A DNA stretch of 48,882 nt from Anaerolineales bacterium (GTDB lineage Bacteria; Chloroflexota; Anaerolineae; Anaerolineales; Villigracilaceae), in assembly GCA_013360875.1 (NCBI GenBank), contig JABWAU010000012.1, positions 1 through 48,882 of the forward strand. The letters are read 5' to 3'. A program made the translations under genes and the position numbers. This document shows, piece by piece, positions 1-48,882 of the stretch. The notes under the pieces are model-generated. The model did not search any database and was not told the DNA's origin. It saw only the letters and a list, made by a program, of their open reading frames with translations. The first letter of the stretch is position 1, and each line of letters begins with the position of its first letter.

Positions 1-1
1 C

Positions 2-961
2 GGCGGCGCGGTGTTTTGCACCGCGACCGTAATCGCGTACGTCGACATGCCCATTCCAATGCACGAGTTACTGCCGCTGCAATCCTACCGCATGCCGCTG
101 ATCAAGGGACCGTTCACGTTTATCGTCACCAGCCGCGGCTGCCCGGCGGGATGCACCTACTGCATCAAGCACGTCAGTTACCAGTACTCGACGCGCATCC
201 GTTCGCCCAAACTCATCATGGAGGAATTGTGGCAGTTGAAGAAACTGGGCATCCACAACATCCACATGTACGCGGACCTGTTCACCGTCAACCGCGACCA
301 GGTGATCGAGTTGTGCAAACGGATGATCGAGGAGAACATCAAGATCAAGTGGACCTGCAACAGCCGCGTGGATTTCGTGGACGAGGAAATGCTGAACCTG
401 ATGGGCAAGGCCGGTTGCCGCCTGATCTCGTGGGGTATCGAAAGCGGAAACGAACAGATCCTCAAACACGCCCGCAAGGGCGCCTACCCCGACAAGGCGG
501 AACGGGCATTGCGCTGGGCGAAGAAAGCCGGCATTATGAACTGGGGTTACTTCATCATCGGACTGCCCGGCGAGACGGAGGAGACCATCCGCCAGACGAT
601 TGACTTTGCCAAGAAACTGCCGCTCGACATCGCCCTCTTCCACGTCGCCGCGCCCTATCCGGGAACGCCATTCTTCTTCGAAGTGGTCGAGAACAAATGG
701 TTCCGCCCCGGCACCCGCTGGGAGCAGGTGGATATGGACAAAGGCACCGTGTTGGATTACCCGAACCTGCCGGCGGAGCGGTTGCTCTACTGGCAGAAAC
801 GCGCCTTCCGAGAATGGGCTTTCCGCCCCGGTCCTGCGATCACCTACCTGAAAATGTTGATGTACGATTGGTCCACGATGAAGACCGCCATAAACGTGGG
901 TTTGCAGCACATCTTCTGGTCCACCTCCGATTCAGGCGCGCCGGTCGGCGGGGCGGGATGA
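2..961 (+). CDS. radical SAM protein, C-terminal part (5' end outside window)
   Basis: This is an iron-sulfur radical SAM enzyme cut by the window edge. The frame is open to base 2; the first in-window start (GTG at 11) is probably internal. Counted from that GTG, the cluster motif CPAGCTYC gives cysteines 44, 48 and 51 (CxxxCxxC), which ligate the 4Fe-4S cluster that cleaves S-adenosylmethionine. The later stretches WGIESGNEQIL and GYFIIGLPGETEETI are typical of B12-binding radical SAM (Elp3/MiaB-like barrel) proteins, so an N-terminal cobalamin-binding domain probably lies upstream. The substrate cannot be read from the sequence. Such enzymes often act on envelope lipids or glycans, which would fit the neighbours, but that is inference. 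Ends 30 bases before the next gene. Confidence 0.9.
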   Translation, partial: GGAVFCTATVIAYVDMPIPMHELLPLQSYRMPLIKGPFTFIVTSRGCPAGCTYCIKHVSYQYSTRIRSPKLIMEELWQLKKLGIHNIHMYADLFTVNRDQVIELCKRMIEENIKIKWTCNSRVDFVDEEMLNLMGKAGCRLISWGIESGNEQILKHARKGAYPDKAERALRWAKKAGIMNWGYFIIGLPGETEETIRQTIDFAKKLPLDIALFHVAAPYPGTPFFFEVVENKWFRPGTRWEQVDMDKGTVLDYPNLPAERLLYWQKRAFREWAFRPGPAITYLKMLMYDWSTMKTAINVGLQHIFWSTSDSGAPVGGAG

Positions 962-991
962 TCTTGCCGGGCAGTTTGGGAGACAGGATCC

Positions 992-2788
992 TTGCGTCAA
1001 CTGATTGACAGTCATCGCTTTTCCCTGCTCGAACCGATACTCGTGGCGCTTTGCGGAGCGGTCTGGATGATCGAACCAGAATGGGGGATATGGTTTGTCC
1101 CGACCGCTCTAATTCCAGTCGCGTTGCGAGTCGTCGTCGGAGGAATTCGATTCCGTTCCATTGACTGGCTGGCGTTCGTGTTCCTCCTGACCGCCTGGGC
1201 GGGTTATTGGGCGGCGTACGATCCATCCACAGCCTGGAACAAAGCCTGGCTGGTCGTGACCGCCGTCCTGTTGTATTTTTCATTGAAGGCGCAGCCGGAA
1301 CAAAACCTGAAACGCGTATCGGCGTTTCTGTTCTGCCTCGGCGTTGGCGTTTCGCTTTATTATTTTTTGACCCACGATTTTATAGCGACCCCGCGCAAAC
1401 TTGAATTCGTCAACCAACTGGGACGCTGGATCATGGGCATCCGTCCGCAGACCGGCTGGACCCCGATCCATCCCAATTACGTCGCGGGGATGATCGCGAT
1501 CGCGATTCCGTTTATCGTCCATCCCGTTTGGATCAATATAAAGAAGGATGCCCTCATCCCGATATGGCTCTGGCTGGCGATTGCGCTTGGTTTGGGGATC
1601 TCCACTCTCGCGCTGGTGATGGCGACTTCGCGCGGGGTGGTCTTTGCCATTCTCGTCGGGGTGGGGGGATGGCTTCTGTGGAGGGGAATGCAATTAAACG
1701 GAATCAGGCATCGGCTTAAGAGCGAAGCGGTTTTTCCCATCCTGCTGTTCGTATACCTGTGCGCGATGGTGGCGTTTCTTTACGTTGGTCCCGCCCGTTC
1801 GGGCAGCATCTTTTCGGGTAATTATTATTACGGCAATGGAAGCCGCGCGGAACTGTTTTCGAGGAGCCTGTATCTTCTTTTCGATTACCCGATCACGGGC
1901 GGCGGGCTGGGCTCCTTCCCCGGATTGTATTCGCAATATCTGTTGGACATCCCGTTCTTCAACGTGCCGAACAGCCACAACCTGTTCCTTGACGTTGGGA
2001 TCGAGCAGGGCGTGTTGGGTGGGCTGTCGTTTTTCCTTCTTTACATTGCCGGTCTATGGGCGGTTTCGCGCGCCATCGCCAGGGGACGCGGAGACCGGAC
2101 CTTTCAATGGATCGTATTGTTCTCCCTGATCGTCGCCTTCGTTCACGGCATGGTGGACGATTATTTGTACAACGGCGCCGGGACAATGCTCTCGCTCTTC
2201 CTCGTGGGTCTATCCATGAACGGGCAAAGTCAGGCTGGCGAATCGTACAGGAGCAGGATTGATCTTCGGACCGTCGCCGTTATTGCGGCGATCTGGGCGC
2301 TCGTTGCCGCGGTCAACCTGAATCAAATTCGGGCAATCTGGTACGCGAACCTCGGCGCGGTCCAACTGGCAAAAGTGGAACTGGCTGGATTTCCAAACAA
2401 CGGATGGGCGGGATATGATATAGTCGCGCGCCTGGATGTGGCGGACGCCTCGCTTCACGCCTCCCTTCGATTTGATCCCGCCAACCGGACCGCGAACCAA
2501 CGCCTCGGCATCATCTCCATGTATCGCAGGGATTTCGACTCCGCGGTCGAATATCTCGAAGCCGCCCGCGCGCAAACGCCGGCGCACAGAGGCATCGTCA
2601 AATTGCTGGCTTATTGCTACATCTGGCGGGGCGACATGGAAAAAGCGCGGGAGCTCCTGTTCCAGATCCCCGAAGCCCGCGAGGAATTGGACGTATATAT
2701 TTGGTGGTGGAAGGCGCAGGGCCGCAGCGACCTGTCGGAAAACGCAAAAACGGCTTTGACTGTTTTGGAACCTCCCTCTCAACCGTGA
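992..2788 (+). CDS. O-antigen ligase/polymerase-like membrane protein with TPR tail
   Basis: A polytopic membrane protein of 598 residues, with about ten hydrophobic segments in the first 430. The signature PNSHNLFLDVGIEQGVLGG, with His at about 329, matches the large periplasmic loop of the O-antigen ligase (Wzy_C/WaaL) family, which joins or polymerises undecaprenyl-linked glycans on the outer face of the membrane. After the last membrane span, residues about 480-590 look like tetratricopeptide repeats (pattern ANQRLGIISMYRRDFDSAVE), as in other ligases with TPR tails. The start is TTG, supported by a GGGAG ribosome-binding sequence about nine bases upstream. Ligase and polymerase activities cannot be told apart from sequence. 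A second family member lies at 25563. Confidence 0.85.
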   Translation: MRQLIDSHRFSLLEPILVALCGAVWMIEPEWGIWFVPTALIPVALRVVVGGIRFRSIDWLAFVFLLTAWAGYWAAYDPSTAWNKAWLVVTAVLLYFSLKAQPEQNLKRVSAFLFCLGVGVSLYYFLTHDFIATPRKLEFVNQLGRWIMGIRPQTGWTPIHPNYVAGMIAIAIPFIVHPVWINIKKDALIPIWLWLAIALGLGISTLALVMATSRGVVFAILVGVGGWLLWRGMQLNGIRHRLKSEAVFPILLFVYLCAMVAFLYVGPARSGSIFSGNYYYGNGSRAELFSRSLYLLFDYPITGGGLGSFPGLYSQYLLDIPFFNVPNSHNLFLDVGIEQGVLGGLSFFLLYIAGLWAVSRAIARGRGDRTFQWIVLFSLIVAFVHGMVDDYLYNGAGTMLSLFLVGLSMNGQSQAGESYRSRIDLRTVAVIAAIWALVAAVNLNQIRAIWYANLGAVQLAKVELAGFPNNGWAGYDIVARLDVADASLHASLRFDPANRTANQRLGIISMYRRDFDSAVEYLEAARAQTPAHRGIVKLLAYCYIWRGDMEKARELLFQIPEAREELDVYIWWWKAQGRSDLSENAKTALTVLEPPSQP

Positions 2789-2803
2789 TTGGATGAAACC
2801 CCA

Positions 2804-5473
2804 ATGAAGAATCGAAAATTATTGACGAACATGACGATAGCCCTGGCATTGGTCCTGGCAGCATTCCTGAAGTCCGCTCCGCAGGGCTACGCTCAGACAG
2901 ACCAGGACTGGTCGGACCCGGTGAATCTATCCTTCTCCGGTTCCGCGACCAACCCGGTCATGGTCATTGACCTGCGCGGAACCATTCATGCCATCTGGGT
3001 GGATGGCGTGGACGGGTATAAATACGCGCAAAGCCCGGATGGAGGGATCACCTGGTCGGAACCGCGAACCGTCAAGTTCCCGTTTGGACCGAAGGATCCG
3101 TCCCCCTTCCTGCTGGCCGATTCGAACGGATCCATTCATATATTCTGGATCTCCAGCGACCAGAGTCTGTTCTACGGACAAGCCACGCCCGTTGACTTTC
3201 CCGAACCCGGCAACTGGAAGACGACCTCCCGCCTGGCGCGCGATGTCCTGGCTTTCGACGTGAGCCTGGATTCCACCGGCGCCCTTCACCTTGCCTACGT
3301 GCGAAAAAGCACGACGGAAGCAAACCCTGCCGGTGTTTATTATAGGCAATCCATCATCGGCGGGGGGTTCTGGTCGGAATCGAGAAGGCTGTATGAAACG
3401 GAGTACTTCCGTTCCGCCAAACAAAGCGACGTGTACGTGCGGGTCAGCGCGTCGAACACCCGGCGCAACCAAAAGGTATTCGTCACGTGGGACAACCGGG
3501 CGCAGAAGCGCGTGTTCATGGCGGCGTCCAATGATGCAGGGCAGACCTGGGGGGAGCCGCAACAGATTCAGGGACCCGAGGATACTGGCGGAATCGACGC
3601 GCCTTTCAACCTGACCGTGGCGGCGTTCGGAAACAACGTGCTGCTCGTCTGGCAGGTTGGCGAACCCGGCTCCTCGAAATGCACCGTCTACAGTCAATGG
3701 TCGGAAAACGGGGGCGAAAATTGGGGGGATATTGTGGCGGTTCTGGGAGGGCGTTCCGAATGTCCTTTAAGCACGAAGATCATCGGACGCGACGAAAATT
3801 ACATGTCGGTTCTTTTAGTCGGACAGGTCAGTCCGATCATGGTCGCCTGGGATGGCGCGCAATGGAGCGATCCGCAGACGCAGACCCAACTTCCCTCCTT
3901 TTCGAATCCGTTGACCTTCGACGCCATCCTGTTGGGATGCCGCTTCGATCTCATCCAGAACGACCGTCTATACGTGGCGGGATGCGATCAGGGACGCGGC
4001 AAGGACGTCTGGTTTTTATCCCGTCCCTTGACGCCGGTGAAGGATTGGTTCGCTCCCTCAGTTTTCTGGGGCGAGCCGGACGCGCTGACGGTAAAGTCGG
4101 AAAACCCCGAAAGGATTTCCAACTTCCACGCCGCGCCGGACAGCGAGGGAAACATCCACGCGGTCTGGGTGCAATCCCCGGTTTCGATAGGAAGCGCGTC
4201 AAGCATGGCGATAAAATACGCCCGCTGGAATGGGCGGCTGTGGACCGCTCCCGAATCCGTTATCACGTCCCTGAGTGGCAAGCCGTTGCAGGTGGTGGTG
4301 GCGGCGGATCCCCTTCAACGACTGCTTCTGACCTGGATTGATAGTTACAACGGCGATCTGGTCTTCAGTTGGGCTAATTTGGAGCGGGCAAACCTGGTCT
4401 CCGAGTGGGTGGGCGTGACGGGCTTGCCCATTCCCTCCCGGCTGATCAATTCTACGGATGTCGTAGTGGATGGCGCGGGGCGCATCTTTACCGCCTATGT
4501 CGTGCCGGTCAACGAAGAGAGGGGAATCTACGTCACGCAGTCCGAAGACAACGGAAGCACCTGGTCTGCGCCGGTGCGCGTCTTCGACGCGGTCGAGGCT
4601 GGTTGGGAACGGATCGAACAACCCAAAATCGTCCTGGATTCGAGAGGCGTTTTGCACCTGGTTTTTGTCCGCGCCGCAATACGATTGGGACAGCCCGAGG
4701 GGTTGTATTATTCCCGTTCGGAAGATGGCGGGTTCACCTGGAGCGATGCCCAACTCCTCACCGAAGGCGAGATTCAATGGGTCGAAGCCGCCTCGTATGG
4801 CGAACAGACCGTCCACGTGGTCTGGCAGGAATTCGATGGATTGGTCTTCGCCAACGTGTCCCAGGTCTCGCAGGATGGGGGGGTATCCTGGGGCAAGCAG
4901 AACAGCATCACCGGCGTGAATGAAACCTCGACCCTGGTTTCGCTGGCGTCGAATGGAAGCGGACTGCTCCATTTCATCCAGACGGTCAGGAAAAGCAACG
5001 GCGACGAATACAATCGAAAGAGCCTCGTGCTTCAGGATTGGGAATGGGATGGAACGACCTGGAACCTCGAATTGACCAAGGATGTCGTCCTCAAGGGCGC
5101 GGGGATAGATTACTCGCTTTTCGCAGGCGTCACCTCCACAGGTTTTCTGGGCGTCTTCATACCCTTCGAATATACCGACCCTGACGGGATAGTCAAAAGC
5201 GAGATCCTCACTTACAGCCGGTTTATCGAGGGGGCTGGAAGCGACCAGCAGGCGGAGGCTCCGATCGTCCCCACTCCCATCGCAGAATCGGACGCGGCGA
5301 ATGATTCCGCTTTGCAGCCCACGCCCACGCCTGATTTTTCGATCCTCTACAACGATAACGTATCCACCTCCCCGATTCAGCGGAACGTCACCGGGCTGGT
5401 TTTGATTGGGGTCGGGATACTCGTCACCCTCTTCCTGGTCTTTTGGCGGCGGCCCGTGAAAAGGGAACAATGA
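2804..5473 (+). CDS. secreted BNR/Asp-box beta-propeller protein, C-terminal membrane anchor
   Basis: A protein of 889 residues. It starts with a signal peptide (MKNRKLLTNM, then a hydrophobic core, with likely cleavage after QGYA near residue 30). It ends with a transmembrane helix at about 863-881 followed by RRPVKREQ, so it is probably anchored with its bulk outside the cell. The middle carries at least six Asp-box motifs (SPDGGITW, SNDAGQTW, SENGGENW, SEDNGSTW, SEDGGFTW, SQDGGVSW), which mark sialidase-type beta-propellers. A Pro/Thr-rich linker precedes the anchor. I cannot confirm the catalytic arginine triad of GH33 sialidases, so enzyme activity is not claimed; it may bind glycan. ATG 2804 is chosen over TTG 2789 because it begins the signal peptide. 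Confidence 0.85.
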   Translation: MKNRKLLTNMTIALALVLAAFLKSAPQGYAQTDQDWSDPVNLSFSGSATNPVMVIDLRGTIHAIWVDGVDGYKYAQSPDGGITWSEPRTVKFPFGPKDPSPFLLADSNGSIHIFWISSDQSLFYGQATPVDFPEPGNWKTTSRLARDVLAFDVSLDSTGALHLAYVRKSTTEANPAGVYYRQSIIGGGFWSESRRLYETEYFRSAKQSDVYVRVSASNTRRNQKVFVTWDNRAQKRVFMAASNDAGQTWGEPQQIQGPEDTGGIDAPFNLTVAAFGNNVLLVWQVGEPGSSKCTVYSQWSENGGENWGDIVAVLGGRSECPLSTKIIGRDENYMSVLLVGQVSPIMVAWDGAQWSDPQTQTQLPSFSNPLTFDAILLGCRFDLIQNDRLYVAGCDQGRGKDVWFLSRPLTPVKDWFAPSVFWGEPDALTVKSENPERISNFHAAPDSEGNIHAVWVQSPVSIGSASSMAIKYARWNGRLWTAPESVITSLSGKPLQVVVAADPLQRLLLTWIDSYNGDLVFSWANLERANLVSEWVGVTGLPIPSRLINSTDVVVDGAGRIFTAYVVPVNEERGIYVTQSEDNGSTWSAPVRVFDAVEAGWERIEQPKIVLDSRGVLHLVFVRAAIRLGQPEGLYYSRSEDGGFTWSDAQLLTEGEIQWVEAASYGEQTVHVVWQEFDGLVFANVSQVSQDGGVSWGKQNSITGVNETSTLVSLASNGSGLLHFIQTVRKSNGDEYNRKSLVLQDWEWDGTTWNLELTKDVVLKGAGIDYSLFAGVTSTGFLGVFIPFEYTDPDGIVKSEILTYSRFIEGAGSDQQAEAPIVPTPIAESDAANDSALQPTPTPDFSILYNDNVSTSPIQRNVTGLVLIGVGILVTLFLVFWRRPVKREQ

Positions 5474-7005
5474 AATCTTCGAAGTTCCTGTTTGTCCTCG
5501 GCGCGATCTTCGTCCTGCTGGTTGCCGGGCTGGGAAATCAGCCGGTCTTTGCCGGTAGATCGCAGATCTGGTCTCCCGATGAAAAGGTGCCGGGTTACCT
5601 TGACGATACGTTCACTCCCTTCGTCCTGGCGGATCGGAACCGAACCATCCATGCGTTTGCCAGCCAGTGGGTCGAGAACAAGGGACGCCGGCGCGCCATC
5701 GTGTATCGGCAGTGGACGCTCAGAGGTGGATGGACGCGCCCGGTGGATATCATCCTTTCGCCGACGGACGGGGACGCAAATTTCGTGTGGGCATACCTGG
5801 ATTCGTCGGACGTCTTCCACGTGATTTTCACCGCCACCCAGGCGCGCAGAACGGCGGTCTATTATTCCAGCGCGCCCGCCGCGAACGCGGACTGGGCGCC
5901 TGCATGGTCCCCTCCGATGCTCGTGGGGAGCGACGCCCTGGGTTTGAACAGCGGCGCCATCATCGGCGACGAACGGGGAAACCTGGTCATCATTTATAGC
6001 GGAAACCGGGACGGGAGCGGCATATATTCCATGTACTCCGAGGATTCAGGCAAAACCTGGTCGCTGCCTTCCCCGATATTCCTCACCTACGATACCACGT
6101 TGAGCGCCTTCAGCCTGCGCCTTGCCCGGGGGTCGGAGCGGAGGGTGAGCGCGGCGTGGAACGTTGTGACAAACCTCGGCGTGGACGAAGCGTTGTACTT
6201 CGGCAGTTTCGACCTGGGGGAACTCAAATGGAGCGCCCCCGTCGAACTGGAACGGAGGATAGACCTCCCGGATTATTTCGGGCCCTCCTTTCCGGCGCTG
6301 GTGGACAACGGCCGGGAGATCGTCATCGTGTATAACAGCGCGAATCCATTCAGCGGACGCCCCGTGAACGCCGGACGCCCGATTCAACGCGTCCTTATTT
6401 CCACGAATGGCGGCGCGTCGTGGAACGAACCTTTGGACCCGTTCCCGTTTCACGTTGGGAGGAGCGGCGAGCATACCCTGGTGCTGGACGGGAATGGGAA
6501 TCCTCACACGCTGTTCGTTCAACGTATCGAATCTGCGGACGAAAACGGCAATTATTCCATTATCGGCGGCGTATGGCATAGCGTATTCAGTAACGGCGCC
6601 TGGACCAACCCGGACCGGTTTGTGACGACCGTTCCAGCGCACGATGTCCGGGCGGCAGTCGCCCAGGGAAACGTCCTGCTCGCGGTGTGGCGTCAGGACC
6701 CCGGCCTGGGATCGAACGGCGTCTGGTATTCCTATCTCACCCTGGATGTGCCGGAGTTGCCCGTGACGCCGCTTGCCAGCGTGGCGGCGCCCGAACATGT
6801 GAGCCTGTTCCCCACCGCGTTCCCCGAATTGAACACGCCTGAACCATCCATCCCGCCCAACCTGCTGGACGACGCTCCGCCCTCCAACCTGGGGGGCAAC
6901 CCTGCCCTGCCCATCATCATCGGCACTGTGCCTGTGGCATTGATTCTGATCGGAGTGATCCTGGGCTATCGCTTCCTCGCCAACCGCCGCGAACAGGACG
7001 AGTGA
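5470..7005 (+). CDS. second secreted BNR/Asp-box protein, C-terminal membrane anchor
   Basis: A shorter companion (511 residues) of the preceding gene, joined by an ATGA overlap with an AAAAGGGA ribosome-binding site, so the two are translationally coupled. It has a signal peptide (hydrophobic residues 5-20, likely cleavage near VFAG at 25-28). Asp-box motifs SEDSGKTW and STNGGASW sit in beta-rich repeats. A Pro-rich stalk is followed by a membrane helix (about 482-500) and a short basic tail, the same layout as its neighbour. It is probably a cell-surface propeller. The pair may act together on the polysaccharide made by this locus, as binding proteins or hydrolases; no catalytic residues can be assigned by eye. 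The start inside the upstream frame at 5443 is rejected because it would precede the signal peptide. Confidence 0.85.
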   Translation: MKSSKFLFVLGAIFVLLVAGLGNQPVFAGRSQIWSPDEKVPGYLDDTFTPFVLADRNRTIHAFASQWVENKGRRRAIVYRQWTLRGGWTRPVDIILSPTDGDANFVWAYLDSSDVFHVIFTATQARRTAVYYSSAPAANADWAPAWSPPMLVGSDALGLNSGAIIGDERGNLVIIYSGNRDGSGIYSMYSEDSGKTWSLPSPIFLTYDTTLSAFSLRLARGSERRVSAAWNVVTNLGVDEALYFGSFDLGELKWSAPVELERRIDLPDYFGPSFPALVDNGREIVIVYNSANPFSGRPVNAGRPIQRVLISTNGGASWNEPLDPFPFHVGRSGEHTLVLDGNGNPHTLFVQRIESADENGNYSIIGGVWHSVFSNGAWTNPDRFVTTVPAHDVRAAVAQGNVLLAVWRQDPGLGSNGVWYSYLTLDVPELPVTPLASVAAPEHVSLFPTAFPELNTPEPSIPPNLLDDAPPSNLGGNPALPIIIGTVPVALILIGVILGYRFLANRREQDE

Positions 7006-7008
7006 CGC

Positions 7009-8787
7009 ATGGGATCCATCGTCGGCTTTACCCTGTTCAATGATTTGAAGGAAGTCGCCGTGAAACGACTGCTCGCGGCGCAGGAACGCGCGCTTTCCTT
7101 CTTCAAGGACCTTGAGCGAAAGTCCCTCGCGCTGGGAGAGACATCTCTGGAGGTATGGGGTCACAGGGAGATTTCCGAACGGATTCATCCCATGTCGGAC
7201 GGGTCCCTGCTCGTTTTGATCGGGTCGCCTCATGGCAGCGTGAAGTGGGAGGAGGCGCGGGAGGCCTTGCACTCCGACAAATTCGAACTCCCCTGGGATG
7301 GGCGCGTCATCCTTTTGCGAATCAGCGCGGACGGCAGACGCTGGACGATGTGGAACGACTGGCTGGGAAGCATCCCGGTCTTTCATGCCGAACCTGGAAG
7401 CGGACGCATCGCCTCCACGCTCGAACCTGTTGTCGTCGCCTCAGCCGGGTACACCCCCGACGATTTCTTCCTGCCATCCGTGGTCTCCCTCCTCATCAAT
7501 GGTCATTACCTGGGCGACTGGACTTTGTATAAAAACATGAAGACCATTCCACCGGACAGCCTGATGGAATGGGACGAAAAAGGCTTTCGCACAAAAAAGC
7601 TTTGGACTGTCGAACCAAGCCAAAGCCGGTGGGAGGCGGGCTGGGACGATCTGGTGGATGAAATGCATGAGCTATCCCGCCGGGCTGTCGCGGATGCCTT
7701 GAAGTCTCATTCCCATTGGATATTGCCGCTTTCTTCCGGGCTGGACTCGCGTTTGATTGCCGGTGTGGCGGCAGAGGTTGGTGCAGATGCCCATGCCTAC
7801 GCGTGGGGGGCGCCGAACACAACAGATGTAGTGTATTCGCAGAAAATTGCACGGATGTTGGGGTTTCCCTGGAAGCGCATTGACCTGCCAAAGGATTTCC
7901 TGAAAAGATACACGCCGCGTTGGGCGGATTGGTTCGGGAGCGCCATGCACTTCCACGGCATGTACCAGATGGCTTTCCTGGATCAGGTCAGGACGGAACC
8001 TTCAGCCCCGATCATCTCCGGCTACATTGGCGATGTGCTGTCTGGCGACTCGACCAAGGACCTGGATGCAGTCCACAGGGTCCGCAAAAGTTATCAACTT
8101 GAGAGTGATTGGTATTGTCATTGGACGGTGGAAGAGGTCCGCTCCCACGCGATATTTCCTCTCACGGAAGCCTTGGAAGCCAATGCCGATGAATTCAAGA
8201 GGCAGATCAGTTCCCTGCCCGGGGCTTTTTATCAAAAAACGCAATTTCTCGAACTCTGGAACCGCCAGCGTTATTTCACAAGTTTCCAGTCCATACTGTC
8301 CGATTACTGGCGCGGCGTGGCAAACCCGTTCATGAACCGCGAATATGCCCGATTCTGTCTCTCCATTCCCCGCATGGCACTGGATGATCGCTTGTTGCTT
8401 TCCGGGGTCTTCCGCCGTTATTACGGCAGGCTGGCGGTCATTCCGGGGACGTACGCCAAAGACCCGTTCATCCTCACGGGAAAATACCTGATCAAACGCC
8501 GCATGGTAGAGGTCCTGCCGCCGTCTCTTCACCGCGGACCGCTGCGCGGCTTTGGCAACGTACAACTCCGCATGGATATTGCCTCCGTCCAATCCACGGG
8601 CAGGGATGCGCTCTGGCCCCTCTTCGAAGCCCGCGAACGACTCTCGGAATGGCTGGACTTCAGCCAGTTGGAGCGCGACTTTCAGACGGTTATGACCTCC
8701 CGTGAGGATATCCGCCCGCTTCGGAGATTGCAATCGGCGCAGACGCTTGCCTATCGGCTGCTCGATCCCCTAGGGAGGAACATTTGA
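7009..8787 (+). CDS. asparagine synthetase-like ATP-dependent ligase lacking the glutaminase Cys
   Basis: A protein of 592 residues resembling AsnB. The synthetase domain has the adenylating PP-loop LPLSSGLDSRLIAG (SSGLDS at 242-247) and the later ISGYIGDVLSGD segment, equivalent to the GGDE region. The N-terminal about 200 residues keep the outline of the class II glutaminase fold (WNDWLGSIPVF), but the start is MGSIVGF and not MCG, so the Cys2 nucleophile that releases ammonia from glutamine is missing. It should therefore use free ammonia or another amine, or form a different amide by adenylating a carboxylate. Family members lacking this Cys are found in glycan and natural-product clusters. 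The gene starts three bases after the BNR pair and overlaps the following GT2 gene, so a role in glycan modification is inferred. Confidence 0.85.
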   Translation: MGSIVGFTLFNDLKEVAVKRLLAAQERALSFFKDLERKSLALGETSLEVWGHREISERIHPMSDGSLLVLIGSPHGSVKWEEAREALHSDKFELPWDGRVILLRISADGRRWTMWNDWLGSIPVFHAEPGSGRIASTLEPVVVASAGYTPDDFFLPSVVSLLINGHYLGDWTLYKNMKTIPPDSLMEWDEKGFRTKKLWTVEPSQSRWEAGWDDLVDEMHELSRRAVADALKSHSHWILPLSSGLDSRLIAGVAAEVGADAHAYAWGAPNTTDVVYSQKIARMLGFPWKRIDLPKDFLKRYTPRWADWFGSAMHFHGMYQMAFLDQVRTEPSAPIISGYIGDVLSGDSTKDLDAVHRVRKSYQLESDWYCHWTVEEVRSHAIFPLTEALEANADEFKRQISSLPGAFYQKTQFLELWNRQRYFTSFQSILSDYWRGVANPFMNREYARFCLSIPRMALDDRLLLSGVFRRYYGRLAVIPGTYAKDPFILTGKYLIKRRMVEVLPPSLHRGPLRGFGNVQLRMDIASVQSTGRDALWPLFEARERLSEWLDFSQLERDFQTVMTSREDIRPLRRLQSAQTLAYRLLDPLGRNI

Positions 8788-10193
8788 ATCATCCAAAAGT
8801 GAGTGTTGTTATTCCAACCTATGGGGGCGCTGACTATCTGACGGATGCCATTCGCAGTGTGCTTGCGCAAACCTGGCAGGACTTTGAATTGATTATCGTC
8901 AACGACGCGTCACCCGACGACACGGATAAGGTGGTCGGTCAATTCCAGGATCCGCGTATCAGGTATATCCGTCACGAAACGAACCGGGGGGTGGCGAATG
9001 CCCGCAAGACCGGCGTCATGGCGTCTTCCGGCGAGATCATCGCCCACCTCGACCAGGACGATTTCTACCATCCTGACAAACTTCGGATCCACGTCGAATT
9101 TCTGGATCAACATCCGGAGATCGGATTCACCTACAACTCCCGCTTCGAACTATACCCATCCTCCTGCTCTGTCCGCGAAATATTGCGTCCCTCCCCGAAC
9201 CTCACCCTGGCGGATTTCGTTCTCTCCTTCCCTTTGGCGCCCAGCGTATGGGTTCAGAGGCGCGAATGGGCGACCCGCGAGGAAATCTGGGAGGAGCGTA
9301 CCTTCTACCGCGGCCGTGAGATCGTCATTTGCGGGCGGCTCTTCATGGCGGGATGCAAATTCGCCATGATTGACCGGGTGTTGAATTACCGCCGCTACCA
9401 CAGGGACAGGCGGGTGAACAATATTCCCCGTCAATGCGAGGCGGAGCGAATCTGCCAGCAGATCATCTTCGATGACCCGCGCTGTCCGCCGGAAGTGCGG
9501 GTTTTGAAGGATGCCGCCTCTTCCAACATCTATACCATGTGGGCGTATGTTGCCTATCTTCAGGACGATTATGAGACCGGGCGTCATTTTCTTCGAGAAG
9601 CGGTGCGCCTGACCCCGTCCCTTCTGGATGGAACGCCTCCACCACTGGTCAACGAATTGATAGTGGACAGTATTGACGATGAAGGGAGCAGCCTGGAGGA
9701 GGTTTCGAAAAAAATCTTCGAGAACCTGCCGCAGGAATTGGCTGGGCTGGCTGGATACCACCCCTGGGCGGTGACGAGGGGATATTTGATGCAGGGCGTG
9801 CGCGCGCTCATGTGGAACCGCGCGTCCGACGCCGACGAGTACTTTTCTCACATTACCCCATCCGTTTTCCAGGTGGATGATCCGTTAATGCAATGGTTGA
9901 TTTCCCATCTGCTGGCATACGAATCTGAGTACGGCAAAAAGGCGGTGCTGGGAATCATCCGGCGGCTTGCCTCCCGATTCGAACGACTTGGCATCACGCA
10001 CGCCCATCGCACATTGGAGGGAGCCTATTTTTCCAGCAGGGTGTTCGATGGGTATCGGATGGGCGCGTATGACAGAGTATGGTCGAGCATCCTGCGGCTG
10101 TTTGTGAATCAACCATACCTCCTTTTGCGCAACAAGGGATTGGTGTCCGTTCTTTTGCATACCATCCCGTTCTTCGAATATTTTATCCGCTGA
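8784..10193 (+). CDS. family 2 glycosyltransferase, paralogue 1 of 3
   Basis: A protein of 469 residues. Residues 1-220 are a GT-A fold glycosyltransferase: KVSVVIPTYGGADYL at the start, NDAS at 40-43, and the metal/nucleotide-binding DQDD at 90-93. Residues about 230-469 form a helical extension that also occurs in the genes at 13646 and 15037 (shared landmarks DDPRCPxEV, a WA..RG motif, and a final NPYLL/NRGVVSIF-like end). The acceptor and donor sugars are unknown. Start codon TTG overlaps the TGA of the upstream ligase gene and is preceded by a strong AGGGAGGA site, so the start is well supported. It acts at the cytoplasmic membrane face, probably building the glycan exported by the ABC transporter downstream. 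Confidence 0.9.
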   Translation: MNHPKVSVVIPTYGGADYLTDAIRSVLAQTWQDFELIIVNDASPDDTDKVVGQFQDPRIRYIRHETNRGVANARKTGVMASSGEIIAHLDQDDFYHPDKLRIHVEFLDQHPEIGFTYNSRFELYPSSCSVREILRPSPNLTLADFVLSFPLAPSVWVQRREWATREEIWEERTFYRGREIVICGRLFMAGCKFAMIDRVLNYRRYHRDRRVNNIPRQCEAERICQQIIFDDPRCPPEVRVLKDAASSNIYTMWAYVAYLQDDYETGRHFLREAVRLTPSLLDGTPPPLVNELIVDSIDDEGSSLEEVSKKIFENLPQELAGLAGYHPWAVTRGYLMQGVRALMWNRASDADEYFSHITPSVFQVDDPLMQWLISHLLAYESEYGKKAVLGIIRRLASRFERLGITHAHRTLEGAYFSSRVFDGYRMGAYDRVWSSILRLFVNQPYLLLRNKGLVSVLLHTIPFFEYFIR

Positions 10194-10217
10194 CACGGGC
10201 GGGGAAAGAACATCATT

Positions 10218-11357
10218 TTGAAAAAAGCGATTGTGTTGGGTGTGGGCAATGCGCAGGTTGATCTGATCCGTTACCTGAAAGCGGATGGCTGGTGGGTGAT
10301 CGGGTGCAGTTACCGCCCCGAGGGCAGGGGCTTGGAATACATTGATCGGTTTGCCCACTTGAACATAACGGATGTGGATGGCATTAAACGTCTCGCCTGT
10401 TCCGAAAAAGCCGACCTGGTCTATTCCATCGGTTCGGATCTGGCGATGCCAACCGTGGCGAAGGTCTCTTCCGCGTTGGGGCTGCCCGTCTTCGTCCCTA
10501 AGGAAACGGCGGAAATGCTGCAGAACAAGTTATCGCTTCGCCGGTTTCTTGCCGTTCATGACATCAGCCCGATTCGGCACAGGAAAGTGTGCGGACCGGA
10601 TGATCTGGAAGGTTGGGAACATTTTCCATCAATTGTCAAGCCTGTTGACAATCAGGGACAACGCGGCGTCTTCCTTGCGAATTGCATGGAGGAGGCAAAA
10701 GCCGGCATCGAAAATTCGCTTCGCTTCTCCCGCAGCAGGGTATTGATCATCGAGGAATTTCTCGAGGGTCCCGAGGTTTCGGTAAATACTTTTGTCGTGA
10801 ACGGCGAGACGGTCTTCAGCGAAGTGTCCGACCGGTTGGTGGTGGAGGGATACGCTGGCGGCATCCCCCGCGGTCACATTTACCCTTCCGTATATTGCCC
10901 GCCGGCGACGATGCTCGAAGCCCAAAAACTGACGCACCTATGCAACCATTATTTGGGAGTAGAGAATGGACCGGTCTATTATCAGGTGATTTTGACCTGT
11001 CATGGTCCCAGGATCGTCGAAGCGACGCCCCGCCTGGACGGCTGTCACATGTGGCGGCTGATCAAAATCGTCAGCGGTGCAGATTTGCTCAACGCCAGCG
11101 TTCGGTCTCTGCTGGGGGAGGCGCCGCCAAATTTATGCGTGGAGGCTGACTTGCAAAGTCATTATCTCGGCTTTCATTATCTCCCTCCCGGCGGGAAGTT
11201 TTACCGGTCTGATCATCCCGCTCCTGACTCCGTCAAGCATCTTGAGTATTATTATGCCGATGGAGAGACCGTCCGCCCGATCAATGGTCATCTCGAAAAG
11301 GTGGGGTATTATATCGAACCGTATGAAAAATTTCTCTACCGTACACGCAAACCCTAA
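10218..11357 (+). CDS. ATP-grasp ligase
   Basis: A protein of 379 residues with the three-part layout of carbamoyl-phosphate-synthase-like ATP-grasp enzymes. There is an N-terminal Rossmann-like part (AIVLGVGNAQVDLI). The ATP-binding core has IVKPVDNQGQRG with Lys141, then LIIEEFLEGPEVSVN (Glu179-180). The late metal-binding segment reads VEATPRLDG (Glu268, Arg272). These enzymes activate a carboxylate as an acyl phosphate and couple it to an amine or thiol. The substrate is not evident. Its position between GT2 and the Wzt/Wzm exporter suggests addition of an amino acid or similar group to a sugar or lipid precursor (inference). Start TTG 10218 follows a GGGGAAAGAA purine tract. The stop codon lies inside a 16-bp inverted repeat. 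Confidence 0.88.
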   Translation: MKKAIVLGVGNAQVDLIRYLKADGWWVIGCSYRPEGRGLEYIDRFAHLNITDVDGIKRLACSEKADLVYSIGSDLAMPTVAKVSSALGLPVFVPKETAEMLQNKLSLRRFLAVHDISPIRHRKVCGPDDLEGWEHFPSIVKPVDNQGQRGVFLANCMEEAKAGIENSLRFSRSRVLIIEEFLEGPEVSVNTFVVNGETVFSEVSDRLVVEGYAGGIPRGHIYPSVYCPPATMLEAQKLTHLCNHYLGVENGPVYYQVILTCHGPRIVEATPRLDGCHMWRLIKIVSGADLLNASVRSLLGEAPPNLCVEADLQSHYLGFHYLPPGGKFYRSDHPAPDSVKHLEYYYADGETVRPINGHLEKVGYYIEPYEKFLYRTRKP

Positions 11358-11425
11358 AGGTCTTCTTTTCCTTCGTAAATTCCGGGTTAGCCTGAAAGAC
11401 CTTTAGGGTTTCTTCGCGAAGGAAA
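11349..11425 (+). terminator. 16-bp inverted repeat interleaved with a second 9-bp inverted repeat
   Basis: Arm A 11349-11364 (AAACCCTAAAGGTCTT) is perfectly complementary to A' 11396-11411. A second pair, B 11367-11375 (TTTCCTTCG) and B' 11417-11425 (CGAAGGAAA), is interleaved in the order A-B-A'-B', the topology of an H-type pseudoknot or of mutually exclusive hairpins. The TAA stop of the ATP-grasp gene (11355-11357) is in arm A. No run of T follows, so this is not a textbook intrinsic terminator. It separates the ligase gene from the transporter genes and could act as a terminator, attenuator or mRNA-end stabiliser. Confidence 0.55.
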
Positions 11426-11470
11426 TGTACGGCAGCAAGTAAAAAATAATTCTTATTTTGGAGATTGTGA

Positions 11471-12748
11471 ATGCCGCCTGTGATCCGCTTTATGAACGTA
11501 TCCAAACGTTATAACCTGGGGCTCACCCGCACCAGCCTGCCGTCCGTCGTTTCGCAGTGGGCAAAACAGGCGTTGAGAGGAGGGAATGCCGCCGACCGCA
11601 AATATCATTGGGCGCTGAAGGATGTCAGTTTCGAACTGGAGAGGGGACAATCGCTGGCGCTGGTCGGTCCGAACGGCGCGGGGAAGTCCACGATCCTCAA
11701 ACTGTTGGCGAAGATCACGAACCCGACGTCAGGGAAGGTGGAGGTTCAGGGTCAGTTATCAGCCCTGATCGAGTTGGGAGCCGGGTTCCATCCCGATCTG
11801 ACCGGGCGCGAGAACATCTTCCTCAACGGCACCATCCTCGGTCTGACGTACAGGGACATCCAGAAAAGGTACGATGAGATCGTGGCGTTCTCCGAGATCG
11901 AGGAGTTCATTGATACGCCCGTCAAACGCTATTCCTCCGGCATGACCGTGCGGCTGGGGTTTGCGGTTGCCTCCTGCATCGAGCCCGACATCCTGCTGGT
12001 GGACGAGGTGCTGGCGGTGGGCGATGCCTCCTTCCGGCAGAAGTGTATCGAGCGCATCAAGACCCTTTTGAACAATGGGACGAGCCTGATCTTCGTTTCT
12101 CACGACATGGGGCTGGTGCGTTCCGTTTGCGAGCGCGCCATCTACATCGAGCATGGACAGGTGCAGAACACCGGCACGAGCGGCGAGATCATAGACATTT
12201 ACAACCAGGTGCTCGACCGCAGGCGCATCGAAAAAATGAGCCGCGGGGACGATTCGGCGGACGATGTGGAGGGCGGGGTGGAGGTTACAAAAGTCGAGGT
12301 CCTCGACGTAAACGGCAATCCTGTCCGTGAAATCTACGGCGACGAACCGCTCGAGGTGCGCGTCAAATACACTGCCTATAAGGACCTCGGCAAATCCAAC
12401 GCCATTGTCCTGATCTACCGTTCCGACGGACTGCCCTGCGCCAACATGCGCAGTTATCTCGACGGTTACCCCATGACCATCGAACGGGGCGAGGGCGGGT
12501 ATTCCGTCAAACTCGACCCGCTGCAATTGTTCGGCGGCACGTATTACGCCATCACATGGATCATGAACGCCGACGACTCGGACGGCATCGCCTACGGCGC
12601 CTCGGAATGGTTCGAGGTCAGGAACCGCGTTCCGGGGCGTGAGGCACACATTGCCGTCTACGAACCGCGCCGCACGTGGATGCAACGCCAACCCATCACA
12701 GCCAATCATGCCGGCGCGCTTGCGAAAGATCGAGGCAACGATGCTTAG
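11471..12748 (+). CDS. wzt: polysaccharide ABC exporter, ATP-binding subunit with Wzt C-terminal domain
   Basis: A protein of 425 residues that energises export of a lipid-linked polysaccharide across the cytoplasmic membrane. Residues about 1-240 are the nucleotide-binding domain: Walker A GPNGAGKST at 66-74, signature YSSGM at 154-158, Walker B LLVDEV at 175-180, and switch His211. Residues about 270-400 match the Wzt C-terminal beta-sandwich, which in O-antigen transporters recognises the capped end of the glycan. That domain suggests export depends on a specific terminal modification, which the nearby ligases or acyltransferase could supply. Start ATG 11471 has a GGAG site. It overlaps the permease gene by eight bases. 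Confidence 0.93.
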   Translation: MPPVIRFMNVSKRYNLGLTRTSLPSVVSQWAKQALRGGNAADRKYHWALKDVSFELERGQSLALVGPNGAGKSTILKLLAKITNPTSGKVEVQGQLSALIELGAGFHPDLTGRENIFLNGTILGLTYRDIQKRYDEIVAFSEIEEFIDTPVKRYSSGMTVRLGFAVASCIEPDILLVDEVLAVGDASFRQKCIERIKTLLNNGTSLIFVSHDMGLVRSVCERAIYIEHGQVQNTGTSGEIIDIYNQVLDRRRIEKMSRGDDSADDVEGGVEVTKVEVLDVNGNPVREIYGDEPLEVRVKYTAYKDLGKSNAIVLIYRSDGLPCANMRSYLDGYPMTIERGEGGYSVKLDPLQLFGGTYYAITWIMNADDSDGIAYGASEWFEVRNRVPGREAHIAVYEPRRTWMQRQPITANHAGALAKDRGNDA

Positions 12749-13523
12749 CCAGGCGCAGCAATTACTCAAAACCCGCGATCTCGTCTGGGCGTGGACCGTC
12801 CGCACCTTGCGCGGCCGTTACCAGCAATCCGCGTTGGGTTGGTTGTGGGCGATCGTTCAACCCGTTGCCACAGTCGCCATCTTCGCCGTCGTCTTCACCC
12901 GCATCGTCCCTGTGGATACGGGCGGCGTCCCCTACATTCTGTTCTCCTACGCGGCGGTCGTCCCGTGGACATTGCTCGCCACCTCGCTCACCGATATGGC
13001 GATGTCGCTCGTGCAGAACATGAACCTTGTGGGCAAGATCTATTTCCCGCGTGAAGCGCTTCCCATTGCGGCATTGCTCGCCCGCATCGCGGACTTCGGC
13101 ATCTCGTTCGTCCTTTTGGCGATCCTCGTGATCGTCTACGGGATTCCCGTTTCACTGCCGGGACTGCTCTTCCTCCCGCTCATTTTCCTGATCCAGCTTG
13201 CGCTCATTCTCGGACTTGGAATTGGTTCAGCCGCCCTGAACGTTTTCTACCGTGACGTTGACCCCCTGCTCAAACTCGTCATCCAGGTCTGGTTCTATGC
13301 CTCCCCGATCCTGTACCCGGTCTCCCTTGTGCCGGAGAAATGGCAATGGTTGTATTTCCTCAATCCCATGTCGGGGATCATCGCCGCCTACCGTGACGTA
13401 TTGATCTATAACCGCCTGCCGGGCGATTACCTCCTGCCCGCCGCCGCGGTCTCCTTGTTTATCTTTGTTGCGGGATACTGGTTCTTCAAGCGCGTCGAAT
13501 TCCAGTTCGCGGACATCATCTAA
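12741..13523 (+). CDS. wzm: polysaccharide ABC exporter, permease subunit
   Basis: An integral membrane ABC-2 type permease of 260 residues, the channel partner of the ATPase just upstream. It has about six hydrophobic spans. An amphipathic N-terminus (RDLVWAWTVRTLRGRYQQS) and the typical GWLWAIVQP segment open it. A late YFLNPMSGIIAAYRDVL stretch is diagnostic for Wzm/TagG/RfbA permeases. The reading frame is open upstream, but ATG 12741 is chosen because it overlaps the wzt stop, has a GAGG site, and gives the normal family N-terminus; ATG 12708 is a less likely alternative. Together with wzt it defines an ABC-dependent rather than Wzx/Wzy-dependent glycan route for this part of the locus. 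Confidence 0.92.
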   Translation: MLSQAQQLLKTRDLVWAWTVRTLRGRYQQSALGWLWAIVQPVATVAIFAVVFTRIVPVDTGGVPYILFSYAAVVPWTLLATSLTDMAMSLVQNMNLVGKIYFPREALPIAALLARIADFGISFVLLAILVIVYGIPVSLPGLLFLPLIFLIQLALILGLGIGSAALNVFYRDVDPLLKLVIQVWFYASPILYPVSLVPEKWQWLYFLNPMSGIIAAYRDVLIYNRLPGDYLLPAAAVSLFIFVAGYWFFKRVEFQFADII

Positions 13524-13560
13524 CTAAAACGGCAAAAGAAATTTAACGCCACAGGCCAAC

Positions 13561-13601
13561 CCGCCGACGGCTGACCGTGGTTTATGGGCTGCAGTCGGCG
13601 G
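13561..13601 (+). repeat. 8-bp inverted repeat in the gap after the exporter genes
   Basis: CCGCCGAC at 13561-13568 pairs perfectly with GTCGGCGG at 13594-13601 across a 25-base loop. It lies in the 122-base gap between wzm and the next GT2 gene. There is no T tract after it. It may end or protect the transporter transcript, or be a REP-like element; nothing else is recognisable in this gap. Confidence 0.4.
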
Positions 13602-13645
13602 TCAATATCTGAAAAGAAACCTTCGACGAATTACTTGAAACCTCA

Positions 13646-15040
13646 ATGAAATCCCCACTTGTCAGCGTCATCATCCCCGCCTACAACCAGGCTGAATTCC
13701 TGCCTGAGACGATTCAAAGCGTCCTCAACCAATCCTACCAGGACTTCGAGATCATCGTCGTCAACGACGCCTCCACCGACAACACGGATGAGGTCATGGC
13801 GCAATTTACCGACCCGCGCATCAAGTACATTGTCCATGAAAAGAACCAAAGACTTTCCGCCGCCCGTAACACCGGGATCAACGCCTCGACTGGCGGGATC
13901 ATTTTCCTGCTGGATGCGGACGACCTGTTCCACCCCGATAAACTGCGGGCGCACGTCGAATTTCTTGCAGAACACCCGGAGGTCGGCGTATCTTACAATG
14001 CGCGCTTCGAATTGAATCACTCGTCGAATACCATTCGTGAGATGTGGCGTCCCCCGCTCAGCGTAGGCTTGAAAGACCTGGTGATTGGTTTCCCGTTCTC
14101 GCCCAGCGACACCGTTGTGCGGCGGGAATGGGCGTTCAAGGTGGGTTTGTTCGATCCTGAAGTGCGCACCGCCGAAGACACCGATTTCCCATGCAGGCTT
14201 GCCCTGGCTGGATGTCAATTTGCGGGCATCAACCGCGCCCTCAACTATCGCCGTTACCATTCAGGCAGGGGACGGGCGAACCTCCCCGGGCGCATCAACG
14301 ACGTGGAACGCGTCCAGGCGGCGGTCTTTGCCGACCCGCGCTGTCCAGAGGAAGTCCGCGCACTGGGACGCATGGCGATCAAACATCACCTGATGGTCGT
14401 CGTCTCACTGGCGTTGATCCAGAACGAGACCGAACTGGCGCATGAGTATGTGCGCAGTCTCGTGGAACTCGACCCTTCCGTGACGGAGGGCGATCCCTGC
14501 GAATTGACCGAGTTCCTGTTATCGGAATGTGTCGCCGACGAGAGCGAGGATCATGAAACATTGCTCGCGCGGGTTTTTGCCCAATTGCCTCCCGAGCTAG
14601 AGTGGTTGTCCTCCCAGTACGATTGGGCGATTGGGCGCGGCTGGTTGTGGAAGGGCATCCGCGCCGTGCTGTGGGGCAGGGAGTCGGACGGACGCGCCTA
14701 TTTTGCGCGCGCAACCGCCCACGGCGCAAGCGTGGACGACTCTCTGATGCAACTTGCCACCTATCATTTACTGGGTTACGAAACGGAGTTTGGGACGGAT
14801 GCGGTAATGCAGGCGCTGTCGCGGCTTCGACCGTACATAAACCGGGTGACCAGACGCGGCGGAGATTTGCTGGAAGGGTCATACCTGGTGAATCGGGCTT
14901 TCGAACGGTATCGCGCCAGCGAATATCGCAGAGTCCCCGGGATTGTCCTCCGCGCCCTGCGGAACGATCCTTCCTATTTGATGAATCGCGGCGTGGTCTC
15001 CATATTTCTGCGTTCGATGACAAGAACGGTGTTCGGATGA
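13646..15040 (+). CDS. family 2 glycosyltransferase, paralogue 2 of 3
   Basis: A protein of 464 residues and the second copy of the three-member GT2 family in this locus. The catalytic landmarks fall at the same residues as in the gene at 8784: VSVIIPAYNQAEFL at the start, NDAS at 40-43, and DADD at 90-93 (here Ala replaces the Gln of the other two copies). The C-terminal half is the shared helical extension, including ADPRCPEEVRALG and a run ending NRGVVSIFLRSM. The substitution in the DxDD motif and the different middle suggest a different donor or acceptor. It is the first gene after the exporter genes and shares an ATGA overlap with paralogue 3 behind it. It probably adds a sugar at the inner membrane face. 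Confidence 0.9.
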   Translation: MKSPLVSVIIPAYNQAEFLPETIQSVLNQSYQDFEIIVVNDASTDNTDEVMAQFTDPRIKYIVHEKNQRLSAARNTGINASTGGIIFLLDADDLFHPDKLRAHVEFLAEHPEVGVSYNARFELNHSSNTIREMWRPPLSVGLKDLVIGFPFSPSDTVVRREWAFKVGLFDPEVRTAEDTDFPCRLALAGCQFAGINRALNYRRYHSGRGRANLPGRINDVERVQAAVFADPRCPEEVRALGRMAIKHHLMVVVSLALIQNETELAHEYVRSLVELDPSVTEGDPCELTEFLLSECVADESEDHETLLARVFAQLPPELEWLSSQYDWAIGRGWLWKGIRAVLWGRESDGRAYFARATAHGASVDDSLMQLATYHLLGYETEFGTDAVMQALSRLRPYINRVTRRGGDLLEGSYLVNRAFERYRASEYRRVPGIVLRALRNDPSYLMNRGVVSIFLRSMTRTVFG

Positions 15041-16452
15041 ATTCATCAAAGGTCAGTGTGATCATACCGGCGTACGGCGGCGCAGAATACCTGGGCAAAG
15101 CCATTCAGAGCGTGCTTGACCAGACGTACGAGAACTTCGAACTGATCATCGTGGATGACGCCTCGCCGGATGAGACGGCCGGGGTTGTCAGAGGGTTTAG
15201 TGACCCGCGCATCACATACATCCGTCACGAGAGGAACATGGGGGTAAATCGCGCGAGAGCCACCGGCGTGATGGCGTCCAGCGGTGGGATCATCGCCTTC
15301 CTCGATCAGGATGATTTCATCCATCCCGAAAAACTTCGACTGCATGTCGCGTTGTTCGATGCTCGCCCCGATGTGGGTTTCACCTACAACGCCCGTTTCG
15401 AATTGAACTACTCCGCGGAGACGATCCGCGATATTTGGCGTCCGCCTTCCAACGTGTCGCTCGCGGACCTGGTGATGGGATTCCCCATCGCCCCCAGCGA
15501 CGCGCTGATCCGGCGTGAATGGGCGTTCCGGCTCAACCCTAAAAACCACGATCTCTCGTGGACAGGCGGCGAGATCGCCGTCTTCGGCGGATTGGTCCTG
15601 GACGGTTGCAAATTTGCCTGCGTGGACCGCGCGCTCAACTATCGCAGGCATCGTTCCGGGCGCATCATCCGGGACCTCGCAGGCGGATGCGCCTCCGAGA
15701 TCCATTGTCAGGATATCATCTTCGACGACCCGCGCTGCCCTGCGGAGGTGCTGGCGATCCGGCATGTGGCACATGCCAATATTTACATGTTCTGGGCATA
15801 TCGTGCATTTGCGCAGGATGAGACCGAACTGGGGCGGGAACTTCTGCGGAAAGCCGTTCAATGGAACCCTTCGATACTGGAAGGCTCCCCCTGCGAACTG
15901 GTCAATGCCCTGGTGGTGACCTGCAGTGACGACGAAAACGTGGATCACGCGGAACTGCTGAGGCGCGTCTTCGCCCAACTGCCGCCGGAGATGTCTCGCA
16001 TCGCGGATCAACTCGAATGGGCGATTGCGCGGGGTTTTCTTTTGCGAGGCGCGCGGGCGGTCATGTGGGATCGCCCCGAGGACGGACGCAGGTACTTCGA
16101 CGGCGCGCTCGAGACGAACGCCGGCATTGACCGATCGTATCTCGAACAGTTGATACAACACGTTCTGGATTATGAACTGGAGTTCGGGAAAACAGCCGCC
16201 CAAAAGGTGCTCGAGGCGTGGTCTCCCTATTTGAAAAGACTGGGAGGTCGCGCGGCTGTGAGGCAGCTCCGCAGTCTGTACTCTATCAACCGGGCTTTCG
16301 AGAGTTTCTATTCGGGGAAATACGGCAATGTTCCGGAGATGGTGATAACTTCCATTCTCAACGATCCCAAACATCTTGCGAATCGCGGCGTATTGGCTAT
16401 TTTCGCGCGCTCGATCGTGGGAGGGCTGAAAACGCGGGCGCCCGTCTGGTAA
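15037..16452 (+). CDS. family 2 glycosyltransferase, paralogue 3 of 3
   Basis: A protein of 471 residues, translationally coupled to paralogue 2 by an ATGA overlap; that fixes the start even though the frame is open far upstream. The catalytic half is closest to paralogue 1: VSVIIPAYGGAEYLGKA, DDAS at 40-43, DQDD at 90-93, and MASSGGIIAFLDQDDF. The helical C-terminal half has FDDPRCPAEVLAIRH and ends NRGVLAIFARSIVGG. Paralogues 1 and 3 share the GG-A-YL and DQDDF motifs, so they may use the same donor. It is probably part of the assembly line for the glycan exported by Wzm/Wzt; the sugar is unknown. Confidence 0.9.
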   Translation: MNSSKVSVIIPAYGGAEYLGKAIQSVLDQTYENFELIIVDDASPDETAGVVRGFSDPRITYIRHERNMGVNRARATGVMASSGGIIAFLDQDDFIHPEKLRLHVALFDARPDVGFTYNARFELNYSAETIRDIWRPPSNVSLADLVMGFPIAPSDALIRREWAFRLNPKNHDLSWTGGEIAVFGGLVLDGCKFACVDRALNYRRHRSGRIIRDLAGGCASEIHCQDIIFDDPRCPAEVLAIRHVAHANIYMFWAYRAFAQDETELGRELLRKAVQWNPSILEGSPCELVNALVVTCSDDENVDHAELLRRVFAQLPPEMSRIADQLEWAIARGFLLRGARAVMWDRPEDGRRYFDGALETNAGIDRSYLEQLIQHVLDYELEFGKTAAQKVLEAWSPYLKRLGGRAAVRQLRSLYSINRAFESFYSGKYGNVPEMVITSILNDPKHLANRGVLAIFARSIVGGLKTRAPVW

Positions 16453-16521
16453 AGGGAGCGCTGTCTGCCTGAGGAGTAGATTGCCCGGCGCGCGCATTCC
16501 CAACGGGAAGGAGAACATTCG

Positions 16522-17175
16522 ATGAAAATAATCGTTATTGGAGGAAAAGGCACGGCGGTGGACATCGGCGAGCAGATCGTCAACGCCCGCGAACAATACG
16601 ACGCAAAGGTCGAATTGCTGGGCTGGGCGGTTGACGACGAGTCGCTTGGACCCGAAATAAACGGCTACCCGGTTCTGTGCAAGCCGCGGGAATTGGTCGA
16701 AAAGTACGACGATCCCGAAATCAAACTGATCTTCTCCCTCTATCGGGCGGACAGGATGGAGGAAAGGGTGAGCCTGCTGAAGAGTTATGGCATCGCGCCT
16801 TCGAGGTTCGCGAACTTCGTTCACCCGCTGGCTTATGTGTCGAAAAGCGCCACAATGGGTGTGGGCAACGTCCTCCTTTCACACTCCGGGCTATTTTCGA
16901 ACGTTCGGCTCGGAAACCACAATGTCCTTTATGCGCGCTCCTTTATTGGCCATGATACGCGGGTGGGGGACAACAATTTCTTCGTCGGCGCGGGCGTCGG
17001 TTCCGAAACCGTCATCGGGAACGGCGTTTTTATGGGGATGAATTCCACGATCAACGGGAACGTGACCATAGGCGATTACGCGTTCATCGGCATGTGTTCC
17101 AACGTGATCAAAAGCGTCGAACCTCACCAGACGGTGTTCGGGAATCCAGCCAGGTCGGTTCCCAGATCGGTTTGA
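16522..17175 (+). CDS. NeuD/PglD-like sugar O- or N-acyltransferase (left-handed beta-helix)
   Basis: A protein of 217 residues with a two-domain layout. The N-terminal part is a PglD_N-type nucleotide-sugar-binding fold (KIIVIGGKGTAVDIGEQI). The C-terminal part is a left-handed parallel beta-helix made of hexapeptide repeats, visible from about residue 105 (VSKSATMGVGNVLLS, FIGHDTRVGDNNFF, TINGNVTIGDYAFIG). It ends with the FGNPAR motif typical of hexapeptide acyltransferases, which bind acetyl-CoA between trimer subunits. It probably transfers an acyl group to a sugar nucleotide or lipid-linked sugar. A GGAAGGAG site precedes ATG 16522. The acetyl donor is assumed from the family. Confidence 0.88.
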   Translation: MKIIVIGGKGTAVDIGEQIVNAREQYDAKVELLGWAVDDESLGPEINGYPVLCKPRELVEKYDDPEIKLIFSLYRADRMEERVSLLKSYGIAPSRFANFVHPLAYVSKSATMGVGNVLLSHSGLFSNVRLGNHNVLYARSFIGHDTRVGDNNFFVGAGVGSETVIGNGVFMGMNSTINGNVTIGDYAFIGMCSNVIKSVEPHQTVFGNPARSVPRSV

Positions 17176-17240
17176 CAAGATGGGGTTTATCAATCGTCGG
17201 GCGGGGGCATTTGCAAAAAGCGCAAGCCCGGACGGCGATC

Positions 17241-17246
17241 TATAAT
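17241..17246 (+). promoter_or_regulatory. possible -10 element upstream of the WbqC-family gene
   Basis: A perfect TATAAT lies in the 158-base gap before the WbqC-family gene. No convincing -35 box is found 16-18 bases upstream; TTGCAA at 17211 is 24 bases away. It is one of the few larger gaps in this part of the cluster, so an internal promoter is plausible but unproven. Confidence 0.35.
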
Positions 17247-17272
17247 TCGGCATGTATTTTAGAGGTGATTGA

Positions 17273-17407
17273 ATGACAGGCTTTAGAGGCTACGGTGATA
17301 TGCCGCTTCACTTCGGTTTTTTGGAGCGCTCACATGAAAAAAGTGGCTATCATTCAATCCAACTACATTCCCTGGAAGGGATATTTCGACATCATTCACG
17401 ACGTTGA
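17273..17407 (+). other. possible 44-codon upstream ORF overlapping the WbqC-family gene start
   Basis: ATG 17273 follows a good AGAGGTGATTGA ribosome-binding stretch and opens a 44-residue frame (MTGFRGYGDMPLHFG...) that ends with TGA at 17405-17407, out of frame and about 70 bases into the next gene. It sits just behind the TATAAT at 17241. It could be a leader peptide or a coupling ORF, or chance. No homology is recognisable. Confidence 0.2.
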
Positions 17408-18071
17408 CCTGTTCGTGTTCCTGGACGACGTGCAATACACCGTCCGGGACTGGCGCAATCGAAACAAGATAAAAACCCCTCACGGTTTGCATTGGTTGAC
17501 CGTGCCGGTCGGGTGCAGCCGCGACAGGTTGATCCACGAGGTGCAGATCGCGGACGGCAACTGGGGAAAACGTCATTGGGAATTCATCAGACATAATTAC
17601 GCCAAAGCCCCGCATTTCAAGACCTATAAGGATTGCCTCGAAAACATTTACCTGGGCGCGCAATGGGAGAATCTTTCGGAGTTGAACCAGCATCTTGTGA
17701 AAACCATCAGCAGGGAATTTTTGGGTATCGGGACGGAATTCAGGGATTCGCGCGAGTTCGATGCCAGGGGTCATAAACTCGAACGATTGCTCGACCTGCT
17801 GGTCAAGACCGGCGCGGACTACTATCTCTCCGGTCCCTCAGCCAGCAATTACATTGACGAGAGCAAACTTGCCGAATGCGGCATCGAACTGCATTACAAG
17901 GATTATTCGAATTATCCCGAATACCCGCAATTCTTTCCGCCCTTCGAGCATGGCGTCACCATCCTGGACTTGCTCTTCCACTGCGGACTCGACGCGCCGT
18001 TTTACATCTGGGGCTGGCGCGAGAGTGTGAAATTGGAATCCGGGATGCCCGTCATGGAAAGCGCTGCATGA
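17334..18071 (+). CDS. WbqC-family protein
   Basis: A protein of 245 residues matching the WbqC family found in O-antigen and capsule clusters. It has the diagnostic start KKVAIIQSNYIPWKGYFDII, then FLDDVQYTVRDWRNRNKIK and the middle segment YYLSGPSASNYIDE. Family members are thought to take part in making or attaching modified sugars; a biochemical role is not firmly known. Start ATG 17334 has a GGAG site and gives the conserved N-terminus; an upstream in-frame start at 17295 is rejected. It overlaps the next glycosyltransferase by ATGA. The context suggests it works with the acyltransferase and the ligases on one modified sugar (inference). Confidence 0.9.
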   Translation: MKKVAIIQSNYIPWKGYFDIIHDVDLFVFLDDVQYTVRDWRNRNKIKTPHGLHWLTVPVGCSRDRLIHEVQIADGNWGKRHWEFIRHNYAKAPHFKTYKDCLENIYLGAQWENLSELNQHLVKTISREFLGIGTEFRDSREFDARGHKLERLLDLLVKTGADYYLSGPSASNYIDESKLAECGIELHYKDYSNYPEYPQFFPPFEHGVTILDLLFHCGLDAPFYIWGWRESVKLESGMPVMESAA

Positions 18072-19390
18072 AGATATTAATGATCTCTTACGATATGCAG
18101 GATTTCGGCGGGCTCGAAGAATACGCGGTGAACCTGGCAATCGGACTCAAGGGACAGGGACAGGAGGTCAGTTGGCTGTCCGCCGCGTGGGTAAACCCCG
18201 AAAATCAATACGCCCGCAGACTCAAAAATGCGGACATTCCCCTCGTCCAGCCGCCGAAATGGATTTCACATCCCGCCTCGGACTGGGACACAAAGGAACG
18301 CCTCTTGCGCCGCCTGATGCTGATCCTCAGCCCCCTGACCTTTCTCCTCGGTTTGGGCGTTTCCCTCCTCAAGCGGCGTCCCCTTAACCCGGCATGGACC
18401 AGCGCCTACAACTGGCTCAAAGGGAAGTTGATGGATCGCCTCATCGGCCACGATTACCGCAAAATTCTCGGGCGTCTCCTGCTGAACTGGTGGAATTTCC
18501 GCTGGCGTCCTGAGATCATCCACATCCAGGGATACACCACCACGCTGTTGTTCGTCATTGACTGGGCGCGCGCAAAAGGCATCCCGGTCGCTTACGAGGA
18601 GCATCAGACTCCGGACCCGCAGTTCAACTGGTGGAAGGGATTCGAAAACACCATCAACAAGGCAAACCGCGTCATTGCCGTTTCCGAAAAGAGCGCGCAG
18701 GGATTGCGCGAAGTCTGCAAGGTCACGCGTCCTATTGTGGTGCGGCATCCTCTTTTGTCCGATCCGTTTCCTTCCGGCTGGCAACGGGAATACAACCATA
18801 AGAGCGGCAAGCCCTTCATCGTCACTACCGTCGCCCGCCTGTACGTGACCAAGGGGATCACATACCTTTTGGATACGGCGGCAATCGTAAAGAAGACCCA
18901 TCCAAATGCGGAATTCAAAGTGTATGGTGAGGGCGAACTGCGCGACGAACTGCTCGCAAAAGCCGAAAGCCTCGGTCTGGACGGTGAACGCATCTTCATG
19001 GGCGCATTTACAAACCGCGAAGAACTCTCGCGCATCATGGCGGAGACCGATGTCTTCCTCCTGCCGTCCATCCTCGAGGGACAACCGCTCGTGATCGTGG
19101 AGGCGATGGCGTATGGATGTCCCATCGTTTCGACGAACGTGGGAGGCATCCCCGAACTGATCACGGAAGGCGTCAACGGTTTGTTGTGTCCGCCGGAAGA
19201 TCCGGGCTGCCTCGCGGAAAAGATCGCATTACTGATCGGCGACCCGGCGCTCCGCGAAAGACTGGGACGCGCGGCGCGCGAGTTCTACGAGAACAGTCCG
19301 TTCGAGATGAAGGCGGCGGCGAAATTCTTCGCTTCGGTCTATGGCGAAATGCTCGAAGAGAGAAAAATGCCCGGGAGGATGAAGCAGTGA
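18068..19390 (+). CDS. family 4 glycosyltransferase
   Basis: A GT-B fold enzyme of 440 residues. The N-terminal acceptor domain opens MKILMISYDMQDFGGLEEYA, with the glycine-rich loop of GT4 proteins. The C-terminal donor domain has VTTVARLYVTKGITYLLD and the EX7E motif region LPSILEGQPLVIVEAMAYG, followed by TNVGGIPELI. These bind the nucleotide-sugar phosphates. It retains configuration at the anomeric carbon, as GT4 enzymes do. It is coupled by ATGA to the WbqC gene and by GTGA to the next one. An unusual basic/hydrophobic insertion at about 75-140 (LRRLMLILSPLTFLLGLGV) may be a membrane-binding hairpin. Sugar specificity is unknown. The upstream in-frame extension to 17876 lies within WbqC and is rejected. 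Confidence 0.92.
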   Translation: MKILMISYDMQDFGGLEEYAVNLAIGLKGQGQEVSWLSAAWVNPENQYARRLKNADIPLVQPPKWISHPASDWDTKERLLRRLMLILSPLTFLLGLGVSLLKRRPLNPAWTSAYNWLKGKLMDRLIGHDYRKILGRLLLNWWNFRWRPEIIHIQGYTTTLLFVIDWARAKGIPVAYEEHQTPDPQFNWWKGFENTINKANRVIAVSEKSAQGLREVCKVTRPIVVRHPLLSDPFPSGWQREYNHKSGKPFIVTTVARLYVTKGITYLLDTAAIVKKTHPNAEFKVYGEGELRDELLAKAESLGLDGERIFMGAFTNREELSRIMAETDVFLLPSILEGQPLVIVEAMAYGCPIVSTNVGGIPELITEGVNGLLCPPEDPGCLAEKIALLIGDPALRERLGRAAREFYENSPFEMKAAAKFFASVYGEMLEERKMPGRMKQ

Positions 19391-20673
19391 AAGGTGCGGA
19401 AAAAGAAGCGTCCCTCCGTCCGATGAAGATCGCACATTGCCTGCCCGACCAGCATTGGGCTGAGGAGATGCGCGGCGAAAATCCCAGAGACGCGGCGCAC
19501 ATCCAGCAAAAATACATCGCCGAGGGATTGCGGGCGCGCGGACATTCCGTCACCTGGATCGCGCCGCAGGGACTCGATGACGTTTGCGTGAGCGATCTGA
19601 AAACGACAACCCTCGCGCCGCGCACCTGGACGGCGAGCCGCCCGTTTGAGACGTTGGGTAAGTTCGCCTGGAAAGCCCAACAACTGCTTCGCATCCCATA
19701 CCTGAATTATTTTTCCAACCTTCGGCGGTACGATGCGTGCTTGCGCGTCTTGCCTGGTCACGATGTCGTCTTCGAGCGCAATGCCTTGTACAACTCGGGC
19801 GTCGCGATGGCGTGCGAAAAACTGCATCTTCCTTACGTGATGTTCTTCGACGCCGACCAGATCGCCGAACTGGATTTCATGGGCAAGCCGCTTAAAGGAT
19901 TGTTGCGATGGCGCGCAAAACGACTGCTTCGATACAACCTGCGCGTTGCGCGCCGAATTATTTGCGTTTCGAAAATTGCGAAGGATCATTTGATGAAGAC
20001 CTGGGACGCGCCGGCAGACAAACTGGTCGTCCTGCCGAACGCGGTGGACGTGAATCGCTTCGAACCGGACCCGGAACTGAGCGCGCAGACCCGCGCCTCC
20101 CTTTCGCTGACAGCACATCCGCTCCTCGTGTTCGTGGGCAGTTTTTATCAATGGCACGATGTGGTCGCCTTGTTGAAAGCCTTCGCGCTCGTGTTGAAGA
20201 CCCATTCGGAGGCGCGCCTCTTCCTCGTCGGCGACGGGGCGGGACGCGAAAGGATGATGCAACTTTCCGTTGACCTGGGCTTGGAGGGCGCGGCGCAATT
20301 CACCGGCTTTGTCACTCACGCGGAGGTTGTCCGTTACGTGAGCGCGGCGGACATTGCCGTCGTTCCCGTCCCGACCATGAAACAGCAAATGTGGCTCTCG
20401 CCGATGAAACTCTTCGAATACATGGCTTCGGGCAAGGCAATCGTGGCTTCCGCGATGGGACAGATCAAAGACGTGATCCGCGATGGCGACAACGGATTGC
20501 TCGTCCCGGCGGGGGATGAAGCGGCGCTGGCGGATGCGATCATCCGCTTGATCGAAGACGTCCCTTTGCGGGTTCGGTTGGGAAGACAGGCAAGGGAAGA
20601 TGCCGTGAAGGATCATTCGTGGGAAGGTTATCTCTCACGTCTTGAAGATGTGTTCAGGGACGCAATGAAATGA
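19387..20673 (+). CDS. family 4 glycosyltransferase
   Basis: A GT-B glycosyltransferase of about 428 residues. The donor-binding half shows HPLLVFVGSFYQWHDV, then VPVPTMKQQMWLSPMKLFEYM and ASGKAIVASAMGQIKDVI. Its ExxxG-type motif is replaced by a Ser-Pro-Met-Lys-Leu-Phe-Glu-Tyr-Met arrangement common in GT4 subfamilies that use less usual donors. The start is taken as GTG 19387, overlapping the upstream stop and preceded by GGAGG at eight bases; ATG 19423 (MKIAHCLPDQHW) is a reasonable alternative and matches the conserved N-terminus better. It overlaps the following GT4 gene by ATGA. Probably cytoplasmic and membrane-associated; the product linkage is not predictable. Confidence 0.88.
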   Translation: MKGAEKEASLRPMKIAHCLPDQHWAEEMRGENPRDAAHIQQKYIAEGLRARGHSVTWIAPQGLDDVCVSDLKTTTLAPRTWTASRPFETLGKFAWKAQQLLRIPYLNYFSNLRRYDACLRVLPGHDVVFERNALYNSGVAMACEKLHLPYVMFFDADQIAELDFMGKPLKGLLRWRAKRLLRYNLRVARRIICVSKIAKDHLMKTWDAPADKLVVLPNAVDVNRFEPDPELSAQTRASLSLTAHPLLVFVGSFYQWHDVVALLKAFALVLKTHSEARLFLVGDGAGRERMMQLSVDLGLEGAAQFTGFVTHAEVVRYVSAADIAVVPVPTMKQQMWLSPMKLFEYMASGKAIVASAMGQIKDVIRDGDNGLLVPAGDEAALADAIIRLIEDVPLRVRLGRQAREDAVKDHSWEGYLSRLEDVFRDAMK

Positions 20674-21914
20674 AAATTTTATTTCTATCCAACATGTACC
20701 CTCCGCACGTGATCGGCGGATATGAGGCTTTATGCCAGGAGGCGGTGGAGGGACTTGCAAAACGCGGTCACCGCGTCTCTGTGTTGACGAGCACCTACGG
20801 TTACGATGGCGAGGTCAGCGAGGGGGACGTCCATCGTTTGTTATCCCTGGAGGGCGATCTTCAGTTCTACAAGATGAAGGACGCGTGGACGTATCCCGCC
20901 AGAAAAAGGAGAAATCTCGAACATCTTCGCAGGATGATTTCCACGGAAAAACCGGACATCGTTTTCATCTGGGGCATGTGGAATTTGTCCAAAAGCCTGG
21001 CGCTCGAAGCCGAGAGGCTTATGGGCGGGCGCGTGGTGTATTATCTCGCCAATCCGTGGCCCGTCGAAGCGAATATGCACCGGCAATTTTGGGATGCACC
21101 CGCGACCTCGTTCGCGAAAAATATCGCCAAGAGACTCGTGCGGATTCCGGCGCGCGTGGTTTTGCGTGAAGAATGGGAAAACGTGCCTTTGCAATTTCAA
21201 CACGCGCCCTGTTGCAGCGCCGCCCAGCGGGACCAGTTGCTCGAGGCGGGCGTACCATTGAAGGACGCGCCGGTCATCTACGAGGGCGTTGACCTGGGAA
21301 ACTATCTCGCCCAGGCGGATAAGAGGACATACGAGAATAACGGTTCGTTGTCCCTGGTCTTCATTGGGATTTTGGCGGAGCATAAAGGAGTGCATACCAC
21401 GATCGAGGCGCTGACTCAGCTGTCGGCGGAGGAGAGGAGGCGTGTCCATCTCACGATTTTGGGAAAGGGTCACAGCCAGTACGAGGAGCGTTTGCGGAAT
21501 CTCGTCAGTCAGTATCAGTTGTCCGATCTGGTCACGTTTCATGCTCCCATCCCGCGTTCTGAACTGCCGGAGTTCATGGGTGGGTTCGATGTCCTGTTAC
21601 TGCCTTCCATCTGGGCGGAGCCGCTGGCGCGCATCATGCAGGAGGGATTGGCTTGCGGCATGGTGGTGGTGGGGTCGGCGAACGGCGGCACGGCGGAGAC
21701 GATTGTTCATGGCGAGAATGGACTGTTGTTCCGAGCAGGCGACGCGGCGGATCTGGCACGGCAGGTGAAACGATTGCTGGATGATCCTTCCCTGCGGCGT
21801 TCGCTTGCAGAGGGTGGGCGGCGTACAGCAGAGGAAAAGTTCGACGTAAACAGGCTGATCGAAAACCTGGAAACATACCTGAAAAAAGTGGATGAAAATG
21901 CCCGCGCCAACTGA
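20670..21914 (+). CDS. family 4 glycosyltransferase (paralogue of the gene at 23131)
   Basis: A GT-B enzyme of 414 residues. N-terminus KILFLSNMYPPHVIGGYEAL gives the acceptor-side glycine loop. The donor half has SLVFIGILAEHKGVHTTIEA and LPSIWAEPLARIMQEGLACG, the EX7E-type motif, then NGGTAETIVHGENGLLF. It resembles the gene at 23131 over its whole length: both have P-HVIGGYE / SRGGYEQWCQE starts, WGMWNLS followed by a VVYY segment, and an IWAEP donor motif. The two copies flank one GT2 gene, suggesting duplication within the cluster and two successive sugars of similar kind. Coupled by ATGA to the upstream gene, with a 23-base overlap with the downstream one. Confidence 0.92.
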   Translation: MKILFLSNMYPPHVIGGYEALCQEAVEGLAKRGHRVSVLTSTYGYDGEVSEGDVHRLLSLEGDLQFYKMKDAWTYPARKRRNLEHLRRMISTEKPDIVFIWGMWNLSKSLALEAERLMGGRVVYYLANPWPVEANMHRQFWDAPATSFAKNIAKRLVRIPARVVLREEWENVPLQFQHAPCCSAAQRDQLLEAGVPLKDAPVIYEGVDLGNYLAQADKRTYENNGSLSLVFIGILAEHKGVHTTIEALTQLSAEERRRVHLTILGKGHSQYEERLRNLVSQYQLSDLVTFHAPIPRSELPEFMGGFDVLLLPSIWAEPLARIMQEGLACGMVVVGSANGGTAETIVHGENGLLFRAGDAADLARQVKRLLDDPSLRRSLAEGGRRTAEEKFDVNRLIENLETYLKKVDENARAN

Positions 21915-23130
21915 AAAAAAGAATCCTCTTGTCAGCGTCGTCATACCGAATTACAACCACGCGCGCTTTTTGGGCGACGCGATCCGCAGTGTGTTGAATC
22001 AGGACTACCGCAACTTCGAGGTCATCGTCGTGGACGACGGCTCCACGGATAACAGCGGTGAAGTGGCTGCGGTTTTCGGCGACAGTATCCGTTATATCTA
22101 TCAAACCAACGCCGGGCTCTCCGCGGCGCGCAATACGGGGATCAGAGCGGCAAAGGGATCGTTGATCGGCGTGCTGGATGCGGACGACATGTATGAGCCG
22201 ATGTTCCTCGATACGCTGGTCAATGCGTTGGAGTCCGATCCCGATGCGGACGGCGTCTATTGCGGCTATCAATTCGTGGATGAAACCAACAACCTCCTGC
22301 CGCAGATCGAGAACCGCCCGGTAACCAGCGATAGGTTGTATGAAGCCTTGCTGGACGGGAACTTCCTCGTGCCTGAGTCGATGTTCCTGCGGCGTTACGT
22401 TTATGACGAAGCCGGTCTCTTCGACGAGTCGCTGCGGGCGTGCGAGGATTGGGACGTGTGGCTGAGGGCGGCGAAAAAATACCGGATCATCCACGCCCCC
22501 CGAATATTGACCCGTCACCGCATCCTCGCGGGGAGCATGTCCACCGATCCGCTTCGGATGTTGACCAATCGGCTGGCGGTCCTGAAGAAGCACGTGGGAG
22601 GCGAACCTTTGGTGGAGGGTTCCTCGATTCTGCATCGCGCCTACGGACGCGCCTATCTCGGTTCGTGCGTGGAATACCTGCAATACGGCGACCCCGACCG
22701 GGCGTATCAATGTTTTCAGAAGATGGCGAACATCTGCCCGGAACTTCTCACAGAGGTGGATACATTCTATCAACTCGGATGCGGCGACCAGCCCAAGGGA
22801 CGCATGGGAGACTTGGCATCGTTGAACGTGAAGCGCAACAGTATCCCGCTGCTCGTGATGATGAAGAGCCTGTTCGTGGACGCCGGGACGGGCAACGCCG
22901 TGAAGCGCCTCGAGCGCGCCTCGTACGCCAAAGCCTTTTATTCCCTCGGTTTGCTTGCCTATGGAACGAGGGAGTTCGGGGAGGCGCGTCGTTTTTTTCT
23001 GCGCGCGGTGTTGAACGATCTCAAACTGGCGTTCAACCGGCAGATCGTTTCGCTGTGGGTCAAATCCCTGTTGAGCCCCAAGATGGTTGACTGGCTCAAG
23101 AGTTTCCGCCAACGGAGCGTTTCGACGTAA
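21892..23130 (+). CDS. family 2 glycosyltransferase
   Basis: A protein of 412 residues. The first 220 form a GT-A catalytic domain: LVSVVIPNYNHARFLGDA, DDGSTDNSGEV, LDADDMYEP (metal-binding DADD) and CEDWDVWLRAAK, the ED-W motif that supplies the catalytic base. The remaining about 190 residues are helical, with a DPDRAYQCFQKM repeat-like stretch. It is not one of the three-paralogue GT2 set: its middle and tail differ. Two candidate starts lie six bases apart, ATG 21892 and ATG 21898; both overlap the preceding gene, and 21892 is used. The next gene follows its stop directly. Substrates unknown. Confidence 0.9.
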   Translation: MKMPAPTEKKNPLVSVVIPNYNHARFLGDAIRSVLNQDYRNFEVIVVDDGSTDNSGEVAAVFGDSIRYIYQTNAGLSAARNTGIRAAKGSLIGVLDADDMYEPMFLDTLVNALESDPDADGVYCGYQFVDETNNLLPQIENRPVTSDRLYEALLDGNFLVPESMFLRRYVYDEAGLFDESLRACEDWDVWLRAAKKYRIIHAPRILTRHRILAGSMSTDPLRMLTNRLAVLKKHVGGEPLVEGSSILHRAYGRAYLGSCVEYLQYGDPDRAYQCFQKMANICPELLTEVDTFYQLGCGDQPKGRMGDLASLNVKRNSIPLLVMMKSLFVDAGTGNAVKRLERASYAKAFYSLGLLAYGTREFGEARRFFLRAVLNDLKLAFNRQIVSLWVKSLLSPKMVDWLKSFRQRSVST

Positions 23131-24366
23131 ATGAGACTTTTATTCCTCTCCAACTTCTACCCGCCCGCCAGCCGCGGAGGATACGAACAGTGGTGCCAGG
23201 AGGTGGCGCTTGGATTGAGAAACCGCGCGCATGACGTGTTGGTCCTCACCAGCGCGCACGGGAACGCGGACCATAATTCATCCGATTCTTCGTGGGTGAA
23301 ACGCGAACTGAATCTGGAAATGGAAATCGCCTCGTTGCGGAATGCCGTTCAATTCTTTACCGCCCGGAAGCAACGCGAAGAAGAAAACCTGACTCTCCTG
23401 CAAAGAACAATCGAAACTCATCAGCCCGACGCCATCCTGCTATGGGGCATGTGGAATCTTTCGCGTTCGCTACCCTCGCTCGCGGAAAGACTCATGCCGG
23501 GAAAAGTCGTTTATTACGTCGGCGATTATTGGATCACGCTGCCGGATCAATTCGAGAATTACTGGAACGCTCCGCCTCGAAACTTTATCACGGGTCTTCC
23601 CAAGGGATTGTTGAAGCCGGTTGCGAAACACATCCTTGCCCGCGAGGAAAAACCCGCCCTGCAACTCGAACATGCGCTGTTCCCCTCCGCGTTCATGCGG
23701 GATGAATTGAAACGACGGGGCGTCTCACCCAAAAACGCACAGATCGTTTACGGCGCGATTGACACCGCTCCCTATCTCGAATATCGGGATCGAACGCAAC
23801 CCAACGATAGGACATCCTTGCTCTACGTCGGACGCCTCACGCGGGAAAAGGGCGTGCATACGGGAATCGAAGCGGCGGCGCGTCTCGTCCACACATACGG
23901 ACTCAAAAAACTGAACCTGACCATCATCGGCGACGGCGACCCCGATTACGCGACGCATCTACGTCAACTTGTGGATCGAATGAACCTCGCCTCGTTCGTG
24001 ACGTTCATGCCTGCCCAGCCCAAGGAGGCATTACCCTCCCTATATCATCAATCCGACATTTTGTTGTTTACTTCGATATGGGCGGAACCATTTGGGCGCG
24101 TGATCGTGGAGGCGATGGCGTCCGGTCTTGCCGTGGTCGGAACGAAAGTGGGCGGCGCGTCCGAAATCCTCGTTGACGGGGAAAACGCGTTGACGTTCAC
24201 GTCGGATGATCCCGAGAGCCTGAGCCTTCAGTTGAAACGGTTGATCGAATCGCCCGCGCTGCGCGAACGCCTGGCGGCATCGGGACGCGAGACCGCTATC
24301 AACCAATTCGACATTCGCCGCATGACGACCGAGATCGAATCGTATTTGCAAAACGTCGCTCGATGA
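23131..24366 (+). CDS. family 4 glycosyltransferase (paralogue of the gene at 20670)
   Basis: A GT-B enzyme of 411 residues starting at the base after the previous stop. It has RLLFLSNFYPPASRGGYEQW at the N-terminus, LLYVGRLTREKGVHTGIEA at the start of the donor half, and FTSIWAEPFGRVIVEAMASG as the EX7E motif, then KVGGASEILVDGENAL. The Arg-Glu-Lys of LTREKG binds donor phosphates, as in related GT4 enzymes. Shared WGMWNLS and WAEP features tie it to the gene at 20670. It ends in an ATGA overlap with the next GT4. It likely adds a sugar to the same lipid-linked chain; which sugar cannot be read. Confidence 0.92.
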   Translation: MRLLFLSNFYPPASRGGYEQWCQEVALGLRNRAHDVLVLTSAHGNADHNSSDSSWVKRELNLEMEIASLRNAVQFFTARKQREEENLTLLQRTIETHQPDAILLWGMWNLSRSLPSLAERLMPGKVVYYVGDYWITLPDQFENYWNAPPRNFITGLPKGLLKPVAKHILAREEKPALQLEHALFPSAFMRDELKRRGVSPKNAQIVYGAIDTAPYLEYRDRTQPNDRTSLLYVGRLTREKGVHTGIEAAARLVHTYGLKKLNLTIIGDGDPDYATHLRQLVDRMNLASFVTFMPAQPKEALPSLYHQSDILLFTSIWAEPFGRVIVEAMASGLAVVGTKVGGASEILVDGENALTFTSDDPESLSLQLKRLIESPALRERLAASGRETAINQFDIRRMTTEIESYLQNVAR

Positions 24367-25541
24367 AGATACTCTTTCTCTCGCGCTGGTTCCCCTACCC
24401 GACGAACAACGGCTCGAAGATCCGCATCTACAACCTGCTGCGCGGTCTGAGTCAACTTCACGATGTGACCCTGCTCAGTTTTGTGGATCAGCCGGAAGCG
24501 AGTCCCGAAGCGCCCGAGGCGCGGGAAATCTGCTCGAAGGTCAAGGTCGTCCCGTGGCGTGAGTTCGATCCCGGCAACATTCGCGCGCGTCTTGCATTGT
24601 TCAACCTGAAACCGCGTTCCATCGTAGATACCTTCTCGCCCGAAATGGCGGGGGCGATCACCGAAACATTGCGCGAAGAACAATACGATCTGATCATCGC
24701 CTCGCAGTTGCAGATGGCGGCGTATCATCCGTATTTCAGGAATGTCCCCGCGATCTTCGAGGAGTTCGAGATCGGATTGTTCCACGACCGGGCTTTTTCT
24801 GCGGACGGAAGGATGCGCTTCAGACACGCCCTGACCTGGTTCAAACTCCGCTTATACCTTTCCCAACTCCTCGGCTCTTTCCGGTCTTGTACGGTCGTCT
24901 CCGAACGGGAACGTCAACTGCTCGCGCGAAACTTTCCGCGCTTCGCCGGAGCGGTGGAGGTCATTCCGAACGGCCTGAACGTGGAGGAATACAACAACGT
25001 CAAGGTGGAGAAAAAACCGAACACTTTGATCTTCACAGGTTCGTTCAAGTACAACGCAAATTACGAGGCGATGTCCTGGTTCGTGGGCGAAGTCTTCCCG
25101 TTGATCCTGGAAAAGACGCCCGACGCGCATTTGATCGTCACGGGCGATCACGCGAACCTCCCCCTGCCATCCTCCAGAAACATCGCATTGGCTGGCTTCG
25201 TGGAGGACGTCAAGCCGCTCATCGCCTCCAGCATGGTCAGCCTCGCGCCGCTTCTGAGCGGGGGCGGGACGCGCCTGAAGATCCTCGAGGCGATGGCGCT
25301 CGGAACGCCTGTGGTCGCCACATCGAAGGGAGCGGAGGGGTTGGACGCGATGGACGGGGAACATCTGCTCCTGGCGGATTCGCCCGCGCAATTTGCGGAT
25401 TGTGTTATAAGATTGTTGACGGATGAAAAATTGCGCCGCCGATTGGCTGGGAACGCCAGCCTGCTGGTGGAGGCTAAGTACAATTGGGGGAGGGCGTTTG
25501 CCGATTATTCGAGATTGATGAAAGAGGTCTTTCGGCGATAA
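24363..25541 (+). CDS. family 4 glycosyltransferase
   Basis: A GT-B enzyme of 392 residues with the start KILFLSRWFPYPTNNGSKIR. This short-loop N-terminus (FPYPTNNGSK) is typical of the PEP-CTERM/exosortase-associated and related sugar-transferase subgroup, which the gene at 28875 also joins. The donor half reads NTLIFTGSFKYNANYEAM, then LAPLLSGGGTRLKILEAMA and VVATSKGAEGLDA. Here the usual EGxPxxxxE is changed to SGGGTRLKILE, the normal form for this subgroup. Coupled by ATGA to the upstream gene. It is the last GT before the second ligase/polymerase-like gene and may add the terminal or near-terminal sugar of a repeat unit (inference). Confidence 0.92.
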   Translation: MKILFLSRWFPYPTNNGSKIRIYNLLRGLSQLHDVTLLSFVDQPEASPEAPEAREICSKVKVVPWREFDPGNIRARLALFNLKPRSIVDTFSPEMAGAITETLREEQYDLIIASQLQMAAYHPYFRNVPAIFEEFEIGLFHDRAFSADGRMRFRHALTWFKLRLYLSQLLGSFRSCTVVSERERQLLARNFPRFAGAVEVIPNGLNVEEYNNVKVEKKPNTLIFTGSFKYNANYEAMSWFVGEVFPLILEKTPDAHLIVTGDHANLPLPSSRNIALAGFVEDVKPLIASSMVSLAPLLSGGGTRLKILEAMALGTPVVATSKGAEGLDAMDGEHLLLADSPAQFADCVIRLLTDEKLRRRLAGNASLLVEAKYNWGRAFADYSRLMKEVFRR

Positions 25542-25562
25542 TTGCCGCAGGTCTTGTGCGCC

Positions 25563-26999
25563 ATGAACGTTGATTTTCACCTGAAGATATTCTCTCTCAT
25601 AGACCGCCGCATCACCATCAGCATGAGGATGATCCAGTACGGGATCATCCTGGCTGTCGTGTTGATCAGCGTCGCCGCCGCGTATTGGGGGTCCATGACG
25701 GTTCTAATGGCGCTGGCTGGCGCGGTGGCGGGGACGGCCGGTTTCCTTGCCCTGTTGCGATTTCCCAACCTGGGGTTCCTCCTGCTCTTCCTGGGTGGGA
25801 TGTTCGTCCCCTTCAAGGGACCGGGCGGATTCAACGCCTCCATCCTGACCCTGATCCTGATGATCGTCCTGTGGCTGATGGACATGTTCGTGGTCAGACG
25901 CAAATTCGAGTTCGTCAGGTCGCGTCCCATCCGCCCGGCGGGTTACATGCTGATCGTGTGCGTGGTCGCCTTTGCGATGGGACAGATCCCCTGGTTCATC
26001 TTCGCCAACCAGGCGCCCATTGACGCGCAGATCGGCGGGTTTGCCATCTACTTCTTCCTTGTCCTTACGATGATTATGACTGCCAACGTGATTCGGAGCA
26101 TCCGCTGGCTCAAGGTCATCGTGTGGACGTTCATCGGGCTGGGGTTCATCTACGTGCTGGGTCGCACCCTGCAGTTGGAAATCGTTGACCGCATTTACGC
26201 GCACGGCGTCTATGCCAACAGCATGTTCTGGATGTGGATGGTCACCCTGCCGTTGAGTCAGGCGATTTATAACAATCACCTGAGTCTGCGCTCGAAGGCT
26301 GTGTTGTATGGCATCGTCGCCCTGACATTTTTTGTTGCCCTCGTCCAGCAAAATGACTGGAAGTCGGGCTGGGTGCCGGCGGGGCTGGTGGCGGCGGTGC
26401 TGGTGGGATGGAAGTTCCGCAAGGTGTTGCCGTTCACCATTCCCTTTGTGCTGATGGTGGCGGCATATCTCGCGCAGGATTTGATTTCCACCGATGAATA
26501 CAGTTGGGGCACGCGCGTGGATGCCTGGCTGGTGGTGCTGGATATTGCCCGCGTCAGTCCGATCATCGGGCTGGGGTTCTCGAATTACTACTGGTACGCC
26601 AAGGTCTTTACCATACGCGGCTACCGTATCAGGTTCAATTCCCACAGCCAGTTCGTGGATATCATCGCCCAGACCGGCATCCTGGGTTTGATCTTCTTCT
26701 TGTGGATCCTTTTCGAGGTCGGGCGGCTGGCTTACAGGTTGATGAACCTGCTGCCGGAAGGTTTCCCGAAGGGATATGCCTATGGTGTTTTTGCCGGGGT
26801 GTTCGGCTCGCTGATGGCGGCGTTCCTGGTGGACTGGCTTTTGCCGTTCACCTATAACATCGGTCTGGACGGCGTGCGCGCCAGCGTTCTGCCGTGGATT
26901 TTCTTCGGTGGGTTGATCAGCCTCGAGCAGATCTACCTCGTGAACCAGAAGGCGGCTCCGGTCGATTCGAGGGAACAGGAACCGAGGCCCCTGAAATAG
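25563..26999 (+). CDS. O-antigen ligase/polymerase-like membrane protein
   Basis: A polytopic protein of 478 residues with about eleven hydrophobic segments. The long outward loop holds RIRFNSHSQFVDIIAQTGILG, whose His at about 360 matches the conserved His of the O-antigen ligase (Wzy_C) family in the pattern H-x-Q-F-x-D. It probably joins glycan units on the outer membrane face, as polymerase or ligase. It lacks the TPR tail of its homologue at 992. Start ATG 25563 is used; a TTG at 25542 would add seven residues with no ribosome-binding support. It closes the run of GT4 genes. A short gap of 55 bases separates it from the nucleotidyltransferase. Confidence 0.83.
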   Translation: MNVDFHLKIFSLIDRRITISMRMIQYGIILAVVLISVAAAYWGSMTVLMALAGAVAGTAGFLALLRFPNLGFLLLFLGGMFVPFKGPGGFNASILTLILMIVLWLMDMFVVRRKFEFVRSRPIRPAGYMLIVCVVAFAMGQIPWFIFANQAPIDAQIGGFAIYFFLVLTMIMTANVIRSIRWLKVIVWTFIGLGFIYVLGRTLQLEIVDRIYAHGVYANSMFWMWMVTLPLSQAIYNNHLSLRSKAVLYGIVALTFFVALVQQNDWKSGWVPAGLVAAVLVGWKFRKVLPFTIPFVLMVAAYLAQDLISTDEYSWGTRVDAWLVVLDIARVSPIIGLGFSNYYWYAKVFTIRGYRIRFNSHSQFVDIIAQTGILGLIFFLWILFEVGRLAYRLMNLLPEGFPKGYAYGVFAGVFGSLMAAFLVDWLLPFTYNIGLDGVRASVLPWIFFGGLISLEQIYLVNQKAAPVDSREQEPRPLK

Positions 27000-27054
27000 A
27001 TGCAGGGCAGGATTCCATCTTTCCTGCAAACACATACCAATTCAAAGAGAGGTC

Positions 27055-27810
27055 ATGATGGAGGAGTTGATTGGTTTGATCCCCGCTGCGGGGAAGGGCG
27101 TTCGGCTTGGTCTGCCATATCCGAAAGAGTTATATCCCGTTATTCGCAACAATCATTACAAACCCATTTCGCAGTTTGTAGTGGATAACCTCGTCAATGC
27201 AGGGTTGAAACACATTGTCTTTGTCATCAACGAGACCAAGCATCAGTTGATCGGCTATTTCGGCAACGGTATGCGCTTCGGGTGCGACATCAGTTATGTA
27301 GTGCAGGAGGTGGTGGAAGGCAAGACCAAATCCACATCGCCGGGGCTGGCGCACGCGCTCGATTCAGCGTATCACCTCGTGAAGGGCAAGACCGTTTTCT
27401 TCGGCATGGCAGATACGCTGATGAAGCCCAACGATATTTTCAAACGGGTCTATGAAGCCGCCTCGCCCGAGGACGATGTGCTGCTGGGTATGTTCACCAC
27501 CGACCGCCCCGAAAAATTCGGCATGGTGCGCATGGATGGAAACAATCGTGTGCTTGAAATCGTGGACAAGCCGAAGCAGACCGACCTGACGCAGATGTGG
27601 GGCTGTATCGTCTGGCGTCCGAAGTTCACCGAGTATTTGCACAAGTGCGTCTTCGAGGAGGGCATCTCCGATTTTGCGAAGATCATGAACGATGCCATCG
27701 CGCTGGGGATGAAGTTCAGGGGCGTGCACATGGAAAACGGCACGTACATTGACCTCGGCACCTACGACGAGATTGCCGACCTGGATCGGAAATATCGAGG
27801 GGAGGAGTAA
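27055..27810 (+). CDS. sugar-1-phosphate nucleotidyltransferase-like protein
   Basis: A protein of 251 residues with the nucleotidyltransferase fold of RmlA-type enzymes, which make NDP-sugars from sugar phosphates and NTPs. The N-terminal nucleotide-binding loop is LIPAAGKGVRLGLPYPKELY, with the expected PK lysine. An FFGMADTLMKP segment matches the metal-binding Asp region, and GTYIDLGTYDEIADL is the usual end. It is shorter than RmlA (about 290), lacking the C-terminal allosteric part. Start ATG 27055 follows AGAGAGG; ATG 27058 is next. The gene after it starts at the base following its stop. The sugar and nucleotide are not predictable. Confidence 0.87.
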   Translation: MMEELIGLIPAAGKGVRLGLPYPKELYPVIRNNHYKPISQFVVDNLVNAGLKHIVFVINETKHQLIGYFGNGMRFGCDISYVVQEVVEGKTKSTSPGLAHALDSAYHLVKGKTVFFGMADTLMKPNDIFKRVYEAASPEDDVLLGMFTTDRPEKFGMVRMDGNNRVLEIVDKPKQTDLTQMWGCIVWRPKFTEYLHKCVFEEGISDFAKIMNDAIALGMKFRGVHMENGTYIDLGTYDEIADLDRKYRGEE

Positions 27811-28767
27811 ATGTCTGAAACGGCAGCCCGGGTAAAAGTCGAGGAGAGAAGCGGCGAAGCAGTCGTGGATATGTCCGTTGTGCTGGTGTGCTGGAACAAC
27901 AAGGCATATCTCGATCCGTGTTTGAAATCGCTGTACGAGGGCGGGCTGAAGAGTTCGTTCGACGTGGTGGTGGTGGATAACGGCTCGACGGACGGCAGTC
28001 AGCAGATGCTGGCGGAGAAGTATCCGCAGGTGAAGTTGATTCAGAATGCGGGCAACGTGGGGCTGGGCAAGGCGAGCAATCAAGGCATCGAGGCGACGAA
28101 TGGGCGTTATGTGCTGTTGTTGAACAACGATACGATTGTGAACGGTCCCGCCCTGGATGTGCTGGTGGAGTATTTGGACGCTCACCCCGAGGCGGGCGCG
28201 GCGGCGGGAAAACTGCTCAACCCCGACGGCTCGTTCCAATCGGGTTACGCGCCGTTTTCGACTTTGCTCGAAGAATTTTTGATTGTGACACACATTGGCG
28301 AGAGGTTGTGGGCTGGTTATCCCTCGCACGGCGACTCGAACGAAATCAAGGAAACCGGCTGGATGAGTTCGGCGTGCCTGTTGGTGAGACGCGCGGCGCT
28401 CGATCAGGTGGGGTTGCTCGACGAGAGTTATTTCATCTACGGCGACGAAGCGGATTTGCAATACCGCCTCAACAAGGCGGGCTGGAAGGTGGTCTTTCTG
28501 CCGAATTCCTCCATCATTCACTTCGGCGGGCGGAGTATGGACCGCTGGAAGCGCCGCAAGATGGTCTATCGCGGCAAGATGATGTTCTACAAGAAGAATT
28601 ACGGTTTTTTCAAGACGTTCCTGCTGCGGGCGATGTTCTTTGTGATGAGTCTGTTGAAACTGCTGGTCTGGTGCGTGCTATTCTTTGTCCCCAGCCGCAA
28701 CGACCAGGCAAAAAAGGAACTGCGTTCGAACCTCGAAGTGATGGGGTTGTGCCTTAACTTGAAGTAG
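27811..28767 (+). CDS. family 2 glycosyltransferase, rhamnosyltransferase-like
   Basis: A protein of 318 residues. It has a GT-A fold with DMSVVLVCWNNKAYLDPCL, the DNGSTDGSQQML nucleotide loop, LLLNNDTIVNGP (the NND form of the metal motif), GWMSSACLLVRR and DESYFIYGDEADLQYRL, where Asp/Glu act as catalytic base. This pattern is that of WbbL/RfbF-type rhamnosyltransferases. The end has a hydrophobic segment (about 265-290) that may sit in the membrane. It starts right after the stop of the nucleotidyltransferase gene, so the two may act on the same sugar. A 107-base gap with an inverted repeat follows. Confidence 0.9.
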   Translation: MSETAARVKVEERSGEAVVDMSVVLVCWNNKAYLDPCLKSLYEGGLKSSFDVVVVDNGSTDGSQQMLAEKYPQVKLIQNAGNVGLGKASNQGIEATNGRYVLLLNNDTIVNGPALDVLVEYLDAHPEAGAAAGKLLNPDGSFQSGYAPFSTLLEEFLIVTHIGERLWAGYPSHGDSNEIKETGWMSSACLLVRRAALDQVGLLDESYFIYGDEADLQYRLNKAGWKVVFLPNSSIIHFGGRSMDRWKRRKMVYRGKMMFYKKNYGFFKTFLLRAMFFVMSLLKLLVWCVLFFVPSRNDQAKKELRSNLEVMGLCLNLK

Positions 28768-28775
28768 TGTTGTTT

Positions 28776-28867
28776 ATCCGCTAATCTTCGCCAATCTCCG
28801 CGAATTGCTTCAGGGTTTATCATTCAGATTTCGTGCAGATTTGCGTAGGTTGGCGGATGATTTTTTT
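28776..28867 (+). repeat. imperfect 21-base inverted repeat with decamer repeats and T7 run
   Basis: Bases 28776-28796 (ATCCGCTAATCTTCGCCAAT and one more) are complementary to 28838-28858 with about 17 of 21 pairs. The left arm runs into two decamer-like units (AATCTTCGCC, AATCTCCGCG). The right arm is followed by two bases and a run of seven T at 28861-28867. It lies between the GT2 gene and the next GT4 gene, ending a few bases before ATG 28875. It resembles dispersed intergenic repeats of Chloroflexota and also a loose terminator; which role applies is unknown. Confidence 0.5.
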
Positions 28868-28874
28868 GAATTCT

Positions 28875-30107
28875 ATGAACATTCTCTTTCTCACGCAAAT
28901 CGTTCCATACCCGCCCGATGCGGGTCCCAAGGTGAAGACGTATCACGTCATCCGTGCGTTGGCGGGGCAGGGACATTCTGTAACTCTCGTCTCGTTTGTC
29001 CGTCCAGAAGAGGTACCGCACCTGCCTGCCTTGAAAGAAATTTGCACAGCGGTTCATGCCGTACCGATTCGCAGGTCGAGAATTGCGGACGCCTTTTACA
29101 TGCTGAGAAGTTACCTCACGGGGCGACCGTTCCTCGTTGAGCGCGACGACCTTCGTCCGATGCAGGAGACGGTGAATCGGCTGGTTCGGGAAAACGACTT
29201 TCACTTCATCCATGCCGACCAGTTGACGATGGTGCAGTTCGCCGTCAGAGGGGCGGCGGCGGTTTCGGGCAAACAGCCCAAAGTCATTTTCGACGCGCAC
29301 AACGCCGTCTGGACCATCGTGGCGCGGATGAAAGATAACGCCCGCTGGTTCCTCAAACCCGTCCTTTCCGTCGAGGCGGCGCGTGTCAAACGCTACGAAG
29401 GCGGTCTCCTGCGAACGGTGGACCATGTCCTGGCAGTCACCGACATTGACCGCAGCCTGCTCGAAGAGGCGATGCACGTTTCCAATCATCATGCCGACCG
29501 CCCCGCCGCGCCCATCACCGTCATCCCGATTGCGGTGGATACGGAGAAACTCCAGCCCGTGCGGCGCAAGCCTGGCTCGAAGAACATCGTCACGCTCGGC
29601 ACTCTGCACTACCCGCCCAATGCCGACGGTATCCGCTGGTTCTTCAACGAGGTCTTCCCGCTGGTGCGCGAGCGTGCGCCAGACGCCACGCTGACCATCA
29701 TCGGCAAGAACCCGCCGGCGGATTTCAGCGAAGCGGCGGAGCGCAGCGCCGGCGCCATTCGAGTCACGGGCTATGTGGACGATCTTCGTCCGTACCTGGA
29801 GGAGAGCGCCCTGATGGTGGTCCCTGTGCGGGCGGGCGGCGGGATGCGTGTGCGCATTCTCGAAGCCTTTGCTTACGCCATGCCCGTTGTCACCACCACC
29901 GTCGGGCTGGAGGGAATCCACGCCACGCCTGATCAGGATGTCCTCGTGGCAGATACGCCCGCCGAATTTGCCAGCCGCACGGTGGAACTTCTTCATGATT
30001 TTTCCCTGCAAGACAAACTTGCCGCAAACGGCAGAACACTGGCAACGACGAAGTACGACTGGCAGGCGGTGTTATCCGCCATGCGCCCGATTTACGAGCA
30101 AGCGTAG
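28875..30107 (+). CDS. family 4 glycosyltransferase
   Basis: A GT-B enzyme of 410 residues of the same subgroup as the gene at 24363: start NILFLTQIVPYPPDAGPKVK, then IFDAHNAVWTIV, donor half IVTLGTLHYPPNADGIRWFF, and VPVRAGGGMRVRILEAFAYA in place of the EX7E consensus. The subgroup is common in exopolysaccharide clusters of gliding and filamentous bacteria. ATG 28875 is chosen because it gives the conserved N-terminus; the frame is open upstream to GTG 28833, inside an inverted repeat. The ribosome-binding site is weak, so initiation may be modest. The TAG stop lies in a hairpin with a GTAG foot. Confidence 0.9.
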   Translation: MNILFLTQIVPYPPDAGPKVKTYHVIRALAGQGHSVTLVSFVRPEEVPHLPALKEICTAVHAVPIRRSRIADAFYMLRSYLTGRPFLVERDDLRPMQETVNRLVRENDFHFIHADQLTMVQFAVRGAAAVSGKQPKVIFDAHNAVWTIVARMKDNARWFLKPVLSVEAARVKRYEGGLLRTVDHVLAVTDIDRSLLEEAMHVSNHHADRPAAPITVIPIAVDTEKLQPVRRKPGSKNIVTLGTLHYPPNADGIRWFFNEVFPLVRERAPDATLTIIGKNPPADFSEAAERSAGAIRVTGYVDDLRPYLEESALMVVPVRAGGGMRVRILEAFAYAMPVVTTTVGLEGIHATPDQDVLVADTPAEFASRTVELLHDFSLQDKLAANGRTLATTKYDWQAVLSAMRPIYEQA

Positions 30108-30132
30108 AAGACGTTCTCTAACGTCTCCTACG
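30103..30132 (+). repeat. GTAG-foot hairpin overlapping a stop codon
   Basis: AGACGTT 30109-30115, loop CTCT 30116-30119, AACGTCT 30120-30126, extended by CGTAG 30103-30107 pairing with CTACG 30128-30132 across one mismatch. The GTAG foot (30104-30107) supplies the TAG stop of the GT4 gene. It shares the CT-rich loop and GTAG foot with the hairpins at 35807 and 44634/44721. Confidence 0.6.
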
Positions 30133-30158
30133 GAACTCAGGTACGCACAAAAGGATTT

Positions 30159-31508
30159 ATGAGTAGAGAGAGTCAACCCCGCACATTCGCCATGTTTCTA
30201 AAGCGCATCAAAACCCAGCCTTTGGCATTCATCCTGTTCGTCTCTGTCGTCCTGCGAGTGGGTGCAGCGCTCCTCATGGGCACCCAGGTGGTGGAACTGC
30301 CGGGCATCTTCGACCAGGTTTCGTATCACAACCTTGCCATCCGCGTGCTGGGCGGGCATGGCTTCACCTTCGGCGAAATGTGGTGGCCCCTCACCCGCGC
30401 GGGCGAACCGACGGCGCACTGGTCGTTTCCGTACACCCTCTACCTTGTCGGCGTATATGCGCTCTTCGGCGTCCATCCGCTGGCGGGGCGCATCCTGCAA
30501 GCCGTCCTCGTCGGCGTTTTGCATCCCTTCATCACCTATCGCATCGGCGAAAAACTCTTCGGGCGAACTGTCGGTCTCATTGCCGCCGCCGTCGTCTCCA
30601 TCTATATCTACTACGTCTATTACGGCGCGGCGCTCATGACCGAACCGATCTACATCACCGCCATTCTCTTCAGCCTGTACTTCGCCATGCAGTTGGCGGA
30701 AAACGCCGATCGCAAACGGGACTTCGTCCTCGCCCTTGCGCTGGGAATCTCATTGGGACTGACCGTCACACTGCGGCAGGTCTTTCTGCTCTTCCTGCCG
30801 TTCCTCTTCCTGTGGATGTGGATCGCCCGCTTCCGACTCCGCCGAAACCTGCCTCTCCTCCCCACAGCCTTGACCTTCGCCCTGCTCTTTGCCTTCATCC
30901 TCCCCATCACCTTCTTCAATTACGCCCGCTTTCATCGCTTCGTGTTGCTCAACACCAATTCGGGATACGCCTTCTTCTGGGGCAACCATCCCCTCTACGG
31001 GACGAAGTTCATCCCCATCCTCTCCACGCCCGAATACCAGGCGATGATCCCCGAAGAAGTCCGTCACTTGGACGAGGCGGCTCTCGACAGTGAACTGCTC
31101 AAGAGGGGCATCCAGTTCGTCGTCCAGGACCCGAAGCGTTACGTCCTGTTGTCGCTCAGCCGTATCCCGCCGTACTTCATGTTCTGGTACTCATCCGACT
31201 CCAGCGCGCTGAGTAACCTCTCCCGCATCGGCAGTTTCGGAGTTTTCCTGCCGTTCATGCTGTACGGACTGGTGTTGGGCGTCCGCAGGAAGCCTTTCTG
31301 GCCGCTTGTGTTTTCTCCGCAGGGGCTTCTGCTCCTGTTTGCGCTGGTCTATTCGGGCGTGCACATCCTCACCTGGACGTTGATTCGCTACCGCCTGCCG
31401 GTGGATGCAGTCATGATTCCGTTCGCTGCGCTGGCATTGCACGACCTGTCACAGCGGCTTTCCGTGAAGTTCCCCCTCGTGCAGAGATTTATCAAGGCAG
31501 GAGAATAA
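30159..31508 (+). CDS. GT-C fold glycosyltransferase, PMT/ArnT-like
   Basis: An integral membrane protein of 449 residues with about eleven hydrophobic segments. It resembles GT39/GT83 (PMT_2, ArnT) enzymes, which use a polyprenyl-phosphate sugar donor on the outer face of the membrane. The first outward loop holds the acidic pair region (GIFDQVSYHNLAIRVLGGHG), where the Asp is the usual catalytic/metal residue in this superfamily; AHWSFPYTLYLVGVYALFGV follows, the family's conserved second loop. Acceptor and sugar are unknown. Start ATG 30159 follows an AAAGGAT site. It lies one base before deoB. A second GT-C protein is at 44847. Confidence 0.83.
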   Translation: MSRESQPRTFAMFLKRIKTQPLAFILFVSVVLRVGAALLMGTQVVELPGIFDQVSYHNLAIRVLGGHGFTFGEMWWPLTRAGEPTAHWSFPYTLYLVGVYALFGVHPLAGRILQAVLVGVLHPFITYRIGEKLFGRTVGLIAAAVVSIYIYYVYYGAALMTEPIYITAILFSLYFAMQLAENADRKRDFVLALALGISLGLTVTLRQVFLLFLPFLFLWMWIARFRLRRNLPLLPTALTFALLFAFILPITFFNYARFHRFVLLNTNSGYAFFWGNHPLYGTKFIPILSTPEYQAMIPEEVRHLDEAALDSELLKRGIQFVVQDPKRYVLLSLSRIPPYFMFWYSSDSSALSNLSRIGSFGVFLPFMLYGLVLGVRRKPFWPLVFSPQGLLLLFALVYSGVHILTWTLIRYRLPVDAVMIPFAALALHDLSQRLSVKFPLVQRFIKAGE

Positions 31509-31509
31509 G

Positions 31510-32685
31510 ATGACACTCAACCGTATGATCCTGATTGTGCTGGACGGCGTCGGCGCGGGCGAAGCGCCCGATGCGGCGGCGTATGGCGATGCGGGCAGCA
31601 ACTCGCTCGGCAACGTGGCGCGCGCCATCGGCGGCTTGAACGCCCCCCACATGTACGAACTCGGTTTGGGCAATATCACCGCCATTCAGGGCGTGCCGCC
31701 CAACCCCAACGCCAAAGGCGCATTCGGCAGATTCCAGCCGCGCTCGGCGGGCAAAGACACGGTCATCGGTCACTGGGAGATGATGGGCATCTACCTGCCC
31801 GTCGCTTTCCCCACCTACCCGAACGGCTTCCCGCCCGAAGTGCTGGACCCCTTCTGCAAGGCAATCGGGCGCGACGTGCTCGGCAACAAACCCGCCTCGG
31901 GCACCGAAATCCTCAAAGAACTGGGCGTCGAACACATGCAAACCGGCAAGCCCATCGTCTACACCTCCGCCGACAGCGTCTTTCAGATCGCCGCGCACGA
32001 GGAAATCATTCCGCTCGAAGAGTTGTACAAAATGTGCCAGATTGCCCGCGATATTCTGCAGGGCGAGCATGGCGTCGGGCGCGTGATTGCCCGTCCGTTC
32101 CTCGGCGACTCGCCCGAAACCTTCAAACGCACCACCCACCGCAGAGACTATCCGCGCAGCCCCGAATACCCCACCATGATGCAGAAACTCGTGGAGGCGG
32201 GGAAGGACGTGTACTCCGTCGGCAAGATTGACGACATCTTCAACCATCAGGGAATCACCAAAAAGAATCACGTGCTGACCAACAAGGAAAGCCTCGATGT
32301 CACACTCGACCTGCTGGAAGAGGACTTCACAGGCTTGCTCTTCGTCAACCTCATCGAGTTCGACATGATCTACGGTCACCGCAACGACCCGCGCGGGTAC
32401 GCCGACGCTCTCGAACAGTTCGACGCCTACCTCCCCGAAATCCACAAGCGCCTCAAGCCCGGCGACCTGGTCATCGTCACCGGCGATCACGGCGTGGACC
32501 CCACCACCCCCGGCACCGATCACTCGCGCGAATACGTCCCCCTGCTGGCGTTCGGACCGCGCATCAGGCACGGCGTGAACCTGGGCGACCGCGACACCCT
32601 CGCCGACATCGCCGGCACGCTCGCGGAAATCTTCTCACTTGCACCGCAGCCCATCGGCAAAAGTTTCTTGAAAGAGATTGTGTAA
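31510..32685 (+). CDS. deoB: phosphopentomutase
   Basis: A cytosolic enzyme of 391 residues that interconverts ribose (or deoxyribose) 1-phosphate and 5-phosphate, linking nucleoside salvage to the pentose phosphate pathway. It belongs to the alkaline-phosphatase superfamily and has the expected metal-site and nucleophile motifs: ILIVLDGVGAGEAPDA at the start, GKDTVIGHWEMMG (Thr nucleophile), YTSADSVFQIAAHE, and VTGDHGVDPTTPGTDHSRE near the end. Length is normal for DeoB. Its place within a glycan locus is odd: it has no evident part in polysaccharide making, but it lies in the same transcription unit-like run. Start ATG 31510 directly follows the GT-C stop. Confidence 0.95.
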   Translation: MTLNRMILIVLDGVGAGEAPDAAAYGDAGSNSLGNVARAIGGLNAPHMYELGLGNITAIQGVPPNPNAKGAFGRFQPRSAGKDTVIGHWEMMGIYLPVAFPTYPNGFPPEVLDPFCKAIGRDVLGNKPASGTEILKELGVEHMQTGKPIVYTSADSVFQIAAHEEIIPLEELYKMCQIARDILQGEHGVGRVIARPFLGDSPETFKRTTHRRDYPRSPEYPTMMQKLVEAGKDVYSVGKIDDIFNHQGITKKNHVLTNKESLDVTLDLLEEDFTGLLFVNLIEFDMIYGHRNDPRGYADALEQFDAYLPEIHKRLKPGDLVIVTGDHGVDPTTPGTDHSREYVPLLAFGPRIRHGVNLGDRDTLADIAGTLAEIFSLAPQPIGKSFLKEIV

Positions 32686-32710
32686 CCCTTTTTACAGGAT
32701 TTGTCCATCC

Positions 32711-33781
32711 ATGAAATTCGTCTCCGTCGTCGGCGCGCGCCCTGAATTTATTCAAGCCAGCCCGGTCAGCCGCGCGCTTCGCAAACACCATCACGAAATC
32801 CTCGTCCACACCGGTCAGCACTACGACTACCTCATGTCGCAGACCTTCTTCGACGAACTCGGCATCCCCGCCCCCGACTACAACCTCGAAGTCGGCTCCG
32901 GTTCCCACGCCTCACAAACCGCCGAAATCCTCGTTCGCTTCGAAGAAGTGCTCCTCAAAGAAAAGCCCGACTGCGTCATCGTGCGCGGCGACACCAATTC
33001 AACGCTGGCAGGCGCATTGGCGGCGAGCAAACTGCACATCCCTACCGTCCACATCGAAGCAGGCGAACGCAGTTTCGACCGCCGCATGCCCGAAGAAATC
33101 AACCGCCTCGTCGCCGACCGCATCGCCTCCGCCTTCTTCTGTGTTAGCCAGACCGCCGTGCGGCACCTCGCCAACGAAGGCATTACGAAGGATGTCTATT
33201 GGGTGGGCGACGTGATGCTCGACGCCAACCTTGCCAACCGTCCGCTTGCCCGCCGAAAATCCACGGTTCTGACTACGCTGGAACTTGCTCCCGGCTCCTA
33301 TGGCTTGGTCACCGTCCACCGCGCTGCCAACACCGACGACCCCGCGCGGCTGATGAACATCGTCACCGCCCTCAGCCAGGTCGGCGAGACGGTGATCTTC
33401 CCCGCCCACCCGCGCACGCGCAGCGCGTTGAGCAAACTGGACGTGCGCTTCGGTAAAAACATCCACCTCATCGAACCCGTCGGCTACTTCGACATGATGG
33501 TGCTGGAAGAGAATGCCAGGCTCATCGCCACCGATTCGGGCGGGGTCCAGCGCGAGGCGTACTTCATGCAAAAACCCTGCCTGACCCTGCGCGACGAAAC
33601 CGAATGGACCGAGACCGTCGAAGCGGGCTGGAACAAACTCGTCGGCGTGGACGTGGAGACCATCGTCCGCGAATGGAAGACCTTCACGCCGCCCGCCGAA
33701 CAGCCTCCCATCTTTGGCGATGGTCATGCCGGTGAGAAGATTGCGGAGATTTTGGGCAAGGTCTGTTTATCCATCAATTAG
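32711..33781 (+). CDS. wecB: UDP-N-acetylglucosamine 2-epimerase (non-hydrolysing)
   Basis: A cytosolic enzyme of 356 residues that converts UDP-GlcNAc to UDP-ManNAc, a precursor for many surface glycans. Family motifs are all seen: VVGARPEFIQASPV, HTGQHYDYLMSQTFFDELGI, VIVRGDTNSTLAGA, VHIEAGERSFDRRMPEE, LVTVHRAANTD and DSGGVQREAYFM. Asp of RGDTNS, the two Glu of EAGE and MPEE, and His of TVHR correspond to the catalytic residues of E. coli WecB. The usual EAGLR reads EAGERS here. A start at 32678 is rejected in favour of ATG 32711 with the conserved N-terminus. A homologue acting on a UDP-2,3-diacetamido sugar is possible. Confidence 0.93.
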   Translation: MKFVSVVGARPEFIQASPVSRALRKHHHEILVHTGQHYDYLMSQTFFDELGIPAPDYNLEVGSGSHASQTAEILVRFEEVLLKEKPDCVIVRGDTNSTLAGALAASKLHIPTVHIEAGERSFDRRMPEEINRLVADRIASAFFCVSQTAVRHLANEGITKDVYWVGDVMLDANLANRPLARRKSTVLTTLELAPGSYGLVTVHRAANTDDPARLMNIVTALSQVGETVIFPAHPRTRSALSKLDVRFGKNIHLIEPVGYFDMMVLEENARLIATDSGGVQREAYFMQKPCLTLRDETEWTETVEAGWNKLVGVDVETIVREWKTFTPPAEQPPIFGDGHAGEKIAEILGKVCLSIN

Positions 33782-33788
33782 CAACCGC

Positions 33789-33810
33789 GTCGGCGTAAGA
33801 GAACGCCGAC
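33789..33810 (-). repeat. palindrome with CT-rich loop after wecB
   Basis: GTCGGCGT 33789-33796, loop of six, ACGCCGAC 33803-33810; read on the minus strand the loop is TCTCTT. It resembles the CT-loop hairpins at 30109, 35186 and 35810 but lacks a GTAG foot (CGCA instead). It lies eight bases after the wecB stop. Confidence 0.5.
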
Positions 33811-33847
33811 TGCGCTAAAAAATTAAGAGAGCGAAAGCAAATTTGGC

Positions 33848-35170
33848 ATGGAAAATACATCAAAACAAAAAATTGGAATCATCGGCGGGGGCATCATGGG
33901 CATCAGCCTGGGCTACTTCCTCTCGAAACAGGGAGCCGCCGTCACGATCTATGAAGCGTCCCCCGTCCTGGGCGGGCTGGCAGGACCCATCACCCTCGAA
34001 GACGGCACACAGGTGGACCGCTTCTACCACGCCATCCTCTCCAGCGACCGTCACCTGCGCGGCTTGTGCGAAGAACTCGGCATCGCCGACCAGTTGCGCT
34101 TCAAAGAGACCAAAACCGGCTTCTACTACAAGAACGCCATTTACCCGATGAACAACATCATCGAGTTCCTCAAATTCCCGCCCCTCGGCTGGATTGACCG
34201 TTTCCGCCTCGGGCTCACCGTGCTGGCGGCGCAATTCATCAAAGACTGGCGCAGTCTCGAATCGGTCAGCGTGGAGGCATGGCTGCTGAAGTGGAGCGGC
34301 AGAAACACCTTCCAAAACATCTGGCGCCCCATGCTCAAAGCCAAATTCGACGGCGGCTTCGACGACGTCCCCGCCACATGGATCTGGTCGCGCCTCGTCC
34401 GCATGAAATCCACGCGCGAAGGCGCCAACCAAAAAGAGATGGCGGGGCACCTCATCGGCGGCTACATCACCCTCATCGAAGCGATGACCGAAAAAATCAA
34501 GGCGAACGGCGGGCAGGTTCTGCTCCAAACCCCTGTCAAAGAAATCGTCATCGAAAACGGCAAGGCGGTTGGCATCCGCCTGGCGAGCGGCGAAGTGATG
34601 AACTACGACAAGGTGGTCTGCACGATGCAGGCGCCCGTCTTTCAACGCCTCATCCCCAACGCCGACCCAGACTACCAGGCGGCTCTTGTGCAGACCGAAT
34701 ACCTGGGCATCATCGCCCCGCTTCTCGTCCTGACCAAGCCTCTGACCGGCAACTGGACGCTAAACATCACCGACGACCGTTTCCCCTTTACCGGCGTCAT
34801 CGAAACCACCGCCTACATTGACCCGCAATACGTCGGCGGTTATCACCTCGTGTACCTGCCCAAGTACACCGCGCCGAACAGCGAATGGCAGAAGATGAGC
34901 GACGACGAAATCAAACGCATCTGGCTCCAAAACCTGTTTGCCATGTTCCCCGAGTTCGACCCCTCGACGATCAAGTACTTCCTCATTCACCGCGAGCGTT
35001 ACGTGGAACCGCTGCACGGCTTGAACCAAACCGACGCCATGCCCAAGGTCAAGACCCCCATCGAAAGCCTCTACCTTGCCACCACCGCCCAAATTTACCC
35101 TGCACTAACCAACGGCGAATCGGTCAGCCGCCATGCGCGCGAAGCAGCGGAAGTTATTTTGGGCGCATAA
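33848..35170 (+). CDS. FAD-dependent amine-oxidase/protoporphyrinogen-oxidase-like protein
   Basis: A protein of 440 residues with the Rossmann dinucleotide motif IGIIGGGIMGISLGYFL and following YEASPVLGGLAG, as in flavin amine oxidases, carotenoid desaturases and protoporphyrinogen oxidases. The C-terminal FAD-binding part is LYLATTAQIYPALTNGESV. Proteins of this group are common in polysaccharide clusters, where they are thought to act on sugars or polyprenyl lipids, and some resemble UDP-galactopyranose mutase. The substrate is unknown here. Start ATG 33848 is fixed by the conserved glycine motif. No membrane segments. It lies between wecB and a sulfotransferase, each side bordered by a hairpin. 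Confidence 0.8.
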   Translation: MENTSKQKIGIIGGGIMGISLGYFLSKQGAAVTIYEASPVLGGLAGPITLEDGTQVDRFYHAILSSDRHLRGLCEELGIADQLRFKETKTGFYYKNAIYPMNNIIEFLKFPPLGWIDRFRLGLTVLAAQFIKDWRSLESVSVEAWLLKWSGRNTFQNIWRPMLKAKFDGGFDDVPATWIWSRLVRMKSTREGANQKEMAGHLIGGYITLIEAMTEKIKANGGQVLLQTPVKEIVIENGKAVGIRLASGEVMNYDKVVCTMQAPVFQRLIPNADPDYQAALVQTEYLGIIAPLLVLTKPLTGNWTLNITDDRFPFTGVIETTAYIDPQYVGGYHLVYLPKYTAPNSEWQKMSDDEIKRIWLQNLFAMFPEFDPSTIKYFLIHRERYVEPLHGLNQTDAMPKVKTPIESLYLATTAQIYPALTNGESVSRHAREAAEVILGA

Positions 35171-35185
35171 ACCCCGCCCGCCTAG

Positions 35186-35205
35186 TGGACGCTCTCTAGC
35201 GTCCA
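35186..35205 (+). repeat. 8-bp palindrome with CTCT loop
   Basis: TGGACGCT 35186-35193, loop CTCT, AGCGTCCA 35198-35205, perfect. The foot is CTAG rather than GTAG. It lies 15 bases after the FAD gene stop and 17 bases before ATG 35223. The loop is identical to that of the hairpin at 30109, with a different but fully paired stem. Confidence 0.6.
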
Positions 35206-35222
35206 TGTTATGGAGAGAGTTA

Positions 35223-35810
35223 ATGGAACAAACAGATTACATTATCGTCGTTTCCGGTCTGCCGCGTTCGGGCACCTCCATGATGATGAAGATGCTCGAA
35301 GCCGGCGGCTTGCCCATCCTCACCGACAATCTGCGCGCGCCCGACGCCAACAACCCCAACGGCTACTACGAATTCGAGCGCGTCAAGCAATTGCCGGAGG
35401 GGGATTACGGCTGGCTCCCCGAAGCGGGCGGAAAGGTCGTCAAAATTGTGACCGGTCTTATCATGCACCTCCCGTCCGATTACAAATACAAGGTCATCTT
35501 CATGCAGCGGGCGATGAAGGAGGTGCTCTCCTCCCAAAAGAAGATGCTTGGTCGGCTGGGAAAGGAGGATGACCGGATCGAGGACGAAAAGATGCGCAAG
35601 ATTTATCAGGAACACCTCAAGCAGGTGAACGCCTGGCTTGCCAAACAGCCCAACATGGACGTCCTGTACGTGAATTACAATACGATGCTGGCAGACCCGC
35701 TCGAGTCGCTGCAAAAGGTCAACGAGTTTCTGGGCGGCGGCATGGATGTCAACGTCATGGCGGGGGTGGTGAACAAGGAACTGTATCGAGAGAGAAAGTC
35801 AAACGTGTAG
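35223..35810 (+). CDS. small sulfotransferase-family protein
   Basis: A protein of 195 residues. The 5'-phosphosulfate loop is clear: VVSGLPRSGTSMMMKMLEAG near residues 10-29, where RSGTS binds the 5'-phosphate of PAPS. A second conserved stretch, VIFMQRAMKEVLSSQKKML, matches the 3'-phosphate region, and NYNTMLADPLESLQKVNEFL closes the domain. It would move sulfate from PAPS to a hydroxyl or amino group, presumably of a glycan in this locus. It is shorter than typical (250-300 residues). Start ATG 35223 has GGAGAG upstream; the frame extends back through the hairpin to 35133 but that part overlaps the FAD gene. Its TAG stop is the foot of the next hairpin. Confidence 0.85.
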   Translation: MEQTDYIIVVSGLPRSGTSMMMKMLEAGGLPILTDNLRAPDANNPNGYYEFERVKQLPEGDYGWLPEAGGKVVKIVTGLIMHLPSDYKYKVIFMQRAMKEVLSSQKKMLGRLGKEDDRIEDEKMRKIYQEHLKQVNAWLAKQPNMDVLYVNYNTMLADPLESLQKVNEFLGGGMDVNVMAGVVNKELYRERKSNV

Positions 35811-35831
35811 CCGGCGTTCTTTAACGCCGGC
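35807..35831 (+). repeat. GTAG-foot hairpin overlapping a stop codon
   Basis: GTAG 35807-35810, stem CCGGCGTT 35811-35818, loop CTTT, AACGCCGG 35823-35830; the pairing extends to G35810 with C35831. The TAG of the foot is the stop codon of the sulfotransferase gene. Same architecture as at 30104 and 44721. Confidence 0.62.
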
Positions 35832-35870
35832 AGACCTGCCAAGAAGATGATGGAGTAGAAAGGAAAAAAT

Positions 35871-36113
35871 ATGAACCTGTTTATCAATCTGTTCAGTCTG
35901 ATGGGACCGCTTCGCCCGCCCGAATATCTCGGACCGGAAACGCTCATGCCGCTGGCGTCCGTCCTGGCGGCAATTGCCGGCTTCTTTTTATTGTTCTGGC
36001 GGCTCATCGTGAAGTTCTTCAAGACCCTGTATCGCAAGGTGCGCGGCTTGCCCGATGAAGTTCCGCCCGAAGTGGATTTGGACGATCCTACCGAAGAAGA
36101 ACAGGAAAAATAG
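35871..36113 (+). CDS. small membrane protein of unknown function
   Basis: An 80-residue protein with one clear hydrophobic helix (about 26-45: LMPLASVLAAIAGFFLLFW), then a basic amphipathic stretch (KFFKTLYRKVRG) and an acidic tail (DLDDPTEEEQEK). The helix start and the basic cluster suggest an N-out/C-in anchor with the acidic tail in the cytoplasm. A good AAAGG ribosome-binding site precedes ATG 35871. It is not recognisable as a known family. It stands 90 bases ahead of the phosphodiesterase gene and may be its membrane partner; that is a guess from position. Confidence 0.7.
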   Translation: MNLFINLFSLMGPLRPPEYLGPETLMPLASVLAAIAGFFLLFWRLIVKFFKTLYRKVRGLPDEVPPEVDLDDPTEEEQEK

Positions 36114-36203
36114 CCGCTCTTGCAGGTTGAGCGCGCAGCAATCGTTCCCGAACGTTGTTTGCGCCACAACCACCCCTGAGCCAATAGATCGATTCCATAC
36201 GCG

Positions 36204-38045
36204 ATGAAAAAAGTCATAGTCATTGGATTGGACGGGTTCGAGCCGAAGATCGCCGAAGCGATGATGGCGCGCGGCGAACTGCCCAACCTGCAAAAGGTGC
36301 GCGAGCAGGGCGGTTATTCGCGCCTGGGAACCACCTACTCCGCGCAGACGCCCGTGGCATGGTCCACCTATTCCACCGGCACGAATCCCGGCGGTCACGG
36401 TATCTTCGATTTCCTCAGCCGCGACCCGAAGACCTATCTGCCGGTCATGGCGCTCAGCCGCTACGAGCAGAAGAATGCTTTCGTGTTGCCTAAGGTGGTG
36501 AACATGCGGCGCGGCACGCCCTTTTGGGATTTGCTCTCGGCGCGCGACGTGCCCTCCACCATCCTGCGCGTGCCGTGCGCTTATCCGCCGGACCCGGTCA
36601 AGGGACGCATGCTCTCCGGCGTCGGAGTCCCCGACTTGCGCGGCGGCTTTGGCACGCCCACCTTCTACTCCACCCGCACAGACCTGCACGCCGACCAGAG
36701 CGAGAAGGTGGTCGCCGTCCGCGTGGAAAATGACCGGGTGGCGACGCAGGTTATCGGTCCGCGTGACCCGAAGACGAAGTCCGATCACAAGTTCGACATC
36801 CACATCCAGATCGTCCGCGCCGAAAATAAAATCATCATCACTTCCCAGGGTCAGCCCGACAAGCTCGAAGTGCAGTTGGGTAAATGGAGCAAGTGGCTCA
36901 AGGTGCGCTTCAAGGTGGGGATGATGCAAAGCGTGGCGGGCATCGTGCGTTTCAACCTGCGGCAGATCGAGCCGGAGTTTGAGTTGTATGCCTCGCCGGT
37001 CAACTTCGAGACCGAAGAACCGCTCTTTCCCATCAGCCACCCGAAGGAGTATGCCCACGAACTGGCGATGAAGATTGGGCGTTATTACACGGCAGGCATG
37101 GCGGAAGATCACGACGGCTTGAACCTCAACCGCTTCGACGAGGCGGCGTACCTCGACCAGTGCCGCATCGTGATGCGCGAACGCCGCCGCATGATGGAAT
37201 TCGAACTGGGCAGGTTCGAGCGCGGTTACTTCTACTGCCTGTACGATACGCCCGACCGTCTGGCGCACATGTTCTGGCGCTTCCGTGAACCCGATCATCC
37301 CTCGAACCGTCATCACGGCTATAACGCCGAGTTTGCCAACGCCATCGAAGAACATTACCGCGAGTGCGATGCGATTGTCGGCGAAGCGATGAAGGCGGTG
37401 GACGATGAGACACTCTTCATCGTCCTCAGCGATCACGGCATGAACTCGTTTCAGCGCGGCTTGCACCTCAACACCTGGCTGTACGAGAACGGCTTCCTCG
37501 CCCTCAAGCCCGGCGTGCAGCCCGGCGAAAGCGGCGACTTCTTCGAGAACGTGGATTGGGACAAGACCAAAGCCTTTGCGCTTGGCTTGGGCTGTATCTT
37601 CCTCAACCTCAAGGGGCGCGAGGCAAACGGCATCCTCAACGAAGACGAAGCCGAAAAGACCCGCGAGGCAATCGTGCGCGGGTTGAGCGGGCTGACCGAC
37701 CCGCAGCGCGGCGCGGTGGCAGTGCGCAGCGTCTCGCGGCGCGAACAGGTTTATCGCGGCGCCTATCTCAACGAAGCGCCCGACCTGCTGGTCAACTTCT
37801 CCGAGGGCTACCGTGTCTCGTGGGATACCCCGCTGGGCGGCGTGCCGCAGGGCTTGTTTGCCGACAATCACAAACGCTGGGGCGGCGACCATGTCATTGA
37901 CCCTGCGCTGGTGCCGGGCGTCCTGTTCATGAACCGCCGTTTCCGCGCCGAAGCGCCCAGCCTTGTGGACCTCGCGCCGACAATACTGAACGTCTTCGGC
38001 GTGCCAAAGAACGCCGAAATGGAAGGGAGCGATTTGCTGTCATGA
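36204..38045 (+). CDS. type I phosphodiesterase/nucleotide pyrophosphatase-family protein
   Basis: A protein of 613 residues of the alkaline-phosphatase superfamily (NPP-like). All core features are visible: VIVIGLDGFEP (metal Asp), SAQTPVAWSTYSTGTNPGG (Thr nucleophile in QTP), LYDTPDRLAHMFWR and VLSDHGMNS (metal Asp/His), a late WGGDH His, and the closing SLVDLAPTILNVFGVP. It should hydrolyse or transfer a phosphodiester or phosphonate. No signal peptide or membrane helix is apparent, so it may work in the cytoplasm. Its substrate could be a lipid- or sugar-linked phosphate in the glycan pathway (inference). It shares an ATGA overlap with a degenerate homologue at 38042. Confidence 0.9.
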   Translation: MKKVIVIGLDGFEPKIAEAMMARGELPNLQKVREQGGYSRLGTTYSAQTPVAWSTYSTGTNPGGHGIFDFLSRDPKTYLPVMALSRYEQKNAFVLPKVVNMRRGTPFWDLLSARDVPSTILRVPCAYPPDPVKGRMLSGVGVPDLRGGFGTPTFYSTRTDLHADQSEKVVAVRVENDRVATQVIGPRDPKTKSDHKFDIHIQIVRAENKIIITSQGQPDKLEVQLGKWSKWLKVRFKVGMMQSVAGIVRFNLRQIEPEFELYASPVNFETEEPLFPISHPKEYAHELAMKIGRYYTAGMAEDHDGLNLNRFDEAAYLDQCRIVMRERRRMMEFELGRFERGYFYCLYDTPDRLAHMFWRFREPDHPSNRHHGYNAEFANAIEEHYRECDAIVGEAMKAVDDETLFIVLSDHGMNSFQRGLHLNTWLYENGFLALKPGVQPGESGDFFENVDWDKTKAFALGLGCIFLNLKGREANGILNEDEAEKTREAIVRGLSGLTDPQRGAVAVRSVSRREQVYRGAYLNEAPDLLVNFSEGYRVSWDTPLGGVPQGLFADNHKRWGGDHVIDPALVPGVLFMNRRFRAEAPSLVDLAPTILNVFGVPKNAEMEGSDLLS

Positions 38046-38659
38046 ATGTTTTGGTCTTGAATTTTCCCGGCGCCGAACGCGCCGCCCTGTTCGCCGACGA
38101 ACGTCTCGAAAACCTGCGCCGCCTGATGGACATGGGATGCTTCGGCGCGCTTGCCGCCTCCGGCGAATGGAACGTCCTTGCCCGCCAGGAAAACCATACC
38201 CTCACCCTGATGGAATACTTCCAGCAGGCGGACAAACTCTGCGTGGACACCAGCGACCCGGTCACCCTGCGCGAAAAACTCTCGGTGGGCGATTGGGACT
38301 ACCTCCAGTACACCGCCGCTTCCTCCCCCGCCGGCAACTGGTCTGCCGACGACTACCTGCGCCTCGACCGGGACTTGGGCGAAGCGCTCCAGGAACTGAG
38401 CGACGACACGATCATCCTCATCCTCGGCAGGGACTGCTTCGTGCTGGTCGCTGCCGGCAACCCCCTCAGCGGAGAGTACAGCGGCGGCTCCGCGGCAGAC
38501 ATTGCGCCCACGCTCGTGCAGTTGGCGGGCTTTCCGCTTCCCTCCGCCACCGAGGGCAAATCGTGGGTGGCAGGCATGGAGTTGAACAATGCTTCCGGTC
38601 TCACAGAGGACGAGCAACAGATCCTGCGGGATCGCTTGAGCGGATTAGGGTATATATAA
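38042..38659 (+). CDS. degenerate alkaline-phosphatase-superfamily protein (likely pseudoenzyme)
   Basis: A 205-residue protein coupled by ATGA to the intact phosphodiesterase. It seems to keep the fold outline of that family but not the active site. NVLVLNFPGAE replaces the KVIVIGLDGFE start, losing the metal Asp; ILILGRDCF stands where IVLSDHGM would be, losing the Asp-His metal pair; the nucleophile region is gone. The ending IAPTLVQLAGFPLPSATEGK and the final LRDRLSGLGYI match family ends closely. It is about one third the usual length, so it looks like a shrunken, catalytically dead relative that may regulate or scaffold its neighbour. No frameshift is visible, so it is probably a real gene. 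Confidence 0.72.
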   Translation: MNVLVLNFPGAERAALFADERLENLRRLMDMGCFGALAASGEWNVLARQENHTLTLMEYFQQADKLCVDTSDPVTLREKLSVGDWDYLQYTAASSPAGNWSADDYLRLDRDLGEALQELSDDTIILILGRDCFVLVAAGNPLSGEYSGGSAADIAPTLVQLAGFPLPSATEGKSWVAGMELNNASGLTEDEQQILRDRLSGLGYI

Positions 38660-38667
38660 CCCGCCCT

Positions 38668-38764
38668 GCGCAGAACATCCTGAAGGCGATGTCTTGCGCC
38701 TGTCGAAGGGGTTCCAGGAATCAGGCAAGTCTGCTTATAGTCAAAATCTTTGGGACAGTGCATA
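38668..38764 (+). repeat. degenerate, interrupted copy of the 87-base repeat
   Basis: Bases 38668-38686 match the segment at 44661-44679 in 18 of 19 positions, and 38743-38764 match the ...ACCTTTGGGGCAATGCATA part in about 19 of 22. Between them lie about 56 unrelated bases where the full copies have about nine. The whole 138-base gap before the next gene consists mostly of this element. Its right end overlaps CATAAT, a possible -10 box. Confidence 0.5.
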
Positions 38765-38797
38765 ATATTTGTCGGTTAGTGTTAAAAGGAAATGACG

Positions 38798-40645
38798 ATG
38801 AAAAAATTCAACAAAGAGATCGCAACGGAGATTCTTTATTATTCGGTCTGGTTTGGCTTGCTGACCGGGCTGGTGGAAGGGGTCCTGCTTTTCGTCTTTT
38901 CGCGCTTCGAACTACTGAAGGGACAGATCACCTATCTCGGCTCCGGCTGGGAGGTGTTGTGGGTTGCGCCGATCTTCGACCTTTTATTGTTTCTTGCCGC
39001 CGGTTTGTTTCTGGCTTTGATCGCGCAGTTCCTTCCGCAGATGTGGGCGAAGCGATTGTCGCTGTTCGCCTTCTCCTTCCTGCTGGCTTTTTCCTGGCTT
39101 GGGATCTACCTCTCCGGCAGATTGTCCCCGGCGGCGACCCTCATCCTCGCGGCGGGGATCGGCTATCAGTTGTCGTTGTCACTGTACGAGCGTGAGAAGA
39201 GGTTCGTTCCCTTTGTAAAAAGAAGTGCAAAAGGATTCGGTATTCTCACACTTGCCCTGCTGGTTGTCATCCAGGGTGGCTACTGGATCGGGGAGCAGAT
39301 CGCGGTGCGGAACCTGCCTCAGGCGAAAGAGTCCGCTCCGAACGTTTTGTTCATCGTCATTGACACGCTGCGCGCGGACCATCTATCGCTTCACGGGTAC
39401 GACCGGGTTACCGACCCCAACCTTGTTCGCATCGCCAGCGGAGGCGTCATGTTCGAGAACGCCTACGCCACCTCCTCGTGGACGTTGACCGCCCACGCCT
39501 CCCTCTTCACCGGTCGCTGGCCCTACGAACATAAAGCGGACGGCGGGCGTGATCTCGATGACACCTATCCCACCATTGCAGAGGCGCTCACCGCGCGCGG
39601 TTATCGCACTGGCGGTTTCATTGGAAATTTCGAAACCGTCCCAAGGCGCTGGGGTTTTGCGCGCGGTTTTCTCCATTATGAGGATTATTATCAAACCCTT
39701 CCTCAATTGGCGGTCAGTTCGTTCTACGGTCGCTTTTTGGAATATTACGCCCTGCACAAGGTCTTCGGCATGGAATTCTCCATTGACCGCCTTTGGGCGC
39801 CCACCGTCAACCGATCCGCGCTGGATTGGATTGACCAGGATACCGAAAGACCGTTCTTTGCCTTCATCAACTATTACGACGTCCACGCGCCGTACATCTC
39901 ACCGGAACGCGCCCGCTTCTCCGAATTCGAGAATCCCGGCGGGCTGGTGAACACGGACTGGACGACAGCCGACATCTACAACCCGAAGACCCCGGAGCAG
40001 GTCCAGGGTGAGATTGATGCGTACGACGGCGGCATCTATTACAACGACCAGCAGATCCAAATCCTGTTGGACGAAATGGAAAAACGCGGCGTTCTGGAAA
40101 ACACCATTGTCATCATCACCTCCGATCACGGCGAGTTGTTCGGCGAACACGGGTTGTGGGAACATCACAATTCCCTCTATCGCCCGGTGATCTACGTCCC
40201 GTTGATCGTTTGGCAGCCCGGCTCCGTCCCGCAAAACGTGCGGATTGACACCCCCGTCTCCAATGCCGCCATCCCCGCCACCATCCTGGACATGCTCGGC
40301 GAACCGGCGCAGGACCTCTTCCCCGGTCCCTCGCTGGCGGAACTCTGGCGCGACCCCTCTTCCGCGGCTCGCTTCCCCGACCCGATTGCGGAAATGGCTG
40401 AATCGCCCTGGGTCAACCCCAATCATCTCTCCATCAAAGGCGACATGGTCACCGTCATATCTTCCGACTGGCAATACATCGAGCATGAATTCAACGGCGT
40501 CGAACTCTACAACCTCAAAGACGACCCCGAACAGTTGAACAACCTCGCCGTTGAACAGCCCACCGTGCTGAACCGGCTCAAACAATATTACCTGGACGCC
40601 ATCGCCAAACTCGGTCTCACCTGGCCCTACGAGATCGAGAAATGA
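38798..40645 (+). CDS. membrane-anchored sulfatase-fold protein, Thr at the nucleophile position (copy 1)
   Basis: A protein of 615 residues. Residues 1-170 hold about five hydrophobic segments; residues 180-600 are an outward-facing sulfatase-fold domain: NVLFIVIDTLRADHLS (metal Asp189), SSWTLTAHASLFTGR (226-240), YYDVHAPY and ITSDHGELFGEH (Asp443/His444). In FGly sulfatases the aligned CxPxR/SxPxR motif gives a Cys or Ser at the position of Thr229 here, so formylglycine cannot form. Thr is the nucleophile in phosphoglycerol and phosphoethanolamine transferases (LtaS, EptA), so a phospho-group transferase or phosphodiesterase is more likely than a sulfatase. ATG 38798 is preferred over 38792 because AAAGGA lies seven bases before it. 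Confidence 0.85.
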   Translation: MKKFNKEIATEILYYSVWFGLLTGLVEGVLLFVFSRFELLKGQITYLGSGWEVLWVAPIFDLLLFLAAGLFLALIAQFLPQMWAKRLSLFAFSFLLAFSWLGIYLSGRLSPAATLILAAGIGYQLSLSLYEREKRFVPFVKRSAKGFGILTLALLVVIQGGYWIGEQIAVRNLPQAKESAPNVLFIVIDTLRADHLSLHGYDRVTDPNLVRIASGGVMFENAYATSSWTLTAHASLFTGRWPYEHKADGGRDLDDTYPTIAEALTARGYRTGGFIGNFETVPRRWGFARGFLHYEDYYQTLPQLAVSSFYGRFLEYYALHKVFGMEFSIDRLWAPTVNRSALDWIDQDTERPFFAFINYYDVHAPYISPERARFSEFENPGGLVNTDWTTADIYNPKTPEQVQGEIDAYDGGIYYNDQQIQILLDEMEKRGVLENTIVIITSDHGELFGEHGLWEHHNSLYRPVIYVPLIVWQPGSVPQNVRIDTPVSNAAIPATILDMLGEPAQDLFPGPSLAELWRDPSSAARFPDPIAEMAESPWVNPNHLSIKGDMVTVISSDWQYIEHEFNGVELYNLKDDPEQLNNLAVEQPTVLNRLKQYYLDAIAKLGLTWPYEIEK

Positions 40646-40653
40646 TCGGAAAA

Positions 40654-40675
40654 GTACCGCAAGATTCATCTTGCG
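40654..40675 (+). repeat. GTAC-foot hairpin, first of an inverted pair
   Basis: GTAC 40654-40657, stem CGCAAGAT 40658-40665, loop TC, ATCTTGCG 40668-40675, perfect. With the hairpin at 40713-40734 on the other strand it forms an inverted pair about 60 bases apart, like a BIME. It fills the 123-base gap between the twin sulfatase-fold genes. Confidence 0.6.
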
Positions 40676-40707
40676 AAATGCCGGACGATTGCCGACCATG
40701 AATGAGC

Positions 40708-40740
40708 GCAAACGCAAACTGAAGTTTGCAGTACGTTTGC
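40708..40740 (-). repeat. GTAC-foot hairpin, second of an inverted pair
   Basis: Read on the minus strand: GTAC (40734-40731), stem TGCAAACT (40730-40723), loop TC, AGTTTGCG (40720-40713), seven or eight pairs. An outer pair, GCAAACG 40708-40714 with CGTTTGC 40734-40740, offers an alternative fold. Same architecture as the hairpin at 40654, with a different stem sequence that still pairs. Confidence 0.55.
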
Positions 40741-40768
40741 AGTGTCGCGCGCCATGCGAAGTAAGTGA

Positions 40769-42616
40769 ATGGAATTCATGACAATAAAAAATAATGTTCA
40801 AACCCGCCCGAAGGAAATTTTCACTCTTGCGATTGCCATCGGACTCATCGCCGGACTTGTGGAGGGTGTATTATTTCTCTCCCTCCATCGCGCCGAACTG
40901 TTGACCTGGCGTTTGCAGAACCGCGCCATCTGGTACGAAACCCTGTGGATCGCCCCGCTGGTGGACTTCGTTCTGTTCACGCTGGCGGGGGGCTTCTTCG
41001 CGTTGGCAAGCTGGCTGTTCCCGCGCGTTCCGGTCAAAAAGATCGCGTGGTTCGTTTTCGTGTTCCTGGCTGTCTTCGACTGGGCCTTCATCATCCTGTT
41101 CGGCAGGATTTCATTGATCGCCATCCTCATCCTCGCGGCGGGGAGCAGTTTTCAGGTTTTCAATTCCTTCCTGAAACGTGAAGCCGTCATTTCACTGCAA
41201 CTTCAAAAGTCATTGCCCCGGCTGGCAGTTGTGACTATTGCCCTCCTTGTCGCAATCCAGGGCGGGGGATGGCTCAATGAGAGGATCAGGATATCCAGCC
41301 TGCCCGAGGCAAATGCCGACGCGCCGAACGTGATCGTCATCGTGGTGGACACCCTGCGTGCGGATCATCTTTCCTCATATGGCTATGATCGTGACACCAG
41401 TCCCTTCATGGACAGCCTTGCCGCGGAAGGTGTCCGCTTTGAGAACGCCATCTCGCCCTCTTCGTGGACACAGCCCGTACACGCCTCCATGCTGACGGGA
41501 CGTTACACGTACGAAACCCAGGCTGAGACCCAGCCCTTGGATGATACCTATCCCACCATCGGTGAGGTTATGCAAGCCAGCGGCTATCGCACCGGCGGAT
41601 TCTCGGCGAACACGCTTTTCTTCACCCGCCGTCAGGGACATGGGCGCGGTTTTATGCACTTTGAAGATAATTACCAGTCCGTGCCGGATGCGTTCTTCAA
41701 CTCCTCCCTGTACGGCTACATCTTTGACTTCTATGGTTTGCGGAAAGTCCTGAACTACGAGGGTGTCCCTACCCGGGTCCTTGCTTCGGATATCAACCGT
41801 TCCGTCCTTGACTGGATTGATCGGGATACCAACAAACCTTTCTTCGTTTTCATGAACTACTTCGATGTTCACGACCCCTATACACCGCCGGAACCTTATC
41901 GAAGTAAATATGCCTCGGTGCCGAACCCCGGCGGATTGGTCAACGGCTTCATGGAACGTTATGCCCCGTCACTCACGCCCGAGCAGATCCGGTCTGAGAT
42001 AGATGCGTACGATGGCTCGATCTCCTATGTAGACGACCAGATCAAGAACCTTTTCGGTGAATTGGAAACACGCAGCTTGCTCGAAAACACCATCGTGATC
42101 GTCCTCTCCGACCACGGCGAATCGTTTGGCGAACATGGATTGCTCCAGCACAGCGCGTCGTTGTATCTGGACGAGATCCACGTCCCGTTGATCGTGTGGA
42201 ACCCAGCCTACATCCCAGCCGGGAAAACGATTGATGCGCCCGTATCGTTGACCTCCCTCCCCTCGACCATCCTCTCGTTAGTCAATGCAAAGGACAACCC
42301 ATTTCCCGGACCATCCCTTGCCACTTTGATGTTCAGTGACGAGATCCCCGCGGATTGGCCCGACCCGATCTCCGAACTGGCGAAAATGGAAGGCGCAGCC
42401 GAAGTCAACCCCTCCACGCACGGCGCGATGAAATCGGTGGTCGGCGCAGAAATGCAGTATATTCATCATGAAGCCTTTGGCGAGGAACTTTACAACTGGC
42501 GCGAAGACCCGCAGGAAACCAACAATCTTGTCAACGACCCCGCCGCCCGCGAAGCCCTGAGCGGCTTCCGCCTCTACCTCAAAACCCTGCTTGGACAGCT
42601 CTTTCAACTGCCATGA
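40769..42616 (+). CDS. membrane-anchored sulfatase-fold protein, Thr at the nucleophile position (copy 2)
   Basis: A protein of 615 residues, a tandem paralogue of the gene at 38798 with the same layout: about five N-terminal membrane segments, then an outward sulfatase-fold domain with VIVIVVDTLRADHLSSYGYD, SSWTQPVHASMLTGRY, NYFDVHDPYTPPE and VLSDHGESFGEHG. The position of the sulfatase Cys/Ser is again Thr (SSWTQ). The two copies differ in the membrane part and in the ends of the catalytic domain, so they may serve different acceptors. Two starts are possible, ATG 40769 and ATG 40778. It overlaps the next, Tat-exported protein by ATGA, linking the two functions. Confidence 0.85.
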   Translation: MEFMTIKNNVQTRPKEIFTLAIAIGLIAGLVEGVLFLSLHRAELLTWRLQNRAIWYETLWIAPLVDFVLFTLAGGFFALASWLFPRVPVKKIAWFVFVFLAVFDWAFIILFGRISLIAILILAAGSSFQVFNSFLKREAVISLQLQKSLPRLAVVTIALLVAIQGGGWLNERIRISSLPEANADAPNVIVIVVDTLRADHLSSYGYDRDTSPFMDSLAAEGVRFENAISPSSWTQPVHASMLTGRYTYETQAETQPLDDTYPTIGEVMQASGYRTGGFSANTLFFTRRQGHGRGFMHFEDNYQSVPDAFFNSSLYGYIFDFYGLRKVLNYEGVPTRVLASDINRSVLDWIDRDTNKPFFVFMNYFDVHDPYTPPEPYRSKYASVPNPGGLVNGFMERYAPSLTPEQIRSEIDAYDGSISYVDDQIKNLFGELETRSLLENTIVIVLSDHGESFGEHGLLQHSASLYLDEIHVPLIVWNPAYIPAGKTIDAPVSLTSLPSTILSLVNAKDNPFPGPSLATLMFSDEIPADWPDPISELAKMEGAAEVNPSTHGAMKSVVGAEMQYIHHEAFGEELYNWREDPQETNNLVNDPAAREALSGFRLYLKTLLGQLFQLP

Positions 42617-44637
42617 CCAAACGCAAACTCACCCGCAGAGAGTTTCTCAAACTTGCCGGCGCCGGCGCAGCAGTAACAGCCCCGCTCGCCCTCGGAGGAG
42701 GAGCCTATTTTTACCGCAACGCGCTCGGAGAAGTCCCGCGCGAACGTTCCCCCTATGTCGAAATCACCCACACCGCCAGCCTCGACGGCTCCGTGCCGCT
42801 CCTGCTCATCGTGGACAAAACCTCCGCCAACCCGTTTGGGATGTACTTCACCGAAATCCTGCGCGCCGAGGGGCTGAACTGCTTCCACACGGCGGATCTT
42901 TCCACGCTCCAGCCTGAGTCGCTCCAACGCTACGAAGCCGCCATCCTGACCGAATCTTCCCTCACCCCTCAGCAGGTGGAGATATTCGCCAACTACGTCG
43001 CGCGCGGCGGACGCCTCGTCGGCATGAGACCGGCCGAGGGTCTTGAATCAGTGTTCGGCGTCGAAAGAAGCGCGGGCGTCTTCCTCGAGGGCTACCTCAA
43101 GACCGATTCCGCCCATCCTGCCGCGGCGGGCATCCAGTCCTCGTCTCTGCAAATTCACGGCGAGTCGCATCTCTTCACGCTAAGGGAGGCGCAGCCCGTT
43201 GCCTGGCTCTACGCCGACCGTGACACGCCGACCGAAAATCCTGCCATTACCCTCAATGGTTTTGGCGAGGGGCTGGCAGTTGCCTATGCCTTCGACCTGG
43301 CGAAGTGCATTGCGCTGATGCGGCAGGGCAACCCGAAATTGATTGACCAGGATAACGATGGCTTGCCGGGCATCCGCACGGTGGATAAATTCGCCGGCTG
43401 GATTGACCTCGAGCGCATCCACATCCCGCAGGCAGACGAACTGCAAAGGCTGTTCGTCAATTTGCTGATGCAATTGAGCCGCACGCCCCTGCCGCGTTTC
43501 TGGTACTTTCCCGAAGACAAAAAGTGTGTGCTGATTGCCACCGGCGACTCGCACATGAACCCCGCCAACTTCATCGAAGACGTGCTTTCCCGCGTGGAAG
43601 CGCGCGGCGGTCACTTTACCGTCTATTACGCGCCCCAAATCGTCAGCGACATCGGGCGCGCCGAACGCCTGGCGCGCTTCTGGGTCACCGACAACATTCC
43701 GCTGGCTTCGGATGTTTTGGGCAAAGAGTTCGGCTCGCCTACCCCGCTCATGGTAGATGGATGGCGCGCGCGCGGGCATGAGATTGCCCTGCACCCCTAC
43801 GTGGATACCGAACTGGAGGGCGGCTGGCTCGAATACTGGAAGGAATTCACGGGTAGAGGCTACGCCCCCGTCCCGCACACCGTCCGCACACACCGCGTTT
43901 TATGGAGCGGCTGGACCGAAACCGCCCGCTGGCAGGCAACCCTCGGCATCCGCATGAACTGCGACTACTACCACGTCGGTCCATCCCTGCAAAAGAAAAA
44001 CGGCGAATGGCCCAACGGTCACCTGACCGGCAGCGGACGCCCGATGAAATTCGTGGACGAGCACGGGCGCATCCTCGACATCTACCAACAACTCACCCAA
44101 TTCGCCGACGAACACCTCATCCCCATGGATGTGCCCGGCTGGGGCGGCTGGCCCCAACTTACCGCACAGCAGGCAGTGGCAGCCGCCGCAGACCTGCTCG
44201 ACCGTTCCCTCCACGGCGACTACTCCGCCATCTGCGGTCAATTCCACGTAGACCCCTTTCAGGTGGGCGGCGAGCCGGCGGAAAAGGCTGGCATCTTCCT
44301 CGAAGGCACACTCGACTTTGCCAGAGAACGCGGCATCCCTATCCTCTCCGCCCAGGAATGGCTGCGCTTTACCGACTTGCGCCACGACGCCGACTTTACC
44401 AGCCTCGTCTGGGATGCCGCCGCTTCTGCTCTGACCTTTCACCTGCTCCCGCCCAACCAGCCTGATTCCACACTGACAGTTCTCCTCCCCATCCGCCACG
44501 CCGAAAAGACCCTCGCCTCCGTGAACGTGGACGATGTAACAACCACCCTGGACAAACGTCTCGTACTTGGCGGCGTGGAGTATGCGCTGGTCATTGTCAG
44601 CGCACAGGAACACGTCATCCGCGCTGGGTACCTGTAG
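42613..44637 (+). CDS. Tat-exported amidotransferase-like / polysaccharide-deacetylase-like fusion
   Basis: A protein of 674 residues. The N-terminus has a twin-arginine motif (TRREFLKLAGAGAAV, with the pair at about 8-9), so it is exported folded. Residues about 60-270 resemble a class I glutamine-amidotransferase/ThuA-like flavodoxin fold (LLLIVDKTSANPFGMYF, AAILTESSLTPQQVEIFANY). Residues about 300-590 resemble a polysaccharide deacetylase: LIATGDSHMNPANFIED, GHEIALHPYVD and RTHRVLWSG. A metal site is suggested by Asp/His in GDSH and HPYVD. It may remove acyl groups from surface glycans, or act as a carbohydrate-binding protein. The coding sequence ends within an 87-base repeat whose TAG serves as stop. 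Confidence 0.7.
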   Translation: MTKRKLTRREFLKLAGAGAAVTAPLALGGGAYFYRNALGEVPRERSPYVEITHTASLDGSVPLLLIVDKTSANPFGMYFTEILRAEGLNCFHTADLSTLQPESLQRYEAAILTESSLTPQQVEIFANYVARGGRLVGMRPAEGLESVFGVERSAGVFLEGYLKTDSAHPAAAGIQSSSLQIHGESHLFTLREAQPVAWLYADRDTPTENPAITLNGFGEGLAVAYAFDLAKCIALMRQGNPKLIDQDNDGLPGIRTVDKFAGWIDLERIHIPQADELQRLFVNLLMQLSRTPLPRFWYFPEDKKCVLIATGDSHMNPANFIEDVLSRVEARGGHFTVYYAPQIVSDIGRAERLARFWVTDNIPLASDVLGKEFGSPTPLMVDGWRARGHEIALHPYVDTELEGGWLEYWKEFTGRGYAPVPHTVRTHRVLWSGWTETARWQATLGIRMNCDYYHVGPSLQKKNGEWPNGHLTGSGRPMKFVDEHGRILDIYQQLTQFADEHLIPMDVPGWGGWPQLTAQQAVAAAADLLDRSLHGDYSAICGQFHVDPFQVGGEPAEKAGIFLEGTLDFARERGIPILSAQEWLRFTDLRHDADFTSLVWDAAASALTFHLLPPNQPDSTLTVLLPIRHAEKTLASVNVDDVTTTLDKRLVLGGVEYALVIVSAQEHVIRAGYL

Positions 44638-44790
44638 GGCAAGTCTCTGATTTGCCTTGAGCGCAGCACATCCTGAAGGTTTTCATTAAAACCTTTGGGG
44701 CAATGCATAACTGGGTACCTGTAGGGCAAGTCTCTGACTTGCCTTGAGCGCAGCACATTCCGAAGGTTCCCATTAAAACCTTTGGGGCGA
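44624..44790 (+). repeat. two tandem copies of an 87-base repeat with GTAG-foot hairpins
   Basis: Copy 1 starts at 44624, copy 2 at 44711, about five differences over 79 bases. Each has GTAG (44634-44637; 44721-44724), then GGCAAGTC, loop TCT and its complement (perfect in copy 2, one G-U in copy 1), then a second stem in which CCGAAGGTT pairs with AACCTTTGG with one G-U. The TAG of copy 1 is the stop codon of the upstream gene, and the last four residues (AGYL) are partly encoded by the repeat. This accounts for most of the 209-base gap. Confidence 0.7.
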
Positions 44791-44807
44791 CATAAATGTC
44801 GCGGTAC
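44786..44807 (-). repeat. GTAC-foot hairpin on the minus strand
   Basis: Read on the minus strand: GTAC (44807-44804), stem CGCGACAT (44803-44796), loop TT, ATGTCGCC (44793-44786); seven pairs. It matches the GTAC-foot hairpins at 40654 and 40734 in foot and stem length with a different stem sequence. Confidence 0.5.
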
Positions 44808-44846
44808 GAATAAACTGCGTAACATTAGTAAATTAAGGAGAGAGTA

Positions 44847-46379
44847 ATGGGGACGTTCACATCGAAAAATCGGACGGCATTACTTTTACTGGCTGGCATC
44901 CTGCTCGTTTATTTCCTCGTCTTCCACAACCTCACGCGCTTCCCCGCCCCCTGGTTTGACTCTGGCTCGCACCTGCACGTACCGAAAACCCTCGTCAAAT
45001 ACGGCGTCTATGCCGACATCAGCAGCGAGGGCTTCCGCTACTACGGACCCACCATCGGCGTCGGTCCGACCGTCATGCTTCCCATCGCGGCGGCGTTCAA
45101 ACTCTTCGGCATCGGCTTGCTGCAGGCGCGGCTGGTCATGGCATTGTATCTGCTTGCTGCCGCATACGCCTTTTTCCGACTGGTCGAACACCTGGCAGGA
45201 AAAACGGCGGCATGGATTGCGCTTGCCCTCCTGCTGTCCTCGCGCAGCATCCTGTTCCTGCAATACGGGCGGCAACTGTTAGGAGAAGTGCCCGGCATTT
45301 TTTTTATCTTCCTTGCCCTGTACCTGTGGTTTTCCCGCTGGAATCAAAACGACTGGAAACGCCTCACGCTGATCGGCTTATTCTTCGGGCTGGCGATGAT
45401 CACCAAGTACCAATATTTGCTGTTCATTGCGCCGACCCTGATCCTCTCATGGCTCCTCGATAGTTTCTACTATAAAACCTCCACACACCGCAACTTCCTC
45501 ATCCCCGGAATCGTGGCGGCGGGAACTTTCGGAGTCTGGCAATTGCTTACGCTCCAATACCTCGGTCCTTCCACCGCGCTGGAGAACCTGGCGCTCCTGC
45601 GCGCCTCCGCCGAAGGAGCAGCCTTCAACTTCAACCTTGCCCAACTCGACGCCAACTTCGGCGAACTGACCTCGCGCGCCGTGTACCTGGGGGCATTATT
45701 CCCCTCCCTGATCTACGGCTTCTTCATCTCCCTGCCGCGCACCCGCGAAGGACAAAAATGGAGTGTGCTTTTCCTGCTTGCCGCTTTGAACCTGCTCTGG
45801 TTCGTGGTCGCCTCCATCGGCTGGATTCGCTATGCGTTTCTCGGACTCAGCCTGGCAAGCATCTTCATCGCCCGCCTGTTCGAAGCGTTGACCGACGGCT
45901 TCCGCTTCGATTGGAGCGCCGGCTGGTTCCGCTCTCTGTTCGACGCCAAAAACGCGCCCCGCCTCGCCCTTTCCCTCTGGCTGATTGCCATCGTCCTGAT
46001 TCCCTTTGGCAAAACTGTCATGGACATCGCCGCCCCGCCTCCGCCTTATGCCATGCAGATGGCAGAGTATCTCAACCAAAACGTCCCGCTCGACGCCGTC
46101 ATCGAAACCTGGGAACCCGAAATGGGCTTCCTCACCGACCACAACTACCACTACCCGCCCAACGCACTGCTCGCCGTTGCCGTGGATCATGTCTATTACA
46201 ACGGTGAACCTGTGCGCGATCACTACGATTTCCTCCAGATCGAAAAGCCGCCGTATTTGCTGGTGGGCGTGTTCTCGAAATGGACGGAGATTTATCCATT
46301 GGAGGAATTGATGGACGAATATGAATTGGTGCAAACATTTGGCGATTATGACTTATATCGGCGGATCGGTAGACAATGA
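44847..46379 (+). CDS. GT-C fold glycosyltransferase, ArnT-like
   Basis: A protein of 510 residues with about ten to eleven hydrophobic segments. The first outward loop has the acidic motif region APWFDSGSHLHVPKTLVKYG, as in GT39/GT83 enzymes that take sugars from polyprenyl phosphate. YGPTIGVGPTVMLPIAAAFK and QLLGEVPGIFFIFLALYLWF follow. A C-terminal outward domain (about 400-510) ends with DYDLYRRI, common in family members. It is not a close copy of the gene at 30159. A strong AAGGAGAGAG site precedes ATG 44847. The last base triplet of its stop overlaps the ATGA start of the acyltransferase gene. Confidence 0.83.
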   Translation: MGTFTSKNRTALLLLAGILLVYFLVFHNLTRFPAPWFDSGSHLHVPKTLVKYGVYADISSEGFRYYGPTIGVGPTVMLPIAAAFKLFGIGLLQARLVMALYLLAAAYAFFRLVEHLAGKTAAWIALALLLSSRSILFLQYGRQLLGEVPGIFFIFLALYLWFSRWNQNDWKRLTLIGLFFGLAMITKYQYLLFIAPTLILSWLLDSFYYKTSTHRNFLIPGIVAAGTFGVWQLLTLQYLGPSTALENLALLRASAEGAAFNFNLAQLDANFGELTSRAVYLGALFPSLIYGFFISLPRTREGQKWSVLFLLAALNLLWFVVASIGWIRYAFLGLSLASIFIARLFEALTDGFRFDWSAGWFRSLFDAKNAPRLALSLWLIAIVLIPFGKTVMDIAAPPPPYAMQMAEYLNQNVPLDAVIETWEPEMGFLTDHNYHYPPNALLAVAVDHVYYNGEPVRDHYDFLQIEKPPYLLVGVFSKWTEIYPLEELMDEYELVQTFGDYDLYRRIGRQ

Positions 46380-48631
46380 AAAATTCCACCGCGCAGAGAT
46401 TCGCCTGGCTTGAAGCGATCAAGGCAATTGCTATTTTGTGGGTATTCGTCAACCATGTGGCGGAGCCGATTTTTGGCGTCCCATTAATTGGCAATCCTCT
46501 TTCCGGGTGGCTGCCGCTTTCTGATCGAATAAGCCAATTGTATCCACTGGATGGTTTCGGGGCATGGAACATCCCACTGAACATCCTTCGTTACGTCGGC
46601 TGGTTCGGAGACCAAGGCGTGCAACTGTTCCTCATTGCCAGCGGGTTTGGGCTTACGTGGGGATTGTTGAACCGGCAGGCGGAAAAACCGATAAAGATCG
46701 TGCCTTTTTACTTGAATCGGGCGCGACGTATTTATCCGATCTGGTGGGGCGTTCACGTCCTGTTCATTGGAACCTGGTTTGTGACCGGCTGGGGGCTGTC
46801 CCTCTTCGAACCTGCGACCTGGCTGAGTTTCCTCGGTATCCGCCTCACCCCTGAACTGCTCTACTACTTTTCGCCCGCCTGGTGGTATTTCTGGCTGATC
46901 GTCCAATTGTATCTGATCTATCCTTTTCTTTGGAACGGGCTTCGAAAATGGGGCCCTCTCAAACTGTTGTTGTGGAGCAGTGTCATCGCCTTCGCCCTCC
47001 GCGGCGTCGGGCTGTTTGTTTTTGACTCATACCTGGACGCCTGGTCGAGAGGCGCGATCTTCATCACCCGGCTTCCGGAGTTCGTATTCGGGATCAGCCT
47101 GGCATCCTGGATGTTCTCACACCCTGAAGAGACGCATAAACGCTTGAGTTCCTGGCGAGCCGGCATAACCTCCATTGCTGTTTACCTGATCGGTATCTAC
47201 CTGGCATTGACCCTGCCCGGCATGATCTTTGCCCCGTTCCTGTTTGGGGTTTCGATATTCGTGTTGCTGTATGCGATATTGAATAAACTCCTGCCGCTCT
47301 TCCCTCGCTGGTTGCGGGCGTCCACGGAATGGACGGGCAAACACTCCTATTCTCTGTATTTGATTCACCACCCGGTAATATTGGCGTTGATCTCCTATGG
47401 AGCCGCCATTTCCGTTGGAACGTTCGGCAGGGCGGCGCTGGCATTCATCCTGATGCTCGTCCTGGGACCGGCTTTGGAGTGGGGCGTGGATTTCGCGCAA
47501 ACCAGAGTCCGCAGGCTTTGGGAGAAATTCGGGACAGTCCGCCTCCTCCTTGCCTCGGGCCTGGTCGCTGTTACGATGATCCTGATCCTCATTGGAGCAG
47601 AGTTGGCTGTGCGCCGCTTTGACCCGCAGGAGGTACGTGGATGGGGCGAACGCCCCGCCCTCGAGATGGACTCCCAATTCGGCTGGAAACTGATCCCCTC
47701 GCAGACCACCCGCCTGCGCTGGCTGAGTTACGACTACGCGGTGACTTCCAACTCGCTCGGCTTTCCCGCTCCGGAATACCCGGAACAAAAGCCCGATGAC
47801 GTGTATCGCATTCTAGTCACGGGCGACGCGTTCTCCAGCGCCGAGGGCGTGGACACGGATCGAGCCTGGCCCCGCCTCCTCGAGTCCCGGTTGAACGAAA
47901 TGGCGGGCGGCAAAAAAATCCAAGTGCTGAACTTCTCGATGACCGGCTATGGTCCAAATCAATATGCAGAGGTCGTCAAAGAGTTCGCGCCGCTCTATCA
48001 GCCGGATTTGATTCTTATCGAGGTCTTCGTCAACGACTTTCAAGACGCCCTATGGACGAACGAGGACTTCCAATACAACATCGGTTTCTACAACGGAGAC
48101 GCGGACAGCCTTTCCTCGATACTCAAACTGGAAAGCCTGCGCTCGTGGACCGACCTCAACATCAAGCAGAAGTTGCAGGAAATCCTGCAGGGTGAACCGA
48201 ACGCGCAGGGCTATTTCCTCGGTCACTTCGCCACGCTGGAACGCTCGGAATTGGAAACCATGAACTATGCCAGTGACTTCGTGAAGGAAGAGCTGGGGCA
48301 GATCCAGACCACAGCGGAGGGGATCGGCGCGCAGGTGATCCTGGTCATGGCGCCCTCCTCGGTGCAGGTCTGCTCATCGGATGAACTCGACTACTACCCG
48401 CGTCACATTGACCTTGCGGATTCGACCCGCTTCAACCCCGACCAGCCGCAGCGGATCATGTCCGAAATAGCGGAAGCGTTGGATCTTCCGATGTACGATT
48501 TGCGAAACGTTTTGTCGTCCTCCGAACAATGCCCGTATCAACCCCGTAACATGCACTGGACGGCAGACGGTCATCGCGTCGTGGCAGACTACCTGGCTGA
48601 TCTCCTGATTCAAAACGGTTACGTCCCTTAG
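46376..48631 (+). CDS. acyltransferase 3 / SGNH-fold fusion protein
   Basis: A protein of 751 residues, like OatA-type surface acyltransferases. Residues 1-390 are the membrane acyltransferase-3 domain, with the diagnostic start RFAWLEAIKAIAILWVFVNH (the His of VNH is conserved) and about ten spans (LFLIASGFGLTWGL, FYLNRARRIYPIWWG). After a further span near 393-412, residues about 420-751 form an SGNH-hydrolase-like domain. In it the block I motif is GDAFSSAEGV (483-492), where the nucleophile Ser of GDS is Ala, and block V is NMHWTADGH, with His but not a clear Asp at the usual place. The second domain may not be catalytic in the usual way. It would O-acylate a surface glycan. Confidence 0.87.
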   Translation: MKNSTAQRFAWLEAIKAIAILWVFVNHVAEPIFGVPLIGNPLSGWLPLSDRISQLYPLDGFGAWNIPLNILRYVGWFGDQGVQLFLIASGFGLTWGLLNRQAEKPIKIVPFYLNRARRIYPIWWGVHVLFIGTWFVTGWGLSLFEPATWLSFLGIRLTPELLYYFSPAWWYFWLIVQLYLIYPFLWNGLRKWGPLKLLLWSSVIAFALRGVGLFVFDSYLDAWSRGAIFITRLPEFVFGISLASWMFSHPEETHKRLSSWRAGITSIAVYLIGIYLALTLPGMIFAPFLFGVSIFVLLYAILNKLLPLFPRWLRASTEWTGKHSYSLYLIHHPVILALISYGAAISVGTFGRAALAFILMLVLGPALEWGVDFAQTRVRRLWEKFGTVRLLLASGLVAVTMILILIGAELAVRRFDPQEVRGWGERPALEMDSQFGWKLIPSQTTRLRWLSYDYAVTSNSLGFPAPEYPEQKPDDVYRILVTGDAFSSAEGVDTDRAWPRLLESRLNEMAGGKKIQVLNFSMTGYGPNQYAEVVKEFAPLYQPDLILIEVFVNDFQDALWTNEDFQYNIGFYNGDADSLSSILKLESLRSWTDLNIKQKLQEILQGEPNAQGYFLGHFATLERSELETMNYASDFVKEELGQIQTTAEGIGAQVILVMAPSSVQVCSSDELDYYPRHIDLADSTRFNPDQPQRIMSEIAEALDLPMYDLRNVLSSSEQCPYQPRNMHWTADGHRVVADYLADLLIQNGYVP

Positions 48632-48649
48632 AAAAAAGCGCCTGAATAC

Positions 48650-48655
48650 TATAAT
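48650..48655 (+). promoter_or_regulatory. possible -10 element for the last gene
   Basis: Perfect TATAAT within the 197-base gap after 48631. No good -35 is found (TTAGAA at 48628 is weak). It would place a start about 170 bases before the last ORF. Confidence 0.25.
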
Positions 48656-48682
48656 GTGACAGGCTGGTTCGCCGCCGGTTTT

Positions 48683-48737
48683 GTCATTTCGACGAGCCTT
48701 GTCTCGAACGAATGTGAGAGAGAAGTGAGGAGAAATC
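48683..48737 (+). repeat. dispersed intergenic repeat of the CATTTCGA...GAGAAATC type
   Basis: GTCATTTCGACGAGCC at the left and GAGGAGAAATC at the right, with short complementary ends (ATTTC with GAAAT). This wording is common between genes in many bacterial genomes; recognised by general appearance only. No function can be assigned. Confidence 0.3.
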
Positions 48738-48828
48738 GTAAGCGCGCCAGGAAAAGATTTCCCGCTGGCACTCGAAACGATATTTTCAAGAGTCTGCGAA
48801 CACTTTCTTAGTGATTGGAGAAACGATC

Positions 48829-48882
48829 ATGGAACGAATAAGAAAATCCTTGAAACTTGCCGCTGCTCGATTGGAAACAGCG
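48829..48882 (+). CDS. start of a gene cut by the window edge
   Basis: ATG 48829 has a GGAG site nine bases before it and opens a frame that runs to the window end: MERIRKSLKLAAARLETA. The start resembles N-termini of bacterial tyrosine kinases of exopolysaccharide clusters (MERI-K-L---), which would fit the locus, but 18 residues are too few to decide. Confidence 0.45.
   Translation, partial: MERIRKSLKLAAARLETA

What the first reader, a model, noticed from the sequence alone, without database searches (positions are those of the whole stretch)
30103..44743. REP-like hairpin family with GTAG foot and CT-rich loop at gene ends
Hairpins at 30103, 35807, 44634 and 44721 have GTAG directly (or one base) before a 7-8 bp stem and a loop of TCT/CTCT/CTTT. 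Stems differ in sequence but stay paired, so structure rather than sequence is kept. Related palindromes with CT-rich loops but other feet lie at 33789 and 35186. In enterobacteria and relatives, REP elements have a GTAG tetranucleotide at the hairpin foot that is recognised by the RAYT Y1 transposase. In three of these places the TAG of the foot is the stop codon of the gene before it.
Basis: partly seen in the sequence, partly recalled or inferred. Interest (0 to 1): 0.6.

Follow-up and report, generated by a model that had tools for sequence, protein, structure and literature searches.

The report
REP hairpins with their RAYT transposase
The hairpins belong to a well-known class of small mobile bacterial repeats (REP elements) spread by a dedicated transposase; here they form a large family in a Chloroflexota bacterium, and related genomes show them arriving at gene ends and supplying new stop codons.

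Summary
The window is one contig of a 3.99 Mb draft genome whose nearest named relatives are Anaerolineales (Chloroflexota). Four hairpins (30102-30129; 33788-33815 minus; 35180-35207; 35805-35832) form one family, consensus GCGTAGnn-GACGTT-CTCT-AACGTC. A covariance model finds at least 144 copies genome-wide; stems covary, 71 of 86 copies lie between ORFs, 23 of 84 have an inverted partner. A RAYT gene (NCBIfam NF047646; only PDB match TnpArep 4ER8) has five copies within 300 bp. CTCT-loop hairpins flank 9 of 9 close RAYT homologues (65-97% identity) and 0 of 18 distant ones. The hairpins at 44634 and 44721 are a second, small family (11 pattern matches) and two copies of one 87-bp tandem duplication; a second RAYT is its likely partner.

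All four family-1 sites are empty in three same-genus relatives. At two sites the TAG of the foot is a derived stop codon. Against a simple story: three REP-rich relatives lack a detected close RAYT, and genome-wide the foot is not significantly enriched as a stop (p = 0.20). REP/RAYT systems and GTAG feet as stops are in print: new member of a known kind. REP dimers inside a TIR mini-element are less ordinary.

The parts
30102..30129 (+). Family-1 REP copy, foot GCGTAG; TAG at 30105-30107 is the stop codon of ORF 28833-30107
   Evidence: 39.8 bits
33788..33815 (-). Family-1 REP copy on the minus strand, foot GCGCAG
   Evidence: 38.4 bits
35180..35207 (+). Family-1 REP copy, foot GCCTAG
   Evidence: 37.7 bits
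35805..35832 (+). Family-1 REP copy with CTTT loop, foot GTGTAG; TAG at 35808-35810 is the stop codon of ORF 35133-35810
   Evidence: 35.9 bits
44634..44656 (+). Family-2 GTAG hairpin, loop TCT; TAG at 44635-44637 is the stop codon of ORF 42613-44637
44721..44743 (+). Family-2 GTAG hairpin, second copy
44624..44788 (+). Tandem duplication (units 44624-44701 and 44711-44788, spacing 87) that carries both family-2 hairpins
   Evidence: family D4, 94% identity

Best explanation
The hairpins are REP elements, small non-autonomous mobile DNA. Family 1 (four copies in the window, at least 144 in the genome) is paired with the RAYT encoded at G000:C94:16966-17499, a HUH/Y1 single-strand transposase. 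By analogy with studied TnpAREP enzymes it recognises the folded single-stranded hairpin, its CTCT loop and its GTA(G/A) foot, and cuts and rejoins single-stranded DNA so that copies appear elsewhere. Copies are found mostly between genes, presumably because insertion there is tolerated. Once a copy lies at a gene end, the TAG of its foot can become the stop codon when the older stop is displaced or mutated. Family 2 (44634, 44721) is most likely the REP family of a second RAYT at C32. Shown by sequence: family, copy number, covariation, association with this RAYT clade, presence/absence between relatives, derived stops at two sites. Inferred: recognition, cleavage, strand transfer, the link of family 2 to the second RAYT.
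For: Pattern 125 against 6 control; model matches at least 144. Covariation: 93 cells changed on both sides against a shuffled mean of 29.3, 0 of 500 shuffles as high; pair 10/23, left free by the search, is paired in 69 of 69. 71 of 86 copies between ORFs against 629 of 4300 random places. Inverted partner in 23 of 84 against 34 of 1680. RAYT by NCBIfam at 120.4 bits, cut-off 80; only PDB match TnpArep 4ER8; five model matches within 300 bp of the gene, 0.04 expected. CTCT hairpins within 300 bp in 9 of 9 close and 0 of 18 distant homologues. All four sites empty in G009, G005 and G002. Derived stop codons at two sites.
Against: Three REP-rich relatives (G007 105, G019 112, G014 80 pattern hits) have no RAYT homologue at E <= 1e-10; none of their fetched RAYT-family loci (G007 4 of 4, G019 4 of 4, G014 2 of 5 matches) is flanked by CTCT hairpins. 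G003 has a 69% homologue but only 5 pattern hits. Two covariation measures are not above shuffles (pairs with a double change 5 against 4.5; pair types 15 against 13.2), and the two outer pairs fail in 25 and 24 of 69 copies. Foot as stop not enriched genome-wide, p = 0.20. Five of the 18 distant loci have a flank shorter than 300 bp on one side. No biochemistry.
Confidence: 0.93

Rival explanations
1. The hairpins are intrinsic transcription terminators at gene ends that resemble each other by convergence.
For: Copies lie mostly between ORFs, 42 of 71 between unidirectional and 15 between convergent genes.
Against: Only 4 of 86 copies have a run of four T after (or A before) the stem. Loop, foot and core stem are shared genome-wide, copies come and go between relatives, and the same hairpins flank a RAYT clade.
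Confidence: 0.02
2. They are conserved structured RNA elements (regulatory 3' UTR or small RNA).
For: Compensatory stem changes; REPs in other bacteria are transcribed and can act in RNA (PMC3733652, passages).
Against: No Rfam match in the window; copies occur on either strand relative to genes, in inverted dimers and arrays, and sites are empty in relatives.
Confidence: 0.03
3. Family 1 is mainly moved by the TIR transposon whose mini-elements carry REP dimers, and the RAYT association is secondary.
For: 19 of the 144 model matches share one core sequence and score, and the copies of that core that were read lie inside TIR elements. G007, G014 and G019 are REP-rich without a detected close RAYT.
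Against: G007 has 105 pattern hits but one forward and one reverse TIR match. None of the four window copies is in a TIR element (no C161 place among the listed TIR matches, a list that is capped at 100 of 133; none seen in the sequence read). No autonomous transposon was found.
Confidence: 0.04
4. Chance palindromes in GC-rich DNA.
For: Stems of at least 7 bp as such are not in excess in the window (16 against 18.2).
Against: GTAG hairpins 3 against 0.2 in the window; family pattern 125 against 6 genome-wide.
Confidence: 0.005

Closest known systems
GTAG REP families 1-24 and REPtrons (PMC3733652, 2013; passages and section 5 read)
   Same: GTAG-type foot, 6-9 bp stem, short loop, inverted dimers, intergenic position, RAYT flanked by the same repeats, TAG of the foot as stop codon, RAYT missing in some REP-bearing genomes, REP dimers inside longer palindromes. 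GTAG repeats are reported from Chloroflexi there, and T. roseum GTAG-23 is named.
   Different: The consensus figure could not be seen, so identity with a listed family cannot be excluded. T. roseum GTAG-23 is described as clustered at few loci; these copies are dispersed over many contigs. The foot here is more variable at its last base.
Marinomonas REPtron Mb, group 3 TnpAREP (PMC8266576, passages)
   Same: Small perfect palindrome, 4-nt loop, two bases between GTAG and the stem; RAYT with repeats gathered beside it.
   Different: Loop there is TTTA, here CTCT; the two bases here are paired in about two thirds of copies. RAYT phylogenetic group not tested.
E. coli TnpAREP (PDB 4ER8)
   Same: Only PDB sequence match to this RAYT; the HUH and tyrosine regions align.
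   Different: E. coli REPs have bulged stems (PMC8266576, passages); these stems are perfect. The sequence match is weak (E 1.4e-7).
A. variabilis GTAG-15 dimers inside long palindromes (PMC3733652, passages)
   Same: A REP dimer enclosed by longer inverted ends, like the TIR mini-element here.
   Different: Here the ends show 3-bp target duplications, and the same ends enclose other cores in G056.

Membership tests
REP element (GTAG type) | Short palindrome of about 20-40 bp able to form a hairpin | tested here: met
   28-bp unit; 89.9% of 552 pair cells paired, with covariation
REP element (GTAG type) | GTAG or close variant at one foot | tested here: met
   Of 80 copies: GTAG 35, GTAA 20, GTAC 5, GCAG 6, others 14; degenerate feet are reported in other families (PMC3733652, section 5)
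REP element (GTAG type) | Many dispersed copies, mostly extragenic | tested here: met
   125 pattern matches against 6, at least 144 by model, 71 of 86 between ORFs
REP element (GTAG type) | Inverted dimers | tested here: met
   23 of 84 against 34 of 1680 random places
REPtron (REP plus RAYT) | RAYT-family gene flanked by the same repeats | tested here: met
   NF047646 at 120.4 bits; five model matches within 300 bp; 9 of 9 close homologues flanked
REPtron (REP plus RAYT) | HUH motif and catalytic tyrosine in the RAYT | tested here: met
   DHLHLL and YIHMNPV align with 4ER8; role of residues not tested
REPtron (REP plus RAYT) | RAYT cuts and rejoins the REP single strand | not testable with these tools
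   Needs purified protein
REP family 2 (44634, 44721) with second RAYT | Same repeat beside the second RAYT | tested here: inconclusive
   Related GACAAA stems flank the C32 gene, but not the exact window stem
Intrinsic terminator | Stem followed by a T-run | tested here: not met
   4 of 86
Rfam RNA family | Match above gathering score | tested here: not met
   0 matches in the window

The most novel reading that the evidence does not exclude
In these Anaerolineales, REP dimers have a second vehicle: a 92-93 bp mini-element with 16-bp terminal inverted repeats (TCAGTANNTCACGAAA) and 3-bp target duplications. It carries several different REP dimers in REP-1 genomes and other palindromic cores in G056, which lacks REP-1 above background. 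The TIRs would be a chassis with exchangeable hairpin cargo, so that REPs spread by two unrelated transposition routes.
Probability: 0.3. Interest if true: 0.5.

Novelty: new member of a known kind. Interest (0 to 1): 0.33.

Why it matters
It extends the REP/RAYT pairing to a large, clean family in Anaerolineales. The match between one RAYT clade and one loop type (9 of 9 against 0 of 18) makes a concrete prediction: the enzyme reads the CTCT loop. The genus holds genomes with REPs and RAYT, with REPs but no detected cognate RAYT, and with empty sites, a usable natural series for asking what happens to REPs once their transposase is lost and how REP insertion changes gene ends.

Tried and rejected
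One family for all hairpins: rejected; 44634 and 44721 differ in stem and loop and are one duplication. REP landing behind an existing TAG stop: rejected for the two sites compared, where the ancestral stop lies upstream and the TAG is derived; the 44634 site was not compared. Genome-wide enrichment of the foot as stop: not shown, p = 0.20. Intrinsic terminators: rejected. An autonomous transposon with the mini-element's TIRs: two TIR pairs 2.7 and 4.2 kb apart in G056 enclose ordinary-looking genes and no transposase that I recognised by eye; no family search was run on them. A first dimer count with too strict a loop definition gave 11 of 83 and was replaced by the wider one, 23 of 84. A first scan of 315 kb gave five GTAG hairpins against 1.0 in shuffles, but all five lay in three contigs chosen because they already held a hit; the count free of that choice is.

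Literature: eight searches, of which only listings and abstract beginnings were seen. Opened: PMC3733652 (passages; section 5), PMC6006769 (passages), PMC8266576 (passages). 'Anaerolineae' with 'repetitive extragenic palindromic' gave 0 papers; 'Villigracilis' with 'transposase' gave 0. One search listed 12 papers with 'rayt' and 'Chloroflexota'; no listed title concerns REPs, and they were not opened. The library lacks most subscription papers.

Rows dropped: of 73 distinct 28-mers four whose foot was out of register were left out of A1 (69 rows). Copies with the core GGCGTTCTCTAACGAC were left out and of the 80 copies counted; one search also left out copies within 400 bases of the start of the strand read. 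In one search, 22 rows stand for about 20 elements (one nested in another, one read on both strands).
Full report
Setting. The window is the whole contig C161 of a 3,987,936-base draft genome in 208 contigs.

The hairpins are real. The sequences are as described. Perfect stems of at least 7 bp are no more common than in shuffles (16 against 18.2), but those with GTAG or CTAC at the foot number 3 against a mean of 0.2 and a maximum of 1 in 30 shuffles.

Family 1. The pattern RNCGYTCTYTWRCGNY has 125 matches in the genome against 6 for the reversed control. Four are in the window: 30110, 33792 (minus), 35188 and 35813. Aligning 69 distinct copies gives GCGTAGnnGACGTTCTCTAACGTCGnnn. The stem covaries: 93 cells changed on both sides against a shuffled mean of 29.3, and pair 10/23, left free by the search, is paired in 69 of 69 as AU, GC or CG. 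Two measures do not exceed shuffles (pairs with a double change 5 against 4.5; pair types 15 against 13.2), and the outer two pairs fail in 25 and 24 of 69. A covariance model finds 144 matches at E up to 0.01; only 150 of 1905 candidates were scored, so this is a lower bound. Feet in 80 copies: GTAG 35, GTAA 20, GTAC 5, GCAG 6, others 14. Copies lie between ORFs in 71 of 86 cases against 629 of 4300 random places (ORFs by a simple length rule, not a gene caller). An inverted partner lies within 50 bp in 23 of 84 against 34 of 1680.

The transposase. Y1_Tnp matches three places in the genome. The 178-aa protein at C94:16966-17499 is NF047646, REP-associated tyrosine transposase, 120.4 bits with cut-off 80. 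Its only PDB match is TnpArep 4ER8, aligned over the HUH region (DHLHLL) and the tyrosine region (YIHMNPV). Five model matches fall within 300 bp of the gene; 0.04 are expected. In the 27 loci found with it, CTCT-loop hairpins lie within 300 bp in 9 of 9 with 65-97% identity and in 0 of 18 with 30-42%; five of the 18 have one flank shorter than 300 bp. Among 20 RAYT loci taken from six relatives, CTCT hairpins sit beside the gene in four only (G006:C53, G009:C76, G012:C343, G003:C292). Several of the other loci have hairpins with 2-nt loops, and L220 has a CTCT hairpin about 2.4 kb from its gene.

Distribution. In 61 genomes including this one, the pattern is far above its control in this genome (125), G019 (112), G007 (105), G014 (80), G006 (75), G012 (45) and G009 (43), slightly above in G011 (15) and G017 (14), and at most 9 elsewhere, about the level of the control. 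RAYT homologues of 69-96% are in G006, G009, G012 and G003. So G007, G014 and G019 have many copies without a detected close RAYT, and G003 has the gene with 5 hits. Of the RAYT-family matches in these three, 4 of 4, 2 of 5 and 4 of 4 were fetched (G007, G014, G019) and none has CTCT hairpins beside it. In G014, 6 of 15 copies read keep GCGTA at the foot against 56 of 80 here (p = 0.04): it fits decay, weakly. RAYT-family proteins in general occur in 51 of 61 genomes.

Empty sites and stop codons. The region 28.8-36.3 kb has orthologous stretches in G007, G006, G009, G005 and G002. G009, G005 and G002 have no CTCT or CTTT hairpin with a stem of at least 5 bp anywhere in the fetched stretches of 6.3, 7.6 and 7.5 kb, although G009 carries 43 copies elsewhere. 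G007 has copies at all four sites (site 1 degraded, others beside it); G006 at three, partly as tandem arrays, and a GA-rich repeat at the fourth. At site 1 the protein ends IYE or IYEE in the three empty genomes and IYEQA, IYEQV or IYEAA in the three with a REP, the stop being the TAG of the foot. At site 4 it ends RERK in G007, G006, G005 and G002; here that stop is a sense codon and the protein runs on by SNV to the TAG of the foot; G009 differs (RERKKALA). So at both sites the REP supplied a new stop. PMC3733652 states that GTAG termini often provide the TAG stop (passage). Genome-wide here the excess is not significant.

Family 2. 44634 and 44721 are one 87-bp tandem duplication. The pattern GTAGSRCAARTN{1,6}AYTTGYS has 11 matches against 0 in the control. 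The second RAYT (C32; 79.5 bits against cut-off 80, 80.2 with its neighbours) ends on the TAG of a GTAG-GACAAACT hairpin and has related hairpins upstream; C171 has a dimer of GGACAAATT and GGGCAAGTT hairpins. The link between family 2 and this RAYT is plausible, not shown.

TIR mini-element. Copies with the core GGCGTTCTCTAACGAC (19 of the 144 matches by their common score) lie, where read, in a 92-93 bp element with ends TCAGTANNTCACGAAA. The ends match 133 times with up to one mismatch, 0 in the control. About 20 elements read in full fall into several subtypes, each with a pair of inverted hairpins of the CTCT kind by eye; 10 of 11 with both flanks show a 3-bp duplication. The ends occur without mismatch in 20 of 61 genomes. 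In G056 (88 matches) seven elements read have other palindromic cores; one in G014 has a REP-1 dimer; one of 68 bp in G009 has no hairpin of this kind. REP dimers inside longer palindromes are reported from A. variabilis (PMC3733652, passage), so the arrangement has a precedent; exchangeable cores would be the new part.

Verdict. A real REP/RAYT system, a new member of a known kind. Recognition, cleavage and strand transfer are inferred from TnpAREP work (PMC8266576, passages), where the Marinomonas REP-Mb, with a 4-nt loop and two bases between GTAG and stem, has nearly the same layout and its loop matters.

Noticed in passing
Own genome, e.g. G000:C1:35031-35122 (L239), C14:1391-1482 (L252); G056:C1:2669-2750 (L286): A 92-93 bp TIR mini-element with 3-bp target duplications carries REP dimers here and other palindromic cores in G056; 133 end matches in the own genome, 0 in the control.
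   Followed up: partly
G007, G014, G019: Relatives with 80-112 family-1 pattern hits but no detected close RAYT; in G014 the feet look degraded.
   Followed up: partly
L007:523-1896 (G000:C40): A 457-aa protein with a C-terminal IS200-like domain (62.6 bits, cut-off 55) in which, by eye only, the HUH motif seems to be missing: possibly a domesticated Y1 domain.
   Followed up: no
L030:18866, L034, L048, L072, L105 and others: Eleven family-1 copies with GACGCT or GACGTT stems share a longer conserved flank ending in GGACTTTGCGCTGTAATACTAA or a variant, a possible further composite element.
   Followed up: no
L234 (G006), orthologue of window 30108 and 35171: Tandem arrays of REP units where this genome has a single copy.
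   Followed up: no
L234 (G006), orthologue of window 35811: A GA-rich repeat (gagtggaaagtgg-like) fills the place of the REP.
   Followed up: no
window 39104-40230 and 41090-42216; 8943-9499, 13805-14358 and 15196-15752: Sets of diverged paralogous coding stretches near each other (62-82% identity in the repeat list).
   Followed up: no
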